Shown here: one piece after another, positions 1-57,007 of the stretch | How positions within the stretch are numbered: position 1 is the first letter of the stretch | Layout: every line of letters begins with the position of its first letter | Source of the DNA: Deltaproteobacteria bacterium GWA2_38_16 | GTDB lineage: Bacteria > Bdellovibrionota > JACOXK01 > 2-02-FULL-40-11 | Direction: 5' to 3' | Length of the DNA: 57,007 bases | NCBI GenBank assembly: GCA_001797335.1 | Contig: MGPE01000016.1 | Coordinates: 1-57,007, forward strand | Position numbers and translations under genes: made by a program | The notes under the pieces: model-generated | The model's input: only the letters and a program-made list of their open reading frames with translations | The model's database searches: none | Told to the model about the DNA's origin: nothing

Positions 1-1309
1 TCACCCCTGGGTCTTGTTTACCATAGAGGTCCCAGTCATCCGAAAGAATTCTTAAACCATATTTACCTGCTTGAGCTAGGTTCCGCAATTGTGTACCAGG
101 AAAAGGAACCGCAATTGGAAATGTAATAGAGTAAAGATCTAGTTTTTTCCCTAATTCAATGGCCTCATAAACTTCAAGCTCATCGGTTCCCTCCAGACCT
201 ATAATAAAAGCTCCCACAGGGATAATTCCAGCTTGCTTAACCCAATCGACCGTTTGTACCATCTGCTTAATCTTGATTGCCTTTCGGATTCTCTTTAGAG
301 TTTCCTCATTGGCACTTTCGAGCCCAAAAAAAATGTAATAGCACCCTGCTTTTCGCATAACATGAAACAACTCTTGTGAATTGCCACTTACACGCATGGA
401 GCACGACCAAGTTACCTTTTTATGAAGATCTCGACGAATCATCTCATTACAAAATTCATACGCTTGCTTTTGAGACAAAACAAATGTCTCATCCAAAAAA
501 GCAATGGATTCACACCCAAATTCTTCCACATTACGTTCAATTTCCCCCATGATATTATCCCAAGTTCTCCGACGCATTCTACTCCCTAAGGCTTTACAAC
601 AGAATGTACAGCTATAGGGGCAACCCCGCCCTGAGACCATTGGCAATTCAAGTTTTGTTCTATGAGGGTAAGTTCCAGGATATTTACTTAAATCATATTC
701 TTCCCAAGCAGGGTATGGAAGGGTACCTAAGTCTTGAATAAATTGCGCTGGAATAAAAGAGGTTTTATTTTTCCGTGTTACAACCCCAGGAATTTTACTT
801 AATAAATCTATATTGCCAGCCGATTCTATAATCTCAATAATAATGTTCTCAGCCTCACCCGTTACAATAAAATCAAAACTTGGAAATTCATTCAGACATT
901 GAACCGGGATTGCTATAGCGTGGGGGCCTCCTATGCAGATCAATGTATCTGGACAAACCTCCTTGATCTTTGCTGCAATTGTTGCCGCAGATTTTACTTG
1001 TATCGTAAAACAAGAGAAACCAACAATGCTCGGTTTTGTCCTTTTTGCATATTCAACTAATTCTTCAACTGAATAATGACTGGTTACCATATCAACATAT
1101 TTCACCCGCAGGCCAACACTTTTGGTCTTCGCTATAATATAGGCACATCCTACATTGGGAGTTTCTTGATTCGGCTGGGACTTATCTATGCGCATCGCCA
1201 TTTTCTGCTCAAAACTATATTTCCAGTCTAACGAAGGACTAACAAGAAGCATATCCAAATTAAGTCCATCCTCTTGGATATAAATATTTGAAAGAATCTT
1301 ATCCGACAT
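1..1309 (-). CDS. B12-binding radical SAM protein (3' end cut by window edge)
   Basis: The frame is open from an ATG at 1309 to the left edge (436 codons), so the C-terminus is missing. The order is an N-terminal cobalamin-binding-like Rossmann domain (about residues 20-155, with the IGGPHA turn typical of these proteins) and then a radical SAM core with a CX3CX2C cluster motif, GCPYSCTFC (C230, C234, C237). Family members use SAM and a 4Fe-4S cluster, usually with methylcobalamin, for methylations or ring rearrangements on lipids, sugars, tetrapyrroles or peptides. The substrate cannot be read here. A second possible start is Met20, giving the more usual MLLVSP N-terminus. It is transcribed away from etfB and shows no Shine-Dalgarno sequence. 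Confidence 0.9.
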   Translation of the reverse strand, partial: MSDKILSNIYIQEDGLNLDMLLVSPSLDWKYSFEQKMAMRIDKSQPNQETPNVGCAYIIAKTKSVGLRVKYVDMVTSHYSVEELVEYAKRTKPSIVGFSCFTIQVKSAATIAAKIKEVCPDTLICIGGPHAIAIPVQCLNEFPSFDFIVTGEAENIIIEIIESAGNIDLLSKIPGVVTRKNKTSFIPAQFIQDLGTLPYPAWEEYDLSKYPGTYPHRTKLELPMVSGRGCPYSCTFCCKALGSRMRRRTWDNIMGEIERNVEEFGCESIAFLDETFVLSQKQAYEFCNEMIRRDLHKKVTWSCSMRVSGNSQELFHVMRKAGCYYIFFGLESANEETLKRIRKAIKIKQMVQTVDWVKQAGIIPVGAFIIGLEGTDELEVYEAIELGKKLDLYSITFPIAVPFPGTQLRNLAQAGKYGLRILSDDWDLYGKQDPGV

Positions 1310-1317
1310 GTAAATAA

Positions 1318-1345
1318 AATGTATACTTTACAGGATATAGAACAA
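1318..1345 (-). promoter_or_regulatory. candidate promoter of the leftmost radical SAM gene
   Basis: On the minus strand, TTGTTC (1345-1340), a 16-bp spacer and TACATT (1323-1318) lie with the -10 only 8 bp before the ATG at 1309. No purine-rich ribosome site is seen. The -35 match is weak, so this is a tentative leaderless promoter. The rest of the 126-bp divergent gap shows nothing else clear. Confidence 0.3.
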
Positions 1346-1400
1346 TCAATTTATTTTATTCTTGTGAACGATACTCCCTTAGCCTAGGTTTAAAATTCGC

Positions 1401-1428
1401 TTTACAAGATTCGATTGGTCGCTTAAAT
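1401..1428 (+). promoter_or_regulatory. candidate promoter of the etfBA-glycan operon
   Basis: TTTACA (1401-1406, 5 of 6 to the sigma70 -35 consensus), a 16-bp spacer and TTAAAT (1423-1428, 4 of 6) end 7 bp before the etfB ATG at 1436. This would put the transcription start at or beside the start codon. No Shine-Dalgarno sequence precedes etfB. Confidence 0.4.
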
Positions 1429-1435
1429 ATTAGCT

Positions 1436-2212
1436 ATGAAAATCATCGTTTGCCTAAAAGAAGTGCCGGATACGGAGGCGCATTTAAAGCTGAAAGCAGA
1501 TCAAACGGGGATTGAGACGGATAATATTATTTTTAAAATGAATCCGTTTGATGAGTGTGCCATTGAAGAAGCGCTAAGACTTAAAGAAAAATTTAGCGGA
1601 GAAGTCACCCTCTTAACTTTAGGCCCTGATACGGCTAAACAAACCATTCGAAAGGGCCTTGCCATGGGGGCCGATCGGGCTATTCATATCAATGATCCAC
1701 TTCTTTTAAACTCTGATAGTTTTGTCGTGGCTAAAGCGTTGTCTGAAGCCATTAAAAAAACACCCTTTAATCTTATTTTAACTGGTGTTCAATCAGAAGA
1801 TGGATTTAATATGCAAACGGGTATCATGATTGCAGAATTTTTAGGCCTTCCTCATGCCTCTATTTTAACTAAATTTGAAGTCGTAGAACCCAATAAAAAA
1901 GCCAAAATTACGCGTGAATTAGAAGGTGGTCTTTTAGAAGAAGGCGAATTGGATCTGCCTGCCGTCATTACGATTCAAACGGGAATCAATATTCCCAGAT
2001 ACCCCACACTGCCCAATATTATGAAAGCTCGATCTAAAGAAATTAAAGATATGAAGGCTTCGGATCTTGGCATTTCTTTGGCTCCCCATGTTAAAATCTT
2101 AAAACTCTTTTTCCCAGAAAAAGGGAAAGGCGCTCAAATTATTCCGGGAGATGAAGTGGCTGCCGCTAAACTTTTAGTGAAAAAATTAAAAGAAGAGGCC
2201 AAAGTCATATGA
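1436..2212 (+). CDS. etfB: electron transfer flavoprotein beta subunit
   Basis: This 258-residue protein has the classic EtfB N-terminus (MKIIVCLKEVPDTEA), the MNPFDECAIEEALRLKE stretch and the C-terminal beta-ETF signature TRELEGGLLEEGELDLPAVI. In the family it pairs with EtfA, binds AMP (or FAD in bifurcating types) and passes electrons from acyl-CoA and other dehydrogenases to ETF-quinone oxidoreductase in the cytoplasm. It overlaps etfA by 4 bp, so translation is probably coupled. It opens the operon that runs into the glycan genes. Length is normal. Whether this ETF is of the bifurcating type cannot be decided by eye. Confidence 0.97.
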   Translation: MKIIVCLKEVPDTEAHLKLKADQTGIETDNIIFKMNPFDECAIEEALRLKEKFSGEVTLLTLGPDTAKQTIRKGLAMGADRAIHINDPLLLNSDSFVVAKALSEAIKKTPFNLILTGVQSEDGFNMQTGIMIAEFLGLPHASILTKFEVVEPNKKAKITRELEGGLLEEGELDLPAVITIQTGINIPRYPTLPNIMKARSKEIKDMKASDLGISLAPHVKILKLFFPEKGKGAQIIPGDEVAAAKLLVKKLKEEAKVI

Positions 2213-3177
2213 TTCTAACTCTTGTTCAACATAAAGATGGCATCATTGATGAAGTAAGCCTTGAACTTTTAACCTTGGCTAAACAATTAAACCAAAAACT
2301 CTCCACAAAAATTGCTTCTGTTATTTTAGGGGATAATACAGAAGCCTTATCAAAATTACTCTCTCAAAAAGCTATTGATGAAGTCATTACCATTTCTGCT
2401 CCCGAACTTAAAACCTATTCACCCGATACCTATGCTTTTGCTCTTACAAAACTTATTCGTGAAAAAAATCCAAAAGCTTTTTTATTCTCCCACACTCCGT
2501 TGGGATGTGACATTACTCCTAAATTAGCAGCCTCTTTAGGCGCAGGCGCTATTGCCAGTTGCAATGGTGTTGAATTTGAAGGCATCAATCCTATTTTTAT
2601 TCGCTCTGTTTATAATGGAAAACTCCAAGCCAAAGTGGCGCTTAATAGCACCCCGCTTCTTTTAACCGTGGAAAGAGGGGCGTTTAAAAAAGATGAAGAA
2701 ACTGGAAATGCTCCTACCACGGCTTTTGCGTGTGATTTCTCAGGAATAAAATCTCGATATAAATCTTTACGATTTTATGAAGCCCAAAAGGCATCGGTCG
2801 ATATCACGAAAGCTAAAATCATTGTTTCGGGAGGAAGAGGCCTAGGAAAAAAAGAAAATTTTGAATTGATTAAAAATCTGGCTGAGATTCTTGGAGGAGA
2901 ATATGCTGCTTCGCGTCCAGTAGTCGATAATGAATGGACAGAGCGGGATCGTCAGGTGGGAAGTTCTGGAAAAATTGTATCCCCAAACCTGTATATTGCC
3001 TGCGGCATTTCGGGAGCCATTCAACACATGGCAGGTATGAAAAAATCTAATGTCATTGTGGCTATTAATAAAGATTCTGAAGCCCCCATTTTTAGCATTG
3101 CCACTTATGGCATTGTAGGCGATCTTTTTAAGGTATTGCCCGTCATGATTGAAGAACTGAAAAAGTTAAAAAATTAA
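2209..3177 (+). CDS. etfA: electron transfer flavoprotein alpha subunit
   Basis: This 322-residue protein has a less conserved N-terminal domain (about 1-195) and a strongly conserved C-terminal FAD-binding domain. Visible motifs are VSGGRGLG, ASRPVVD, DRQVGSSGKIVSPNLYIA and the alpha-ETF signature CGISGAIQHMAGM followed by VAINKD. EtfA carries the redox FAD of the EtfAB dimer. Its ATG overlaps the etfB stop (ATGA). Only 4 bp separate its stop from the first glycosyltransferase, so the ETF genes and the glycan block look co-transcribed, an unusual pairing. No dehydrogenase partner gene is adjacent within the window. Confidence 0.97.
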   Translation: MILTLVQHKDGIIDEVSLELLTLAKQLNQKLSTKIASVILGDNTEALSKLLSQKAIDEVITISAPELKTYSPDTYAFALTKLIREKNPKAFLFSHTPLGCDITPKLAASLGAGAIASCNGVEFEGINPIFIRSVYNGKLQAKVALNSTPLLLTVERGAFKKDEETGNAPTTAFACDFSGIKSRYKSLRFYEAQKASVDITKAKIIVSGGRGLGKKENFELIKNLAEILGGEYAASRPVVDNEWTERDRQVGSSGKIVSPNLYIACGISGAIQHMAGMKKSNVIVAINKDSEAPIFSIATYGIVGDLFKVLPVMIEELKKLKN

Positions 3178-3181
3178 AATA

Positions 3182-4204
3182 ATGAGTCAATGTGACATTG
3201 TTCTTCTTTCTTGGAACAACACCGAACTACTTAAAAAATGTGTAGAAAGTCTCTTTAAATATACAGATGTTCCTTGCCATTTAATTATTGTCGACAACGC
3301 TTCAAACCCAGAAACCCAAACATATTTAAAAACTCTAAAAAGCACCCCATGGGTTCGCATTACCGTCGATTTTAACCCTGTTAATGAAGGGTTTTCAAAG
3401 GGTATGAATCGAGGCATGAAGCAATCTCAGGCCCCTTATGTATGCCTTTTAAATAATGACACTGAGGTTTCTCCTCACTGGCTAAGTCGTATTTTAAATA
3501 TATTAGACAGTAATCCTCAAATCGGAGTTTTAAATCCAAATAGTAATATTTTTGGATCACCCAACACTTCTCAAGAAATACCCTTTCTAGAAATGGGGCT
3601 TTGCATTGGTTTTTGTATGTTCATTCGAAGAGAAGTCATCCAAAAAATTGGGTATCTGGATTCTGAAACCTACGATCGATTTTTCTTTGAAGATAGCGAC
3701 TATTGTAAGCGCGCAAAAAAAGCAGGCTACCTTTGCGCCTTGGCATTAAACAGTTATGTTCACCACGCTGAACATCAATCCGTAAATCGTCTTGGGACAA
3801 AAGAAGAAATTTTTAGAAAAAACCAGCTTATTTTTTATCAAAAATGGGGCAAACCTAAACGTATTTTATTGCCCCTGATGAAAAACACAAAAGATATCGA
3901 TTGGAAAGAATTGGAACAAAAACTTCTTCCCTTGGCTAGGCAAGATCATGCCATTCAGATATTTACTTCTGATAAAGCTATCCCTCTTAAAACCCATCAT
4001 ACACAACTGAGCGTAAAGTTTATTTCTCCTGCTTTTCTTTTTCCCTGGATAATACTTCTTCGACTTCTCACAAAAAGAAAAAAACCCTTTGATTTTATCT
4101 TTGTACCGCAGCCTGAGCTCAACCATTTTCTCCGGAAAACCCATTTGCTTTATCATGCCCAATTGATTACAACATGGGAGGAGTTACAAAAACATGTTAC
4201 TTAA
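3182..4204 (+). CDS. GT2 family glycosyltransferase, rhamnosyltransferase-like
   Basis: The 340-residue protein starts with a GT-A fold: SWNNTELLKKCVESL, then LIIVDNASN (nucleotide-binding Asp) and CLLNNDTEV, the D-containing metal/sugar-nucleotide motif. FFEDSDYCKRAKKAGY resembles the catalytic-base ED motif of GT2 rhamnosyl- and galactofuranosyltransferases. The last 110 residues are a basic extension I do not recognise. It is soluble, likely bound to the inner face of the membrane, and would add a sugar to LPS or O-antigen. It starts 4 bp after etfA and overlaps the next gene by 11 bp. Donor and acceptor are unknown. Confidence 0.9.
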   Translation: MSQCDIVLLSWNNTELLKKCVESLFKYTDVPCHLIIVDNASNPETQTYLKTLKSTPWVRITVDFNPVNEGFSKGMNRGMKQSQAPYVCLLNNDTEVSPHWLSRILNILDSNPQIGVLNPNSNIFGSPNTSQEIPFLEMGLCIGFCMFIRREVIQKIGYLDSETYDRFFFEDSDYCKRAKKAGYLCALALNSYVHHAEHQSVNRLGTKEEIFRKNQLIFYQKWGKPKRILLPLMKNTKDIDWKELEQKLLPLARQDHAIQIFTSDKAIPLKTHHTQLSVKFISPAFLFPWIILLRLLTKRKKPFDFIFVPQPELNHFLRKTHLLYHAQLITTWEELQKHVT

Positions 4205-4982
4205 TCAAAAAGTGCCTTTGTCTGTTATGATACTCACGAAAAATGAAGAAAAAAATATCGATGAATGTCTTCAATCTGTTTCGTGGGCAAAAGACATTAT
4301 TGTTTTAGATGATGAAAGCACAGACAAAACAAAAGACATTACTCTTCGTTATACAGATCGCTTTGTCCACCGGAAAATGGATATTGAAGGACGTCACAGA
4401 AATTATGGTTATGCATTGGCACAAGAAGAATGGATCCTAAGCCTGGATGCTGATGAACGGGTTTCTCCAGAATTAGCATCTGAGCTTAAAAAGATTATAT
4501 CTGATTCCTCCAATCCTCACAATGGCTTTGCCATTCCTCGAAAAAATTATATTGGTCCCTATTGGATTCGCCATGGGGGATGGTATCCCAGTGCACAGCT
4601 TAAATTTTTTAGAAAAAATAATTTTCAGTATCGAGAAGATGAAGTCCATCCCTTGGCTCAGTTAAAAGGAAGCTGGGGAGTTCTCAAAGGAGATATCATT
4701 CATTATTCTTATAAAGACTTCGGAGATTTTATCAGTAAACTCAATAATCAATCAACCCGAGAAGCCCAAAAGTGGATTCGCACAGGAAGAGAAATGAAAT
4801 TCTATGTAGCACTTTGGAGGACGGTGGATCGTTTTTTTAGATCTTACCTTCTAAAAAAAGGATACAAAGATGGATTTATTGGTTTAATGATGGCCATTTT
4901 CGCCTCCCTCTATCAAATTTTAAGCTATGCTAAGTATTGGGAGATGAAGAAAAATGCGAATTCTTTTTATCAGAACCGATAG
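4194..4982 (+). CDS. GT2 LPS-core glycosyltransferase, WaaE/KdtX-like
   Basis: This 262-residue GT2 enzyme has the WaaE pattern: SVMILTKNEEKNIDECLQSV, IIVLDDESTDKT, RNYGYALAQEEWILSLDADE (the DADE metal motif), then a C-terminal part with RKNYIGPYWIRHGGWYPS and VHPLAQLKG. WaaE-family enzymes add glucose to the LPS inner core. The donor here is inferred only at family level. A good ribosome site (GGGAGGAG) lies about 10 bp before the ATG at 4194. A paralogue of the same type is at 13842-14630. The end overlaps the following GT9 gene by 29 bp. Confidence 0.92.
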   Translation: MLLNQKVPLSVMILTKNEEKNIDECLQSVSWAKDIIVLDDESTDKTKDITLRYTDRFVHRKMDIEGRHRNYGYALAQEEWILSLDADERVSPELASELKKIISDSSNPHNGFAIPRKNYIGPYWIRHGGWYPSAQLKFFRKNNFQYREDEVHPLAQLKGSWGVLKGDIIHYSYKDFGDFISKLNNQSTREAQKWIRTGREMKFYVALWRTVDRFFRSYLLKKGYKDGFIGLMMAIFASLYQILSYAKYWEMKKNANSFYQNR

Positions 4983-5913
4983 GATAGGAGATTTTTTACT
5001 AAATCTTCCCGCCATTCACGCGTTAAAAGAAACGTATCCTGATTCAAAAATCTCTGTTCTCATTCATCCCGAGGTACAAGAATTGGTTAATAACCACCCC
5101 GATATTGATGAATTTATTTCTTTTACTTCTTGGAAAAATTTATTCTTTGCTCTGCTTAAGAAAAAATATGACATGGCCATTATTTCTAACCCTCACAAAT
5201 ATTTTCATTTATTAACATTCCTTGCCAGGATCCCACAACGGATTGGATACCGACGAAAATGGGGATTTTTACTCACTCACTCTATAGAAGACAAAAAAGC
5301 ACAAAGTTTAAAACACGAGGTAGAATATAATTTGGATTTGGTATCTCAAGCAAAAGCACACACCTCTTCTCCTACTTATCATATTCCTTTATCTCAAGAA
5401 GAAGAGACCACAACCGTTTTATGGCTTCAAAAACAGGGACTTGATCTTAAAAAACCCATCATTGTTATTAATCCCTACACGACGGCTTCTTTTAAACAAT
5501 GGCCCCCTCACCACTTTATTGAACTCATTAAAAAGTTCTCCCCTCTACCAGTACAACTTGTTCTCATCGGAGGAAACAAAGAAAGCTTTCTCATTAAACA
5601 AGAAATACTCCCCCACCTCAAAGATCAGCCTATTTTTGATTTTAGCGGTCTTCTCTCCTTAAAACAACTGGCAGTACTTCTAAAAAAAGCAACCCTTCTT
5701 ATTTCAAATGATAGTGGACCTATTCATATTGCAGCTGCTTTTAACACAAAAACCCTTGTTCTCTTTGGGAATAAAAACACAGGCTCCAATCCCAAGCGCT
5801 GGGGCCCTTGGAAATCCCCAGAGGCTATTATTCTTCAAGCCCTCGCCATTCAAAATATTAAAGTTAAAGACGTATGGACACAGATTCAAAAACAATTTCA
5901 GTCATCATTTTAA
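4954..5913 (+). CDS. GT9 family heptosyltransferase
   Basis: This 319-residue protein has the ADP-heptose transferase pattern: ILFIRTDRIGDFLLNLPAIHAL at the N-terminus, RIGYRRKWGFLLTH in the middle, and the donor-binding C-terminal motif SNDSGPIHIAAAF followed by LVLFGNKN and PKRWGPW. WaaC/WaaF/WaaQ relatives transfer heptose to the LPS inner core at the cytoplasmic face. Start ATG at 4954 is preceded by GGGAGATGAAG. It is one of five GT9 modules in this operon. Which core position it serves cannot be told. Confidence 0.95.
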   Translation: MRILFIRTDRIGDFLLNLPAIHALKETYPDSKISVLIHPEVQELVNNHPDIDEFISFTSWKNLFFALLKKKYDMAIISNPHKYFHLLTFLARIPQRIGYRRKWGFLLTHSIEDKKAQSLKHEVEYNLDLVSQAKAHTSSPTYHIPLSQEEETTTVLWLQKQGLDLKKPIIVINPYTTASFKQWPPHHFIELIKKFSPLPVQLVLIGGNKESFLIKQEILPHLKDQPIFDFSGLLSLKQLAVLLKKATLLISNDSGPIHIAAAFNTKTLVLFGNKNTGSNPKRWGPWKSPEAIILQALAIQNIKVKDVWTQIQKQFQSSF

Positions 5914-6866
5914 GTGATGGAAAAGCTGGCCATCTGAAACAATCCCTGGCTGTGGCTCATCTTATTGATCATGCTTCTATCCACATTATTCCTTTTTCTT
6001 ATAAAAACAGCTTACATCGTTTTTTTCTAACCCTCCTCGCTTACCCCCCCCTACCCATTTTGTTAAAAAAATTTTTCTTTCCCAAAAAATTGGCTGAAAT
6101 AAAAGGAGATATTGTGATCTCTACCGGCAGTAGTTTAGCGCCCCTTACTTTTCTCTACGCAAAAAATCATTCAGCAAAAAGTATTGTTATCATGCGGCCC
6201 TTGTGGGGGTTAACCTATGATTTAAAAATTATTCCCAAGCATGATCATCCAAAACCCAGTTCTAATACGGTAATCACTCTTGGAGCTCCGACCAAAATCA
6301 GCGAAATAAATTTAGAACCCTATGCGCAAAAACTTGTCCATAAACTACCTCCCTCTTCTCGAAAAATGATGAGTATTTTTATTGGTAAAGAGAGCCCCCC
6401 TATTCTCATTCAAAAAATAGACAGGGTGTGTCGCTCACAAAACATGGACCTTTTAATCACCACCTCTCGAAGAACTTCCGGAGAAAGCATACAAAAAATA
6501 AAAACAGTTTTTTCACACCACCCGCATTGTCGTTTGCTTATTATCCCAACGGAAATGACTCAGCCAGAGCATCTGGTAGAAGGAATGTTAGGATTAGCCA
6601 AACTTATTCTTGTAACAGAAGATTCTGTTTCAATGATCTCAGAGGCTGCTAGCTCTGGAAAGAAAGTGATTGTTATTGAAACAGAATGTTTAAGGAAACA
6701 TAAAGAAATGATCCAAACACTAGTCCGGGAAGGATATATCTCTACAGCTTCAGCTAGTGATTTAGAAAAAGTCGTGGTAGAAAAATTAAGAGATACACGT
6801 CCTGTAAAGAAATTACAGGATAGTGTTCTAATTAAAGAGGCGTTACAAAGATTATTATGCACATAG
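5874..6866 (+). CDS. ELM1/DUF1022 family protein, GT-B-like
   Basis: The 330-residue protein matches the bacterial ELM1 (mitochondrial fission ELM1-like, DUF1022) family: an N-terminal LSDGKAGHLKQSLAVAHLI, ISTGSSLAPLTFL, and a C-terminal half with IIPTEMTQPEHLVEGMLGLAKLILVTEDSVSMISEAASSGKKVIVIE. That second half resembles the donor side of GT-B enzymes (MurG/WaaA-like). In many Gram-negatives the gene sits beside LPS core genes, but its reaction is not firmly established. It overlaps the upstream GT9 by 40 bp and the downstream fusion gene by 10 bp. Family assignment is fairly sure and the enzymatic role is open. Confidence 0.85.
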   Translation: MDTDSKTISVIILSDGKAGHLKQSLAVAHLIDHASIHIIPFSYKNSLHRFFLTLLAYPPLPILLKKFFFPKKLAEIKGDIVISTGSSLAPLTFLYAKNHSAKSIVIMRPLWGLTYDLKIIPKHDHPKPSSNTVITLGAPTKISEINLEPYAQKLVHKLPPSSRKMMSIFIGKESPPILIQKIDRVCRSQNMDLLITTSRRTSGESIQKIKTVFSHHPHCRLLIIPTEMTQPEHLVEGMLGLAKLILVTEDSVSMISEAASSGKKVIVIETECLRKHKEMIQTLVREGYISTASASDLEKVVVEKLRDTRPVKKLQDSVLIKEALQRLLCT

Positions 6867-8881
6867 TCCAAATACTCCCAGCTCTTAAAGAAGGAGGCGT
6901 TGAAACCGGCACCATAGACCTTTGTCTGTATCTCAAAAAACAAGGGCACACCGTCACCGTTATCTCTAACGGTGGCCCACTGGTTCAAAAATTGAAAGAT
7001 GAGGGGATTACTCACCTCTCATGGCCTGTTCATAAAAAAAATCCATGGACCATTTACCAATTAAGTCGAAAATTGATTCGTTTTATCCAAAATAATTCTA
7101 TTGAGCTTATTCATGCCAGAAGTCGTGTCCCCGGATGGATTACCTATCTTGCTTGTCGAAAAACAAAAACCAAATGGGTCACTACCTGCCATGGCTACTA
7201 CCAAAAACATTTGGGAAGTCGTGTGATGTCCTGGGCCGATAAAATTATTGTAGCCACAGACGTTATTAAAAACCATATGGTCACTGATTTTAAAGTAGAT
7301 CCCTCAAAAATTGCTTTCATTCCCCGAGGAGTAGATCTAGAAAAATTTACATTTTCCCCTCCTCCCCTTCCAAAAATTCCTATCCTTGGAATGATTGGAC
7401 GAATAACCCCCATCAAAGGTCATAAAGATTTTTTAGAAGCTTTAGCCCTCCTTAAAAAGACATCTTACTCTTTTAAAGCTCACATTATTGGAGAGGCTTC
7501 TAATCCACACTATCTTCAAGAACTTAAAATTCTTATCCATCAGCTTGGATTATCTGATGTGGTTACTTTTTTAGGACATCAAGAAGATATCCCTTCTATA
7601 CTACAGGGATTATCTCTATTGGTCATGCCTTCTACCTACCCAGAATCTTTTGGAAGATCTATTATTGAAGCTCAAGCCATGGGCGTACCCGTCGTTGCAA
7701 CTGGCATTGGAGGAATTCAAGAAATTATAGAACATGAGAAAACAGGTCTTCTTTGTCTTCCAAATAATCCCAAAGATTTGGCACAGAACATAATAGAAAT
7801 TTTAAATAATCCCCAAAAAACTCAAAAGATGATTTTAGAAGCACGGAAAAAAGTAGAGACAACCTTTTCCAAAGACCAGATGGTCCAAAAAACAGAGCAC
7901 CTATACCAAACCCTTCTTTCTCCTCGAATTTTAGTGATAAAATTAAGCTCTCTGGGAGATACCATTTTAATTTCTCCCAGCCTCAGAGCACTTCGAAAAA
8001 AATTTCCCTTATCCCAAATCACTCTTTTAACCAATTCCACCTCTCAAGACGTTTTTAAATTCTGTCCTTATATTGATGATATGTTATTTTTTTCTACAAA
8101 AATCATCCCCCTTTTAAGAAAGAAAAAATTTGATCTTTCCATTGATTTTCAAAATAATACTGGGTCGCATCTCACAAGTTTCTTAAGTTCCATCCCCCAT
8201 CGGTATGGATATGGGAGAAAGTGGGGGAAATACTTACTCACGCATATAGCTCAAAATCACTCTCTTCCTCCCGTTGAACATCAATTTGAAATTTTAAAAC
8301 TCTTAGGTATTCCCTTAACAAATTCCAAACTGGAATTTTGGATCAATGAACAAGATCGAGAGTCCAGTTTAAAATGGTGTGACTACATTCATTTTAATTC
8401 CCAAAAACCATTTTGTATTATTCATATTGGTGCTAGCTGGGAAACCAAACGGTGGAAAGCATCGCACATTGCGGATTTTTGCTATCTTCTTCAAACAACA
8501 AAAAACCTTCAAATTCTTTTAACCGGCACTCAAAAAGATATCGCTTTTGAAAAAGAAATTCTCTCATATGCTAAATATCACCTCTACTCTTTAGTCGGAC
8601 AAACCTCGCTTCGAGAGCTGGGGGCTTTGATTCAGCGTTGCCACCTCTTCATTTGTGCAGATTCGGCTCCTCTTCACATGGCTGCAGCGTTTGAAAAACC
8701 AACACTCGCTCTTTTTGGCCCAACCGATCCCAACCGCCATCGTCCACCATCCAGTAAGCTATTGATTTTACAGGAAAAAGTGGATTGCGGCCCCTGTTAT
8801 AAGCCAACTTGCAATCACCATAGCTGCATGGTAAATCTAAAACCCAATCGCGCTATAGAAGCATATAAAAATTTATTATAA
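6857..8881 (+). CDS. GT4-GT9 fusion: bifunctional glycosyltransferase/heptosyltransferase
   Basis: One uninterrupted 674-residue frame joins two complete transferase modules. Residues 1 to about 352 are a GT4 enzyme (ILPALKEGGVETGTIDL, ATDVIKNHMV, IGRITPIKGHKDFLEA, and the EX7E region PESFGRSIIEAQAMGVPVVAT). From about 354, RILVIKLSSLGDTILISPSL opens a second module of GT9 type, ending with CADSAPLHMAAAF, LALFGPTDP and the cysteine-bearing CGPCYKPTCNHHSCM tail seen in heptosyltransferases. Together they could add two consecutive core sugars. Both modules look intact, so this is not a broken gene. It overlaps the ELM1-like gene by 10 bp and ends 2 bp before the next GT4. Confidence 0.93.
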   Translation: MHIVQILPALKEGGVETGTIDLCLYLKKQGHTVTVISNGGPLVQKLKDEGITHLSWPVHKKNPWTIYQLSRKLIRFIQNNSIELIHARSRVPGWITYLACRKTKTKWVTTCHGYYQKHLGSRVMSWADKIIVATDVIKNHMVTDFKVDPSKIAFIPRGVDLEKFTFSPPPLPKIPILGMIGRITPIKGHKDFLEALALLKKTSYSFKAHIIGEASNPHYLQELKILIHQLGLSDVVTFLGHQEDIPSILQGLSLLVMPSTYPESFGRSIIEAQAMGVPVVATGIGGIQEIIEHEKTGLLCLPNNPKDLAQNIIEILNNPQKTQKMILEARKKVETTFSKDQMVQKTEHLYQTLLSPRILVIKLSSLGDTILISPSLRALRKKFPLSQITLLTNSTSQDVFKFCPYIDDMLFFSTKIIPLLRKKKFDLSIDFQNNTGSHLTSFLSSIPHRYGYGRKWGKYLLTHIAQNHSLPPVEHQFEILKLLGIPLTNSKLEFWINEQDRESSLKWCDYIHFNSQKPFCIIHIGASWETKRWKASHIADFCYLLQTTKNLQILLTGTQKDIAFEKEILSYAKYHLYSLVGQTSLRELGALIQRCHLFICADSAPLHMAAAFEKPTLALFGPTDPNRHRPPSSKLLILQEKVDCGPCYKPTCNHHSCMVNLKPNRAIEAYKNLL

Positions 8882-8883
8882 AT

Positions 8884-9990
8884 ATGAAAATACTACAATT
8901 AACCTCACACCTAAATGTGGGAGGGATTACTTCTTATCTCTATCATTTGTCTCAGGGACTTAAAAAGTTAAATATTGATTCTTCTTTAGCCTCTTCTGGA
9001 GGGGAACAAGAAAGAGATTTTGAGCATCATCAAATAACCACTCATTCTATCCCTTTAGACACTAAACACGAACTCAGTATAAAATTAGCTTGGTCTTTTT
9101 TTAAACTCAAAAAACTCTACAAACAAGAAAAATGGGATCTTCTTCATGCTCACACACGGGTTAGTCAATATTTAGCGTATTTTCTGTCACAGAATCTTCA
9201 TATCCCCTATGTCACTACTTTTCATGGATTTTATCACCACCATCTCGGAAGAAAATTATTTCCCTGTCTAGGGCATAGAACCATTGCCAACTCTTTTCCT
9301 GTCGAAGAAGATCTTAAAGCACATTACCCTACGCATACTCCCCATATTTCTACCATTCTGCATGGAATAGACACAGAATATTTTAATACAAAAAATATTT
9401 CTGATGAAAAAAAACAAAATTTTAGACAGGAATTTAAAATTCCGCTTTTACCCACCTTAGGTATTGTAGGACGCCTTTCAGAAGAAAAAGGGCATCTAAA
9501 ACTTTTAGAGATTCTAAAAATCTTAATCGAAAAACATCGTCAAAAAGTTCAACTTTTGATGATTGGAGATGGAAAAATGAAATCTTCTATCCTTAAAAAA
9601 ATAGAAGAATTAAAATTGTCAGATTCTGTTTTTTTACTCCCAACACAAAAAGATCCCCGAACGGCACTGTCCCTCATAGATGTTTATGTCACTTTCCAAG
9701 CAGGTCCAGAGGGTTTTGGGCTCTCTTTCTTAGAAGCCATGAGCCTAGGAAAACCGCTGGTGATTTCCTACTCTAAGGGAGGCATGGCTGATTTTCTTGA
9801 AAATGAAAAAGAAGGTTTTCTTTTGCACAATAGCACACTGGAAACCATGGCAGAAAAAATAAATACCCTGCTAAACTTTCCTGAGCTACAAAAAGAAATG
9901 GGTCAAAAAGGCGCACAAAAAATAAAAGAGTATTTCTCTTATGAGAGGATGGCTGAACAAACCAGATCTATTTATGAACAAGTTCTTTAA
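8884..9990 (+). CDS. GT4 family glycosyltransferase
   Basis: The 368-residue GT-B enzyme carries the GT4 hallmarks: ILQLTSHLNVGGITSYLYHL, LLHAHTRVSQYLAYFLS, THFH-type acceptor loop TTFHGFYHHHLGRK, LGIVGRLSEEKGHLKLLEIL and the donor-binding EX7E stretch GPEGFGLSFLEAMSLGKPLVIS. The first domain resembles that of the GT4 half of the upstream fusion (the same FHGFYHHHLG / CHGYYQKHLG loop), so the two may be duplicates. It is probably a cytoplasmic-face LPS core or O-chain transferase. Start at 8884 has no obvious ribosome site. The end overlaps the deacetylase gene. Confidence 0.93.
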   Translation: MKILQLTSHLNVGGITSYLYHLSQGLKKLNIDSSLASSGGEQERDFEHHQITTHSIPLDTKHELSIKLAWSFFKLKKLYKQEKWDLLHAHTRVSQYLAYFLSQNLHIPYVTTFHGFYHHHLGRKLFPCLGHRTIANSFPVEEDLKAHYPTHTPHISTILHGIDTEYFNTKNISDEKKQNFRQEFKIPLLPTLGIVGRLSEEKGHLKLLEILKILIEKHRQKVQLLMIGDGKMKSSILKKIEELKLSDSVFLLPTQKDPRTALSLIDVYVTFQAGPEGFGLSFLEAMSLGKPLVISYSKGGMADFLENEKEGFLLHNSTLETMAEKINTLLNFPELQKEMGQKGAQKIKEYFSYERMAEQTRSIYEQVL

Positions 9991-10783
9991 ACGATTACTA
10001 TTCTTCGCAGTTCTCACAATCGGTGTCATGGGTATTTATATTTATCAGGCTGGTTATCACCCTGCTATTCTCATGTATCATCAAATTACTGAGGAAAATG
10101 CCAAAACCTCTGCTTTAGTTGTAGATCCTTTTTATTTTGAAAAACAAATGCAGTTTTTAAAAGAACATCATTATAATGTTCTTCCTTTAGAAGAGTTTAT
10201 TGCCCAACTTAAAACCCGAAAACGTCTCCCCTTTAAAACAGTTACATTGACTTTAGATGATGGGAATTTGGATAATTATACAAATGCTTATCCCATTTTA
10301 AAAAAATATAATCTCCCGGCCACTATTTTTCTAGTCACAAACTGGATTGAAAAACCCCATTTTTTAACCTGGAAACAAATTCAAGAAATGGAACAAAACA
10401 ACATTCGTTTTGGGAACCACACACTGCATCACGCACATTTACCCAGTTTATCTTTTGAAGAAGCGAAAAAAGAAATTATAGAAAATAAAATCGTTCTCAA
10501 TACACATCTTCAACATCCCCTTCCCATTGTTTGTTATCCATTTGGAGGATATACGGTTTCCATTCAAAATTTTCTCAAAGAAAATGGCTATTTAGCTGCT
10601 CTCGCCACGAGTTCCGACGGATTTTCTGCCTTGGATGATCTTTATGCTTTACGACGTGTTAGAATTTCAAAATCCTCTAATTCACTTTTTATTTTTTGGA
10701 TTGAAACCTCTGGATACTATGGATGGATCCGACAAATGCAAAAGAAATTAAAAAAATGGAAAAAATCATGGAAAAAATCGTAG
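9974..10783 (+). CDS. polysaccharide deacetylase (NodB homology), membrane-anchored
   Basis: This carbohydrate esterase 4 protein starts, on the chosen ATG at 9974, with one hydrophobic segment (LLFFAVLTIGVMGIYIY). That would anchor the catalytic domain outside the inner membrane. Visible motifs are PAILMYHQI, the metal-binding VTLTLDDG (usual TFDDG), FGNHTLHHAHL with the two zinc histidines, YPFGGY, and YALRRVRI near the end. Relatives remove N-acetyl groups from surface sugars (PgaB/IcaB-like). The C-terminus is very basic (KKLKKWKKSWKK). An upstream ATG at 9941 would add 11 residues ahead of the anchor and seems less likely. It overlaps the GT4 gene by 17 bp. Confidence 0.9.
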   Translation: MNKFFKRLLFFAVLTIGVMGIYIYQAGYHPAILMYHQITEENAKTSALVVDPFYFEKQMQFLKEHHYNVLPLEEFIAQLKTRKRLPFKTVTLTLDDGNLDNYTNAYPILKKYNLPATIFLVTNWIEKPHFLTWKQIQEMEQNNIRFGNHTLHHAHLPSLSFEEAKKEIIENKIVLNTHLQHPLPIVCYPFGGYTVSIQNFLKENGYLAALATSSDGFSALDDLYALRRVRISKSSNSLFIFWIETSGYYGWIRQMQKKLKKWKKSWKKS

Positions 10784-11760
10784 TTTATAACCTCAATTGG
10801 CTTGGAGATATTTTATTTTCAATCCCTAACTTAAAGGCGCTCAAAAATCACTACCCTCAGTGCCACTTGAGCTGCATTGTTCCTCCTCAATATGCCCAGT
10901 TACTTTCTCATCAACCCTGGGTGGATCAAACGCTTGCTCTTTCGGATAAAACTATTTTAGATAAATTCCGCCTTTGGAAAATACTGAAAAAAGAACATTG
11001 GGATATGGGATTTCTTTTTCATCGTTCAAAAACCAGAGCTCGTCTTTTAAAATGGGCAGGGATTCCAAAACGAATTGGGCACAACACAAAAGGAAGAACC
11101 CATCTCCTCACCCACGCCATTGAATCCCCTAACACTTCTTTACACAAGATGGATCATTTGATCCATCTTTTAGAAAACTTTGGGATACACCCCATTCAAC
11201 GACATTATGAATACCATGTTACTCCCATGGATACCTCATCCCTCCCAAAACCTTATATGGTTTTTCATCCTGGATCTAATTGGACTCCCAAACGCTGGCC
11301 CACCGCCTATTTCTCAGAGCTTGGGAATCTCCTTCAAAAACAGTTCAAGGTTCACATTGTCATTACCGGCTTAAAAGAAGATAAGATTTTAGCTCAAAAT
11401 ATTTCTCAAAATTTACATGAAAAACCGATAGATCTCACTGGAAAAACTTCTTTCCCACTATTATCCAATATTTTTCATGAGGCCTCTTGTGTCATAGCGG
11501 GAGATACGGGTCCAATGCATTTAGCCGTGGCCTGTGGTGCTCCTGTGATTTCTCTTTATGGCCCCACTTCTCCTCTTCTCAATGGCCCCAGAGGTTTAAA
11601 TAATTTTAAAGTGATTTGGGAGCCAGCAGGATTAAAAAATTTAACACCACAAAAAGTGTTTAAAGAAATCGCAGAATGGGAGACTGTCCAAAAACGTCAG
11701 CGTCTTCGAGGAAGAGATCCTTCACTCAGCTCTGCTTCGTTCAGGATGACAGATTTATGA
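10768..11760 (+). CDS. GT9 family heptosyltransferase with repeat-derived tail
   Basis: From the ATG at 10768 the protein begins MEKIVVYNLNWLGDILFSIP, the normal GT9 start; ATGs at 10756 and 10723 are alternatives. Other GT9 signs are KRIGHNTKGRTHLLTH, FHPGSNWTPKRWP, and the donor-site motif AGDTGPMHLAVACGAPVISLYGPT. The last 20 or so residues (through RDPSLSSASFRMTDL) do not look like GT9. They are encoded by a G+C-richer palindromic repeat of a type common in bacterial genomes, which probably replaced the original stop. The stop codon overlaps the next gene's ATG (ATGA). Confidence 0.93.
   Translation: MEKIVVYNLNWLGDILFSIPNLKALKNHYPQCHLSCIVPPQYAQLLSHQPWVDQTLALSDKTILDKFRLWKILKKEHWDMGFLFHRSKTRARLLKWAGIPKRIGHNTKGRTHLLTHAIESPNTSLHKMDHLIHLLENFGIHPIQRHYEYHVTPMDTSSLPKPYMVFHPGSNWTPKRWPTAYFSELGNLLQKQFKVHIVITGLKEDKILAQNISQNLHEKPIDLTGKTSFPLLSNIFHEASCVIAGDTGPMHLAVACGAPVISLYGPTSPLLNGPRGLNNFKVIWEPAGLKNLTPQKVFKEIAEWETVQKRQRLRGRDPSLSSASFRMTDL
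11698..11752. repeat. REP-like palindromic element at the 3' end of a GT9 gene
   Basis: This stretch is richer in G+C than its surroundings. It has a short inverted core (ATCCT at 11717-11721, AGGAT at 11743-11747) around CTCAGCTCTGCTTCG. It encodes the SFRMT peptide seen when a widespread class of short palindromic repeats is read through. It supplies the last codons of the upstream GT9 gene and ends just before the next ATG at 11757. The exact borders are uncertain. Confidence 0.45.
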
Positions 11761-12767
11761 AAAAGATTCTTCTGATACGAACAGATAGGATTGGAGATGT
11801 GGTTTTAACCACTCCTTCAATTAAAATTGTAAGAGATCATTTTCCTCAAAGCCATATCGCGTTTATGACAGGACCTCAAACCCGAGATATTGTCGATGGA
11901 AATCCCTATTTAAATGAAATTATTGTTTACGATAAAAAGAGAGCTCATAAAAATATTATACAAAATATATTATTTTCTCTTAAACTTAAAAGAAAAAAAT
12001 TTGACACCGCTATTATTTTTAACCCCTCAAATCGCATCCACTGGATTACCTATTTAGCAAATATTCCCATGAGAATTGGCTACAGCCGAAAACTTAAATT
12101 TCTCCTCACCCATTTTCTACCAGATAAAAAACATGAGGGATTAAAATCAGAAGCACTTTACAATGAAGACCTTTTAACGTTTTTAGGAATATCTTCTGCC
12201 CTATCTCGAAAACTTTATTTCCCCATAAAAAAAGAATCTCAAACCAAAATCCAAGATCTCCTTAAAAAGCACAATCTCCATGAATCTCATTTTGTTGTTA
12301 TGACTGTTTCTGCAAGTGATCGTTCTCGTATATGGCCATCTCAAAACTTTGCTCATCTTATTCAATTATTATATGAAAAATTAAATTTAAAAACAGTTCT
12401 GATTGGCCATTTAAAAAAATCTCAAGAAGTATGTGCACTCTCTAAAATAGCTGCACCTAATTTTTCTGAAACCTTAAGTTTAGCCGAATTAGGTATTTTA
12501 TTTCAAAAGGCGCTCTTACATATTTCTTCTGATACTGGTCCTATGCACATTGCTTCTGCTGTTGGCACTCCTGTTATTACCATTTTTGGAAGAACACTTC
12601 CAGGGTTAGGGCCCAAACGATGGTCTGTATTACAGGGGAAAAACACCCTCCTTCATAAAAATATTGGTTGTAACCCTTGTCTTGCCTATTTATGTCAACT
12701 AGACTTTGATTGTTTTAAAGCAACAAAAGTTGAAGAGGTTTTTAATGCAGTTCGACAATACATCTAA
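11757..12767 (+). CDS. GT9 family heptosyltransferase
   Basis: The start at 11757 is chosen because it gives MKKILLIRTDRIGDVVLTTP, the standard GT9 N-terminus, and overlaps the previous stop as ATGA. The longer frame from 11676 only adds translated repeat. The protein (336 residues) shows MRIGYSRKLKFLLTHFLP in the middle and SSDTGPMHIASAVGTPVITIFGRT in the donor-binding region, and ends with the cysteine-containing GCNPCLAYLCQLDFDC segment common in these enzymes. It most resembles the 4954 gene at the start (IRTDRIGD), which suggests duplication. The likely role is LPS core heptose or heptose-like transfer. Confidence 0.95.
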   Translation: MKKILLIRTDRIGDVVLTTPSIKIVRDHFPQSHIAFMTGPQTRDIVDGNPYLNEIIVYDKKRAHKNIIQNILFSLKLKRKKFDTAIIFNPSNRIHWITYLANIPMRIGYSRKLKFLLTHFLPDKKHEGLKSEALYNEDLLTFLGISSALSRKLYFPIKKESQTKIQDLLKKHNLHESHFVVMTVSASDRSRIWPSQNFAHLIQLLYEKLNLKTVLIGHLKKSQEVCALSKIAAPNFSETLSLAELGILFQKALLHISSDTGPMHIASAVGTPVITIFGRTLPGLGPKRWSVLQGKNTLLHKNIGCNPCLAYLCQLDFDCFKATKVEEVFNAVRQYI

Positions 12768-13845
12768 AACCACACCTAAAATTTTAATTGTCAGTCCTTA
12801 TGGAATTGGAGATGCTCTCTTTGTTACACCCCTTCTTCGACTTATAAAACAGGCATATCCCAACGCCTATATTTCTCTTCTTTTAGGAACTCGAACAGAA
12901 GAAATTTTCCTTTCTAATCCCAATGTTAATACCATTTTTACCTATAAAAAAGATTATTTTAGATCCTTACCTTTTTTAAAGGGACTTGTGTATGTTGCCA
13001 AAATACTTTTTTCCATACGAAAACAAAATTTTGATATATTGATTGATCTCTCTAATACAGATGAATATGCATTTTTTGCGAAATTTATCTGGTTTATTCC
13101 TCTGCGTCTTGGATTTAATTATAAAAATCGAGGACGTTTTTTAACTCATAAAATAAAAATACAAAATGGGTTTACTGAAAAGCCTGTTGCAGATTATTAT
13201 ATTTCATTGTTGAAATTTTTAAATATTTCCCCTCCCTCAGAAAAAAAACTTGACTTTTATCTTACTCATCAAAAAGAAGAAGAAATTTGGATCAATTCTC
13301 TTTTTAAAGAGCATCATATCCAAAAAAATGATATGTGCATTTGTATTTTGCCAGGAGGAGGAGCCAGCTGGGGCATAAGCAGTCATCAAAGATATTGGCC
13401 TTCTTCCTATTTTAGCGACCTTTCAAATTTACTCATTAAAAAATATCAAGCTAAAATTTTTATGATTGGCAGTAACTCAGAAAAAAAATTATGTGAAGAG
13501 ATTATAAGCTCTATAAAATGCCCTGTTATTAATATGGCTGGAGAAACAACTCTTCAACAGTTGGCACATCTTATGAAGAAAAGTAGTCTTATCATTGGAA
13601 TTGATAGTGGCCCTCTTCATTTAGCTGTTGCATTAGACTGCACCTGTATTTCTATTTATGGCCCTGTCAGTGAGATGAGCTATGGTCCTTATTCAACGTC
13701 TAGACGACAAATTCCTGTTTATCATCAGAACACACCCTGCCATCCTTGTTATAAAAATTTTAGAATGCCAAATTGTGAAAATAAACTTTGTCTTCAGGAA
13801 CTGACCCCCTCTATAGTTTTTAATAAAATAAGTATGCTCTTATGA
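12745..13845 (+). CDS. GT9 family heptosyltransferase
   Basis: Start 12745 is chosen because a ribosome site (AGAGG) lies 6 bp upstream. The resulting protein (366 residues) reads MQFDNTSKTTPKILIVSPYG and then GIGDALFVTPLLRL; the longer frame from 12706 adds 13 unrelated residues. Motifs include LGFNYKNRGRFLTHKI, the donor-site GIDSGPLHLAVALDCTCISIYGP and the tail TPCHPCYKNFRMPNCENKLC. It is the third GT9 gene in a row, overlapping its neighbours by 23 and 4 bp. Specificity is unknown; the divergent phosphate-binding loop (SPYGIGD rather than RTDRIGD) hints at a different acceptor. Confidence 0.94.
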   Translation: MQFDNTSKTTPKILIVSPYGIGDALFVTPLLRLIKQAYPNAYISLLLGTRTEEIFLSNPNVNTIFTYKKDYFRSLPFLKGLVYVAKILFSIRKQNFDILIDLSNTDEYAFFAKFIWFIPLRLGFNYKNRGRFLTHKIKIQNGFTEKPVADYYISLLKFLNISPPSEKKLDFYLTHQKEEEIWINSLFKEHHIQKNDMCICILPGGGASWGISSHQRYWPSSYFSDLSNLLIKKYQAKIFMIGSNSEKKLCEEIISSIKCPVINMAGETTLQQLAHLMKKSSLIIGIDSGPLHLAVALDCTCISIYGPVSEMSYGPYSTSRRQIPVYHQNTPCHPCYKNFRMPNCENKLCLQELTPSIVFNKISMLL

Positions 13846-14630
13846 TATCTACCTCCCAAAAAACTCTAGCTGCTGTGATTTTAACTCGAAATGCCGAGCA
13901 TCAAATTGAACCGTGTTTAAAAAGTGTTTCAGGATGGGCGGAGGAGATTATTATTGTAGATGGTGGTTCTACAGATAAAACCATCGATCTTTGTAAACCC
14001 TATACACAAAAAATTTTTATCCGTCCTTTTAAAGGAAGTTTTAGTGATGACAGAAATTTTGGTGCCAATCAAACAACAACAGATTGGATTTTACAATTGG
14101 ATGCTGATGAAGTAGTCCCACAATCTTTCAAGGAAAAATTTGAATTGATTCGAAATAACCCTCAATTTTCAGCTTATAAAACCAGAAGAAAAAATTTTTT
14201 TCTAGGACATTGCATGGATAAAGGTCCTTGGTATCACTACATACAAATTCTTTATCAAAAAAATAAAGCCCAATTTCATGGTCTTGTCCATGAACGACTC
14301 GCAGTTCAAGGAAATATGGGCATCTTAGAGGCAGAAATTGAGCACACTCCTTTCCACTGTATTTCTGAATGGGTAGAAAGACATAACCGATACACATCAT
14401 TGGCCGCTCAAGAACTTTATGAAACCCATGGTACACTCCCCTGGAAAACAATTCGACGGCATCTTTTTTATAAATCCTTTAAAATGTTTTGGAAACTTTT
14501 TATTATGAAAAGAGCTTATCGAGATGGAATTTATGGATTTATTTTTTCCGTACTTTATGCATTTGAACATTTTCTAAAATGGGTTAAATATTGGGAATTG
14601 GTAAAGGATAAAATCAATAATGAAGCATAA
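13842..14630 (+). CDS. GT2 LPS-core glycosyltransferase, WaaE/KdtX-like (second copy)
   Basis: This 262-residue enzyme is the same length and type as the product at 4194. It shows AVILTRNAEHQIEPCLKSVS, IIIVDGGSTDKT, DRNFGANQTTTDWILQLDADE (DADE metal motif), then RRKNFFLGH, the VHERLAVQG turn and the family C-terminal region with WKLFIMKRAYRDGIYGF. It would add a hexose to an LPS core or similar acceptor at the cytoplasmic face. It overlaps the previous GT9 stop as ATGA and the next gene by 11 bp. The two WaaE-like genes bracket the GT9 group. Confidence 0.92.
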   Translation: MISTSQKTLAAVILTRNAEHQIEPCLKSVSGWAEEIIIVDGGSTDKTIDLCKPYTQKIFIRPFKGSFSDDRNFGANQTTTDWILQLDADEVVPQSFKEKFELIRNNPQFSAYKTRRKNFFLGHCMDKGPWYHYIQILYQKNKAQFHGLVHERLAVQGNMGILEAEIEHTPFHCISEWVERHNRYTSLAAQELYETHGTLPWKTIRRHLFYKSFKMFWKLFIMKRAYRDGIYGFIFSVLYAFEHFLKWVKYWELVKDKINNEA

Positions 14631-15495
14631 TACCGTTTCTATTTTAATGCCTGCATATAATGAAGGGGGATACATTTATCAAAGTGTAAAACTTCTCACA
14701 GAATTCATAGAAACTCAGCCCTTAGAATATGAAGTCATTATTTTAGATGATGGGAGTTGGGATAATACAGCTATAGAAGCTCAAAGAGCCTGCCAAGATT
14801 TTAAAAATATTCGCTACCTTTCCCATAAAAAAAATAAAGGCAAAGGAGCTGCTTTAAAAAGTGCTTTTTTAATTTCAAAAGGAGATATCATTATTTTTCT
14901 AGATGCGGATCTCGATTTGCCCCCTTCTCAGCTTTCTCTTTTCTTCTCAACTTTAAATTCCGGAAAATCTGATGTCATTATTGGATGTAAAAGACATCCG
15001 GATTCCATGGTAGATTATCCCCTCGACAGAAAAATTATTAGTGTAGGCTACTCTTTATTTCTACGTCTCTTATTCGGCTTACCATTAAAGGACAGTCAAA
15101 CAGGCATGAAATTATTTAAACGAGAGGTTCTTAATAAAATTTTTCCTATCATTTTATGCAAACGATTTGCTTATGATATTGAAATCTTAGCCTGTGCACA
15201 TAAATATGGTTTTAAAATTCAAGAAATTCCTATTATTATTCGCTACAATCGAAATAAATGGGGGCATATTGGTTTAAAGAGCATTTATCTGATCGCTTTG
15301 GATACGCTGGCTATTGCTTATCGTATGTATATTCGGAAATGGTATCAAAGAAGAAACTCTCCGATTACACATAGCCTTCCGGGTCCTGTCGCCGAAGGAC
15401 GCTCTCCATCGTCCGTCCTCACTTCGTTCCGGTCGCGTGATGGAGCCTCTCCTTCGGCGCCACCCGCCCACAATCCCTATCTGAGAGAAAATTAG
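14620..15495 (+). CDS. GT2 dolichyl-phosphate-mannose-synthase-like glycosyltransferase
   Basis: Residues 1 to about 245 form a DPM1-type GT2 domain: SILMPAYNEGGYIYQSVKLL, EVIILDDGSWDNT, KNKGKGAALKSAF, IIIFLDADLDLPP (metal site) and KDSQTGMKLFKREVL. Such enzymes move a sugar from a nucleotide donor to polyprenyl phosphate. There are no C-terminal membrane segments, unlike GtrB types. The last 45 or so residues (from RRNSPITHS) come from a G+C-rich palindrome and are not family-like. They look like a repeat insertion that extended the frame. The true function should reside in the first 245 residues. Confidence 0.9.
   Translation: MKHNTVSILMPAYNEGGYIYQSVKLLTEFIETQPLEYEVIILDDGSWDNTAIEAQRACQDFKNIRYLSHKKNKGKGAALKSAFLISKGDIIIFLDADLDLPPSQLSLFFSTLNSGKSDVIIGCKRHPDSMVDYPLDRKIISVGYSLFLRLLFGLPLKDSQTGMKLFKREVLNKIFPIILCKRFAYDIEILACAHKYGFKIQEIPIIIRYNRNKWGHIGLKSIYLIALDTLAIAYRMYIRKWYQRRNSPITHSLPGPVAEGRSPSSVLTSFRSRDGASPSAPPAHNPYLREN
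15381..15470. repeat. G+C-rich palindromic element inside a gene's 3' end
   Basis: A long imperfect palindrome lies in the coding tail of the DPM1-like gene. GCCGAAGGA (15391-15399) pairs with TCCTTCGGC (15450-15458), and CTCCATC (15404-15410) pairs with GATGGAG (15439-15445). A 4 by 4 internal loop separates the two helices and a 28-bp loop closes the structure. Its base composition contrasts strongly with the A+T-rich flanks. No transposase lies nearby. It looks like a REP/MITE-type mobile repeat read through in frame. Confidence 0.65.
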
Positions 15496-15497
15496 TA

Positions 15498-16460
15498 ATG
15501 AGTTTTTTTGTATCAATTATTATCCCCTTCCGAAAAAAGAATCCCTATCTCGAAGAATGCCTGCATCATATTGAGCAGCTTACCTATAAAGACTTCGAAG
15601 TTATCTTATTGCCCGATCAATCAGAAACATACCCTTCCTATTCATTTCCATTAAAAGTCATTCCCACAGGTCCCTTTGGACCTGCACAAAAAAGAGATAT
15701 TGGTAATAAAGCCGCCCAAGGAACTATTCTTGCCTTTATTGATGACGATGCCTATCCAGATCCCGATTGGCTCACCCCTGCCATTACGCATTTTCAAAAG
15801 ATAGAGGTAGCTGCTATCACAGGACCTGCCGCCACACCTTCTTCAGATAGTTTTCTTCAAAAAGCTTCTGGTCTTGTCTACTCCAATCGTTTTAGCAGTG
15901 GCCATTGCACCCATCGATATTGCCCTCAAAAACAAATGGAAATAGATGATGCCGCTTCAGTTAATCTTTTGGTCAGGAAAAGCGATTATGAAAAAGTAGG
16001 CGGATTCAATACCCATTATTATCCCGGCGAAGACACAAAATTATGTTTGGATTTTATTCAACAGCTTAAAAAGAAAATTATATATGATCCAAAATCTCTG
16101 GTGTGGCATCATCGCCGATCTTTATTTTTGCCCCATTTAAAACAAGTTTCTCAATACGCTCTTCATCGAGGCTATTTTATAAAACGTTTTCCAAAAAATT
16201 CTCTTAAATTAAATTATTTTTTACCCACTTTTTTCACGCTCTATATGATTCTGCTATTGTTAACCTGGGTGTATAAACCACAGATAGCATTTATTTTTTC
16301 ATTTCCATTCATTCTCTATATATTCCTATTTATTCGAGCAATTATAAAAGAAAACTCCTTTTCTCTTTCAGCCATTACTTTCATGGGAGGATTTCTAACT
16401 CATTTAACTTATGGGATCTATTTTATAAAAGGATTTCTATCAACAGAACTTAAGCGCTAG
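15498..16460 (+). CDS. GT2 family glycosyltransferase with C-terminal membrane helices
   Basis: The 320-residue protein has a GT2 domain (SIIIPFRKKNPYLEECLHHI, LLPDQSE, KRDIGNKAAQGTILAFIDDDAYPDPDW, then VGGFNTHYYPGEDTKLCLDF) and about three hydrophobic segments after residue 230 (FLPTFFTLYMILLLLTWVY and two more). The IDDDA stretch is the metal/nucleotide site and PGEDTKLC the catalytic-base region. It probably works on a membrane lipid acceptor. It is the last gene of the plus-strand operon. Its final 11 bp overlap the 3' end of the convergent asparagine-synthase gene, so no terminator fits between them. Confidence 0.9.
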   Translation: MSFFVSIIIPFRKKNPYLEECLHHIEQLTYKDFEVILLPDQSETYPSYSFPLKVIPTGPFGPAQKRDIGNKAAQGTILAFIDDDAYPDPDWLTPAITHFQKIEVAAITGPAATPSSDSFLQKASGLVYSNRFSSGHCTHRYCPQKQMEIDDAASVNLLVRKSDYEKVGGFNTHYYPGEDTKLCLDFIQQLKKKIIYDPKSLVWHHRRSLFLPHLKQVSQYALHRGYFIKRFPKNSLKLNYFLPTFFTLYMILLLLTWVYKPQIAFIFSFPFILYIFLFIRAIIKENSFSLSAITFMGGFLTHLTYGIYFIKGFLSTELKR

Positions 16461-18171
16461 ACTTTTTAATAAAAAAACGCTGATACCATATTTCAAAAAG
16501 AAATAAACGCCACAGCAAAGAAACCCGTTCAATCTCTTTTAGGCCATAAGATTTTATCATTAACTGTTTAAGAGTATCTTTATCTATCACATCTAAAACT
16601 TTTGCTCGAGAACTGAAGAACGTATCTTCTAGTAGAGGTTTTAAATCCTCACTTAACCATTTTTTTAAAGGTAGGGAGAATCCTTGTTTTTTTCTTTTTA
16701 AGATTTGTGGAGACAATTTATTTTTCATCAGTTTTCTTAAAAGCCATTTTCCCTGCCATCCTTTAATCCTATACTCATCCGGAAGAGCGGATATGGAACG
16801 CACCAGGGTTTGATCTAAAAAAGGGACTCTGGCCTCTATCCCATGGGCCATTGTCATTTTATCTACTTTCATGAGCAGATGATTGGGCAATACTTTTTCA
16901 AGTTCAAATCGAGTAAATCCTTGAAACAATGTTTTCTCGTGAAGATAGGGTTCAAAGAGATCTAAAAATTGTTTATACACTTCGGAATACCAAGGGATAG
17001 AGGAGGGAATAAATGTGGTTAGATAAAAATACATTTTTAGGAGATATTTTTGAGGAATAAATTTAAATTTTGATAACTGATACCAAGAATATCCCCCAAA
17101 AACTTCATCTCCACCTTCTCCCACTAAGATTACTTTTACATGCTCTTTTAAATAACGACTAATAAAGTATGTCGCAATAGCTCCGGTGTCTGCCAGGGGT
17201 TCATCCATATGCCAAATAATTTTTTCTATTTCTTGAATAATATTTTTAGATTCTATAAAAAAATGATGCTGTTTGGTTTTATATTGATTTGCCACTAAAT
17301 CAGCATAATAAAACTCATCATTTTTTTGATGAAAGCCTGCTGTAAACGTTGTTATAGATTCCGAAACATTACTCATTAAAGCCACTATACTGCTTGAATC
17401 TAATCCTCCAGAAAGCAAAACTCCCAAAGGAACATCACTGATTAATTTAGTCTGGACAGACTCTTTAAGAAGTTCTTTAATCTTTTCTTCATCTACAAGA
17501 ACGTTTTGGGAACAAACATACGACTTTAATTGGCATTGCCCATTTTTAAAAATTAAAAGATACCCGGGTTCTAATTTAAAAATATTTTTAAACAACGTCT
17601 TTTGAGGAGGAGAGTATTGAAAGGTTAAATAAAAAGGCACTAAAGATTCCTGTAGAGATATTTTTTGTTGAACATCACGCGAACACAGAATGGATTTAAT
17701 CTCTGAGGAAAAAATAAGTTTCTGCCCATCCCAATAATAATATAAAGGCTTAATCCCAATACTGTCTCTGGCCAATACTAGTTTTTTTTGTTTCTTATCC
17801 CACAATGCAAAAGCAAACATGCCTTCTAAAGAAGAAATAAATTCTTCCCCGTATTCTTCATACCCATGAAGAATTACTTCTGTATCTGTTTTGCTTTTAA
17901 ATATATGCCCTTTTTGACTTAAGGTCTCTCGAAGCGATACAAAATTATAAATTTCCCCATTAAAAACAAGATACAATGACCCATCTTCATTGGTCATGGG
18001 CTGATGCCCTTGAGGAGATAAATCAATAATGCTTAGTCTTGCATGTCCTAAGGATATATCTTCATCCTGATATATCCCCTGCTCATCAGGCCCTCGATGA
18101 GAGAGGGTTTCAACCATCTGTTGAATAAGCCTAGGATCACGAAAGCCACTATATCCATTAATTCCACACAT
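16450..18171 (-). CDS. asnB: glutamine-hydrolysing asparagine synthase-like amidotransferase (copy 1)
   Basis: This 573-residue AsnB-type protein begins MCGINGYSG, exposing the catalytic Cys2 of the class II glutaminase domain (about 1-200, with LSHRGPDEQG, LGHARLSIIDLS and FNGEIYNF). The synthetase domain follows, with the ATP-pyrophosphatase loop LSGGLDSSSIVALMS near residue 255 and GEGGDEVFGGY. Classic AsnB makes asparagine. In surface-polysaccharide loci, relatives of this kind amidate uronic acids or other sugar acids. Its place between glycosyltransferases favours the second role here, but this is inference. It is divergent from the radical SAM gene at 18311. A second copy lies at 25482-27407. 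Confidence 0.93.
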   Translation of the reverse strand: MCGINGYSGFRDPRLIQQMVETLSHRGPDEQGIYQDEDISLGHARLSIIDLSPQGHQPMTNEDGSLYLVFNGEIYNFVSLRETLSQKGHIFKSKTDTEVILHGYEEYGEEFISSLEGMFAFALWDKKQKKLVLARDSIGIKPLYYYWDGQKLIFSSEIKSILCSRDVQQKISLQESLVPFYLTFQYSPPQKTLFKNIFKLEPGYLLIFKNGQCQLKSYVCSQNVLVDEEKIKELLKESVQTKLISDVPLGVLLSGGLDSSSIVALMSNVSESITTFTAGFHQKNDEFYYADLVANQYKTKQHHFFIESKNIIQEIEKIIWHMDEPLADTGAIATYFISRYLKEHVKVILVGEGGDEVFGGYSWYQLSKFKFIPQKYLLKMYFYLTTFIPSSIPWYSEVYKQFLDLFEPYLHEKTLFQGFTRFELEKVLPNHLLMKVDKMTMAHGIEARVPFLDQTLVRSISALPDEYRIKGWQGKWLLRKLMKNKLSPQILKRKKQGFSLPLKKWLSEDLKPLLEDTFFSSRAKVLDVIDKDTLKQLMIKSYGLKEIERVSLLWRLFLFEIWYQRFFIKKSSA

Positions 18172-18273
18172 ATAGAGTTACTTAATTTAGTTGAAAAACT
18201 AACACAAGCCCCCTACAATGGCGAACAAGAAATATGCTAGACATATCAAACATGTCCCATAAAAAGTTGTTGT

Positions 18274-18301
18274 TTGATTGTAAACTTTACTTTATGGTAA
18301 T
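18274..18301 (+). promoter_or_regulatory. candidate promoter of the radical SAM gene at 18311
   Basis: In the 139-bp gap between divergent genes, TTGATT (18274-18279, 4 of 6), a 16-bp spacer and GGTAAT (18296-18301, 4 of 6) end 9 bp before the ATG. No Shine-Dalgarno sequence is present, so the transcript may be leaderless. No operator or terminator is evident in the rest of the gap. Confidence 0.35.
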
Positions 18302-18310
18302 GTATCGCAT

Positions 18311-19891
18311 ATGAGTTCGGAAAATTTAGAAATAAATACGTTTGGCCTAAATACTGGTTCAAATGAAAATAAAATGGATGTGGGGCATGTTGTATTGGTT
18401 CACCCTTTAGAATATACAAAAAATACATTTACTGAAGAAGCTAAGCAAAGCATTCCTATTTCAATCTGGTATTTGGGTTCTTATTTGACTCATTACGGGG
18501 CAAAAGTAACGCTTATTAATTTTGAATCTGACAAAAATGCCATAAACCATTTAAGAGAGATTGCGCCAACAGCAGACCTCATTGGGCTTACAATGATGAC
18601 TTCTCAGATAACGCATAGTCTCACAGTGGCTAAAATCATTAAAGAGGAGATAGGGGATATACCCATTGTGGCTGGAGGAGTACATCCAACGTTATACCCT
18701 AAAGAAACTATTGAAACGCCCTATGTTGATTTTGGAATTTATGGAGAAGGGGAAATAGCGTTATTTGAACTCCTTCATGCTATCAAAGAGAAAAAACCAG
18801 AATACTATTCAACAATAAGTCGTTTGTCTTATAAGAAAAACGGCGAAATATTTTATAATAGCGATCGTACCCCAGTGGATCATTCAAATTATCCTGATTT
18901 GAATTATTCTATACTGGACCAAAAGGTTTTAAAGGCTCAGGAATCTTTACCTTTAATCACCAGCCGAGGATGTCCCTATAATTGTCAGTTTTGTTGTAAT
19001 GTCGTCATTGCAGAAAAACAGACGTTTTCGTCTTGGACTACGGAAAAAATAATGTATGAAATGAGGCGGGGGATTGAACTGGGTGTAACTGATTTTTTTA
19101 TTTGGGATGATAATTTCTTTCAAAAGAAATCCAAAACTGATGAATTTCTTAAAGGAATTAAGAAATTACCAAAGAAAATTACCTGGTTTGGCAATTGCAG
19201 GGCTGAATATTTTCATCAGAATTATTTAAGCAGAGAGTTTCTGAAGGATTTGCGTTCTTATGGACTGACGCGTGTAAGCATTGGCGCAGAATCAGGTTCT
19301 GAAAAGATGTTAACATACTTGCAGAAAGGGAATAAACCTGAACATTTTATGAGATCTGCTGAATGGTGTGCTGAGGCTGATATAGCACCCAGTTATTCAT
19401 TTATGATTGGCATGCCTAAAGAAGAGGATCCCGATATTCACGAAACTATTAAAATTATTTATAAGCTCTGTGAAATATTACCTTTGCCAAAAATTTTAGG
19501 CCCCATGCTATATTTACCCCTGCCGGGAAGTGGCATGTTTAATGATTGTGTAAATGCTGGTTGGCAGCCTCCAAAAACCATTCAGGATTGGGCAGACATG
19601 AATTCTGGCTATGGTTTTCATGCCTATAATAGACCGTGGATTAAAAATCCTAAAATGGTTAGAATTATCTGGTTTTATTCTCTGTTGATCTGTGCTCCAT
19701 TTGGAAAAATTGTAAAACTGATAAGGACATATTCACGATTAACTAAACATCCGAAACATAAGGAATGGTTGCTTGTTTTCTTAGCATTGGGTGGAGCGAT
19801 ATTAGGAAAATTAAGGTATAAGTTAAATTTTTATGCCTTTCCTGTTGAAACAAAGATATTTGCCAGCCTCAGAAGTATAAATTCAATGTAA
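18311..19891 (+). CDS. B12-binding radical SAM protein
   Basis: The 526-residue protein has a cobalamin-binding-like domain (about 25-160, including AGGVHPTLYP and GIYGEGEIALFEL), then the radical SAM cluster site SRGCPYNCQFCC (C221, C225, C228) and SIGAESGSEKM in the core, plus a roughly 120-residue C-terminal extension. Such BchE/P-methylase-type enzymes modify lipids, sugars or tetrapyrroles. The product is unknown. The 20 N-terminal residues before HVVLVHPLEY look non-conserved, so Met22 is a possible start. It closely resembles the gene at 38445 in layout, including the C-terminal ending (FYAFPVETKIF against FYFPIDYKLF). A GtrB-like transferase follows 26 bp later. Confidence 0.93.
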   Translation: MSSENLEINTFGLNTGSNENKMDVGHVVLVHPLEYTKNTFTEEAKQSIPISIWYLGSYLTHYGAKVTLINFESDKNAINHLREIAPTADLIGLTMMTSQITHSLTVAKIIKEEIGDIPIVAGGVHPTLYPKETIETPYVDFGIYGEGEIALFELLHAIKEKKPEYYSTISRLSYKKNGEIFYNSDRTPVDHSNYPDLNYSILDQKVLKAQESLPLITSRGCPYNCQFCCNVVIAEKQTFSSWTTEKIMYEMRRGIELGVTDFFIWDDNFFQKKSKTDEFLKGIKKLPKKITWFGNCRAEYFHQNYLSREFLKDLRSYGLTRVSIGAESGSEKMLTYLQKGNKPEHFMRSAEWCAEADIAPSYSFMIGMPKEEDPDIHETIKIIYKLCEILPLPKILGPMLYLPLPGSGMFNDCVNAGWQPPKTIQDWADMNSGYGFHAYNRPWIKNPKMVRIIWFYSLLICAPFGKIVKLIRTYSRLTKHPKHKEWLLVFLALGGAILGKLRYKLNFYAFPVETKIFASLRSINSM

Positions 19892-19917
19892 AATTTTAAA
19901 TAACAAATTACTTAATT

Positions 19918-20880
19918 ATGCTAGATATATCTATTGTAACGCCCGTATTTAACGAACAAGAAAACCTAAAAATACTCTATGAAAGACTGGTAAAGGTACT
20001 CAATCAACAAAAACTCTCCTATGAAATTATTTTTGTAGATGATGGGAGTAAGGACGATACCCTTTCTATTCTTAAGCAATTACACAAGAAAGATCCCTGT
20101 GTAAAAGTAATCAGTTTTAGTAGAAATTTTGGACATCAAATAGCTGTATCCGCCGGCTTGGATTATTCTACTGGAAAATGTGTCATCACCATGGATTCTG
20201 ATCTTCAAGATGCTCCTGAAGATATCCCTAAATTTTTAGCTCAGTGGCAAAAGGGATATGATTGTGTTTATGCCGTAAGAGTACGAAGACAAGAATCTTG
20301 GGTAAGATCATTTTTCTTTAAATCATTTTATCGCATCTTTAATCAACTTTCTGAGGTAACGCTTCCCTTAGATGCAGGAGATTTTTGTCTTATGGATCGA
20401 AAAGTAGTTAACGCCCTTAAAGCTATGCCTGAAAGGAACCGATTTTTAAGAGCTTTACGATGTTGGGCTGGTTTTAACCATATTGGGATTCCTCAAGAAA
20501 GACCGATGAGACAAGGTGGTTCTATCAAAAATGGAATGAAGCGACTTTTTCATATCGCTTCTAATGGTATTTTTGCCTTTTCGTATCTACCTCTTCGGTT
20601 AGCATCAATCACAGGCGCCCTGATCTCCTTCGGTGGATTTCTATTAATTTTAAAAATTTTATACGAAAAATTCTTTACCTCTAAGCCCATCCTGGGTTGG
20701 ACTTCTCTCATGATTACCGTTATATTTTTTTCAGGCCTTATTATTTTATTTTTAGGTTTAATCGGAGAATATATCTGCCGAATTTATGATGAAACAAAAG
20801 GAAGACCGCTCTATTTTATGAAGGAATCCAGAGGCTTACCAGATTCAGATAAAAATTTTCCTCATGAAAACAATACTTGA
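19918..20880 (+). CDS. GtrB/ArnC-like polyprenyl-phosphate GT2 glycosyltransferase
   Basis: This 320-residue enzyme has the full GtrB/ArnC layout. The DPM1-type domain shows SIVTPVFNEQENLKILYERL, EIIFVDDGSKDDT, SRNFGHQIAVSAGLD, ITMDSDLQDAPEDIP, and the family MPERNRFLRAL and RPMRQGGSIK. Two C-terminal membrane helices follow (ASITGALISFGGFLLIL and SLMITVIFFSGLIILFLGLIGEY). Such proteins load a sugar onto undecaprenyl phosphate at the cytoplasmic face for use by GT-C enzymes outside. The next gene, overlapping by 17 bp, is a GT-C-like membrane protein, which fits a donor-maker/user pair. Confidence 0.95.
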   Translation: MLDISIVTPVFNEQENLKILYERLVKVLNQQKLSYEIIFVDDGSKDDTLSILKQLHKKDPCVKVISFSRNFGHQIAVSAGLDYSTGKCVITMDSDLQDAPEDIPKFLAQWQKGYDCVYAVRVRRQESWVRSFFFKSFYRIFNQLSEVTLPLDAGDFCLMDRKVVNALKAMPERNRFLRALRCWAGFNHIGIPQERPMRQGGSIKNGMKRLFHIASNGIFAFSYLPLRLASITGALISFGGFLLILKILYEKFFTSKPILGWTSLMITVIFFSGLIILFLGLIGEYICRIYDETKGRPLYFMKESRGLPDSDKNFPHENNT

Positions 20881-22456
20881 AATTATCCAAAAACCTTATT
20901 TTATTTTATTCCTTATTTTAAGTTTAGGATTTTCCTTAAGAGCTTATAAACTCAAAGAAATTGGTCTTGTTGCCCCTGATGAATTTATTGTAATTTCAAC
21001 TTTAAAAGAAGCATATGAAAGTTCGATTCACTATGGAGCCCTATCTCCAGAATTTTTTAAAACCCTTATTCATCCTCCTCATGGAGCCTATGCTGCTTAT
21101 GGAAAACTAAGTCGACTTCTTCTGTATTATCCTTTTTTTCATTTTTTTAAAAATGACCTCTCTAATTATCTTTGGATAAGTGTTTTTTGGGGACTTTTAA
21201 CTATTTTTCTCACATTTATCATTGGAAAAAAATATTTTAGTCAAAGCGTAGGATTAATGGCTGCTTTTTTAGTATCTCTATCACCCTGGAATATCCAGTA
21301 TGCCCGATCTTTTTTTGGGCAAATAGATTCTGGTTTTTTTGTTTTATTGTGCGCTTTTTTTTATTTAAAACGCTCTTTATTCTTAAGTAGTTTCATGCTG
21401 GGATTCAGTGCTACTATGCATGGGACTACTCTTTACTTCCTACCGTGTCTCATACTCATTGAAAGTTATTTCCACTACCAAAATCATTTTTTAAAACAAC
21501 TTCTCTCTCTAAGCAAAAAAATATTAATTCTTATTAGCGCTTTTTTTCTGCCATTTTTAATCTATGAGGGCATTGGGTTACTCTATGCTCACGCAAGCTA
21601 TTTATATAGTTTTTTTGTCATATCCAATGTACAAATGACAGAAGAAAAAACTGCAATTTCTCCATTTTATTTATTTCATCAATTTTGGATAAGCAATGGT
21701 ATCATTTTTTCTATCTTAATCGCCATTAGTATTGTTTATGTTTTTTTAAAAGCTAAATTAACACAAGAAAAAAAATATTTTTTTATGGTTTTTTTCCCAT
21801 TAGGGTTTTTTCTTTTATGGCTTATCCAACTTAAAGTTCTACATAGTCTTTTTAGATATTTTTTTCCTATGTTACCTTTTTTAATTATTTGTGCCGCTAT
21901 TGCTATTGAAGATTTTTTAAAACTAAATATACAAAAAATATTTAAGGGAATTATTTTTAGCATAGTAATGGGAGCTATCGTTATAAATAATTTCTCACTT
22001 ACAATATCTTTAATTAAAATTTCTCAAAATTCACTCTCTAAAATAGCCACTTTTTTAACCCAAAAACATATACAAAATATTGTTGTCTCAAATTCATTTT
22101 ATCCCGCTTATTTTAAATATTTATACCCACACATCCATACCATTGAGATCTCCTCAGCGAATGATCTTAATATTCTTTTTAAAAAATCCCCCCAAACTTA
22201 TTATTTCCTTATTTCCGGTTATGATATTAACCGTCTACCTTCTTTCGAAAAATCAAGAGAATTACTTTTTAATCAACCATATGAAGAATTTTTCATGCCG
22301 GTTTTCAAATACTATCCTTCGGCATTTGAAAACGCTTATAATTCAAATTCTACAAATCTATTAGAACAAATAAGAAATGATCCTATAGCTCAAAACCTTT
22401 ATCTTTTTACGTTAGATCCTTTAAAAGCTCCTGAATTGACTCAACATATAAGATAA
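20864..22456 (+). CDS. GT39/ArnT-like multi-spanning glycosyltransferase (GT-C fold)
   Basis: The 530-residue protein has about ten hydrophobic segments and, in the first periplasmic loop, the acidic pair APDEFIVIST expected of the GT-C catalytic site. GKKYFSQSVGLMAAFLVSLSPWNIQYARSFFG is the typical PMT/ArnT second-loop region. The C-terminal 130 residues are soluble and probably periplasmic. Family members transfer sugars from polyprenyl phosphate to lipid A, glycans or proteins on the outer side of the inner membrane. The GtrB-like gene immediately upstream would supply the lipid-linked sugar. The acceptor is not indicated. A radical SAM gene follows after 15 bp. Confidence 0.88.
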   Translation: MKTILEIIQKPYFILFLILSLGFSLRAYKLKEIGLVAPDEFIVISTLKEAYESSIHYGALSPEFFKTLIHPPHGAYAAYGKLSRLLLYYPFFHFFKNDLSNYLWISVFWGLLTIFLTFIIGKKYFSQSVGLMAAFLVSLSPWNIQYARSFFGQIDSGFFVLLCAFFYLKRSLFLSSFMLGFSATMHGTTLYFLPCLILIESYFHYQNHFLKQLLSLSKKILILISAFFLPFLIYEGIGLLYAHASYLYSFFVISNVQMTEEKTAISPFYLFHQFWISNGIIFSILIAISIVYVFLKAKLTQEKKYFFMVFFPLGFFLLWLIQLKVLHSLFRYFFPMLPFLIICAAIAIEDFLKLNIQKIFKGIIFSIVMGAIVINNFSLTISLIKISQNSLSKIATFLTQKHIQNIVVSNSFYPAYFKYLYPHIHTIEISSANDLNILFKKSPQTYYFLISGYDINRLPSFEKSRELLFNQPYEEFFMPVFKYYPSAFENAYNSNSTNLLEQIRNDPIAQNLYLFTLDPLKAPELTQHIR

Positions 22457-22471
22457 TATAGAGTTCATTAA

Positions 22472-24013
22472 ATGGCCTCTAATAGAAAAAGTATTTGTCT
22501 TATTATTCCGCCTTCCGCCTTTTTACTCGACGAACGCGTTTTTATGTCTTTGGGTATTTTAAAAATAGCGGCCGTCTTAGAAAAAGAGGGTTATTCTGTT
22601 GAAGTCATTGATCTTTCAGGAGTTGAAAATTATGAAGAAGTAATTGCTCATCATGTTAACACCACAGATAGTCAAATTTTTGGATTAACGGCAACGACTC
22701 CCCAGTTACCTTCTGCCTGTCAAATTGTAAAAGTCATAAAATCCATCAAGCCTCTTTCAAAAACTATTTTAGGGGGACCTCATGCTACGCTGGTAGCCGC
22801 CGCCTTAAAAAGAGAGCAATCCAAACAAATTGTAAATGGAAGGGCTAAAACAGCATTTGAAGCTTTACAACAGCAATTTGATATCCTTATTGCCGGAGAT
22901 GGTGAACATGCTATTTTTTTATCTCTAGAAGACAATGCTCCTAAATTTATAGATGCCGATGATCCTAAAACATCTTTGTTCTTAAAAAATGTAGATTTAA
23001 ATATTCTTCCCTTTCCTGCAAGACATCTCGTAGATGTAAATTCATACAAATATTCTATTGATGGGGTTAGAGCCTTAAGCCTCATTGCTCAGTTGGGGTG
23101 CCCTTTTGAATGTGGTTTTTGTGGCGGAAGATATTCTCCCTTTTTAAGACGGACTCGGATTCGATCTACAGATCATGTCATCCAAGAAATTGAGCATCTT
23201 TATCGGACATATCATATTAAAGGATTTATGCTTTACGATGACGAACTTAATGTTAACCCAAAATTAGTTGAACTCATGAATGCTATTTCTGATCTTCAAA
23301 AAAGAGAAAAAACAGAATTTAGATTAAGAGGCTTTATTAAATCTCAACTTTTTACAGATGAACAAGCTGAATCGATGTATCGAGCAGGCTTTAGATGGAT
23401 CCTGGTTGGATTTGAATCTGGTTCTGAAAAAATTCTAAAAAATATTAATAAGAAAGCTACCCAAAAAGAAAATACCCGATGTATGGAAATAGCCAAAAGA
23501 CATGGCTTAAAAGTAAAAGCCCTCATGTCTTTAGGACATCCTGGAGAATCTCCCCAAACCATTCAAGAAACCTATGAATGGCTGTTAGAAGTTAAGCCCG
23601 ATGATTTTGATATTACCGTTATTACGACTTATCCTGGAACCCCTTATTATGATGATGCCACTCTTTACGACAAAGAAAAAAATACTTGGATTTATGAATT
23701 CAATAACGACAAATTGTATAGTGTCGAAGTAGATTATTCAACCACTGCTAAATATTATAAGGGAGATCCTCAAGGTGGATATCAAGCTTTTGTATTTACA
23801 GACTATCTTACTCCTCAAGCCTTAGTTCAAGGCAGAGATTTTGCAGAAAATATTGTCCGTAAAAAATTAAATATCCCTTATCCACAAGCCTCCAAAGCCA
23901 TCCGCTATGAACATAGCATGGGGCAATTGGGTCATTTATTACCCCCCAATATCTTTAGAAAATCAACTCCTCCCTCTCTGATGAAATCGCATGGCAAAAG
24001 TATTACTTATTAA
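22472..24013 (+). CDS. B12-binding radical SAM protein
   Basis: The 513-residue protein has a cobalamin-binding-like domain (about 8-150; LTATTPQLPSACQIVKVIK, LGGPHATLVA, AGDGEHAIF) and a radical SAM core with LGCPFECGFCGG (C210, C214, C217), followed by LYDDELNVNPKLVELM and VGFESGSEKILKNINK. The core ends near residue 400, and a 100-residue C-terminal region, perhaps substrate-related, follows. Its next neighbour is another protein of the same class, overlapping by 23 bp, so the two probably act in sequence or together. A methyl transfer or carbon-skeleton change on a glycan or lipid intermediate is a guess from context. Confidence 0.93.
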   Translation: MASNRKSICLIIPPSAFLLDERVFMSLGILKIAAVLEKEGYSVEVIDLSGVENYEEVIAHHVNTTDSQIFGLTATTPQLPSACQIVKVIKSIKPLSKTILGGPHATLVAAALKREQSKQIVNGRAKTAFEALQQQFDILIAGDGEHAIFLSLEDNAPKFIDADDPKTSLFLKNVDLNILPFPARHLVDVNSYKYSIDGVRALSLIAQLGCPFECGFCGGRYSPFLRRTRIRSTDHVIQEIEHLYRTYHIKGFMLYDDELNVNPKLVELMNAISDLQKREKTEFRLRGFIKSQLFTDEQAESMYRAGFRWILVGFESGSEKILKNINKKATQKENTRCMEIAKRHGLKVKALMSLGHPGESPQTIQETYEWLLEVKPDDFDITVITTYPGTPYYDDATLYDKEKNTWIYEFNNDKLYSVEVDYSTTAKYYKGDPQGGYQAFVFTDYLTPQALVQGRDFAENIVRKKLNIPYPQASKAIRYEHSMGQLGHLLPPNIFRKSTPPSLMKSHGKSITY

Positions 24014-25535
24014 TCCTTCTTATCAAAACAGCTATGGCAATGGGAAAATGTCTATTTTAAATCCTGTTCACCCCACTTTAAGCCTCATGACCATTGCCGC
24101 TTCCGCCTTAAAACAGGGGCATCATGTAGAGATATTAGACCTCTCTTATAGACAATATCACTATCAAATTATTAAAGACAAAATTATCCAATTTAAACCT
24201 GACTTTGTAGGTGTCACCGCTACAACTCCTTTAATGAATCAAGCTAGAGATATTAGTGTCCTCATCAAAAATATATATCCCTCTATTACAACCATCATTG
24301 GAGGACCTCATGTTTCCGCATTGCCCTATGAAAGTCTTTGTGAATCACTGTTTGATATTGTTGTAGTGGGCGAAGGGGATTACACATTTACCGATATTAT
24401 CAATGGAAATTCCTTAGAAACGATTCCTGGAATTTATTACCGAAAAAAAGATACTATACACAGTACTCCTTTTAGAGATTTTGTTCAAAATTTAGATGAT
24501 CTCCCATTCCCCGCGTTAGAACTTTATGACGCTTTGGCTTATAAAGGTAAAATCAGCCATTTATTTGCTAAACAAACCCCTCTCACCCTTTTAGAATTTT
24601 CTCGTGGGTGCGTATATAAATGTGATTTTTGTGCCAGCAAAAATACAATGGCATTAGGATATCGAAAGAAATCTCCTGAACGGTGTTCTGAAGAAGTTAA
24701 ATACATTGCCAAATTAGGATATAAAGAATTTGCTCTAGCCGATGACATTTTTACCTCCGATAATAAATGGGCAACCGCCGTAGCAGAAGCTATTATTAAA
24801 ACAAATGTAAATATAGTTTGGACTTGCTCTAATGGAATTCGTGTAGAAAGTGCGAATATAAATATGTTTAAAACCATGAAAAAAGCAGGCTGCTATCGTG
24901 TATCCTTTGGCTTTGAATCTGGTAACGATGAGGTGCTTCAAAAATTTGGTAAAGGAGGGAAAGCCTCTATTGAACAAGGATATAAGGCTGTAAAACTTGC
25001 TAGAAAAGCAAAGATAGATACCTGTGGTTTTTTTATGCTTGGGCTTTCTTATGACACAGAATCAACGATGATGGATACCATTCAGTTTGCCAAAAATACT
25101 GAATTAGATCTACTGAAATTTGGAAAAACAATTGCGTTTCCAGGAACCCCTATGTTTCAAGATTATAGACAGAAAAAACTGATTAGATCTTACAATTGGG
25201 ATGATTATTTCATTTATTCTAATGAAACATTATTCACACACCCAAAACTCAGCCATAAAACGATAAAAAAATATGCCCAAATTGCTTATCGCGAAGCCGT
25301 TCTTAAAAATCCTAAATTCATTTTACGACGAATTCTTCGTGGGATTAAGACTAGAGAATTTTTTTTAGATTTTTATTATTTTATTAAATGGTTTTTTGCT
25401 CCACCTTTTAGCACTGAAGGAGACAAAAGCATTTATTATAATAAAACGAAATGGCCCACCTACGATTTTGAAAATAACCAATTAAAGACAATTCCTATCC
25501 GCTCTATTGGGAATAAAGTGGCCATCCGCATGTAA
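23991..25535 (+). CDS. B12-binding radical SAM protein
   Basis: This 514-residue protein starts MAKVLLINPSYQNSYGNGKM, the usual start of the class, then shows IIGGPHVSALPYESL and VVVGEGDYTFTDII in the cobalamin-binding-like domain. The cluster motif FSRGCVYKCDFCAS (C207, C211, C214) and FGFESGNDEVLQKFGKGG follow in the core. It resembles the 22472 and 28261 products more than the 18311/38445 pair. Its last 54 bp are antisense to the 3' end of the convergent AsnB gene at 25482, so one of the two C-termini may have drifted. The substrate is unknown. Confidence 0.93.
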   Translation: MAKVLLINPSYQNSYGNGKMSILNPVHPTLSLMTIAASALKQGHHVEILDLSYRQYHYQIIKDKIIQFKPDFVGVTATTPLMNQARDISVLIKNIYPSITTIIGGPHVSALPYESLCESLFDIVVVGEGDYTFTDIINGNSLETIPGIYYRKKDTIHSTPFRDFVQNLDDLPFPALELYDALAYKGKISHLFAKQTPLTLLEFSRGCVYKCDFCASKNTMALGYRKKSPERCSEEVKYIAKLGYKEFALADDIFTSDNKWATAVAEAIIKTNVNIVWTCSNGIRVESANINMFKTMKKAGCYRVSFGFESGNDEVLQKFGKGGKASIEQGYKAVKLARKAKIDTCGFFMLGLSYDTESTMMDTIQFAKNTELDLLKFGKTIAFPGTPMFQDYRQKKLIRSYNWDDYFIYSNETLFTHPKLSHKTIKKYAQIAYREAVLKNPKFILRRILRGIKTREFFLDFYYFIKWFFAPPFSTEGDKSIYYNKTKWPTYDFENNQLKTIPIRSIGNKVAIRM

Positions 25536-27407
25536 AGATTTCGAGGTCCATTCTGGTAGTTTTTGTAACCATCGTTCAAACATCAATAAAGTCCAAATTT
25601 GTCGCGATCTTTCTTGTTTCTCATCGAAATGCTCATTTACAATTTTATAGACAGCCTTTTTATTTAAATAAGATTCATATTGTGGATTTTGTGATAATAA
25701 AAAATCCCCTACAAAATTCTTTAAATCTTTTTTAAACCATGCTGCAATAGGCACTCCAAATCCTTGTTTCCCTCGTTTTCGAATAGAAGGCGGCAAATAA
25801 TTTTTAAAAGCTTCTTTTAAGATATACTTTGTTGTCAACCCATTTAATTTCATTCGGTTAGGCAAAGTGAAAACATATTCTATTAACTCTTGATCTAAAA
25901 AAGGAGATCGTGTTTCAAGACCAAATGCCATGCTAGCCCTATCCATTTTTATATTTAAATCATTCTGAAGATAATCTTTAAAGTTAACATATAAAATTTG
26001 ATCTAAAATAGATGTATTCGGTAGCGTCATCAAATCCAATTTGTTTTTTTGTTCACATTCATCATTTATCTTTAAAAGATTTTTTAATTCTTCTGGAGAA
26101 AAAATAGCCAACCATTCATTTAAAGAAGAAAGTGGGCTTTGGCCTGAAGCCTTAAAAAAATGCCAGAATTTTCCCAATTTAGAGTAATGACTATGATATT
26201 GAGGGAAAAATTGGGATATATTTCGTCCAAAATTAAATACTAATGATGGTATAAATGAAGAATAATAAGCAGCCACCATACGTTCATAACCCACAAAAAG
26301 TTCATCTCCTCCATCTCCATTTAAGACGACGGTTACTTCTTTTGCAGCCAATGAAGAGACCACCATGGTTGGAAGGGCTGAAGGATCCCCAAAAGGTCCA
26401 TCATAATGCCAAACAATTTTATCAAAATGAGAAATTAAATCTTGTGCTGTAATTCTAAAAACATGATGATCGGTACCAACATAAGAAGCTGCTTCATTAG
26501 CATAATGGGTTTCATCAAAATTTAGATCTCCTTCAAATCCAATACTAAATGTTTTTAGAGCAGGAAGAAATTTTTTCATCACTGAAATAATAATAGTTGA
26601 ATCAATACCCCCACTTAAAAAAGCTCCTAAGGGGACATCTGATATAAGCCTTTTTTGAACAGCTCTAGAAAAAATATCACGCAATTCTTGGCAGGCCTGT
26701 GTTATAGATATTTTCTTTTTTTGAGAAGGGAAAATAATATCCCAGTAACACTTACACTCCTTTTTTCCATTAGAATTTATTTTTAATAAATGGCCCGCCT
26801 CAAGACTATAGATATTTTTGTAAAGAGTATCTGGGGCAGAAGTATGCCCCTTTAAGAAAAATGGAAATATTTTTTTTTCATCTATTTCAATAGAAACATC
26901 AGAAACATTAAAAAAGGATTTAATTTCAGAAGCAAAAGCAAAAGTATGGTCATCTATATAATAATAAAGAGGTTTTTTGCCACTTCTATCTTTAGCCAAA
27001 AAAAATTCTTTTCTTTTTTGGTCCCATAAAGCAAAAGCAAACATGCCATCTATTTTTTTTACACAGTCACTCCCCATTTCCTCATATAAATGGAGAACCA
27101 CTTCAGAGTCTCCTTTTGAACGAAAGATATGCCCCTTAGCTATTAAAAATGACCGTAATTCTTGAAAATTATAAATTTCTCCATTAAAAACAAGCCAAAG
27201 AGATTGATCTTCATTACACATAGGCTGGCCTGCCTCTTTAGATAAATCAATGACTCGTAAACGGCTATGCCCCAATTGCACATCTTCATTTTGCCAAAAA
27301 TTCTGGTCATCAGGTCCTCGATGCTTCAAAGCCAATACCATATTTTGTATATTGCTTTTTAAAAGAGGCTTTTGATCAAATGAAAAGAATCCTGCTATTC
27401 CACACAT
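25482..27407 (-). CDS. asnB: glutamine-hydrolysing asparagine synthase-like amidotransferase (copy 2)
   Basis: This 641-residue AsnB-type protein begins MCGIAGFFS with catalytic Cys2. The glutaminase domain shows LKHRGPDDQNF, LGHSRLRVIDLS, FNGEIYNFQEL and KGDSEVVLHLYEE. The synthetase part has FLSGGIDSTIIISVMK as ATP-pyrophosphatase loop, LNGDGGDELFVGYER and RSPFLDQELIEYVFTLP. Its length is typical of the family and exceeds that of copy 1 by 68 residues. It shares one base with the upstream GT2 gene (TAATG), so it lies in the minus-strand glycan operon. That supports amidation of a sugar acid over bulk asparagine synthesis, as inference. The C-terminal tail overlaps the opposing radical SAM gene. 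Confidence 0.93.
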   Translation of the reverse strand: MCGIAGFFSFDQKPLLKSNIQNMVLALKHRGPDDQNFWQNEDVQLGHSRLRVIDLSKEAGQPMCNEDQSLWLVFNGEIYNFQELRSFLIAKGHIFRSKGDSEVVLHLYEEMGSDCVKKIDGMFAFALWDQKRKEFFLAKDRSGKKPLYYYIDDHTFAFASEIKSFFNVSDVSIEIDEKKIFPFFLKGHTSAPDTLYKNIYSLEAGHLLKINSNGKKECKCYWDIIFPSQKKKISITQACQELRDIFSRAVQKRLISDVPLGAFLSGGIDSTIIISVMKKFLPALKTFSIGFEGDLNFDETHYANEAASYVGTDHHVFRITAQDLISHFDKIVWHYDGPFGDPSALPTMVVSSLAAKEVTVVLNGDGGDELFVGYERMVAAYYSSFIPSLVFNFGRNISQFFPQYHSHYSKLGKFWHFFKASGQSPLSSLNEWLAIFSPEELKNLLKINDECEQKNKLDLMTLPNTSILDQILYVNFKDYLQNDLNIKMDRASMAFGLETRSPFLDQELIEYVFTLPNRMKLNGLTTKYILKEAFKNYLPPSIRKRGKQGFGVPIAAWFKKDLKNFVGDFLLSQNPQYESYLNKKAVYKIVNEHFDEKQERSRQIWTLLMFERWLQKLPEWTSKSLHADGHFIPNRADRNCL

Positions 27408-28264
27408 TATTTATGATTCTTTGAAAGGTTTATTAAAATATCCGCTAAAAAACCAAAACCCAAAAATAAAAATGAAAAACTAATGAGTAATACCCCTATT
27501 AAGGTATTCAAAAATAAACTCAAGGCTCCCAATACAAACCAAAGAAAAAACAGCGGAAGAAATACTTTAATAGGATTATAATTTAAAAAACAAGAAATAA
27601 GAATTTGTAACGTTCTTAATGCATCTCTACATAATTTAACCTTAGATTTTCCCATTCGAAAATAATAATCAATAGGAAGCGTGGTCACATGATAGCCATT
27701 CAATATTAAAATTACTGTAGAAGTTGTTGAAAAAGAATAACCATTACAAAACGAATCAATATGTGATGATAAACTTGATTTTCTAAACACCCTTAATCCA
27801 GAATTAGGATCCGATATTTTTTCTCCAGTTATATAAAAAACCAATGTTCTAAAAATCTTTCTTAAGATCGTCCGAAAAATAGTTTTATTATAATTTATTC
27901 CAGTCCTGGCCCCAATCACAAGATCAAATCCATTATTAAATTCATTTATAAGATCAGAAATTTTTTCGATGGGGTATGTCCCATCTGCATCAATCGTAAT
28001 TACGCAATCATTCGTAGCTGCATAAAATCCCTTTTTTAAAGCATACCCATAGCCCCTATTTTTTGGATTCTGAATAAGCTTTACTTCAGGAAATTTCTTA
28101 GCAATCAATACGCTCTCATCTATAGATCCGTCATCTACCATAATAATTTCATATGTTAAAAATTGATCCCGAACAAAATTAATAAGTTTTTTTAAAACTT
28201 CTTCTAATCCACTGGCCTCATTATAAACGGGCAAAAGAATTGTTATAGGAGTTGGATTTTTCAT
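27407..28264 (-). CDS. GT2 dolichyl-phosphate-mannose-synthase-like glycosyltransferase with membrane tail
   Basis: This 285-residue protein has a DPM1-type domain (ITILLPVYNEASGLEEVLKK, IIMVDDGSIDESV, NPKNRGYGYALKKGFYA, VITIDADGTYPIEKI, SDPNSGLRVFRKS) and two C-terminal hydrophobic segments (VFLPLFFLWFVLGALSLFLN and GVLLISFSFLFLGFGFLADILI). It probably charges polyprenyl phosphate with a sugar. It overlaps the radical SAM gene upstream by 4 bp and touches asnB copy 2 downstream, an order that ties glycan building, radical chemistry and amidation into one transcript. Confidence 0.93.
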   Translation of the reverse strand: MKNPTPITILLPVYNEASGLEEVLKKLINFVRDQFLTYEIIMVDDGSIDESVLIAKKFPEVKLIQNPKNRGYGYALKKGFYAATNDCVITIDADGTYPIEKISDLINEFNNGFDLVIGARTGINYNKTIFRTILRKIFRTLVFYITGEKISDPNSGLRVFRKSSLSSHIDSFCNGYSFSTTSTVILILNGYHVTTLPIDYYFRMGKSKVKLCRDALRTLQILISCFLNYNPIKVFLPLFFLWFVLGALSLFLNTLIGVLLISFSFLFLGFGFLADILINLSKNHK

Positions 28265-29637
28265 ATTATTTTTTGAAAAAGAGAATATCCATTTTTAACC
28301 AAATACTTTAACTGCATAAAAGAGTTCACATGTCGAAAACGATCCCATATATAAGAAGGCCTCATGTAAAATTCTCGAATTGCCCTTCGATGTATTTCAT
28401 TTAATCTTTCATCAGAAACAGAAGTTAGATTAAAAGCTTTCTCAGAAGAATCAATATCTGTTTCTATAAACATTTTCCCTTCTTTTTGTAATTGATTTCT
28501 TAAAGGTGTTCCATATCGGGGAACAAATACATTAAATGACGCGTAAGTTGGGCTAATCTCTTTTGAAAACGAGAGTGTTTCTAACAAATCATCTTCTGTT
28601 TGATAAGGCAACCCCAATATAAAACTTGCCAAGGTATCAATACCCACCTTTTTACACTCATTAAAAACTTGACGGATGGAATTTAAATCTTTAATTGGTT
28701 TATGCACTTTTTTAAGTTCGTGCTCTTGCCCACTCTCAATACCAAAAAAGATTAAATAACATCCTGCTTTTTTCATCAGGGACAATAATTCAAAATTCAT
28801 ATTAGAAACTACTGCATCACAAGACCATCTAAATGAATAATCCCTTTTAATCATCTGACGACATAATTCTATTAATCGAGAAGGTGGCGCTGAAAGAGAA
28901 AAGTCTCTAAAATATATCTCTTTAATACCCAGTTTTTGAATATAATCTAATTCTTCTAAAGTATTGTCTAAGTTCCTATAACCAAATCCAATTTGTCCGG
29001 ATGGACAGAAAGTACATTTATACATACACCCATAAGTAGACGTAATAACGGTTGTAATGGGCGAATAGCGAGAATAAGGAAGAGAATACTTATGTAATGG
29101 AAAAAGAGAATGCTGAGGGACAGGATAAGAAAATTCTTTTTGTTCACTCATTGCTCCCCTCACCAATTCATCACCTTTCCTATAAATAATACCTGAATAT
29201 AGGGAACTGGGTGTCACCTGAGATAAAAATTCCGAAATATTGTCCGAAGTAAAATTTTGAATAATAGCGTCTATTGAAGAGACTTTAAAACAAATATCTG
29301 GCTCAAATAAGGCAATATCTCCAATAATCCCAATTTTTACATTTGGATTATTTTCTTTAAGAGAAGACAAAAAACTTTTTTCTTCCTCCCACCCTACTGC
29401 AGATACCAAAGAAATAACCCAATCCGGAGAAAAAGATGTAATATATTCCAACGTTTTTTCCTCAGAATATTGGTAAATAATGGAGTCAATAACTTTTAAT
29501 TCAAAAGATTTTAAGATTCCGCTTAGTACCAATAAATCAATAGGAGGCCAATAATAAGCAGCTTTTGACGATTCACTACAAAAATAATCCCGCAATATTT
29601 TTTTTTGGGAAGGAGGATTTAAAAGAAGGATTTTCAT
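28261..29637 (-). CDS. B12-binding radical SAM protein
   Basis: At 458 residues this is the shortest complete member of the class in the window. It begins MKILLLNPPSQKK, has a less conserved cobalamin-binding-like domain (about 1-140) and the cluster site STYGCMYKCTFCPSG (C204, C208, C211), followed by LGIKEIYFRDFSLSAPP and FFGIESGQEHELKKVHKP. The usual GGxH loop is replaced (IIGDIALFEPD), so cobalamin binding is less certain than in the others. It lies in the minus-strand operon between two GT2 genes. Confidence 0.92.
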   Translation of the reverse strand: MKILLLNPPSQKKILRDYFCSESSKAAYYWPPIDLLVLSGILKSFELKVIDSIIYQYSEEKTLEYITSFSPDWVISLVSAVGWEEEKSFLSSLKENNPNVKIGIIGDIALFEPDICFKVSSIDAIIQNFTSDNISEFLSQVTPSSLYSGIIYRKGDELVRGAMSEQKEFSYPVPQHSLFPLHKYSLPYSRYSPITTVITSTYGCMYKCTFCPSGQIGFGYRNLDNTLEELDYIQKLGIKEIYFRDFSLSAPPSRLIELCRQMIKRDYSFRWSCDAVVSNMNFELLSLMKKAGCYLIFFGIESGQEHELKKVHKPIKDLNSIRQVFNECKKVGIDTLASFILGLPYQTEDDLLETLSFSKEISPTYASFNVFVPRYGTPLRNQLQKEGKMFIETDIDSSEKAFNLTSVSDERLNEIHRRAIREFYMRPSYIWDRFRHVNSFMQLKYLVKNGYSLFQKII

Positions 29638-29661
29638 GACGGATTATACTACTTACCCTTT

Positions 29662-30678
29662 TCAGCTGTGTCGAGGATAAAATAGGAGGTTTCTTTTCAT
29701 TTTTGCTCTCATAAATTCAAACGCGTAAACATAAAATGTAATCCAACAAGCAAGGGGATGAAAAAACCAGGCACCATCTCCTTTACGTATGAAGCCTTTG
29801 AGGGATTGAAATATCAGAGGGACGACTAAAATAGTATATACGATAAATTTAGCCAGCTTGGTCATCGGAAAAGACCTCCATTGATAATATCTTTGTTCCC
29901 GTCTTGAAAGATATAAATAGTCACAAATCCTGCGTCTTTGTTTCCGAATAAATATACGGATGCTGTCGCAGTACAAATGAATAATCCCTATTTTTACTTT
30001 AGCTACCTGAGTAAATTCCTTCCCCTTTTGATTTAAAATTAAAGGCAAAATGTCTATATCTATAAAATAATCTTTAATATCGATAAGATCTAAAGCTGAT
30101 TTTCGAATGAAAAACCCATTGGCCCCGATGGTGGGTATTTGGCCTTCTTGATCATTAACAAATTTTATTTTTAAAAATGACCCCTCATCTTTAGATACGA
30201 TAGGCATCTCTGTCCACTTCCTCGTGAGCATATTCATACGATCATAATTTCCTAAAAAATAACACAAAGGATCATTCATCCCTAAAAGAGCACAATAGCG
30301 CGTAATAAAGTAGTCTTGAGGGCGATAAGTATAAAATAACGGCTCAGCAGCAATAATTTCAGAATCTTTAAAAGGCTCCATCATTTTGGTTAACCAATTT
30401 GATTCAGGCAAAATATTATCTGAATCAATAAAAGCGCAAATTTCATGATTGGCATGTTTTAATCCCACTGCTTTTCCAGCTTCTCCTGTTTTTAAAGGAT
30501 TAGGGAAAATTAAATGTGTATATTTTTGAGCAATTTTTAATGTTTGATCTTTAGACCCTCCATCAGCAATAATTATTTCTACATTTTCTTTTGGGTAATC
30601 TTGCCTTCTTATAGATTGGAGGCACCTCTCTAAGACTTTTTCAGAATTATAGGTAGGAATAATAATGGATATGTTCAT
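29662..30678 (-). CDS. GT2 family glycosyltransferase
   Basis: The 338-residue protein shows ISIIIPTYNSEKVLERCLQS, IIIADGGSKDQT, AVGLKHANHEICAFIDSDNILPESNW and, in the acceptor region, TIGANGFFIRKSALDLI followed by DIDILPLILNQKG. A hydrophobic stretch near the end (AKFIVYTILVVPLIFQSL) could be one membrane helix. It overlaps the GT-C-like gene upstream by 4 bp and precedes the radical SAM gene by 24 bp in the same minus-strand operon. Donor and acceptor are not predictable. Confidence 0.9.
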   Translation of the reverse strand: MNISIIIPTYNSEKVLERCLQSIRRQDYPKENVEIIIADGGSKDQTLKIAQKYTHLIFPNPLKTGEAGKAVGLKHANHEICAFIDSDNILPESNWLTKMMEPFKDSEIIAAEPLFYTYRPQDYFITRYCALLGMNDPLCYFLGNYDRMNMLTRKWTEMPIVSKDEGSFLKIKFVNDQEGQIPTIGANGFFIRKSALDLIDIKDYFIDIDILPLILNQKGKEFTQVAKVKIGIIHLYCDSIRIFIRKQRRRICDYLYLSRREQRYYQWRSFPMTKLAKFIVYTILVVPLIFQSLKGFIRKGDGAWFFHPLACWITFYVYAFEFMRAKMKRNLLFYPRHS

Positions 30679-32399
30679 GGCTTTAGGCTTATTTCATAAA
30701 TCAAATGCTGATCAAATTTTTGAATACCCCTTAGTCCAAGGATAGTATTAAAATTAGGTAAAACTCTTAACATCCCATGATCCCCAATAACATTCTTATA
30801 TTGTTCCTTATCAATTAAAACATATCTTACCCCTATCTTAGCCAGTTCTTGAACGGTCCCTTTTTGAGTTAAATCTCTTAATTTTTGCTGTAAAGCCCAA
30901 GATTGAGTATCTAAAAAATCATTATTAAATAACTTTTTTTGATGCTTAATTTGATAAAATTTATTGAAGTATTCCAAAGGATATTCAGCAATAATAAAAT
31001 CTCCTTTTTGATCTGAAATCCACTGATAGGCGGGAGGCAAATCAATAATTATATTTTTATTATGAAAAGGAGGGATGGGCAAGAATTCAAACATCATCAT
31101 TCCAAATATACCTATATAATAAATGAGTTGTCTTTTTCGAAATTGAACAAAATATTTTATACCATAGCCCGCCAAAAGAGTCGCACAGAGAACAACAAAA
31201 ATTCCAAATCTGGAGAATGCTCTTATAGAAGGCAGGATTTCATGTAAAAGTAATGAAGGAAATGGAATTTTAATAATTCCTAAATTTAAGTAGGGCGGCA
31301 AAGAAAATAAGTAAGAGCAAATAAATGCGAAAAATAAAAAACTAAGATACTCTTTTTGATCTTCTTTAAGAAATGAATGTATTAATTTTCTTCGTCTATA
31401 CGCATATAAAAGAAAAAATATACAGATATAGCCTAAAAAAATTGTATGCTCTAAAATAAGAGGTTCCGTCCCATAAAAAGGAGTGTCCAAAAATGGTTTT
31501 GTCATTCCTCCCAACACAGGGTGATGCACCCAAGGTAAAACATAGTTTAAAAATTTTGCCGATTGTTGTTGTGCATCCTTAAGCGGCCGCTCAAACTTCA
31601 ATAAAGTTCTCTCTGTTGATACCTTAGGAGCATTTAATATATTCTTTAACGTTTTTAAATAAATTGGAGCCATTAAAATGAAAATCAATACCGCACTAAC
31701 AAAAATAGTTTTTAAAAAAAGATAAATTTCATAAAGATTCTTTGTTCTATGCTTAATGGACAGATAAAAAAGATATAGCCCTGAAAAAACCATACAAAAA
31801 AAACCATAATGTGGCTCAACATAAAAATTAAGAGTAATAAATAAAGAATAAAGCACACAGTTTTTAAAATGAGGTTCTTCTTTCAACTTGAAAAGATAAA
31901 GAATGGCTAACGGAATCCACTGAATACATGCCAACCCTAGTCTCTCTAGCGAATGAACTATGTGAAAAGGAGAAAAAGCATAAGCAAATCCACACAAAAA
32001 ACTGATATACTCATTTTTCAGTAAATAAAAGCTCAATAGATACATACCCACGCCTGCTAAAATAAAACTCGAAAAAATACCAAGATTATAAGCAAATACT
32101 TCATTGGTAAAAACCGCCACCCATTTAGCATAAACAAGCCAAAAACTATTTATGGGCCCTTTAGAAATATCAATGCCATAAGGCGCATTTAAATAGGATA
32201 TGGGAATGGAAGGAATATGTTTTAGATAGCAAAATTTTTCATACCAAAAATGCCAAATAACACCCAAACCATCTGCTGGCCAATCTGGGAGAGAAAAAAT
32301 TGATGTGCTCATGTGAAATATGAGGGGATAAGTAATAATAACAGTAATACATGAATAAAAAATTGTTGTGAAAATTAGAGGATATTTTTTAAACATCAT
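30675..32399 (-). CDS. multi-spanning membrane protein, probably GT-C-like glycosyltransferase
   Basis: From the ATG at 32399 (ATGA overlap with the upstream GT4 gene; an ATG at 32435 is also possible) the protein has about 574 residues, roughly ten to twelve hydrophobic segments and a soluble C-terminal 120 residues. The first loop after the first helix is long and acidic (SLPDWPADGLGVIWHFWYEK), as in GT-C enzymes, and SFLCGFAYAFSPFHIVHSLERLGL resembles the second conserved region. No pairwise-recognisable family name comes to mind. It probably uses a polyprenyl-linked sugar on the periplasmic side. A polymerase-like role cannot be ruled out. Confidence 0.85.
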   Translation of the reverse strand: MMFKKYPLIFTTIFYSCITVIITYPLIFHMSTSIFSLPDWPADGLGVIWHFWYEKFCYLKHIPSIPISYLNAPYGIDISKGPINSFWLVYAKWVAVFTNEVFAYNLGIFSSFILAGVGMYLLSFYLLKNEYISFLCGFAYAFSPFHIVHSLERLGLACIQWIPLAILYLFKLKEEPHFKNCVLYSLFITLNFYVEPHYGFFCMVFSGLYLFYLSIKHRTKNLYEIYLFLKTIFVSAVLIFILMAPIYLKTLKNILNAPKVSTERTLLKFERPLKDAQQQSAKFLNYVLPWVHHPVLGGMTKPFLDTPFYGTEPLILEHTIFLGYICIFFLLYAYRRRKLIHSFLKEDQKEYLSFLFFAFICSYLFSLPPYLNLGIIKIPFPSLLLHEILPSIRAFSRFGIFVVLCATLLAGYGIKYFVQFRKRQLIYYIGIFGMMMFEFLPIPPFHNKNIIIDLPPAYQWISDQKGDFIIAEYPLEYFNKFYQIKHQKKLFNNDFLDTQSWALQQKLRDLTQKGTVQELAKIGVRYVLIDKEQYKNVIGDHGMLRVLPNFNTILGLRGIQKFDQHLIYEISLKP

Positions 32400-33505
32400 A
32401 AAGTTCTTAAAATTTGTTCTGCCGTATTTTCCCAATTGAAAGTTTTGGCTTTTGCAAGTGCCAACGAGGAAAGTTTATTTCTTTGTTCTTCATTTTCTAA
32501 CAATTCTAAAACTTTTTTAGAAAACTGCTTGATATCTCCCATAGAACTTCTCACCATTTCATCCCCATAAAATTCTCTTAATTCTGGAAGATCATAGGCT
32601 ATTACAGGTAAACCACACGCCAAAGCTTCCAGAGCGACCATCCCAAAACTTTCATGGTGGCTGGGGAAAAGCAATATTTTAGATTGTTTCATAATGGCAT
32701 ACTTTTGAGCTCCATCGATAAACCCAAAATAATGAATATTCTTTTGAAACTCTTTTACAGGAAAATCACTGATAAAAGCGAGTTGACTCTGAGGTCTTTT
32801 CAAAAGTACTTCTTCCCAAATCAAAAATAAATCTTGTATCCCCTTTTGAGGATGATTTCTCCCAATAAAGCAAGCATCATACTGTATCTCATTCTTCGGA
32901 ATTTTTTGGATATCCGAAAATTTAATTGCTCCGGGAGTCACTAAAATTTTATTTTCTTGAATTCCCTTCTGAATAAGATGCTCTTTATCAACATGATTCG
33001 AAACTAATACGAGAGAGACCAATTTTTTAAAACAAAAAAATAAAAAATTCTGAATACTATAAAAATAGATGCCTCTGAGAAGAGAAAAACCTTTAAAACG
33101 AGGATCAAAAATAATTTTAAAAGGACTTGGCCACACTAGATGGCACCCTGCCACCCATGAAATTTTAGGAGAAAAAAGTTTTTTGTAAAGAGCGGGTACG
33201 GCATCTGCTATCACATCTGAAGAAGAATACACAGTATCACACGAAAGAGATTTAAGTTTTTGAGAAGCTAAAATAATCTGTCTTAAATAAAAGAAAAGAA
33301 CAGGTTCAAACTTTTTTTTACTCCCGGTAATGATCAGATTCGAGATTAAAAATCCTTTTTCTTGATATCGCCTCACTCCTACTCGTGATGTTAAAATGGC
33401 CACATTTTTTTCTTTTCTAAATAAAGTGCTCCACTCCAAAGCTCGGCGATCCGACCCACTCATTCCATGAGCTTCAAAAATTCCATTATTTAAAACAATC
33501 ACCAT
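32396..33505 (-). CDS. GT4 family glycosyltransferase
   Basis: The 369-residue GT-B protein starts MVIVLNNGIFEAHGMSGSDRRALEW, a pattern of GT4 enzymes that sense the acceptor through a GxGG-like loop. In the C-terminal domain it has CFIGRNHPQKGIQDLFLIW, ILLFPSHHESFGMVALEALACGLPVIAYDLPELREF with the EX7E donor motif, and a family-typical end (FNWENTAEQILRTL). It is likely a cytoplasmic-face transferase of the glycan pathway. It overlaps the GT-C-like gene downstream and follows the SPASM gene by 25 bp. Confidence 0.92.
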   Translation of the reverse strand: MVIVLNNGIFEAHGMSGSDRRALEWSTLFRKEKNVAILTSRVGVRRYQEKGFLISNLIITGSKKKFEPVLFFYLRQIILASQKLKSLSCDTVYSSSDVIADAVPALYKKLFSPKISWVAGCHLVWPSPFKIIFDPRFKGFSLLRGIYFYSIQNFLFFCFKKLVSLVLVSNHVDKEHLIQKGIQENKILVTPGAIKFSDIQKIPKNEIQYDACFIGRNHPQKGIQDLFLIWEEVLLKRPQSQLAFISDFPVKEFQKNIHYFGFIDGAQKYAIMKQSKILLFPSHHESFGMVALEALACGLPVIAYDLPELREFYGDEMVRSSMGDIKQFSKKVLELLENEEQRNKLSSLALAKAKTFNWENTAEQILRTL

Positions 33506-33530
33506 ATTTCTTTAGGAGCGGGGAAGATGC

Positions 33531-34691
33531 TTACAATTTATAAATTTTTTGAGACAGCTTATTTAAAAATTCTTTCTTGCCAGAGCTTTTCACAAACCAC
33601 TTTACAACATCCACATTATCAATGACGGCGGAATTACTCACTTCGCATTGACACCAACATCGACATTTTTCAATTTTTTTACGAAGCAGACTGCTTTTGT
33701 GATTATAAAGAATTTCATGCAAAGATTTCTGTTTAATATTCCCCATAATATCTTCATCTCCCACCGTTCCTTGAGGTCTCAAAATACATGGTTTTACATT
33801 TCCATAGGGATCTAAGACAATAGACATGTAGCCAGAGTAACAAGGCAGCGCCGTCCTCCGACGACCTGAAATTCTAAGCCTTAAATTGCTCATAAAATAA
33901 TGATAATCCATGGGTTTTAAAAGCTCACAAATGGCATTTAAATCTTCTTCGGACAATGCTTTATGGGCATTTGAAGCATTATAAAAATAGTCACTGCTTT
34001 CAGCTAAAAAACAGCTAAACTCACACCCTAAATCTTCTACATATTTTTTAACTTCTGGGATTTGATAATAATTATCTTTTGTCAGTGTCATCCCACAGGT
34101 AATGGATTTCACCCCTAATTCTTTGGCATATCGAATGGTTTGGGTCGCTTTTTCCAAAGCATTCTTAATACCACGAATTTTGGCATGCATATCCCCCACT
34201 CCATCAATGGATACTGCCAAGCCAAAATTAGGATACTGTTTAATAATTTCTTTTACCTTTTCACGAACTATTTCCGGCATAAGCCCGTGAGTTTGAATTC
34301 CTAAACCAACTTTAGGAAAAAGTTCATGAATGGCGATAACAACCTCTGCAATATCTCTTCTTAAAAATGCTTCTCCACCGGTTAATCCAACACTTTTTAA
34401 ATTGGATAAAAAGTCCCTATTATTAATAAAAAACTTCTTAACATCCTCCAATGTTAACTCTTCTTTTTGTTTGGGTTTATTTTTCGGATCTTTATAGATG
34501 GTCCAAATATCACACATCACACATTGGGAATTACAATCATTGGTAGTAATAAAATTAATATAATGGGGTTTTTCAACAAAATCATACTTCTTTTTAAATC
34601 GATACTTATAAGATAATAAAATTCTTTTGCTCAAAAGTGGGATACTTCTAGCCACTGATACAACTGGCATATAAACTTTATTTTCTTCCAT
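33531..34691 (-). CDS. radical SAM/SPASM domain protein
   Basis: The 386-residue protein has the core motif TTNDCNSQCVMCDIW (C53, C57, C60), GLTGGEAFLRRD, the SAM-binding region SIDGVGDMHAKIRGIK, and a C-terminal SPASM domain whose extra cysteines appear in LPCYSGYMSIVLDPYGNVKPC and CRCWCQC. SPASM proteins bind auxiliary Fe-S clusters and often modify peptides, but some act on sugars or lipids. No precursor peptide was recognised nearby and the neighbours are glycosyltransferases, so a carbohydrate or lipid substrate is the context-based guess. It lacks the N-terminal cobalamin domain of the other radical SAM proteins here. Confidence 0.92.
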   Translation of the reverse strand: MEENKVYMPVVSVARSIPLLSKRILLSYKYRFKKKYDFVEKPHYINFITTNDCNSQCVMCDIWTIYKDPKNKPKQKEELTLEDVKKFFINNRDFLSNLKSVGLTGGEAFLRRDIAEVVIAIHELFPKVGLGIQTHGLMPEIVREKVKEIIKQYPNFGLAVSIDGVGDMHAKIRGIKNALEKATQTIRYAKELGVKSITCGMTLTKDNYYQIPEVKKYVEDLGCEFSCFLAESSDYFYNASNAHKALSEEDLNAICELLKPMDYHYFMSNLRLRISGRRRTALPCYSGYMSIVLDPYGNVKPCILRPQGTVGDEDIMGNIKQKSLHEILYNHKSSLLRKKIEKCRCWCQCEVSNSAVIDNVDVVKWFVKSSGKKEFLNKLSQKIYKL

Positions 34692-34776
34692 AAGCCTATT
34701 ACTTATATGTCGTTCGAATAATGCAAGGCAATGATATTTATTTAGACAAGAGGTGATGATGATGAGTGGTCACGTT

Positions 34777-36333
34777 TTATGGAAGCACATTTCCATTGTA
34801 ATATTTTTTTCCAAAAACATTATCATAATCAATAATAACTGATCCTTGTTTTGGGATTGTTACATCAACAATATTATCCGAAACGAATAGTGTCTTAAAA
34901 TTTAACATATTATTATCTATATTAATAGCCGCTGATCGCACCAAAAATACAGGTTTTTTTTCACCTAGTGCTACTTGTACTAGTTCCTCAAGACTATTCC
35001 ACGGAAGGCATTGTTCTCCCCAGAATTTATCCAATAAATTTCTACCCTCATAAAAAGCAGACCAGTCGTATGAAATGTTCTTTGCAAAGCTATATTGATT
35101 AATAACAATACGATCAGCGCTTAACATTTCATCTTTGTTTTTTGAAAGATATTGATAAAGAGAATGATTGATACGGCGAGCAACGACTTGATTCCATGCC
35201 ACTCCTTGACAAACAACTAAAAAAAATAAAAAAATACTAGCCATAATTTTCACTTTGTGGGTTTGAATAATTTTAAATCTTAAAAAGAAAAGACAAATTA
35301 AGACAAGCCCTATAGATGATAAAGCTGTGTGTCTACCTAATACTTCTGTCCAAAAACTATTTACCATGAGAAAAACGATGAAAATAATAATAGAAAAATA
35401 AATTAATTTTAAATTTTCTGGAAAATCAGCTGTCTTTTTAAGCCATTTTATAAATCCATAAAACGCAACCATATCTAATGCCGAAATTATGAATAGCCAT
35501 TTTAATTCTATGGTAGGGAATCGATATAATCCGTATAAAATAGGTTGAATCATTTTATATCCCACATAATTACTGGGTATTTCAGTTATAATATTATGCC
35601 ATATAGTCCCTGTTTCTTGAGCACCTCTTGCAGTTTTGACTATTCCGTATGCATAAAACAGGTAATGGCCTAAAAATCGAAAAATAGCATAGCATAGAGC
35701 TGGAATCCAAAATAACAACGTAACAGCCATGCTCATCATCTTTTTCCTCCCATAAAGGAAAGCATAACACGTTAAAGCAATAGGAAGAAAAAAAGGTAAC
35801 TCATACCAAAAAATAGCCATTGTATAAGTAAATAAGGATAAAAATAAAAACCGCTTCTTCTCTATTTTTATGAAATAAATAAAGCTTATAACACTTACTA
35901 AAGCCAATGAATAATTCATAATTGTGGTGGTCACATCAAGACCGGAAAAAAGTTCTAGCTTATTTGGAAGAATTAAATGAAAAAGTGCTCCCAAAAAGGC
36001 TAAGGATACATTTGATAAAAGAGTAAGCATTAAAAAATATACCAAAAGAGAAAAAACACTGCTAATTAAAAACATTAGCATTGTTGACAATAACTGATTT
36101 TGGTTTACCAGCCGTTCCATTAAATCAAGATAAATCATACTCAAAGGACGATCTGGATTGTGTAAAATAACATTATAAATATCTCCTATGGGCATGCTAT
36201 AAATTTCTTTTAAATAATGATATTCATCAATAGTTGGAGAACTACGCTCGAAAGGAAGGAAATGTGCTAACAAATTTAGAAAAATTAAGGCGATATAGGG
36301 GAGTAACGATTTTTTTTTAATAAAATTTATCAC
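34777..36333 (-). CDS. multi-spanning membrane protein, GT39-like
   Basis: This 518-residue protein has around ten hydrophobic segments. After the first helix the loop reads FERSSPTIDEYHYLKEIY, with the acidic DE pair expected of GT-C enzymes, and HNPDRPLSMIYLDLMERL follows. A soluble part of about 130 residues ends the protein. It may transfer a sugar from a polyprenyl carrier on the outer face of the inner membrane. Family assignment rests on topology and the DE loop, so it is less certain than for the 20864 gene. It lies 7 bp after the GT4 gene upstream and 85 bp before the SPASM gene; that gap shows only a GAT-repeat and no clear site. Confidence 0.82.
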   Translation of the reverse strand: MINFIKKKSLLPYIALIFLNLLAHFLPFERSSPTIDEYHYLKEIYSMPIGDIYNVILHNPDRPLSMIYLDLMERLVNQNQLLSTMLMFLISSVFSLLVYFLMLTLLSNVSLAFLGALFHLILPNKLELFSGLDVTTTIMNYSLALVSVISFIYFIKIEKKRFLFLSLFTYTMAIFWYELPFFLPIALTCYAFLYGRKKMMSMAVTLLFWIPALCYAIFRFLGHYLFYAYGIVKTARGAQETGTIWHNIITEIPSNYVGYKMIQPILYGLYRFPTIELKWLFIISALDMVAFYGFIKWLKKTADFPENLKLIYFSIIIFIVFLMVNSFWTEVLGRHTALSSIGLVLICLFFLRFKIIQTHKVKIMASIFLFFLVVCQGVAWNQVVARRINHSLYQYLSKNKDEMLSADRIVINQYSFAKNISYDWSAFYEGRNLLDKFWGEQCLPWNSLEELVQVALGEKKPVFLVRSAAINIDNNMLNFKTLFVSDNIVDVTIPKQGSVIIDYDNVFGKKYYNGNVLP

Positions 36334-36340
36334 GATCTCT

Positions 36341-37489
36341 TTAAGATTGATATACTTTTAAAAAACAATCAATATTTTTTTCAGAAAAAAAGCGCTTTGT
36401 AAAAACATTTGCATTTTGTTTCATGATTTGAATTTTCTGTGGATTATTTTTAAGATCAACGATAGCTCGTGCAAAATTATGGGCCGTTGGTTCTACAAAA
36501 ATACCCGTTCCCTCTTGAAGAGCTTCTCGAATACCTTTTTTATCTGAAGCCAATACAGGAAGACCGCACGCCAACGCTTCCATATTCACCCTACCAAAGC
36601 CTTCCTCATACAAAGAGGGCATAATGAAAAGATCTGCCGACCAATAATATTTCCTAAGTTCTGAGTTTAATACAGGCCCCATAAATACCATATTGGGATA
36701 ATGTGCCATCTGTTGTCTAAGATATTCCTTTCTTGTCCCTTCGCCAATCACTACAAATAAAACATCTTGAGGAACTTGAAGGGCTATTTCCATCAAAAGA
36801 TCCACTCCCTTAATTTCTAAGAGCCTACCCACAAATAAAACTATAAATTTATTATTCCACTGAGAAAAAAGTTTCTCATGGTTATCTTTACGAGGATAAA
36901 AAACAGCTTGATCAATCCAATATCTAAAAACAGAAATTTTTTGAGATGGCACACCATACGTATGAATCAATTGTGGTCGCATCACTTCCGCAGGAATAAA
37001 AATATGATTAGCTCCATTTAAAATCCATTTTAAAACCCAATTATGATAACGAGATAAAATGGATTGATTATAAACCGTTTCAATATCAGCAATAAATTTT
37101 TTTCTAAAAACTAAAGCCAAAAATCGACCAATAAATGTTCCTGTTGCTCCCATTGCATGAATGGTTTCAATTTGAGGGAACCGAATTAAAAAATAAAATG
37201 AATATAAAAATAAATACGGAGTTAAATACAAAAACTGTAATAAAGGTTTGTTTTGTAGTTTATGGAACATGTCTTTTTTTCGTCCAAACCACCAAAGCCT
37301 ACGAACATACAAATTCCGAGAAACTTCTTTTGCCGGCGCCTTCAGAGATGAAGCCAACGGTTGATAGGTTAATACAAAAACATGAATACCTCGCTTAATA
37401 AGCGCTTTACAAAGATCATCCAGGTGAGTCTCGACTCCTCCTACATTAGGGCTAAAAAAAGGAGTTAAAATAAGAATTGCTTTCGACAT
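36341..37489 (-). CDS. GT4 family glycosyltransferase
   Basis: The ATG at 37489 is chosen because AGG lies about 6 bp upstream and the protein then starts MSKAILILTPFFSPNVGGVE, a standard GT4 N-terminus; a TTG at 37504 is the alternative. It has 382 residues with LFVGRLLEIKGVDLLMEIAL and MPSLYEEGFGRVNMEALACGLPVLASDKKGIREAL (EX7E donor site). It is the first gene of the minus-strand operon that runs through asnB copy 2. The divergent methyltransferase gene starts only 29 bp away, so their promoters must overlap. Confidence 0.93.
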   Translation of the reverse strand: MSKAILILTPFFSPNVGGVETHLDDLCKALIKRGIHVFVLTYQPLASSLKAPAKEVSRNLYVRRLWWFGRKKDMFHKLQNKPLLQFLYLTPYLFLYSFYFLIRFPQIETIHAMGATGTFIGRFLALVFRKKFIADIETVYNQSILSRYHNWVLKWILNGANHIFIPAEVMRPQLIHTYGVPSQKISVFRYWIDQAVFYPRKDNHEKLFSQWNNKFIVLFVGRLLEIKGVDLLMEIALQVPQDVLFVVIGEGTRKEYLRQQMAHYPNMVFMGPVLNSELRKYYWSADLFIMPSLYEEGFGRVNMEALACGLPVLASDKKGIREALQEGTGIFVEPTAHNFARAIVDLKNNPQKIQIMKQNANVFTKRFFSEKNIDCFLKVYQS

Positions 37490-37518
37490 AAGGCCTAGAT
37501 ACAAATATTTTCCATAGA

Positions 37519-38448
37519 ATGCAATGCCCTTTATGCAATGAAAAAACCCTATTAACGACGTGTACGAATACTACTTTTGGTCGTGATGGAAAGATTTATC
37601 AATGCCAAAATTGCAAATCTTGTATGGTTTTGCCTCTACCTTCCGATAAAACCCTCACTAACTATTATGAAAAGGAGTGGTCCAATGATCATCCTTCTAT
37701 TCCAACCTACTTAGTTCCTATTTTTCGAATAATTTCTTCTGCTCACATGAATATTAAGAATGATTTTCGGTGGCCATTTTTAAAGCCTTACTTATCTACC
37801 GACATTCGTATTCTAGAAATTGGCGCTGGAGAAGGCTCTCTTTCCCTTTATCTCAAAAAGAAAGGATTTCATATTTCGGTTGTTGAACCTTCTCAAACCT
37901 TTCAGAGACAACTCACTCAAAAAGGGATATCGGTCATCGGTTCCAATCTAGAGGATATCAACGTAAAAGAACCTTTTGATCTTTGTTTATCTTTCCATGT
38001 TTTAGAACATCTCAATAATCCACTGGTTATTCTTAAAAAAATCCGTTCGTTGTTGAAACCCAAAGGACTTTTTTTAGGAGAAGTTCCCAATGTTCCCCTT
38101 ACTCCCGACCATTTATCCGCAGCTGAAAAAGAGACCGTTTTTAATAATGTTCATTTATTTCATTATTCATGTTTAGGATTAGACCACCTCTTTAAAAAAG
38201 CAGCATTTTCTAAAGTCGATTGTATTGAAATTGGGTTTGGTACTTCATGGACAAGAACCCTTTTTCCTAAAGCAAATTTCAATTTCATTCACCCTTCTTT
38301 CAAAGTTTCCAGATGGATAAAATATCCGTCTTTGTTTCATGCTGTTGAAAGTACTTTTCGGAGAGGTTCTACCGTCGTTCAAAAAGGAAGGGGAGAATTG
38401 GGCTATCAAGAACCCAATGATTTTATATTTTTCTGGAGCTCAGCATGA
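37519..38448 (+). CDS. class I SAM-dependent methyltransferase with N-terminal zinc-ribbon-like motif
   Basis: The 309-residue protein opens with two paired cysteines (CPLCNEK and CQNCKSC), a zinc-ribbon-like module common in sugar C- and O-methyltransferases. It then has the SAM-binding motif ILEIGAGEGSLSLYLKKKG, VVEPS after strand 2, and DLCLSFHVLEHLNNPLVILKKIRSLLKPKG. The HVLEHL region fits the Methyltransf-11/23 type. It would act in the cytoplasm, presumably on a sugar nucleotide or lipid-linked sugar. It overlaps the downstream radical SAM gene by 4 bp (ATGA), so the two are probably in the same pathway. Confidence 0.92.
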   Translation: MQCPLCNEKTLLTTCTNTTFGRDGKIYQCQNCKSCMVLPLPSDKTLTNYYEKEWSNDHPSIPTYLVPIFRIISSAHMNIKNDFRWPFLKPYLSTDIRILEIGAGEGSLSLYLKKKGFHISVVEPSQTFQRQLTQKGISVIGSNLEDINVKEPFDLCLSFHVLEHLNNPLVILKKIRSLLKPKGLFLGEVPNVPLTPDHLSAAEKETVFNNVHLFHYSCLGLDHLFKKAAFSKVDCIEIGFGTSWTRTLFPKANFNFIHPSFKVSRWIKYPSLFHAVESTFRRGSTVVQKGRGELGYQEPNDFIFFWSSA

Positions 38449-39962
38449 ATAAAATTCTCCTTTATAATCCCAATCCGAATCCTCATTTAAAGGCAATCGA
38501 TTTACCTCTTTCTCTTTTATGTATTTCTCGTTTTATCGATCAAGAAAATTATGACATTCAAATAGTCAGTGAAAATCTTTATAATAACCCCTTTGACGTC
38601 ATTAGAGAAAATGCTAAAAAAAGTATTGTTTTTGGTGTTTCTTCTATGACCGGTCATCAAATTTATGATGGCCTTAAAGCAACTAAAATTGCAAAAGAAG
38701 CCAACCCCAATATAAAAGTCATCTGGGGAGGATGGCATCCTTCTATATATCCTACGCAAACCCTAGAAAACCCTTATATTGATATAGTCGTCAAAGGCCA
38801 AGGAGAAAGAGCCTTATACGACATTATTAAAAGGATAGAAAAAAAAGAAGAAAATTTTGATGGAATCAACGGGGTTTATTGGAAAGAAAACGGACAAATT
38901 CAACCTAATGCGGATAGACCTCTTGAAGATATAAACACCATGCCTCCTATCCCCTATCATTTAGTAAACACGGAAAAATGCCTCATTGAAACAGAATTTG
39001 GAAACAGGACAATCAATTATGTTTCTAGCTATGGCTGCCCTTATAGATGTGGATTTTGCTGTGAAATAACCGTCAACAAAAGAAGATGGACTGGATTAGA
39101 TGCCAAAAAAGTTGTCGATGATTTAGAGAAACTTGAAAAGGTTTTTAAAGTTAATGGTATTTCAATGTATGATAGTAATTTTTTTATTGATAGACAAAGA
39201 GCTAAAGAAATTTTTCGAGAAATGCTTAATAGAAAACTCTCTCTTCGCCTGGGCAATATGGATGGCCGAACCAAACAACTCGTAGAATCAGATGACGAAC
39301 TTTGGGAGCTGATGAGAGAAACCAAGTGTTATAGCATATTAACAGGAGCAGAGTCAGGAAACCAAGAAGCCCTCGATATTATAAAAAAAGATATTACCGT
39401 TGAAGATAATATTAAATTTGCAAAAAAATGTCATGATTATGGCATAAAAGTAGTTTTTTCAACCCTGGTTGGATTACCCATAGCGAATTCTAATTTTAAA
39501 CACATTGCAAAAAAAACAGATGAACAAATAACATCTACCATTAACATGTTCGATCAACTTCTTTCTTTTGATACCCGCCATCGAGGTCTTATGTTTTTGT
39601 ATTGCCCTTATCCAGGCACCCCCTTATATGAAGAATCGCTTAAACTTGGATTTCAAGAACCTAAAAGTCTAGAACAATGGGGGGCATTTACTCTTTATGC
39701 TAAGCACACACCTTGGATAACTAAAAAACAAGAGTTTTTGGTTCCTATGATTTCAAGTTATTTGTTTATGTTTTTAGATTCTGACACCTTGATTTGGATT
39801 AAAGAAAGAATCAAAAATAGACCCTTAAAGAAAAAATTATTCGTGAGTGCTTTTAAATTATTAAGAATAATTGCAAAATTAAGATGGAAATATAAATTCT
39901 TTTATTTTCCAATTGATTATAAACTTTTTTTATTTGCTAAAAGCAAAAATAAATCCATTTAA
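38445..39962 (+). CDS. B12-binding radical SAM protein
   Basis: The 505-residue protein begins MNKILLYNPNPNPH, has a cobalamin-binding-like domain with VIWGGWHPSIYPTQTLENPYIDIVVKGQGE in overlapping parts, and the cluster motif SSYGCPYRCGFCCE (C198, C202, C205), then LTGAESGNQEALDIIKKD. Its C-terminal ending matches the style of the 18311 product, and both carry the GGxHPxxYP loop and CxxxCxxCC site, so they are probable paralogues. It is translationally coupled to the methyltransferase upstream. A modification of the same substrate by both enzymes is a reasonable inference. The 49-bp gap that follows holds an inverted repeat. Confidence 0.94.
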   Translation: MNKILLYNPNPNPHLKAIDLPLSLLCISRFIDQENYDIQIVSENLYNNPFDVIRENAKKSIVFGVSSMTGHQIYDGLKATKIAKEANPNIKVIWGGWHPSIYPTQTLENPYIDIVVKGQGERALYDIIKRIEKKEENFDGINGVYWKENGQIQPNADRPLEDINTMPPIPYHLVNTEKCLIETEFGNRTINYVSSYGCPYRCGFCCEITVNKRRWTGLDAKKVVDDLEKLEKVFKVNGISMYDSNFFIDRQRAKEIFREMLNRKLSLRLGNMDGRTKQLVESDDELWELMRETKCYSILTGAESGNQEALDIIKKDITVEDNIKFAKKCHDYGIKVVFSTLVGLPIANSNFKHIAKKTDEQITSTINMFDQLLSFDTRHRGLMFLYCPYPGTPLYEESLKLGFQEPKSLEQWGAFTLYAKHTPWITKKQEFLVPMISSYLFMFLDSDTLIWIKERIKNRPLKKKLFVSAFKLLRIIAKLRWKYKFFYFPIDYKLFLFAKSKNKSI

Positions 39963-39970
39963 TAATATTT

Positions 39971-39995
39971 TTTATTTACTTCTTCTGTAAATAAA
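39971..39995. promoter_or_regulatory. inverted repeat overlapping a promoter (possible operator)
   Basis: TTTATTTAC (39971-39979) and GTAAATAAA (39987-39995) are perfect 9-bp arms around a 7-bp centre. The left arm holds most of the -35-like TTTACT (39975-39980), and the right arm ends 1 bp before GATAAT. No T-tract follows on either strand, so an operator is more likely than a terminator. Confidence 0.45.
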
Positions 39996-40002
39996 TGATA
40001 AT
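39975..40002 (+). promoter_or_regulatory. candidate promoter of the DUF3108 gene
   Basis: TTTACT (39975-39980, 4 of 6), a 16-bp spacer and GATAAT (39997-40002, 5 of 6) end 9 bp before the ATG at 40012. No ribosome site is seen before that ATG. If the second ATG at 40021 is used, a short leader would remain. Confidence 0.45.
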
Positions 40003-40011
40003 GTTTCAAAG

Positions 40012-40743
40012 ATGTTTACTATGATTCAAAAAATAGTGAGTTTTATTGTCTGTCTTTACTCTTTAAGTATAGCTATAGAAGGCATAGCGTCTCCAGCACA
40101 AACAAAGGAAACCTTAACATACAAAATATCTTATTTTTATTTAATTCCCTTTGGGACGGCTTCTTTAACCATTGAAGAACAAACCACAAAACCAGAGGAT
40201 GTTAATGTTAAATATAATTTAACGGTTCTACCCTCTCGTTTTATTCATTTTTTTTCACATTTAAAAGCATCTCTTTCTGCAGAAAAAAAGAAGGATATTG
40301 TTTTATACCAAGAAGATATTGAAAGCCAAATGAGCCGCCCCGAACACAATACCATTATTTATAATCATAAAGAAAATATAATGGAATTTCCTCGTGGACA
40401 ATTTCAGGGACTTAGAAAAAAAGTAAATCCAGATACCCTAGATCCCTTTTCACTTTTCCCAATCTTAAGAAATTCTCCTTTTAAAAAAGGAGATACTCTG
40501 CGTCTTGTTTTAAATTCTCATCAAAGTAATTATATTTTAAAGGGTGTTGTTCAAGATGAAACAGAAAAAACATGGAAAATTCATTTCACGATGCAGCGAG
40601 AAGATAAACAAGATAAAAAACCAAAATTAACACTCGATATCTGGATCAAAAAACCTCTCCATGGAGAAAAAGCAACCCCTACTCTTTTTAAAGCAAAAAC
40701 ATTAATAGGTCCTTTCACCATAAAACTCGTCTCAGCATCATAA
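40012..40743 (+). CDS. DUF3108 domain protein, exported
   Basis: The 243-residue protein has a signal peptide (hydrophobic segment IVSFIVCLYSLSIAIEGIASPA, cleavage probably after IAS) and the DUF3108 pattern: ETLTYKISYFYLIPFGTASLTIEE, then FLKA-type FFSHLKASLSAE and a C-terminal KPLHGEKATPTLFKAKTLIGP. DUF3108 proteins are periplasmic or outer-membrane-facing beta-rich proteins of unsettled role in Gram-negatives, often near envelope genes. The start may be Met4 (40021). Its 3' end overlaps the convergent flippase gene by 29 bp. Confidence 0.88.
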   Translation: MFTMIQKIVSFIVCLYSLSIAIEGIASPAQTKETLTYKISYFYLIPFGTASLTIEEQTTKPEDVNVKYNLTVLPSRFIHFFSHLKASLSAEKKKDIVLYQEDIESQMSRPEHNTIIYNHKENIMEFPRGQFQGLRKKVNPDTLDPFSLFPILRNSPFKKGDTLRLVLNSHQSNYILKGVVQDETEKTWKIHFTMQREDKQDKKPKLTLDIWIKKPLHGEKATPTLFKAKTLIGPFTIKLVSAS

Positions 40744-41962
40744 AAAGGCTAAAGACAGAAACCATCACCAATCCAATTAATATCCATAAAATCTGAAAAG
40801 GTGTATCGTGAAAACAATACATCAAACTTACTTCTAAAATAACCATTCCTATTAATATTTTTAAAAATTTAAATTGAGACAGTGCAATAGAATAATTTAC
40901 CAGAATATACAGCAAAGCCATAAAAAACATGGCGATGGCATAAAGTCTTAAATAAGGAATAGCAGCCAGTGCTTCTTTTTTTCCAAAAAATTCTAAAATA
41001 AATTCCGGAAAAAACATAAACAATGATAATGCCCCTCCCGAAATACAGGCAGAAAAACCCAATGCCTTTAATAACAAAGTCTTAGACGGTTTATTTAAAA
41101 CAGCATTTTGGGCTACTTGAGGAAACATGACCATAATAACCGATAAGGAAAGATAAAATACAGTTTTGCCTAAGATCGCAGCTGTTGCATAAAGCCCTGT
41201 TTCGTGACTTTGGGTTCCGGATCCCCAAAAGTGTTGTACTAAAATAAGATCAATAGACAAAATAATAGAAAGCAAAGAATAAGAAATTAAACTGGGGATA
41301 ATATACCGAAAGTTTTTTTTAAAATGATGTTCTCTGCCAAAAGGCCACACCCACCATTTCTCCGTCGTATAAATAATAATTAAAAGAACCATGAGAGAAG
41401 AAATTAACATCATGCTTATAATATTAGCCATGTTATATTCCGAAAATCGAAGAGATACCCCCCCTAACCACTTTAAAAAACCAACCAAAAAGAGACAAAT
41501 CCCCACTCCTAAAAACTGTTGAAACCCTTGTAGAAATCCAAAACCCAAATATAAAAATAACCCCACAACCACTAAACATCCAATAAGCAGAAAGATAAAA
41601 GGCGAGGATATATGAAAAAAATGAGAAAGATGATGTTGAAAGAAAAAAACAAGTGCTAAAAATACGATAGAAACAAAAAATAGATCTTTTATCCATACTG
41701 AAAAAAAATATTTTAATTCTGCCCATTGGGCTTTTGCTTTATATTCAGAAACATATTTTGAAATAATCATCTGTAAGGTCGTAATAGGAATAGTTAAAAT
41801 AGAATAAAAAGATAAAAGAGAATTTAAAAGCCCGTAATCTGCCTTTGTTAAGGTATGTGACATTAAATACTGATAGAGAAAATTAAAAAAAGAGCCTCCC
41901 GTAGAAAGAAAAAAAATAAGGATACTTTGTCTAAAGAATTTGTCCTGATAAATTTTTTTCAT
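40715..41962 (-). CDS. Wzx-like oligosaccharide flippase
   Basis: This 415-residue protein has about twelve hydrophobic helices and the polysaccharide-transport start FFRQSILIFFLSTGGSFFNFLYQYLMSHTLTKADYGLLNSLLSF in pieces (the TKADYGLLN stretch is the family's AEFGxYs-like signature). It belongs to the MATE/Wzx superfamily, whose members flip undecaprenyl-linked oligosaccharides to the periplasm. It is the only flippase in the window and so the probable exporter for the glycan made by the surrounding genes. It touches the upstream radical SAM gene at one base. Confidence 0.9.
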   Translation of the reverse strand: MKKIYQDKFFRQSILIFFLSTGGSFFNFLYQYLMSHTLTKADYGLLNSLLSFYSILTIPITTLQMIISKYVSEYKAKAQWAELKYFFSVWIKDLFFVSIVFLALVFFFQHHLSHFFHISSPFIFLLIGCLVVVGLFLYLGFGFLQGFQQFLGVGICLFLVGFLKWLGGVSLRFSEYNMANIISMMLISSLMVLLIIIYTTEKWWVWPFGREHHFKKNFRYIIPSLISYSLLSIILSIDLILVQHFWGSGTQSHETGLYATAAILGKTVFYLSLSVIMVMFPQVAQNAVLNKPSKTLLLKALGFSACISGGALSLFMFFPEFILEFFGKKEALAAIPYLRLYAIAMFFMALLYILVNYSIALSQFKFLKILIGMVILEVSLMYCFHDTPFQILWILIGLVMVSVFSLFMMLRRVLW

Positions 41963-43422
41963 TACTGGTTGGGGGTAAAATCGAGCAGATGTCCTACCAC
42001 TTGTTTTGCAGCACGATAATAAAATTTCACATCATCAATCTTACGAATTTTGCTCATTTTTCGAAACATATAGGCAGGAGTAAAACAAGATTTATACAAA
42101 TCTTGAGAGAGTTTTCTCACATCCTCTGATGTTAGTGGCCCCTTTAACACTTGTTTTCTCATGTCATAATCATCCCAATCAGTAGTCAAAAGCCAATCGT
42201 TTTCTTGCGCTTGCCGAAAGAGTTCTGTCCCCGGATAAGGGATGACAATAGTTGCTTGAAGCGTATCAATCCACCCTTTTTGAAATAAATCCTTAGTCAG
42301 ACGAATCGTCTCCAAGGCATCATGTTTTGTTTCCCAAGGATATCCCACCATACACGTCACATGAGGCTCTAATCCCGCTTTTTTAGCCATCCGCATTGTT
42401 TCAATAATATCTTGAACACTGTTTCCTTTATTCAACCTCTCTAGCGTTTTATCATTGGCAGATTCAATGCCATACAGAATAAATCTAAAATTGGCTCGCC
42501 CCATTAAATTATATTGCTCTTGGGTTAATGCTCCCGGTTTCATATTGCATCCCATCACTACTTTTTGATGAAGTCCTCGTTTCATAAGCCCTTCGCAAAA
42601 TTCCTGTAAAAATTTCCCTCCGGGAAAAGTACCGGTATCATCAAAAATTTCTCGAACACCATAGCGATGTACCAGTTCGTCGATTTCATTTAAAAGATGC
42701 TCAGCAGATCCCATTTGAAATTTTGGAAAAATCCCTGTCCAAGAACAAAAGGTGCATCCTCCGTCTTTTCTCCACCAACAATCCCGCCCAATCATGGTAT
42801 AGGTACCGGGCAAATATTTATAATTTCCATTATGAAGAGAGTATTGTTTCCAGTGGGTTAAGTCTCGATCAATTTTTGGGAAATCATGAAAAACTCCTTC
42901 TTGTTGAAATTCACCTGAATGTTGAATCTTATTTCCCTCTCGATAATAAATTCCACCACACATTTTTTCTTTTTTAGAAATATGATTGACCAAAGAGAGA
43001 AGCGATAAATCGAAATTGCCTCCGGTCATCACATAATCAACCGGGGATTTTTCTAAAGATTCTTCTGGAAACGCCGTAACATGATCCCCCATGAGTACAA
43101 CCGTAATATCGGGACGAAAATTTTTCATGTCATAAATAATCGACCAATATTTTTTGATCGTGGGCGTTTTGGATTCAATAGCAATAAGCTGAATATCTGA
43201 TTTTTTATACCATTCTAGCCACTCTCCATAAGACTTTTGCTCTGCAATGGCGTCATCCCACACCACTTCATACCCCTTATTTTTTAAAAGGGTGGCTGCA
43301 TAAGCGGGAATCATGGGATAAATATAGGTAGGGGAATTAAACCATTGAAATTGCCTATTTTGGCTTAAAAGCGGAGTCCCTTTAGAAGATTCTAAGGGTG
43401 GATAACTTATCGCAATTTTCAT
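41962..43422 (-). CDS. B12-binding radical SAM protein with unusual CX7CX2C cluster motif
   Basis: The 486-residue protein starts MKIAISYPPLESSKGTPLLS and has a cobalamin-binding-like domain (about 35-145; VVLMGDHVTAFPEESL in place of GGPH). In the cluster site, the usual CX3CX2C is replaced by C215, C223 and C226 (GRDCWWRKDGGCTFCSW), that is CX7CX2C. The rest of the core is normal (DDTGTFPGGKFLQEFCEG, LYGIESANDKTLERLNKG, VGYPWETKHDALETI). It is coupled to the flippase gene by a one-base overlap. The substrate is unknown. A short hairpin sits immediately before its ATG. Confidence 0.93.
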   Translation of the reverse strand: MKIAISYPPLESSKGTPLLSQNRQFQWFNSPTYIYPMIPAYAATLLKNKGYEVVWDDAIAEQKSYGEWLEWYKKSDIQLIAIESKTPTIKKYWSIIYDMKNFRPDITVVLMGDHVTAFPEESLEKSPVDYVMTGGNFDLSLLSLVNHISKKEKMCGGIYYREGNKIQHSGEFQQEGVFHDFPKIDRDLTHWKQYSLHNGNYKYLPGTYTMIGRDCWWRKDGGCTFCSWTGIFPKFQMGSAEHLLNEIDELVHRYGVREIFDDTGTFPGGKFLQEFCEGLMKRGLHQKVVMGCNMKPGALTQEQYNLMGRANFRFILYGIESANDKTLERLNKGNSVQDIIETMRMAKKAGLEPHVTCMVGYPWETKHDALETIRLTKDLFQKGWIDTLQATIVIPYPGTELFRQAQENDWLLTTDWDDYDMRKQVLKGPLTSEDVRKLSQDLYKSCFTPAYMFRKMSKIRKIDDVKFYYRAAKQVVGHLLDFTPNQ

Positions 43423-43425
43423 AAC

Positions 43426-43443
43426 GGCATGCTAGCGCATGCC
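43426..43443. repeat. perfect 7-bp hairpin before a radical SAM start codon
   Basis: GGCATGC (43426-43432) and GCATGCC (43437-43443) surround the 4-base loop TAGC, 3 bp before the minus-strand ATG at 43422 and 10 bp past the stop of the gene upstream. No T-run follows on either strand, so it is not a standard terminator. It could limit ribosome access in the mRNA. Confidence 0.55.
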
Positions 43444-43453
43444 AGAAACTTTT

Positions 43454-44989
43454 TCAATCCACAATTGCAATAACTTTCCATTGCCCATCGTAAAGCTTTA
43501 AGTGAATTTTAATAGAGCTCTTGGGAAAAGAAATCACAGCTCTCGTCGGCGAGATAAGTGAAAAATGCCCAAGGTTCATCAGCTCATCAACGCTCATCCC
43601 ACTGGGGATCTTATTTTGAAATAATATCCTTATTTTTTCTACTACCACTGTCCTTCGAATATTTTGCTCTTCTTCTTCTTGAAAAGACGCTTCATAAGCT
43701 GCACGTTTTTTTCTTTTAACCTCTTCTCTATTTGTCTCTTTTAAGTGATTGAGCATGGCTATTTTTTCTTCTAGTTCTGTTTTGTCTTCTGGTTTTACGT
43801 GGTTTAATTCTTCTAAAAGAATTTCTAATTCCTTGTCTACAGAATTAAAATGCTCATCAATCATTTGTTCCATTTCTTTAATTTTTTGTTCCACTGTTTT
43901 TGCTTCTTCAAAAGATTGAGGAAAATCTCCTTGAATAGAAATAAAAAGATCCCGCATTGCGATATAACGATCAACCATCGAAGCATCTAGTTTTTGTTCT
44001 TGAAGTTTCAAAAACAAATCTGCTGCATAGGTTTTAACTCCTTTTTCAAGTTCATTTCTTTCAGCCTCCGACAATTGTTCAAGTTTTTCTTTTTCTGGAT
44101 CCACCCTCAATCTATTCACTTCCACTACATCTTGAATAACCCCATTCACCCCCCCTTTTGAGAAAGCCAGTGGGAAAAGAGAAGGATCTAATGAAACAAT
44201 ATAAGAAGAATTTTCATCCTCCCCTTCTACTTCGATTTGAAAGGTCTGAGAGTTGATTTCTTTTTTTTCTGCTAAGTCTCGAACCATGGGAGTAAGCGTC
44301 ATTGATTTTCGAGGGTGCACTTTTTTTACTTTAAATATTGGATATTCTTTAAAAGAAAAAATTTTGTGAATAACTTCGTCATTAGATAGGGATTTAATTT
44401 CTAACTCCACAGAATCTTCATTGATTTTTACGACTTGTTGAAGAACATCAAACTTTAGTTCATTTTCTGTTACACTATATTTTACAAAATCCCCTGCTTC
44501 GACACCCTTCCATAAAAATTCTTTATTGTATTCTAAAGCATAATTTAAAGAATCCTTAACATCCTCTTCGGATGTCAAAAAGATAACCTCTTTAAGATGA
44601 TTTAATTTCCCTAAATCATGGAGCGCTCCTTTAAAAAAACTTTCTTGGGCTTGAATATAGCCCATGAAGATTCCCCCCTCATCTGTAATAATGACAGAAG
44701 CTATTAAACTGTCATTCCCCGGCTCGACCGGGGAATCCACAAGAGTCAAGGAGTGAATATCTGTGGGTTTAATTTCTATAAAACTTTCTTCTCCTACTTT
44801 TTCTTCATTTTTAAAATAAAATAGTTTAAGAGAAAGAATAGAATCAGGAGCGACAGAAAAAGAAATTTCCTGATGTTCTTTTTGGAGAACCATTTGTCCT
44901 TCGAAATGATCTTCTTTCAAAGAGGCCGCCCAGGCAGGAGAAGACAGGAGTAAGAAAATAGTTAAAAATATGTTTTTTTGACCCCTCAT
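43454..44989 (-). CDS. exported coiled-coil protein of unknown function
   Basis: I do not recognise this 511-residue protein. It starts with a signal peptide (MRGQKNIFLTIFLLLSSPAWA) and so is probably periplasmic. Residues to about 275 look beta-rich. The part from about 290 to 455 is acidic and helical with heptad-like E/K/L spacing (EELNHVKPEDKTELEEKI and neighbours), suggesting a coiled coil. A beta-like tail ends IKIHLKLYDGQWKVIAIVD. In its N-terminal third (DSPVEPGNDS) the frame passes through a perfect REP-type palindrome. The promoter region contains the 149-bp inverted-repeat element. It is 31 bp upstream of the CX7CX2C radical SAM gene. Confidence 0.85.
   Translation of the reverse strand: MRGQKNIFLTIFLLLSSPAWAASLKEDHFEGQMVLQKEHQEISFSVAPDSILSLKLFYFKNEEKVGEESFIEIKPTDIHSLTLVDSPVEPGNDSLIASVIITDEGGIFMGYIQAQESFFKGALHDLGKLNHLKEVIFLTSEEDVKDSLNYALEYNKEFLWKGVEAGDFVKYSVTENELKFDVLQQVVKINEDSVELEIKSLSNDEVIHKIFSFKEYPIFKVKKVHPRKSMTLTPMVRDLAEKKEINSQTFQIEVEGEDENSSYIVSLDPSLFPLAFSKGGVNGVIQDVVEVNRLRVDPEKEKLEQLSEAERNELEKGVKTYAADLFLKLQEQKLDASMVDRYIAMRDLFISIQGDFPQSFEEAKTVEQKIKEMEQMIDEHFNSVDKELEILLEELNHVKPEDKTELEEKIAMLNHLKETNREEVKRKKRAAYEASFQEEEEQNIRRTVVVEKIRILFQNKIPSGMSVDELMNLGHFSLISPTRAVISFPKSSIKIHLKLYDGQWKVIAIVD
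44711..44739. repeat. REP-type palindrome inserted in frame within a gene
   Basis: TTCCCCGG (44715-44722) and CCGGGGAA (44728-44735) are perfect 8-bp arms around CTCGA, preceded by GTCA and followed by TCC. This is the look of a widespread proteobacterial repeat family (GTCATTCCC...GGGAATCC). It is read in frame by the coiled-coil protein gene as SPVEPGNDS. The element is much richer in G+C than its flanks. Confidence 0.65.
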
Positions 44990-45040
44990 ATGTGCAAAAA
45001 GTAAGCAATTTAGATACCATATTCTGATTGCTTAGTTAGA

Positions 45041-45189
45041 AAAGAGAGAGTTCTTACCCATTCTGAAAGACTCTCTCGGAAGGCGAGCGGGCACGGTTCT
45101 GAAGGAGAGCGAGCCTGAGAGTGAAGCGCAAATTTCTCGCTGGAGAAATTTGACGCGGGTCTTGAAGAATTGGTAAGAACTCGCTCTTT
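45041..45189. mobile_element. 149-bp MITE-like element with 24-bp terminal inverted repeats
   Basis: The outer arms 45041-45064 and 45166-45189 are inverted repeats matching at 22 of 24 positions (AAAGAG-GAGTTCTTACC-ATTCT). Inside is a perfect 10-bp hairpin, CAAATTTCTC (45129-45138) with GAGAAATTTG (45143-45152) around GCTG, and other partial inverted segments. It is richer in G+C than its surroundings and encodes no transposase. A non-autonomous transposon or a structured-RNA repeat both fit. No target-site duplication could be assigned. Confidence 0.65.
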
Positions 45190-45209
45190 CACTGACGAGT
45201 CAATTACTA

Positions 45210-45292
45210 TATTCTATACATGCTTATATCATAAAATATCTTTATTCATTGATATCATTAAAGTTTTACTACCATATGTACATTCTATACAT
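45210..45292. repeat. direct repeat in an A+T-rich intergenic region
   Basis: ATTCTATACAT occurs at 45210-45220 and again at 45282-45292, both followed by similar bases, within the 250-bp A+T-rich stretch before the kelch lipoprotein gene. Two copies 72 bp apart could be regulator sites. Apart from these and the adjacent MITE-like element, the 44990-45443 gap shows no gene. Confidence 0.4.
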
Positions 45293-45443
45293 ACTTTTCC
45301 ATGAAGAAATTGTGAAAACATAATTAATATCAAATAGTTAACTTTATATCTGATTAAAATTATTTCAAATTTTACTGATTAAAAAATAAGCAAATAAGCG
45401 TAAAGAATAAGGTGGCATAGGGGTTGCTTGCACTAGGGACTGC

Positions 45444-46712
45444 ATGCAATCAAAATATCTTTTTCTTCTTGCCCTTATTAGTCTTCTCTCCGCTTTTGGA
45501 TGTGGAGGAGACGGTGGAAGCTACGGAGGAGGAGGCTATTACTCCTCTTCACAAAGCGAATCCCAAATTCCAGAAGGCGTTTATGCCCAGGGGGGAGTAA
45601 AACTCTGTAATGGAGATCTTTTTTTTGCAGGAGGCGTCAATACCTATGGTTCTCCCACTGCCAACGCCTATATTTATCGAGTAAACAGTAAAACCTTTGT
45701 AGATGTTGATTTTAGAAGTACCAAAAATGATCTTTTAGAACCCCGTGTTCGCCACACCATGACACTTATTACAAACCCAAGTAGCAATATATACGCTCCT
45801 GCCCCACCGTGTTCTGTACTCATTACCGGCGGGTCAACAAACTATGGTATCTCCCGTACCGCTGAAATATATAATCCCTCCACCGATCGATTATATCCTG
45901 TTCAAAATATGCATACGGCTCGGAAAAATCACACCGTCACAGAAATTTTAGACTCTTCTTCTCTTCTATATGGACAATTTTTAGTTGTCGGAGGAAGAGA
46001 TGATGCAGGAAATATTTTAGCCACAGCGGAAGTGTTTGATCCCAATCGAGGCGTATTTTCTGTAGTAAGTAACCGCCTTCGTTTCCCCAGAGAAAACCAC
46101 ACTGCCACCCCTCTTAAAAATGGACTTATTTTAATTGCAGGTGGAAATACCCCCGGAGGCGTTACCGATACCGGAGAACTCTTTGATCCTATGCTGCTCT
46201 CTTTTAGCCTTATCACTAACTCCACCCTGTCAGAACCAAGACAGCGATTCACTGCCACCTATCTTGATAATAAAACTTCTTATATTACCACTGATGACGC
46301 TGTTCTTCTAGCAGGTGGACGCGATTCCATGGATTTTTCACTCGATAGCGCTGACTTTTTTGATCCTTTTTACAATCGTTTTAAACGCGTCAATAGCTTT
46401 ATGCGAAAACCCAGATTTGATCATGCAGCTACAGCGCTTCCCAATAATTATATTTCTGATGTAGTAATTACCGGGGGATTCACCAATTTAAATACGCTCA
46501 ATTATGTTTTATCAAACCCAACCGATGAAGTAGAAATTTTTAATTATGTCTATACCGGTGGCCCTAGCGGATATTTTTCACCCACCACGCCTCTTTTAAG
46601 AGCACGAGCTCTTCACACCACTCATCACATTCGGTGGGGCACACTCTTAACCCTAGGTGGAGTGGATCACTTTGGCCACGCCAGAACTACGGCAGAAGAG
46701 TTTTACTATTAA
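45444..46712 (+). CDS. kelch-repeat lipoprotein
   Basis: The 422-residue protein opens with a lipoprotein-type signal (LFLLALISLLSAFGC, acylated Cys at 20) and a glycine/serine-rich linker. The rest is a run of kelch blades with the GG-x-AE(I/V)(Y/F)xP pattern: ITGGSTNYGISRTAEIYNP, VGGRDDAGNILATAEVFDPN, IAGGNTPGGVTDTGELFDP, LAGGRDSMDFSLDSADFFDP, ITGGFTN and LGGVDHFGHARTTAEEF, each preceded by an R-x-H-T/A strand. Six blades fit one closed propeller. It is probably at the outer membrane, binding a protein or glycan. AGGGAC close to the ATG may serve as ribosome site. It ends in a TTAA shared with the opposing gene's stop. Confidence 0.9.
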   Translation: MQSKYLFLLALISLLSAFGCGGDGGSYGGGGYYSSSQSESQIPEGVYAQGGVKLCNGDLFFAGGVNTYGSPTANAYIYRVNSKTFVDVDFRSTKNDLLEPRVRHTMTLITNPSSNIYAPAPPCSVLITGGSTNYGISRTAEIYNPSTDRLYPVQNMHTARKNHTVTEILDSSSLLYGQFLVVGGRDDAGNILATAEVFDPNRGVFSVVSNRLRFPRENHTATPLKNGLILIAGGNTPGGVTDTGELFDPMLLSFSLITNSTLSEPRQRFTATYLDNKTSYITTDDAVLLAGGRDSMDFSLDSADFFDPFYNRFKRVNSFMRKPRFDHAATALPNNYISDVVITGGFTNLNTLNYVLSNPTDEVEIFNYVYTGGPSGYFSPTTPLLRARALHTTHHIRWGTLLTLGGVDHFGHARTTAEEFYY

Positions 46713-47521
46713 CGAATCTGACGCGTCTCCGTAAATCCTCTGTACCCGGGATTTTTGGATCTCGCATATCCTATCGTTAGAAATCGCCGCCCATCTGTAG
46801 CCTGAAGAATAATTTCAAGAGTCGTCAGTACCCCTTCCGGTAAATGAATCGTATTTGTTGAAAAACTATTTCCAGATACACTTATTCCCACCAGCGTTTC
46901 TGGATATCCGGGAGCTGTCACACGCACCATGCCGCTTACGGGATAAAATCCCAATACTCGACCATAAAGAGACATTGAATTAAAATTCGCATCCTGTTCT
47001 ACAAAACCATCTACCACAATAGACGCATAGGGGATGGGTGGAACTGGAGGTTGTGGAGGCTGTGGAGGAAATGGAGGCCCTGGAGGTGTAGGAGGAGTCG
47101 GTGGAGTGGGCGGAGTAAAATCACTTACATAAGCATATTTATCAATATCGATGCCGTAGTACTCTCGACTTCCATCCGTTCTTAACACCACCCAAAGGGT
47201 ATCGCCTTGAACAGGATTGCTCCAAAAAGGAGCTGCAAAACTGCCTGTCAGGCGTTGAACTAAATGACCGTAACCATCATAAATTTCTACAAAGTCATAA
47301 TATTTTTCTGTTAGAAAAGTAGAAAAATGAATCTTAATCTGCTGTGCCCCAAATTGGGTAATCCTTATTTTTTCAACACTTCTAGGCTGATAAGGATGAG
47401 AGGACGAATAGGTTGAGTAGACCTCAAACCAAAAATCTTGCCAAGGACTCTGATGGCCGGCATACGCCAAAGAAATAGAAAAAAGACAAGATACAATAAT
47501 CCCAACAATACCCTTTTTCAT
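46709..47521 (-). CDS. exported proline-rich protein of unknown function
   Basis: The 270-residue protein has a signal peptide (MKKGIVGIIVSCLFSISLAYA), a domain of about 110 residues with DFVEIYDGYGHLVQRLTG (reminiscent of CUB-like domains), and a proline-rich linker (from about residue 136: PPTPPTPPTPPGPPFPPQPP and more). A C-terminal beta-rich domain of about 95 residues with immunoglobulin-like features follows. It is likely secreted or periplasmic. The long PP runs would need EF-P for translation. A strong ribosome site (AGGAGG, 8 bp upstream) is the clearest in the window. I cannot name a family with confidence. Confidence 0.82.
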   Translation of the reverse strand: MKKGIVGIIVSCLFSISLAYAGHQSPWQDFWFEVYSTYSSSHPYQPRSVEKIRITQFGAQQIKIHFSTFLTEKYYDFVEIYDGYGHLVQRLTGSFAAPFWSNPVQGDTLWVVLRTDGSREYYGIDIDKYAYVSDFTPPTPPTPPTPPGPPFPPQPPQPPVPPIPYASIVVDGFVEQDANFNSMSLYGRVLGFYPVSGMVRVTAPGYPETLVGISVSGNSFSTNTIHLPEGVLTTLEIILQATDGRRFLTIGYARSKNPGYRGFTETRQIR

Positions 47522-47615
47522 AAACGATACCTCCTTATGTCATTTACTGAAACACCAACTCATTATTCAGTCAATGTCTTTTTAGTTTTTTAAGATTTTT
47601 TCTTTACCAAATGGG

Positions 47616-49994
47616 CTACTGTTCGATTTCTTCCTTAAAGAACTGTTCCTCTTCTTCTTTCTTCATTTTTGCCTTTTGAGTTTTAGGAAGTTTTTCTTCT
47701 TCTTGCGGCTCTGTTCCCTCTATAAAAGGAAGTGAAGATTGATATTTACTTTTTCGGGAAGCAATTTTTCCACTTTTTCGATCAACATTCATAAAAACAA
47801 TTTTATCGGGAATGGGAAAATCTTTATTTTCATACGTTTTAAGGGCTTCTTTCATAAAATCTCGCCAAATAGGAAGGGCTGATTTTGCTCCCGTTTCTAA
47901 TTCTCCCATTTTTCGTCGTTCATCAAAACCCACCCAAACGCCAGTTAAAATATTGGGGCCATAACCCATAAACCAAGCATCTGCATAATCATTCGTGGTC
48001 CCTGTTTTTCCAGCCAATGCCCATTTCATGTCACTCACCGATTTTGCCGTCCCAAATTGAATCACCCCCTTTAAAAGATGAGTGATGACATAGGCTAGTT
48101 GTGGAGAAATCACTTGTTCTTGAGACGAAGGAGGCGTGTATTCTTCCAGCACATTGCCCTCTCGATCCACCACTTTTTGAATAAAGATTGGAGGGGTGCG
48201 TTTTCCTTCATTGGCAAACACCGAAAAGGCTTCGCACATTTCTTCTAACGTAAAGCTAGAAGATCCTAAAGCCATGGATAAATCTTCAATCAAAGGAGAT
48301 TTAATCCCCAATTTTTTTGCCATTTGGGTCACAGCATCAATTTTAATATCTTGTACCAGTTTAATCGTAATAATATTTCTAGAAAAAGCCAATGCATCGG
48401 CTAAAATAGTATCTCCATAAAAACGTTCTCCAAAATTTCTAGGTTTCCATTTTTCCTCAAGCGCCTCTTCTCCTTCTTTATAAATAATAGGAGAATCGGT
48501 AATCACAGAAGCAGTCGTATATCCTTTATCTAACGCAGCGGTATAAATAATGGGTTTAAAAGAAGATCCTACTTGACGCTGCCCCTGGATGGAGCGATTA
48601 AATTCACTTTTAGTATAATCAAATCCTCCCACCATGGCTTTTATAAATCCTGTATGCGGATCTATCGAAAGCAATGCCCCTTGAATCAAAGGTTCTTGTT
48701 CTAAAATCACATGCCAAGGTGTTCCTTTCTGAATGAGTCTTATCCAAATTACATCTCCAACTGATAACGCCTGAGAAGGATGTTTAATTAAATCTTCTAA
48801 ATAATATTTATCCAAATCAGGTTTTCGGGCCCATCGCATTTCTTGAAATATAATTTCTCCCTGATTCGATAGATCCTCTGTATTAGACCCAAATCGAACC
48901 CCTACTTTTTTAGCGCCATCATCGACTTTAGAGACAATAGCCTGATAAACATTCCCTTCTTCAAATACTTCTTTTTGGGTTTGCTCTTCTAAAAAGGTAT
49001 CTATTTTTTTAGAATCTGAAAAATGATTAATGGCCCCTCTATATCCCTGACGCTTATCGAGATCTCTTAGACCTTTTTCAATGGCCAAATTGGCTGTTTT
49101 TTGAAAATCTAAATTTAAAGTCGTATAGACTTGAAGGCCATCTCTTAATACCCGTTCATTTCCATATTTTTCTACTAAATATCGTCTCACATGTTCCACA
49201 AAATAGGGTGCAAAGCGTAAATTAAAATCACTTCGGGTGTAAAAGTGAAGGACTTGGTCCCTGGCTTCTAAAGATTCTCGTTTAGAAATATATCCATTGT
49301 CCACCATTTGCTTTAAAACATAGAGTTGGCGTTCTTTGGCGGCTTTGGAATTTAACAAAGGGGAATATCGGGAAGGCGCTTGAGGAAGGCCTGCCAAAAT
49401 AGCTGCTTCGGCTAGGGTAATTTCAGAAACACTTTTTCCAAAATAGTTTTGAGAAGCCGCTTCTACTCCATACGCCCCATGGCCTAAATAAATTTCATTT
49501 AAATAGAGGTATAAAATATCTTCTTTAGAAAGATTTTTTTCAAGCCGCATGGCTAAAACCAGTTCCTTAAATTTTCGGGAAAACTTTTTCTCGGGTGTTA
49601 AAAGAAGGGATTTGGCTACCTGTTGTGTAATGGTAGAGCCTCCCTGTACTACATGTCCTGCTTGAAAATTTTTAATGGATGCTCGGAGAATTCCTCTTAA
49701 ATCAATCCCTTTATGAGATAAAAATTGGGCATCTTCAGCAGCAATAAAGGCATTGATCACCACTTTAGGAATTTTATTTAAGGGCACTACTTTTCGTCGC
49801 AACTCATAAAATTCACCAATTTTATCCCCTTTATCTGCATAGACTTCGCTCACCACCATGGGCTTATAGCGATCTGGACTTACAGCGATGGTAGAAAGAG
49901 AAGCAGAAAAGATGCCTAAAAAAAGAAGAAGGACTAAAAGGCACATTCCTAAGAGAAGAAAGAGAATTTTAAGTGCACCTGTTTTAGCTGGCAT
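47616..49994 (-). CDS. mrcA: penicillin-binding protein 1A, bifunctional transglycosylase/transpeptidase
   Basis: This 792-residue class A PBP has a membrane helix (about 9-32), then the GT51 domain with EDAQFLSHKGID (catalytic Glu87), GGSTITQQVAKSLLL (118-132) and the NEIYLGHGAYG motif. The transpeptidase follows with SSFK (catalytic Ser477, Lys480), SRN (538-540) and KTGTTNDYADAWFMG (663-677). It polymerises and cross-links peptidoglycan at the outer face of the inner membrane. The acidic/lysine-rich tail (EEEEQFFKEEIEQ) is a low-complexity extension. The ATG at 49994 has no ribosome site but lies 7 bp from a strong promoter. The 94-bp gap beyond its stop shows no clear terminator. Confidence 0.97.
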   Translation of the reverse strand: MPAKTGALKILFLLLGMCLLVLLLFLGIFSASLSTIAVSPDRYKPMVVSEVYADKGDKIGEFYELRRKVVPLNKIPKVVINAFIAAEDAQFLSHKGIDLRGILRASIKNFQAGHVVQGGSTITQQVAKSLLLTPEKKFSRKFKELVLAMRLEKNLSKEDILYLYLNEIYLGHGAYGVEAASQNYFGKSVSEITLAEAAILAGLPQAPSRYSPLLNSKAAKERQLYVLKQMVDNGYISKRESLEARDQVLHFYTRSDFNLRFAPYFVEHVRRYLVEKYGNERVLRDGLQVYTTLNLDFQKTANLAIEKGLRDLDKRQGYRGAINHFSDSKKIDTFLEEQTQKEVFEEGNVYQAIVSKVDDGAKKVGVRFGSNTEDLSNQGEIIFQEMRWARKPDLDKYYLEDLIKHPSQALSVGDVIWIRLIQKGTPWHVILEQEPLIQGALLSIDPHTGFIKAMVGGFDYTKSEFNRSIQGQRQVGSSFKPIIYTAALDKGYTTASVITDSPIIYKEGEEALEEKWKPRNFGERFYGDTILADALAFSRNIITIKLVQDIKIDAVTQMAKKLGIKSPLIEDLSMALGSSSFTLEEMCEAFSVFANEGKRTPPIFIQKVVDREGNVLEEYTPPSSQEQVISPQLAYVITHLLKGVIQFGTAKSVSDMKWALAGKTGTTNDYADAWFMGYGPNILTGVWVGFDERRKMGELETGAKSALPIWRDFMKEALKTYENKDFPIPDKIVFMNVDRKSGKIASRKSKYQSSLPFIEGTEPQEEEKLPKTQKAKMKKEEEEQFFKEEIEQ

Positions 49995-49996
49995 TC

Positions 49997-50025
49997 TTGA
50001 CAGAATATGCTTTCAGGATTACATT
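49997..50025 (+). promoter_or_regulatory. strong promoter for the small ORF/hydrolase unit
   Basis: A perfect -35 TTGACA (49997-50002), a 17-bp spacer and TACATT (50020-50025, 4 of 6) face right. Transcription would begin near 50032, 7 bp before the ATG at 50039. Confidence 0.6.
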
Positions 50026-50030
50026 GTCAA
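50002..50030 (-). promoter_or_regulatory. strong promoter for PBP1A, mirror-imaged over the preceding one
   Basis: On the minus strand a perfect TTGACA (50030-50025), 17-bp spacer and TATTCT (50007-50002, 4 of 6) face the PBP1A gene. The -10 ends 7 bp before its ATG at 49994, implying a leaderless mRNA. The -35 of each promoter abuts or overlaps the other promoter's -10 by one base. Confidence 0.6.
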
Positions 50031-50038
50031 TTCTACCC

Positions 50039-50179
50039 ATGCTAGACGAAAAAAAAGATAAAATTCCCCCTCCAGAAGAAACTCTTTTAGAACAAAAAAT
50101 AAAAACCCCTGAACCCGAAGGTTCTCCAGAACGAAGCGTAGAAGAGATTTTTTTAGAAGAACTTAAGAAAAAACCATGA
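50039..50179 (+). CDS. small acidic protein of unknown function
   Basis: The 46-residue frame begins at the ATG at 50039 (MLDEKKDKIPPPEETLLEQK) and ends SVEEIFLEELKKKP. It is rich in Glu, Lys and Pro, with no membrane segment. A longer frame from 49997 would start inside the -35 element and is unlikely. It sits right behind a good promoter and its stop overlaps the hydrolase ATG (ATGA), so it is either a genuine small protein or a leader peptide that couples translation. No family is recognised. Confidence 0.55.
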   Translation: MLDEKKDKIPPPEETLLEQKIKTPEPEGSPERSVEEIFLEELKKKP

Positions 50180-51042
50180 CCACCACTTCCGGCACTGTAA
50201 AAAGCTATGATGGCACCCAAATTCATTATGAAACCATCGGGGAGGGACTTCCCCTTATTTTTTGTTACGGAGTTGTATGCAGTACTCTTCAATGGAAATA
50301 TCAAACCCAACATCTTAAAAAACACTATCAAGTTATTCATGTTGACTACCGAGGGCATAATCAATCTCAAAGCCCTAAAAATCCTTCTCACCTGACCATT
50401 GAAGGATGCGCCAAAGATATTGAAGCTGTAATGAATAAACTTAAACTGGAACACGCTATCTTGCTAGGGCACAGTATGGGAGTTAATGTCATTTTTCAAT
50501 TTTATGACCTTTATCCCAAAAAAGTTTCTGGCTTGATTGCCATTTGCGGAACCATTCACAATCCTTTTAAAACCATGTTTCATACAGAATTTTCTCAGGC
50601 AGGATTTGAATTTTTAAAACTCATGTATTTAAAATTTCCTCGTCAGTTTCCAGAACTTTGGAAAAAAAGTATTGCTCATCCTTTTAGTCAACTTTTAACC
50701 CACACGATCGGTTTTAATTACCAACTGACTCAAAAAAAAGACATTAAAAATTATTTAGAAGGCGTATCTAAACAACCCATTGAAACCTTTTTTTATTTTT
50801 TACAAGAAATGAACGACTTTAAAGGAGATCATATTCTTAAAAAGATTGCCGTTCCTACTCTCATTATTGGAGGGGGAAAAGACCTCATTACTCCCATTCA
50901 AAATCAATACGCTCTTTATCGAAAAATTAAAAACGCTCAATTTTTAAAAGTCCCCCAGGGGAGCCACTGCGCCCATATGGACATGCCTGAACTTGTCAAT
51001 CTTCGAATTGAAAAATTTTTGAAAGATATAAATTACGCTTAA
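50176..51042 (+). CDS. alpha/beta hydrolase
   Basis: This 288-residue protein has the alpha/beta-hydrolase fold with HVDYRGHNQSQSP after strand 4, the nucleophile elbow LLGHSMGVN (Ser100), the acid residue in IIGGGKDLITP, and the catalytic His in GSHCAHMDMPE. The oxyanion-loop HG is replaced by CYGV, which is unusual. It is cytoplasmic with no signal peptide. Substrate is unknown (ester or thioester-type lipases and dehalogenase relatives are possible). Its stop shares TTAA with the RNase J stop on the opposite strand. Confidence 0.93.
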   Translation: MTTTSGTVKSYDGTQIHYETIGEGLPLIFCYGVVCSTLQWKYQTQHLKKHYQVIHVDYRGHNQSQSPKNPSHLTIEGCAKDIEAVMNKLKLEHAILLGHSMGVNVIFQFYDLYPKKVSGLIAICGTIHNPFKTMFHTEFSQAGFEFLKLMYLKFPRQFPELWKKSIAHPFSQLLTHTIGFNYQLTQKKDIKNYLEGVSKQPIETFFYFLQEMNDFKGDHILKKIAVPTLIIGGGKDLITPIQNQYALYRKIKNAQFLKVPQGSHCAHMDMPELVNLRIEKFLKDINYA

Positions 51043-52688
51043 AGTTCTATCATCACGGGTAAAACAACAGGTTTAATTCCAATTTCATTCTTAAAAAACC
51101 TTCGAGTTTGGAGTCTGAGTTCTTCTGAAAGTTCTTGTTTGGATAACGAAAGATCAGCCACTAAACTTTGTAATTGTTTTTTCGCTCTCTCTAATAAATG
51201 TTTATTTTCTTCTTCTAGGATCACCCCACGAGTTAAAAGCTCTGGCCCCCACATAAGCCTTTGTTGACGTCCACTCCACACCACCACCACACACACTACC
51301 CCTACTTGAGAAAGCTGCCGTCGATCTTTTAAAACCATGGTTTCAATATCTCCTCGCCTTTCACTATCTAAAAACGTGGGATTTACTTCTATGGAATCCA
51401 CCCTCCTAGCTTTTTGATTTTGAAAAGAAACCCTATCTCCATTTTCACAGACAAAAATATGATCTTTGGGAATCCCCATTTCTTGAGCTACCTTTCCATG
51501 ACGCACCAAATGCCGATATTCTCCATGAACGGGAATAAAAAAAGTAGGTCTTACAGCCCTCATCATTTGTCTTAATTCATCAGCATGTGCATGGCCGGAC
51601 ACATGCACATCGGCCACATTTTCATAAAAGGCTTCGGCCCCTCGTCGATAAAGATTATTTAATAGACGAGAGATGGCTTTTTCATTCCCCGGAATAAATT
51701 TTGATGAAAGAATAATGGTATCTTGCTCATCAATGTGAATATATTTATGTTGCCCTTGAGACATTCGCCACAGTGCAGAATATTCTTCTGCTTGAGATCC
51801 TGTACAAACCACCATGAGTTCTTGAGGCCTATAATGACGCATATCTTTAATATTGATGATAGCTTTGGCCGCATGGGCATGAATAAATCCCAATCTTCTT
51901 GCAATCAACACATTGGTTTCCATCGTCCGGCCACTTAAAACCACTTTTCGTTTAAGCTTTAAGGCAATTTCTAGCATGTATTCAATGCGACGAATGTTCG
52001 TAGCAAAGACCGAAAAAACGATTCGGCCATTTGATTTTTGACAAATTTTAAATAATTCCTTTTGAATTTGATTTTCAGTAAGCGATTTTCCTTCACGTTC
52101 TACATTGGTACTATCAGATAAAAGGAGTAAAACCCCTTTATCTCCATACTCTTTAAATTTTTGAAGTGTTACTCTTTTTCCTCTATAAAGATCAGCATCA
52201 ATTTTAAAATCAGCCGTATGAATAATCATCCCTTGAGGAGTTTCAATGGCAAGTCCCATTCCATCCACAATACTGTGGGACACCTGTAAAAATTCAATTT
52301 GAAAACACCCCAATTTTACTTTTTTTTGAAGTCTGGCTTCATGAAAAGATATTCCACGACCCAAGCGATATTCTTCAAGCTTATTTTTAATCAGAGCCAG
52401 GGTAAAAGAACTCCCGTACAATGGAAGTTTTAATTGACGCAGCAAAAAAGGAATGGCTCCAATGTGATCCTCATGTCCATGCGTCAATATAAGCCCTCTT
52501 ATTTTATGTTTAATTTTTAAAAGATAAGAAAAATCTGGGAGAATCACATCCACCCCATAGCTTTCATTATCGGGGAACATGATTCCACAATCGACGATGA
52601 TTGCATCATTCCCACATTCAATGACCATAAGATTCATCCCTATTTCGCCAAGGCCACCGATAGGAGTAAAAATAAGTTCTGGTTTCAT
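51039..52688 (-). CDS. rnj: ribonuclease J
   Basis: This 549-residue metallo-beta-lactamase/beta-CASP protein starts with IFTPIGGLGEIGMNLMVIE and has the zinc motif ILTHGHEDHIGAIP (His70, His72, Asp74, His75), AIETPQGMIIHTADFKID, LLLSDSTNVEREGKS, a beta-CASP region with GSQAEEYSAL, and VSGHAHADELRQMMRAVRPTFFIPVHGE near residue 370. RNase J is a 5'-to-3' exoribonuclease and endonuclease for mRNA turnover and rRNA maturation. It follows the lytic transglycosylase by 4 bp and so lies in a dacB-mltD-rnj operon. The C-terminal 100 residues are the less conserved domain. Confidence 0.96.
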   Translation of the reverse strand: MKPELIFTPIGGLGEIGMNLMVIECGNDAIIVDCGIMFPDNESYGVDVILPDFSYLLKIKHKIRGLILTHGHEDHIGAIPFLLRQLKLPLYGSSFTLALIKNKLEEYRLGRGISFHEARLQKKVKLGCFQIEFLQVSHSIVDGMGLAIETPQGMIIHTADFKIDADLYRGKRVTLQKFKEYGDKGVLLLLSDSTNVEREGKSLTENQIQKELFKICQKSNGRIVFSVFATNIRRIEYMLEIALKLKRKVVLSGRTMETNVLIARRLGFIHAHAAKAIINIKDMRHYRPQELMVVCTGSQAEEYSALWRMSQGQHKYIHIDEQDTIILSSKFIPGNEKAISRLLNNLYRRGAEAFYENVADVHVSGHAHADELRQMMRAVRPTFFIPVHGEYRHLVRHGKVAQEMGIPKDHIFVCENGDRVSFQNQKARRVDSIEVNPTFLDSERRGDIETMVLKDRRQLSQVGVVCVVVVWSGRQQRLMWGPELLTRGVILEEENKHLLERAKKQLQSLVADLSLSKQELSEELRLQTRRFFKNEIGIKPVVLPVMIEL

Positions 52689-52692
52689 TCGA

Positions 52693-54189
52693 TTATTTAG
52701 GGATCACAAGAAGTTGGCCGGAATAAATAAATCGGCCAATGCGATTAGCCCGTTTAATTTCACCGACAGACGTATCATAAAGGCGTGCTAGATAAGTTAA
52801 TGTATCGCCTTTTCGAACACGATGATACGTAAATTTTTTCTGCGTTTCACGTACCGCACCTTTTGGCATTTGATTATAGGCTTCTAAAAAGCCTTGGCTT
52901 TCCCCTTGAGGTAGTTTTAACCGATATCCCGGGGGAATAAATTTTTTCCCTGTAAAAACATAGTTTGTTAATCCTGGATTATACCGTTTTAACACTTCTT
53001 TAGATGTATTCGTATATCGAACCAAAGAATGAATACCAATATAATGACTAATGTCCACTTCATCAAAGGTTAAAGGTGCTTCAACTTTGAGTTGTCCAAA
53101 ATATTTTTGATATTCTAGCTCTGTTTCAAGCGCTGCTAAAAATTCCGAATAGAAATTTTTAGAAGCAAATCCAAATGTACGACTCCGATACTGACCAATA
53201 ATGGTAACCATATCGGTTGTTCCTACTTTTTTTACAGCTCTCGCCATGCCTCCCGCCCCATGATTATAGGCGGTTACCGCCAATGGCCAGTGTTGGAGCA
53301 TATTATAATTCATTTTAAAGAGCTTAGCGGCTGATCGTGTGGCTTCAATGGGATCATTTCGCTCATCGACGGCTAAATTGATAGACATAAATTTTTTACC
53401 GGTAGAACGAATAAACTGCCAAATCCCAGAAGCTCCTACCTTAGATCTAGCCTTAATATTAAAAGACGATTCAACAAAGGGCAGACGCGTTAACTCCATG
53501 GGAACGCCCTCTTCTTGGAAAATTTTTTCCATCATGGGAAGATATCGCCCTGCCCACATAATTCCTTGTGCAAAACGCTCTTTTTGACCCAGTTGTGCTC
53601 GAATCCGATATCGTGCATTTGAAAATTTATGAGGATCATTCACATTCTTAAATAAATCGTAAATTTTCCTTTCCTCTTTTGTCATGAAATCTGGATTATT
53701 TTGTTTTTCATGAACCGAAGACAATAATGCACGGATTTCTCTTTTTTCCTGACCTAGCCGATGCCCAATAAGTCTGCGTTTTGAGCGATAAGGGATTCGT
53801 TTATTTTCAATGTCTTCAATATTTACAGAACGATATGTAAGATTATATTCCATATCATGAAGTACATACTCATTAATAGAATAGTGACGATAAATTTGTT
53901 TCCAAAAATCAACTTTTCCTCTAAGTCCTGCAGGCACTTTAAAAGTAACTCCAGGTTCATACCCAATGGCTTTTTGTGTCTTAAAATCAGGTGGGATGAG
54001 AGGTGCAAATTCCGTAGGGGGCGCTTCTGGGACTTCCTCTTCTTCCGTTATCTCTGTTTCTTCAACGGGAGGAACTTTTTCTAGATAATCAATGGGATAC
54101 GGCAAGGGCAATACAAATAAAGATTGTGCCCATACCCAGGTAGGTACCCCACAAAAAAGTATGATTAAAATTAATTTTCTAAGCCACAT
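52693..54189 (-). CDS. mltD: membrane-bound lytic transglycosylase D with LysM domain
   Basis: The 498-residue protein has a signal peptide (MWLRKLILIILFCGVPTWVWAQ), a Pro/Glu-rich linker, then the SLT domain with LPFVESSFNIKARSKVGASGIWQF (catalytic Glu in VESSFN, about residue 240), LAVDERNDPIEATRSAAKLFK and WPLAVTAYNHGAGG. One LysM repeat ends the protein (YHRVRKGDTLTYLARLYDTS and the closing LLVIPK). It cleaves peptidoglycan strands to 1,6-anhydro ends in the periplasm. No lipobox is visible, unlike E. coli MltD. It overlaps dacB by 19 bp and precedes rnj by 4 bp. Confidence 0.94.
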   Translation of the reverse strand: MWLRKLILIILFCGVPTWVWAQSLFVLPLPYPIDYLEKVPPVEETEITEEEEVPEAPPTEFAPLIPPDFKTQKAIGYEPGVTFKVPAGLRGKVDFWKQIYRHYSINEYVLHDMEYNLTYRSVNIEDIENKRIPYRSKRRLIGHRLGQEKREIRALLSSVHEKQNNPDFMTKEERKIYDLFKNVNDPHKFSNARYRIRAQLGQKERFAQGIMWAGRYLPMMEKIFQEEGVPMELTRLPFVESSFNIKARSKVGASGIWQFIRSTGKKFMSINLAVDERNDPIEATRSAAKLFKMNYNMLQHWPLAVTAYNHGAGGMARAVKKVGTTDMVTIIGQYRSRTFGFASKNFYSEFLAALETELEYQKYFGQLKVEAPLTFDEVDISHYIGIHSLVRYTNTSKEVLKRYNPGLTNYVFTGKKFIPPGYRLKLPQGESQGFLEAYNQMPKGAVRETQKKFTYHRVRKGDTLTYLARLYDTSVGEIKRANRIGRFIYSGQLLVIPK

Positions 54190-55619
54190 AACGTTAATAA
54201 AATTTTATCCTGTAATCCTTGCATGTCACCCACACGATCTTGACTATCATTAACCAATATAGAAAAAGCCAAAAGCTCATTTTTTACCGTACTTAAATAT
54301 CCAGAAAGACTACTTACCCCGGTTAATGATCCCGTTTTTACTCTTACCTTCCCTTGAGCAATGGTTCCCTGGAGTCTTTTTTCGACTGTTCCATCTACCC
54401 CTACAATTCCCATGGAAGCCATATATTCTGGAAAAATTTCAAAATATTGATACCCGTATTTTAAAACGTCTACCAACTGTGCTGCAGACATCTTATTTTG
54501 AGGAGATAATCCCGATCCATTCACCAACTGATACGGCGTTTTAACCCCAACCTCTTTTAAAAAGTTTCCCAAAATATCTATTCCCTTATCGGTTGTTCCT
54601 GGGGATTTATTAAGTTCAGCCGCCATGGTTTTTAACATTTGTTCTGCAATAAAATTATTACTAATCTTATTTAAATCACTGACAATCCACCTTAAGGGCT
54701 TAGAGGTGTGCACCAAAATTTCTTGAGCTTTTTCAGGCACAACTCCAAATTGGTTTTTACCCTGGATACTTAAACCCTGTTCCTTCATAAATCTTCGAAA
54801 AAGAGTGGCCGCATACAAAAGCGGATTTGTAATATTCCGATAATATCTTTTTTCTGGATAGTTGATGGGAATCCCGCCAGTCACCATAATAGTATCTTGA
54901 TTTTTTCCCTCTATTCTAGTCACAACCAAAGACAGAGATTTTGTTGCCGAATCTGTTTTGGCTTTATTTATTACTTTTATATAAGAATTCGTGGGATCTA
55001 CGATGACCCGTGCTTTTAATCCCACCTTTGTATTTGGCCGCACATAGATAGCAGTAGTATTAAAATTAACCGAAAGCGCTCCTAGAGGTGCATCATAGGC
55101 TCTTTCTCCTTCATGATTTGATCCATTTTGAACCGTTCGAACGGTATCAAAAAAAGAATCATCCAAAACCAAATTCCCAGTAATAGTTTGAAAACCATTT
55201 CTTTTTAAATCATTCACCAAATACCAAAGTTCTTCTGATACAAATTCTGGATCTCCAAATCCTTTAACATAAAGATTTCCCTGAAGAACCCCCTTTTGAA
55301 TCGTTCCATCAGTATATACTTTGGTTTTAAATTCATAGTCAGCACCTAAGTACTTTAATGCTGCCAGTGTTGTAACAAGCTTCACATTAGACGCGGGCTT
55401 TAAAAGAAGATCCCCATGATAATCAAAAAGTATATCGTTTGTTTCAAGAGAGGTTACCTTTATTCCCACATTCATGTCCTTAAAGGGGCTTAAAGACAGT
55501 AATTTTGTAAGCTCGCGATGGACATCCCGACGAGAGGCCGTATAACCAAAAGGGGTTAATACACACAAAAGAGCCCCTATTTGACAAAAAAGAGCGATTC
55601 TTCCTATAGTAGAGGACAT
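54171..55619 (-). CDS. dacB: D-alanyl-D-alanine carboxypeptidase/endopeptidase (PBP4 family)
   Basis: From the ATG at 55619 the protein has 482 residues and a signal peptide (SSTIGRIALFCQIGALLCVLTPFGYTA). A frame start at 55697 would add 26 residues before the signal and is not favoured. The S13 peptidase motifs are SNVK in LLKPASNVKLVTTLAAL, SNN in LNKISNNFIAEQML, and KTG in VRVKTGSLTGVSSLSGYL. The insert domain between SxxK and SxN is present. It trims or opens peptidoglycan cross-links in the periplasm. Its start codon overlaps that of the divergent SBP gene within CATG. Confidence 0.93.
   Translation of the reverse strand: MSSTIGRIALFCQIGALLCVLTPFGYTASRRDVHRELTKLLSLSPFKDMNVGIKVTSLETNDILFDYHGDLLLKPASNVKLVTTLAALKYLGADYEFKTKVYTDGTIQKGVLQGNLYVKGFGDPEFVSEELWYLVNDLKRNGFQTITGNLVLDDSFFDTVRTVQNGSNHEGERAYDAPLGALSVNFNTTAIYVRPNTKVGLKARVIVDPTNSYIKVINKAKTDSATKSLSLVVTRIEGKNQDTIMVTGGIPINYPEKRYYRNITNPLLYAATLFRRFMKEQGLSIQGKNQFGVVPEKAQEILVHTSKPLRWIVSDLNKISNNFIAEQMLKTMAAELNKSPGTTDKGIDILGNFLKEVGVKTPYQLVNGSGLSPQNKMSAAQLVDVLKYGYQYFEIFPEYMASMGIVGVDGTVEKRLQGTIAQGKVRVKTGSLTGVSSLSGYLSTVKNELLAFSILVNDSQDRVGDMQGLQDKILLTLCGLEN
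55581..55610 (+). promoter_or_regulatory. promoter of the peptide-binding lipoprotein, inside dacB
   Basis: TTGACA (55581-55586, perfect), an 18-bp spacer and TATAGT (55605-55610, 5 of 6) end 7 bp before the ATG at 55618. The promoter lies within the signal-peptide codons of the divergent dacB. An AGAGG sits between -10 and ATG, but transcription should start too late to include it. Confidence 0.6.
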
Positions 55620-57007
55620 GTTTAAAAATCTTACCATTTCTATCTGCTTATTCTCCTTAGTACTTTTCGGTTGTTCGCAAAAAAAATTAACCCCCAAAGA
55701 TATCTTGGTTGTTGCTATCGACTCTGAGCCTTCTAATCTGGATCCTCGCTTTGCTTTAGATGCCTACTCTCAACGCATTGACCAACTCTTATTTGATGGC
55801 CTTGTCATCTTAAATAATAACTTAGAAGTAGTTCCACATTTAGCTACCCACTGGACGGTTCGAAATAATAAGATTTATCAATTTACACTACATCCCAATT
55901 TGACCTTCCATGACGGCACCCCTCTCACTGCTCACGATATAGCTTTCACTCTTGAGCAAATTTTAGATCCAGCCTTTGGGTCTCCTCTCTTAGGTAGCTT
56001 TAAAAATGTAGAAAAAATTATCGTTCTCAATAAATTGGCCCTTGAAATTCATTTAAAGGAACCTCAAGCCAGTTTTTTAACGGACCTAACCTTGATTAAA
56101 GCCCTTCCCCATCAAAAAATGAAAGATTCCAAAGTTCCTTTTAAAGATGTCCTCATCGGTTCTGGACCTTACACGTTTCTAAAAAAAGAAGTCAATACGA
56201 TTATCCTCAAAAAAAATCCCACCCATTTTTTATTTAAACCCAAAATGGAAAATCTTATTTTCAAAGTCATTAAAGATGACAATACAAGAAGCCTTAAACT
56301 TAAAAAAGGAGAAATTGATCTTATCCAAAATGCTCTAAGCAGCGATTCTGTTATAAAATTATCCCAAGATCCCCATCTTACTCTCACTAAAAGTGCAGGG
56401 CTTACGTATTCTTATTTGGGATTTAATTTAAAAGATCCTATCCTTAAAAATAAAAAATTTAGACAGGCTATGAGCTACGCTCTAGATAGAAAAACCATTA
56501 TTGAACATCTGTTACAAAATCTAGCTACCTCAGCAAATTCTATTCTTTCTCCTCTTAATCATTATTATGACTCTACCCTTTCCCAAACCGACTTTAATCT
56601 TGAAAAAGCCAAAGAACTTTTGAAAGAATCTCAAGTACCTCTTCCCGTTAAGCTCATTTTTAAAACCTCAACCGATACCCAAGCCATTAACATTGCCCGA
56701 TTGATTTCAGATCAGCTCAAAGCTTTAGGTGTCATGGTAGAACTTAGGACTAACGAATGGGGCACTTTTTTTAATGATATTCAAACGGGAAATTTCCAAC
56801 TTTTTTCTTTAAGGTGGGTCGGCGTCACAGATCCAGATATTTATTACGATGCTTTTCACTCTTCTAATTTCCCTCCAGGGAAAAATAGAATTTATTATTC
56901 AAATCCAACGACTGATCGTTTGCTTCAAGAAGGACGCGTAGAATTAAATCCCGAAAAACGCAAAAAAATATATGCCCGGGTTCAAAAAATTTTGGCTGAA
57001 GAAGTTC
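55618..57007 (+). CDS. peptide/nickel ABC-transporter substrate-binding lipoprotein (3' end cut by window edge)
   Basis: The frame is open from the ATG at 55618 to the right edge (463 codons), so it is incomplete. The N-terminus is a lipoprotein signal (MFKNLTISICLFSLVLFGCS, lipobox LFGC). The SBP family-5 pattern then follows: VAIDSEPSNLDPR, VPHLATHWTV, FTLHPNLTFHDGTPLTAHD, GSGPYTFLKK, YLGFNLKDPILKNKKFRQAMSYALDR. Such proteins deliver oligopeptides, dipeptides or other ligands to an ABC importer, or bind cell-wall peptides. Beside PBP4 and MltD, a role in murein-peptide recycling is possible but not shown. The missing part should contain about the last 60-80 residues. Confidence 0.93.
   Translation, partial: MFKNLTISICLFSLVLFGCSQKKLTPKDILVVAIDSEPSNLDPRFALDAYSQRIDQLLFDGLVILNNNLEVVPHLATHWTVRNNKIYQFTLHPNLTFHDGTPLTAHDIAFTLEQILDPAFGSPLLGSFKNVEKIIVLNKLALEIHLKEPQASFLTDLTLIKALPHQKMKDSKVPFKDVLIGSGPYTFLKKEVNTIILKKNPTHFLFKPKMENLIFKVIKDDNTRSLKLKKGEIDLIQNALSSDSVIKLSQDPHLTLTKSAGLTYSYLGFNLKDPILKNKKFRQAMSYALDRKTIIEHLLQNLATSANSILSPLNHYYDSTLSQTDFNLEKAKELLKESQVPLPVKLIFKTSTDTQAINIARLISDQLKALGVMVELRTNEWGTFFNDIQTGNFQLFSLRWVGVTDPDIYYDAFHSSNFPPGKNRIYYSNPTTDRLLQEGRVELNPEKRKKIYARVQKILAEEV

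Follow-up and report, generated by a model that had tools for sequence, protein, structure and literature searches.

The DNA window analysed here, a stretch of 57,007 nucleotides from a groundwater bacterium, holds a variable, low-GC surface-glycan island set between two conserved blocks, one of which is the LPS-core operon that the island adjoins. Class-B (B12-type) radical SAM enzymes are found there together with glycosyltransferases and AsnB amidotransferases, and we see about an even chance (a probability near 0.5) that they carry out radical tailoring of polyprenyl-linked sugars, or of intermediates of the LPS core, which a GT-C transferase or a flippase would then use, the island having been put together from small exchangeable modules. 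Class-B radical SAM enzymes form a very large group for which few substrates are known. A tight link with polyprenyl-linked sugars, if true, would provide a substrate class for many orphan members of this group, and would lead one to expect unusual sugars, C-methylated or deoxygenated, on bacteria that have not been cultured.

A variable island between conserved blocks

The open reading frames reported in a first-pass annotation of the window were found at their positions. Seven class-B radical SAM genes, one SPASM radical SAM gene, two AsnB genes and many glycosyltransferase genes lie between positions 1 and 43,422, so that seven of the eight related class-B proteins of the genome sit in 43.4 kb out of 2.0 Mb, a clustering that none of 200,000 random placements reproduced. 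Uniqueness of this density must nevertheless be rejected: islands rich in radical SAM genes are common in the phylum, L203 (in G094) having five strong and two weak ones within 19 kb, and L173, L177, L187 and L198 four each.

The GC content is 31-35% at 21-42 kb, versus 36-40% in most of the flanks. On one side stands an LPS-core-type operon (3182..16460, plus strand), where Pfam matches identify GT2, GT9, ELM1-like, a GT4-GT9 fusion, a polysaccharide deacetylase, three further GT9 and three GT2 genes; on the other side (46709..55697) a CUB protein, PBP1A, RNase J, SLT-LysM and an S13 carboxypeptidase are encoded on the minus strand, with an abhydrolase among them on the plus strand. The order PBP1A-RNase J-SLT-S13 is common to the window and to the relatives G002 and G003. 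Relatives retain both flanking blocks while the island content differs: in G003 the LPS operon directly adjoins the PBP1A block, and in G002 and G004 other genes occupy the position. The genome codes for LpxC and for methylmalonyl-CoA mutase, which makes both LPS and cobalamin use plausible. The first-pass view of a surface-glycan locus is supported.

The radical SAM proteins

All eight proteins, seven class-B and one SPASM, score above the cut-off of Pfam Radical_SAM (PF04055), and five of the seven class-B proteins (2-1309, 18311, 22472, 23991 and 38445) above that of the B12-binding domain (PF02310, 32.1 bits). The cluster motif is CX3CX2C in six of the seven. Cobalamin binding is predicted from sequence for the five proteins with the domain, and its use is plausible. 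The genes had been described as diverse rather than as a tandem array, and this holds, with mutual identities of only 21-30%.

The gene of rSAM0 (2..1309, minus strand; Radical_SAM 75.7, B12-binding 63.8 bits) is truncated by the end of the 58,117-b contig at base 1 of the window, and is indeed the partial seventh B12-type gene announced there. Four further proteins are complete and of B12 type, as had been proposed: rSAM1 (18311..19891, plus; B12-binding 61.3 bits), rSAM2 (22472..24013, plus; 51.8 bits), rSAM3 (23991..25535, plus; 68.8 bits), whose gene overlaps that of rSAM2 by 23 bp, and rSAM5 (38445..39962, plus; 48.7 bits), which overlaps a methyltransferase gene by 4 bp. Hydropathy reveals two hydrophobic C-terminal segments in rSAM1 (residues 452-470 and 487-505). 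The AlphaFold2 model of rSAM2 (pLDDT 88.8) has TsrM and AprD4 as its nearest folds. Neither rSAM1 nor rSAM5 has a homologue at E<=1e-60 among 241 genomes of the phylum. The same B12-type description falls short for the other two of the six. In rSAM4 (28261..29637, minus; Radical_SAM 61.8 bits) Pfam detects no B12-binding domain; the N-terminal alpha/beta fold is retained in its AlphaFold2 model (pLDDT 83), and GDIA takes the place of the usual GGxH loop, making it an AprD4-like protein of class-B fold with a degenerate B12 loop. In rSAM6 (41962..43422, minus), where the cluster motif is CX7CX2C, the domain is sub-threshold at 27.1 bits. The SPASM-type protein (33531..34691, minus; Radical_SAM 70.2, SPASM 27.7 bits) was correctly recognized, and no NCBIfam family matches it above cut-off.

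Glycosyltransferases, amidotransferases and polytopic partners

Pfam confirms both AsnB proteins: AsnB1, a glutamine amidotransferase (16450..18171, minus; Asn_synthase 300.8, GATase_7 162.6 bits), which lies just outside the interval to which it had been assigned, and AsnB2 (25482..27407, minus; Asn_synthase 338.6 bits), which reaches the TIGR01536 cut-off. A plasmid search with AsnB2 returned solely generic AsnB proteins at less than 60% identity. Two GT2 enzymes were placed by PDB sequence search. One (19918..20880, plus) has full-length homology (282 bits, residues 2-307) with the sll0501/GtrB structures 5ekp and 9nyc and is a GtrB-like, polyprenyl-phosphate glucosyltransferase-type enzyme, putatively a polyprenyl-P-hexose synthase. 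The other (27407..28264, minus) is of ArnC/DPM-synthase type, with 79 bits to ArnC (9bhc) and 67 bits to dolichyl-P-mannose synthase (5mlz). The remaining GT2 (29662..30678, minus), two GT4 (32396..33505 and 36341..37504, both minus) and the SAM methyltransferase (37519..38448, plus; Methyltransf_23 69.7 bits) have the Pfam matches expected from their first description, the last having a pattern of cysteines that indicates an N-terminal Cys4 ribbon.

The GT-C transferases and the flippase that had also been named have no direct Pfam match above cut-off. The product of 20864..22456 (plus) is probably a PMT_2-like GT-C transferase, an assignment made via a homologue only: its own PMT_2 score is 9.1 bits for a cut-off of 26.1, and the G002 protein to which it is 27% identical over 487 aa (L016:7598-9160) scores 33.4 bits. 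Two other polytopic proteins are GT-C-like by inspection only, one (30675..32435, minus) from its hydrophobic sequence, with no Pfam family above cut-off, the other (34777..36333, minus) from an acidic 'TIDE' motif in its first loop, with no Pfam match. The protein encoded at 40715..41962 (minus), again with no Pfam match, is probably a Wzx-type flippase, and its 47% homologue in G002 adjoins rSAM6. HMMs built from the polytopic proteins recovered almost no homologues, and polytopic proteins were therefore scored by hydropathy.

Modules that recur in relatives

The complete gene set of the island is kept in no relative, and one conserved pathway has to be rejected. The single pathway of the first-pass annotation is not supported: rSAM1 and rSAM5 are without homologues at the above threshold, and the other radical SAM genes belong to separate small modules. 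It is these sub-modules that recur. The rSAM2 family, which has no name yet, spans more than 10 phyla at 55-74% identity, Patescibacteria and Nitrospira included, with GT2-rSAM2-polytopic triads in both of these groups and neighbours that differ widely from phylum to phylum. In two relatives from the same family its orthologues are part of the GT9 operon for the LPS core, in the order GT9b/c/d-rSAM2-GT2c (G003) and GT9d-rSAM2-GT2c-GT2d-GT2e (G002), and in G004 the order is GT2c-rSAM2. Orthologues of rSAM3 (53-74% identity; G007, G055, G084) adjoin AsnB in G084 (AsnB-rSAM3-GT2) and G007 (rSAM3-AsnB), so that the module keeps AsnB and a GT2 of polyprenyl-phosphate-sugar type, the GT2 next to rSAM3 in G084 being a 42% homologue of the ArnC/DPM-type enzyme. 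A 78% orthologue of rSAM6 lies in G002 between GT2 and flippase, in a module that reads PMT_2 GT-C / GT2 / rSAM6 / flippase. Tight GT2-AsnB-rSAM operons built with unrelated radical SAM proteins are present in G047 (L149) and G120 (L218).

Neighbourhoods were then counted, with simple gene calls, in 111 other loci of the phylum chosen for holding such radical SAM genes, and compared with gene shuffles within each locus, whereby location in an island is already controlled. A polyprenyl-P-sugar-type GT2 (GT2P) lies at most two genes from the radical SAM gene in 34 cases versus 22.9 expected (1 of 2000 shuffles), GT2P with a polytopic protein in 15 versus 6.9 (3 of 2000) and GT2P with AsnB in 3 versus 0.6 (8 of 2000); the GT2P and polytopic enrichments are 1.5-2 fold, and direct adjacency of radical SAM gene and GT2P is not significant in this set (18 versus 13.3; 84 of 1000). 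Most polytopic partners are without a Pfam family, and 5 of the 15 triads contain a Pfam-confirmed GT-C enzyme (PMT_2 or Glyco_transf_22). Epimerase, DegT, methyltransferase and GT4 genes showed no enrichment near radical SAM genes in these loci, and the nucleotide-sugar enzymes among them (epimerase, DegT) were rejected as partners. When loci were sampled by AsnB instead, a radical SAM gene lay within two genes in 4 of 31, and GT2P in 13 of 31; AsnB is therefore at most an optional part, and was rejected as an obligatory partner. The association first drawn with transferases, AsnB and flippase is seen in relatives for GT2P, and in some cases for AsnB and the flippase.

How the modules may work

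The data show which genes are present, their homologies, the build of a variable island, the modules that recur and the excess near GT2P; from these we infer the substrate, reaction, order and product of the radical SAM modules. In the core module a class-B radical SAM protein would be paired with a GtrB/ArnC/DPM-type GT2 and with either a flippase or a polytopic transferase of GT-C type, an AsnB amidotransferase being present in some cases. The GT2 would load a sugar onto polyprenyl phosphate at the inner membrane face, and the radical SAM enzyme would abstract hydrogen from an unactivated carbon of the lipid-linked sugar, or of a growing LPS-core or O-chain intermediate. C-methylation would be the outcome with the B12-competent enzymes, and deoxygenation with the AprD4-like protein at 28261, while a uronic acid may be the target of amidation by AsnB. 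Flipping of the modified unit would follow, and the GT-C enzyme would attach it. In favour of this scheme also count the nearest folds of the radical SAM models, TsrM and AprD4, the second of which works on an aminosugar. The substrate may be the sugar, and peptides, the carrier lipid or the acyl chains of lipid A are alternatives to it.

We know of no radical SAM enzyme family named for lipid-linked surface sugars. It is tempting, if rather speculative, to extend the scheme to a general system, as yet without a name, for the tailoring of polyprenyl-phosphate-linked sugars by class-B radical SAM enzymes. It would consist of GT2, radical SAM and GT-C proteins and, optionally, AsnB, and would have in the 22472 family a widespread, horizontally moving member. 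That family is well conserved and present in the culturable Nitrospira moscoviensis and Sulfidibacter corallicola, where the idea, if true, would be testable.

Alternative readings

A serious competitor, somewhat less likely than the scheme above, sees here an ordinary surface-polysaccharide island, in which the radical SAM genes are located simply because the enzymes of variable surface glycans all are, and in which the radical SAM proteins act on differing substrates (nucleotide sugar, glycan or acyl chain) with no common mechanism that joins them to GT2 and GT-C enzymes. The low GC and mosaic gene content, the loss of the set as a whole in every relative, the changing neighbours of rSAM2, the AsnB genes mostly devoid of radical SAM neighbours, and the other gene sets that accompany radical SAM genes in L203, L187, L198, L173 and L177 all agree with it. 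Against it stand the shuffles within loci, which give an excess of GT2P, and of GT2P with a polytopic protein, and none for epimerase, DegT, methyltransferase or GT4 genes, and the rSAM3-AsnB and rSAM6-flippase pairs that are retained across genera or families.

That the enzymes modify lipids and not sugars, be it the polyprenyl carrier, membrane-spanning lipids or the acyl chains of lipid A, appears unlikely. B12-type radical SAM enzymes do act on lipids in the pathways to hopanoids, ladderanes and archaeal tetraethers. Most of the proteins have HpnJ as their first or second NCBIfam family by score, though far below cut-off, and hydrophobic C-terminal segments occur in rSAM1 and in 41 of 222 related proteins. 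Relatives known not to methylate have hopanoids and lipids as substrates (PMC13142503), which also counts in favour of lipids. Against this, the cut-offs of TIGR04072 (ladderane-type lipid) and of HpnJ/HpnR are far from being reached, and the neighbourhood is one of glycosyltransferases, Pfam scans of the window finding no fatty-acid or hopanoid genes. A glycosylated secondary metabolite cluster, comparable to aminoglycoside loci with AprD4/GenK-type enzymes, is very improbable. Diverse radical SAM proteins do share one cluster, and AprD4, a radical SAM diol dehydratase acting on an aminosugar, is among the top folds for rSAM2 and the first for rSAM4 (6fd2 by Foldseek, TM 0.75, E 7.7e-25, 19% identity), which resembles it also in its degenerate B12 loop. 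Yet rSAM4 has 84.1 bits for an AprD4 equivalog cut-off of 500 (NF033070), its neighbours include no dehydrogenase that would be an AprD3-like reductase (Pfam scans), the same scans of the window found no NRPS, PKS, cyclitol, RiPP precursor or self-resistance gene, and the surroundings are membrane glycan machinery with an LPS-core flank.

Comparison with known systems

No known system matches this gene content. The first-pass annotation had known of none, and neither the NCBIfam scores nor a full-text literature search brought one up, that search being a weak one with subscription literature outside its reach. Known radical SAM pathways (HpnJ, BchE, BzaD and others) were rejected, as all the proteins fall below the NCBIfam cut-offs, so that assignment to the hopanoid, bacteriochlorophyll or cobalamin pathways finds no support: the best scores are 173.4 bits (23991) for HpnJ (TIGR03471, equivalog cut-off 577.6), 173.2 (2-1309) for BchE (TIGR02026, equivalog cut-off 481.35) and 129.2 (22472) for the PhpK-type P-methyltransferase (TIGR04479, subfamily cut-off 600), and none reaches the cut-off of BzaD, a B12-ligand enzyme. 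HpnJ, BchE and PhpK are characterised class-B enzymes that share the B12-binding and radical SAM architecture with the window proteins, but not their gene neighbourhood. TIGR04295 (B12_rSAM_oligo), likewise of B12 type, presumably owes its name to oligosaccharide loci; it is a hypothetical equivalog with a cut-off of 400, and the best score is 87.8. AsnB2 has the complete make-up of an AsnB-type protein that hydrolyses glutamine, as have the XrtA/PEP-CTERM amidotransferase (TIGR03108; 528.1 bits, below the cut-off of 816.9) and the O-antigen AsnB types. LPS-core and O-antigen loci with GtrB-Gtr or ArnC-ArnT periplasmic glycosylation have in common with the window the GtrB-like and ArnC/DPM-type GT2, GT-C-like partners, a flippase, a GT9 heptosyltransferase-family operon and a genomic LpxC, whereas in the window seven class-B radical SAM proteins, a SPASM radical SAM protein and AsnB are interleaved with these, a gene set that the full-text search did not bring up elsewhere.

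The window and its radical SAM proteins

The locus is, in kind, an ordinary variable surface-glycan island. Its left flank is an operon of LPS-core type (GT2-GT9-ELM1-GT4/GT9-deacetylase-GT9x3-GT2x3), in a genome that encodes LpxC, and its right flank carries the PBP1A, RNase J, SLT and S13 genes. We can understand the stretch between them as a variable island because the core-type operon and the PBP1A block directly adjoin in the same-family relative G003, because the intervening content differs between the relatives G002 and G004 and the window, and because GC is reduced there. The stretch 43454-47521, which encodes an uncharacterised protein of 511 aa along with a Kelch and a CUB-like protein, has its counterpart beside rSAM2 in G004 (L022:2454-7946).

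Within bases 1-57,007 of contig C16 (58,117 bases, in a 2.0 Mb genome of 19 contigs), Pfam confirmed eight radical SAM proteins (rSAMs): seven of class B, namely the partial rSAM0 (2-1309) and, by gene start, rSAM1 (18311), rSAM2 (22472), rSAM3 (23991), rSAM4 (28261), rSAM5 (38445) and rSAM6 (41962), and one of SPASM type (33531). It likewise confirmed two AsnB proteins, and GT2, GT4 and GT9 enzymes. Seven of the genome's eight class-B proteins lie inside 43 kb, a clustering reached in none of 200,000 random placements, and those of the window share only 21-30% pairwise identity. The eighth (L033, G000:C2:328267-329640) likewise neighbours GT2, GT4 and GT9 genes. Divergent from the truncated rSAM0 is an EtfB/EtfA pair (1436-3177), which may be an electron source.

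Several labels of the first-pass annotation had to be revised. It had placed rSAM4 in the B12-binding type, yet this protein lacks a Pfam B12-binding match and has GDIA where the others have a GGxH loop; its AlphaFold2 model (pLDDT 83) retains the N-terminal alpha/beta domain, and the nearest solved fold (TM 0.75) is that of AprD4, an aminosugar diol dehydratase that is not known to use cobalamin. For rSAM6, also called B12-type, Pfam upheld the radical SAM domain and gave the B12 domain only below threshold; its cluster motif, CX7CX2C, is shared solely with the G002 orthologue among 241 rSAMs surveyed. In the 36% Nitrospinaceae relative (L082:475-1989), one gene away from an rSAM2 orthologue, the motif is CX4CX2C. 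No direct Pfam match backs the names GT-C and flippase: 20864 is linked to PMT_2 through a homologue in G002, and the remaining two polytopic proteins are called GT-C-like from hydropathy and inspection.

Association with predicted makers of lipid-linked sugars

Eighty further phylum loci around B12-type rSAMs were pooled with those already collected and annotated by profile HMMs for which the window supplied the seeds; gene labels were then shuffled inside each of the 111 loci outside the window, a sample selected for rSAM (at most six scored candidates per genome, simple gene calling). A polyprenyl-P-type GT2 lay within two genes of an rSAM in 34 cases against 22.9 expected (1 of 2000 shuffles), GT2 with a polytopic protein in 15 against 6.9 (3 of 2000) and GT2 with AsnB in 3 against 0.6 (8 of 2000), while the same shuffles of these loci gave no enrichment of epimerase, DegT or MT genes near rSAM. 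Pfam confirmed the GT-C in 5 of the 15 triads of rSAM, GT2 and polytopic protein. When loci were sampled through AsnB, this GT2 was within two genes in 13 of 31 and rSAM in 4, so that AsnB is an optional partner whose basic link is with this GT2. SPASM-type rSAMs near B12-type rSAMs and this GT2 did not significantly exceed shuffles in the phylum loci; such neighbours recur in L190, L216, L203, L187, L180, L161, L143 and L183.

It is mainly this association of rSAMs with predicted makers of lipid-linked sugars, not with nucleotide-sugar enzymes, that makes radical modification of polyprenyl-linked sugars, or of intermediates of the LPS core, the best-supported reading, in which we infer substrate, reaction and product alike. 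The rSAM would act before GT-C transfer or flipping. The folds closest to the predicted rSAM structures, those of TsrM (a methyltransferase) and AprD4 (a sugar dehydratase), favour C-methylation and deoxygenation as the likeliest reactions. None of the window's rSAMs reached a curated NCBIfam cut-off, and no description of the gene set was found in the literature searched. What is new is the recurrent pairing, together with an unnamed rSAM2 family that crosses phyla.

Recurring modules and the rSAM2 family

Islands rich in rSAMs are common across the phylum. The rSAM3 module recurs as AsnB-rSAM3-GT2 in G084 and rSAM3-AsnB in G007, that of rSAM6 as GT-C/GT2/rSAM6/flippase in G002, and tight GT2-AsnB-rSAM operons with unrelated rSAMs are found in G047 and G120. 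L203 (G094:C9, 19 kb), denser in rSAMs than the window, has five strong and two weak B12-type genes, a SPASM gene and a GT2. In L031 (G008:C102:1889-3169), a B12-type rSAM match contains a single in-frame TAG.

Orthologues of rSAM2 (67-74% identity) separate GT9d from GT2c in the core operon of G002 and G003 and adjoin GT2c in G004; the window has GT9d directly adjoining GT2c, and rSAM2 8 kb downstream. Among 241 genomes of the phylum only these four family members carry it. Among named genomes, scanning turned up 152 relatives; the 80 best of them (55-74% identity) span Elusimicrobiota, Nitrospirota, Omnitrophota, Acidobacteriota, Nitrospinota, Planctomycetota, several Patescibacteria and others. 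In the tree the family is compact and distant from the window's other rSAMs, and its phyla are intermixed, which suggests horizontal spread. Two relatives (L039, L040) sit on contigs labelled Akkermansia muciniphila MAGs, through contamination or transfer. In L074, L087, L091, L096, L097, L099 and L100, mainly from Nitrospira, rSAM2 recurs away from any obvious polysaccharide locus, in the company of metG, a small gene, a GT2 and a large, roughly 660-aa polytopic protein, though the full set is not present in each of the seven.

Follow-up and report, generated by a model that had tools for sequence, protein, structure and literature searches.

The Rickettsia palindromic elements (RPEs) and the Wolbachia palindromic elements are palindromic repeats of about 100-150 bp, which form several families and, as described in the accessible portions of three papers, occur both between genes and in frame in conserved protein genes (PMC2229807, PMC10969869, PMC4224334). 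The available text of the 2024 review among these three sources states that RPEs encode a conserved peptide. The MITEs, such as Correia/NEMIS, ERIC, RUP and YPAL, are non-autonomous repeats of small size that fold into long stem-loops; according to the available part of one review, several of them end in fixed repeats and are accompanied by target duplications (Table 1), and YPAL targets sites at or near dyad symmetry (PMC2229807).

The element that we describe here resembles the RPEs (compared by description only) and the Wolbachia elements in that it is palindromic, about 105-146 bp long and found in frame within conserved genes. It differs from the RPEs, as portrayed in the available text, in that it is read in both orientations and in different frames, without a conserved encoded peptide, and in its private stems, core inversion and apparent core exchange, features that this text does not mention for RPEs. 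Similarly to MITEs, it is a small dispersed stem-loop repeat without a transposase gene of its own, but its arms are often private and no obvious duplication accompanies it at three empty sites. On these partial descriptions, the RPEs and the Wolbachia elements appear to be its closest known counterparts by behaviour, and the MITEs by anatomy.

Two other systems are worth comparing. In the REP/RAYT systems, palindromic repeats form hairpins whose mobility is attributed to Y1 (HUH) transposases; the present unit is much larger, and several genomes rich in it have no Y1 gene. Integron attC sites vary in stem sequence from one site to another but preserve their fold, and one of the two strands is used in folded form as the substrate. 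The present element likewise often has stems that differ by site with the fold kept, and apparently one favoured strand, but it combines a conserved apex with a variable stem, the reverse of attC, and its copies are dispersed. Our literature search, which left most subscription journals outside its scope, returned nothing naming this element and no earlier description of it.

The element and the fold of its family

The window, i.e., the whole stretch of 57,007 nucleotides that was analysed (contig MGPE01000016.1 of Deltaproteobacteria bacterium GWA2_38_16), contains the element at positions 45041-45189, the plus strand being the core-sense strand. The left arm (45041-45071) and the right arm (45159-45189) form the 5' and 3' sides of the stem P1, with 27 complementary positions out of 31. 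The initial annotation of this DNA had proposed 24-bp arms with 22 matches and an inner perfect hairpin of 10 bp, and both are borne out: 45041-45064 pairs with 45166-45189 at 22 of 24 positions (27/31 when extended), and the P4 hairpin (45129-45152) comprises a 10-bp perfect stem (45129-45138/45143-45152), which covaries across the family, and the 4-nt loop GCTG. The conserved core (45064-45166) matches the covariance model R1 with 88.4 bits (E 1.8e-17), partly by construction, as this copy (L001) is one of the 36 model sequences. In the alignments A1 and A2, the branched hairpin displays two near-invariant motifs, GAGCGGGCACGG on its 5' side (45085-45096) and GAGCGAG on its 3' side (45107-45113), all these features being on the plus strand.

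No other place across the 57-kb window has an inverted repeat of at least 24/31 with a 60-120 nt spacer, and both strands fold far better than 200 shuffles (z-scores −7.4 and −7.1); the inverted repeat is not due to chance. The annotated lack of a second copy in the window thus holds at comparable strength, further copies being located elsewhere in the genome. The annotated G+C enrichment is also real (0.497 in the element, compared with 0.298 in the 300 nt flanking it to either side and 0.353 for the window as a whole). The element lies between divergent ORFs, a minus-strand ORF of 511 aa starting at 44989 and a plus-strand ORF starting at 45444. A minus-strand ORF of 60 codons (45010-45192) is stop-free through the entire element. 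Five relatives have nothing collinear with this site outside the element, and so provide no empty counterpart of it.

Each copy has a core of about 100 nt, with a conserved three-way junction, atop a stem of about 25 bp. In the alignment of 36 copies, the junction connects the arm stem, the branched hairpin, which carries GAGCGGGCAYGG and GAGCGAG and ends in a variable tip, and the P4 hairpin. The paired cells amount to 93.4% (73.5% in shuffles) and the two-sided changes to 231 cells (70 in shuffles), 24 of the 33 pairs being changed on both sides, and a shift of the partner by 1-3 columns leaves at most 53.6% of the cells paired; these values are somewhat favourably biased, since the structure was drawn on the alignment on which it was scored. 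Hence, RNA folding and covariance, which the initial annotation had suggested as a check, speak for a structured family: both strands fold (z about −7) and the family strongly covaries. Rfam yielded no match in the window at the curated gathering threshold; a permissive search of the copy L016 gave an unrelated family at best (15.6 bits), and tRNA was the sole match on L108 and L057.

This strong covariation and the near-invariant unpaired motifs are what would be expected from a dispersed small-RNA gene, each copy of which would have its own promoter and produce an RNA with a cellular role, the gene having spread like other RNA-gene repeats. The evidence bearing on this explanation is given below as it arises.

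Distribution in uncultured bacteria

The genome-wide search for copies suggested in the initial annotation shows that the element is not a single-copy sequence. The covariance model detects eight copies in the 2.0-Mb genome harbouring the window, and a DNA search found six places besides that of the window. All 8 searched genomes of the window's class have copies (2 to 23 each), and 51 other genomes of its phylum gave no copy at E 0.001, under strict filters that weak copies may escape. A pattern derived from the core, in which 24 positions are specified and a single gap is variable, matched at least 110 stretches of genome contigs; the record titles of the matches listed correspond to Patescibacteria (many), Omnitrophota, WOR-3, Bipolaricaulota, Saganbacteria, "Deltaproteobacteria" and a few others, while L079 and L091 were dropped as presumed chance matches of the pattern. 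The model confirmed the element in 39 of 39 genomes picked from the pattern matches, a choice that makes this figure distinct from a prevalence, with 1 to 29 copies each; the highest number, 29, occurs in a 0.7-Mb genome. In an even sample of the phylum of one Patescibacteria member, at least 22 of 286 genomes matched (up to 13 candidates being scored per genome). Such a patchy spread, together with the 0/51 of the window's phylum, speaks against a small-RNA gene. All genomes analysed are draft assemblies.

Pairs of oppositely oriented cores, separated by about 55-240 nt, were noticed at L105, L107, L090, L119, L179 and L201, one of the two cores usually scoring lower. Carriage by phages or plasmids was considered and rejected: viral contigs contained no exact pattern match, and 50,697 phage and 72,556 plasmid records showed no match at the sensitivity used.

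Copies inside and near protein genes

Sixty-one of the 195 distinct copies lie wholly inside an ORF of at least 100 codons (35 antisense and 26 sense), according to a simple ORF rule; many of the short ORFs are possibly not real genes. All ten element-bearing proteins that were scanned have Pfam domains. The clear in-frame hosts are PurL, an anthranilate/aminodeoxychorismate synthase, a penicillin-binding protein, a protein kinase, LpxB-LpxK (two proteins), a class-V aminotransferase (cysteine desulfurase, iscS), CtaA, MnmA and ParB, and the solved homologues of four host proteins are without insert. The in-frame cores are read in sense and antisense and in differing frames. At the PurL site, G004 and G001 have open, partly eroded remnants, and the core orientation is reversed between genomes. 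A single ORF contains both LpxB and LpxK, joined at the element, in L192, L023 and L184 (G005, G004 and G002, respectively), with differing orientations or frames. Other palindromic or G+C-rich inserts were seen in frame at similar gene positions, L145 in PurL of G002 and L160 in the chorismate enzyme of G003.

Residence in conserved genes in both orientations, and the eroded copies at the PurL site, argue against a small-RNA gene. Many other copies are situated between genes, close to where these start or end, and several directly follow a stop codon. These locations would suit a cis-acting mRNA structure, i.e., a riboregulator or a stability or processing hairpin controlling the host gene, but the orientation of the cores relative to host or neighbouring genes is mixed (72 antisense and 46 sense), and we show below two further observations that make such a role very unlikely.

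Empty sites, shared arms and private arms

For three copies (L189, L022 and L183), relatives show a clean empty site, which holds neither arm. The initial annotation had called for copies flanked by target-site duplications; none is obvious at these three sites. As the relatives are about 16-34% diverged, they may have lost short pieces of native sequence. The empty site of L028 is less clean (30-41 nt are left over) and those of L025, L018 and L027 are not clean, and none of the four was counted as evidence.

The origin of the arms was considered in the light of these sites. An insertion could copy about 20-25 nt of its target inverted, one arm being native and the other its mirror. The chorismate enzyme gives a hint of this, as its left arm can be aligned to native residues in a relative that has no insert, but the three empty sites hold neither arm, and we rejected this source as highly improbable. 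Copying of arms from elsewhere in the host was also rejected: 14-mers of left arms, counted in parts of G088 and G064, do not recur outside the element's own arms or orthologous or duplicated context.

Outside the model, arm pairing stays at about 0.8-0.9 over 16 nt, versus about 0.4-0.5 in re-paired controls, and is near background by about 22 nt, placing the arm ends about 17-22 nt past the model boundary (152 of 171 matches used, contig-end, redundant and weak-arm copies being left out). In G006 and in the Yes46-11, Bipolaricaulota and PCWA genomes, the arms are common to the copies and conserved nearly like the cores, and identity falls outside them, so that the moving unit comprises both the core and the arms. 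In G001, G004, G005 and the Saganbacteria genome, the mean core identity is 0.80-0.89 and the mean arm identity only 0.42-0.50, close to that of unrelated flanks (0.3-0.4), and each arm is 75-100% complementary to its own partner.

These arms bear on whether the element is a classical MITE, with fixed terminal inverted repeats, a target-site duplication and a transposase supplied by another locus of the genome. Its small size, its inverted repeats, its dispersed copies devoid of a transposase gene and the common arms of the first four genomes agree with this possibility, but the near-background arms of copies with similar cores and the three empty sites without obvious duplication do not.

Orthologous sites and possible core exchange

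Copies were compared at three orthologous sites, namely LpxB-LpxK, the chorismate enzyme and the start of a lipoprotein (seven pairs), where the flanks are 73-89% identical. Across the seven pairs, the arms are 62-83% identical, with pairing kept at 19-24 of 24 positions, and the cores are 88-95% identical. At each of the three sites, the core orientation is opposite in some pairs, the second observation against a cis-acting structure besides the mismatches described below. For 8 of 10 cores from shared sites, the best core match is at another site (the variable hairpin being masked, except for three of the 23 cores, compared whole). Cores could therefore be exchanged between sites, as read from short, constrained sequences in which part of the similarity may be due to convergence.

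The two Patescibacteria genomes G088 and G064, about 91-99% identical in matched flanks, have the same element at some sites and a different occupant at six hand-examined sites (A, B, C, E, G and H), these differences including a type-B relative that is nested within a type-A tip. The filled/empty pairs of site E and of a 163-nt insert are not clean, and were not used as evidence. This insert (L272:12311-12473) is a hairpin with CCCGCC/GGGCGGG arms, and the sister genome is without it. Within type-A elements, type-B relatives are nested in the variable tip of the hairpin at L240:1779-1886, L240:5343-5601 and L263:984-1090.

Strand asymmetry of the mismatches

In the first 14 outer arm pairs of 121 copies (with the kinds of exclusion given above for arm counts), the mismatches are G.T in 103 cases and A.C in 26, and the copies with more G.T outnumber those with more A.C (59 and 12 of 121); the copies are mutually related, which makes nominal p-values too small, but the direction is consistent. 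The core stems show the same trend (77 G.T versus 45 A.C, one fixed wobble pair being omitted). Similar values were found for copies antisense to the host or neighbouring gene (54 G.T versus 18 A.C) and for sense copies (51 versus 14). As the G.T excess also occurs in antisense copies, the core-sense strand appears to be selected to fold whichever way the gene runs.

Three explanations are affected by these data. First, this independence from host gene orientation speaks against a function of the element within the transcript of its host gene, and thus against a cis-acting mRNA structure. Second, the perfect arms might be kept by replication template switching within the hairpin, a mutational correction, instead of by selection. 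Strand switching at palindromes is expected to keep arms paired and to invert cores, and the present arms do diverge yet stay paired, while cores invert between them; but correction alone predicts equal numbers of G.T and A.C, so that template switching is quite unlikely as the whole explanation, though it may act alongside selection. Third, selection of pairing on the core-sense strand, and cores more conserved than the flanking DNA, are in line with a small-RNA gene, but the differing arms leave no room for a common promoter. On balance, we regard a small-RNA gene as doubtful. The mixed orientation, along with arms that leave no shared promoter, also makes us prefer single-stranded DNA over RNA as the folding molecule, the wobble data being compatible with both.

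A proposed non-autonomous hairpin mobile element

The Y1_Tnp family was found in 25 of 37 element-bearing genomes searched and is absent from the other 12, including G001, G002, G005, G006 and G088; RVT_1 occurs in 9 of the 37 and is absent from 28, including the genome harbouring the window. We therefore rejected a Y1 transposase or a reverse transcriptase as the sole mobiliser, each being missing from many element-bearing genomes. The absence of Y1_Tnp from the five genomes named also weighs against a classical MITE, which we consider rather improbable (the families searched being Y1_Tnp and RVT_1).

From all these lines of evidence, we propose, with a probability of roughly 0.6, that the element is a non-autonomous hairpin mobile element of the RPE/MITE type, with new behaviour. 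The alternative put forward in the initial annotation, a MITE or a structured-RNA repeat, stands in part: the element is a dispersed, mobile and covarying structured repeat, but not a textbook MITE, given its private arms, the lack of obvious duplication and the search of the above families, which found no partner transposase.

We propose the following mechanism. The core-sense strand, singled out by the strand-specific mismatches observed, would fold into the hairpin, most likely as single-stranded DNA exposed in replication or repair. An enzyme acting in trans would recognise the folded hairpin strand. The core and the arms, the unit present at filled sites and missing from empty ones, would enter the target together, without target duplication. 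After insertion, the arms would drift through compensating changes. The cores, which occur in opposite orientations and resemble cores of other sites, would invert or swap between copies, leaving cores alike and stems private. Finally, the insertions that reside in frame within genes would persist where the reading frame stays open.

An unrelated core of 27 nt (GGCCCCTCCGCCC.GTGT.GATCCTCC) was found at 12 places (L384-L395) in five of the 8 genomes of the class (G000, G001, G003, G004 and G005). Ten of the 12 stand on long, mutually different stems (e.g., 32/32, 26/26 and 24/24 bp). As this core likewise sits on private stems, unrelated cores share one layout, a conserved tip carried by a private stem. 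A tentative extension of our proposal, which we put forward as a possibility on the unlikely side, is a new mode of mobility in which unrelated apex modules, at least the core of the window's element, the type-B relative and the 27-nt core, would sit on private near-perfect stems, invert freely and be exchanged between resident stems; a shared machinery would recognise the folded single strand, and the mobile unit would effectively be the hairpin tip.

Significance

This work adds a widespread repeat family, unnamed in the literature searched, to uncultured bacteria, and shows that protein-coding palindromes occur well outside Rickettsiales. The insertions in conserved enzymes add protein loops and can confuse the annotation of such genomes. 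The family poses a testable puzzle, namely by what route one conserved hairpin tip has come to be borne by perfect stems that change from site to site, and what enzyme mobilises it.
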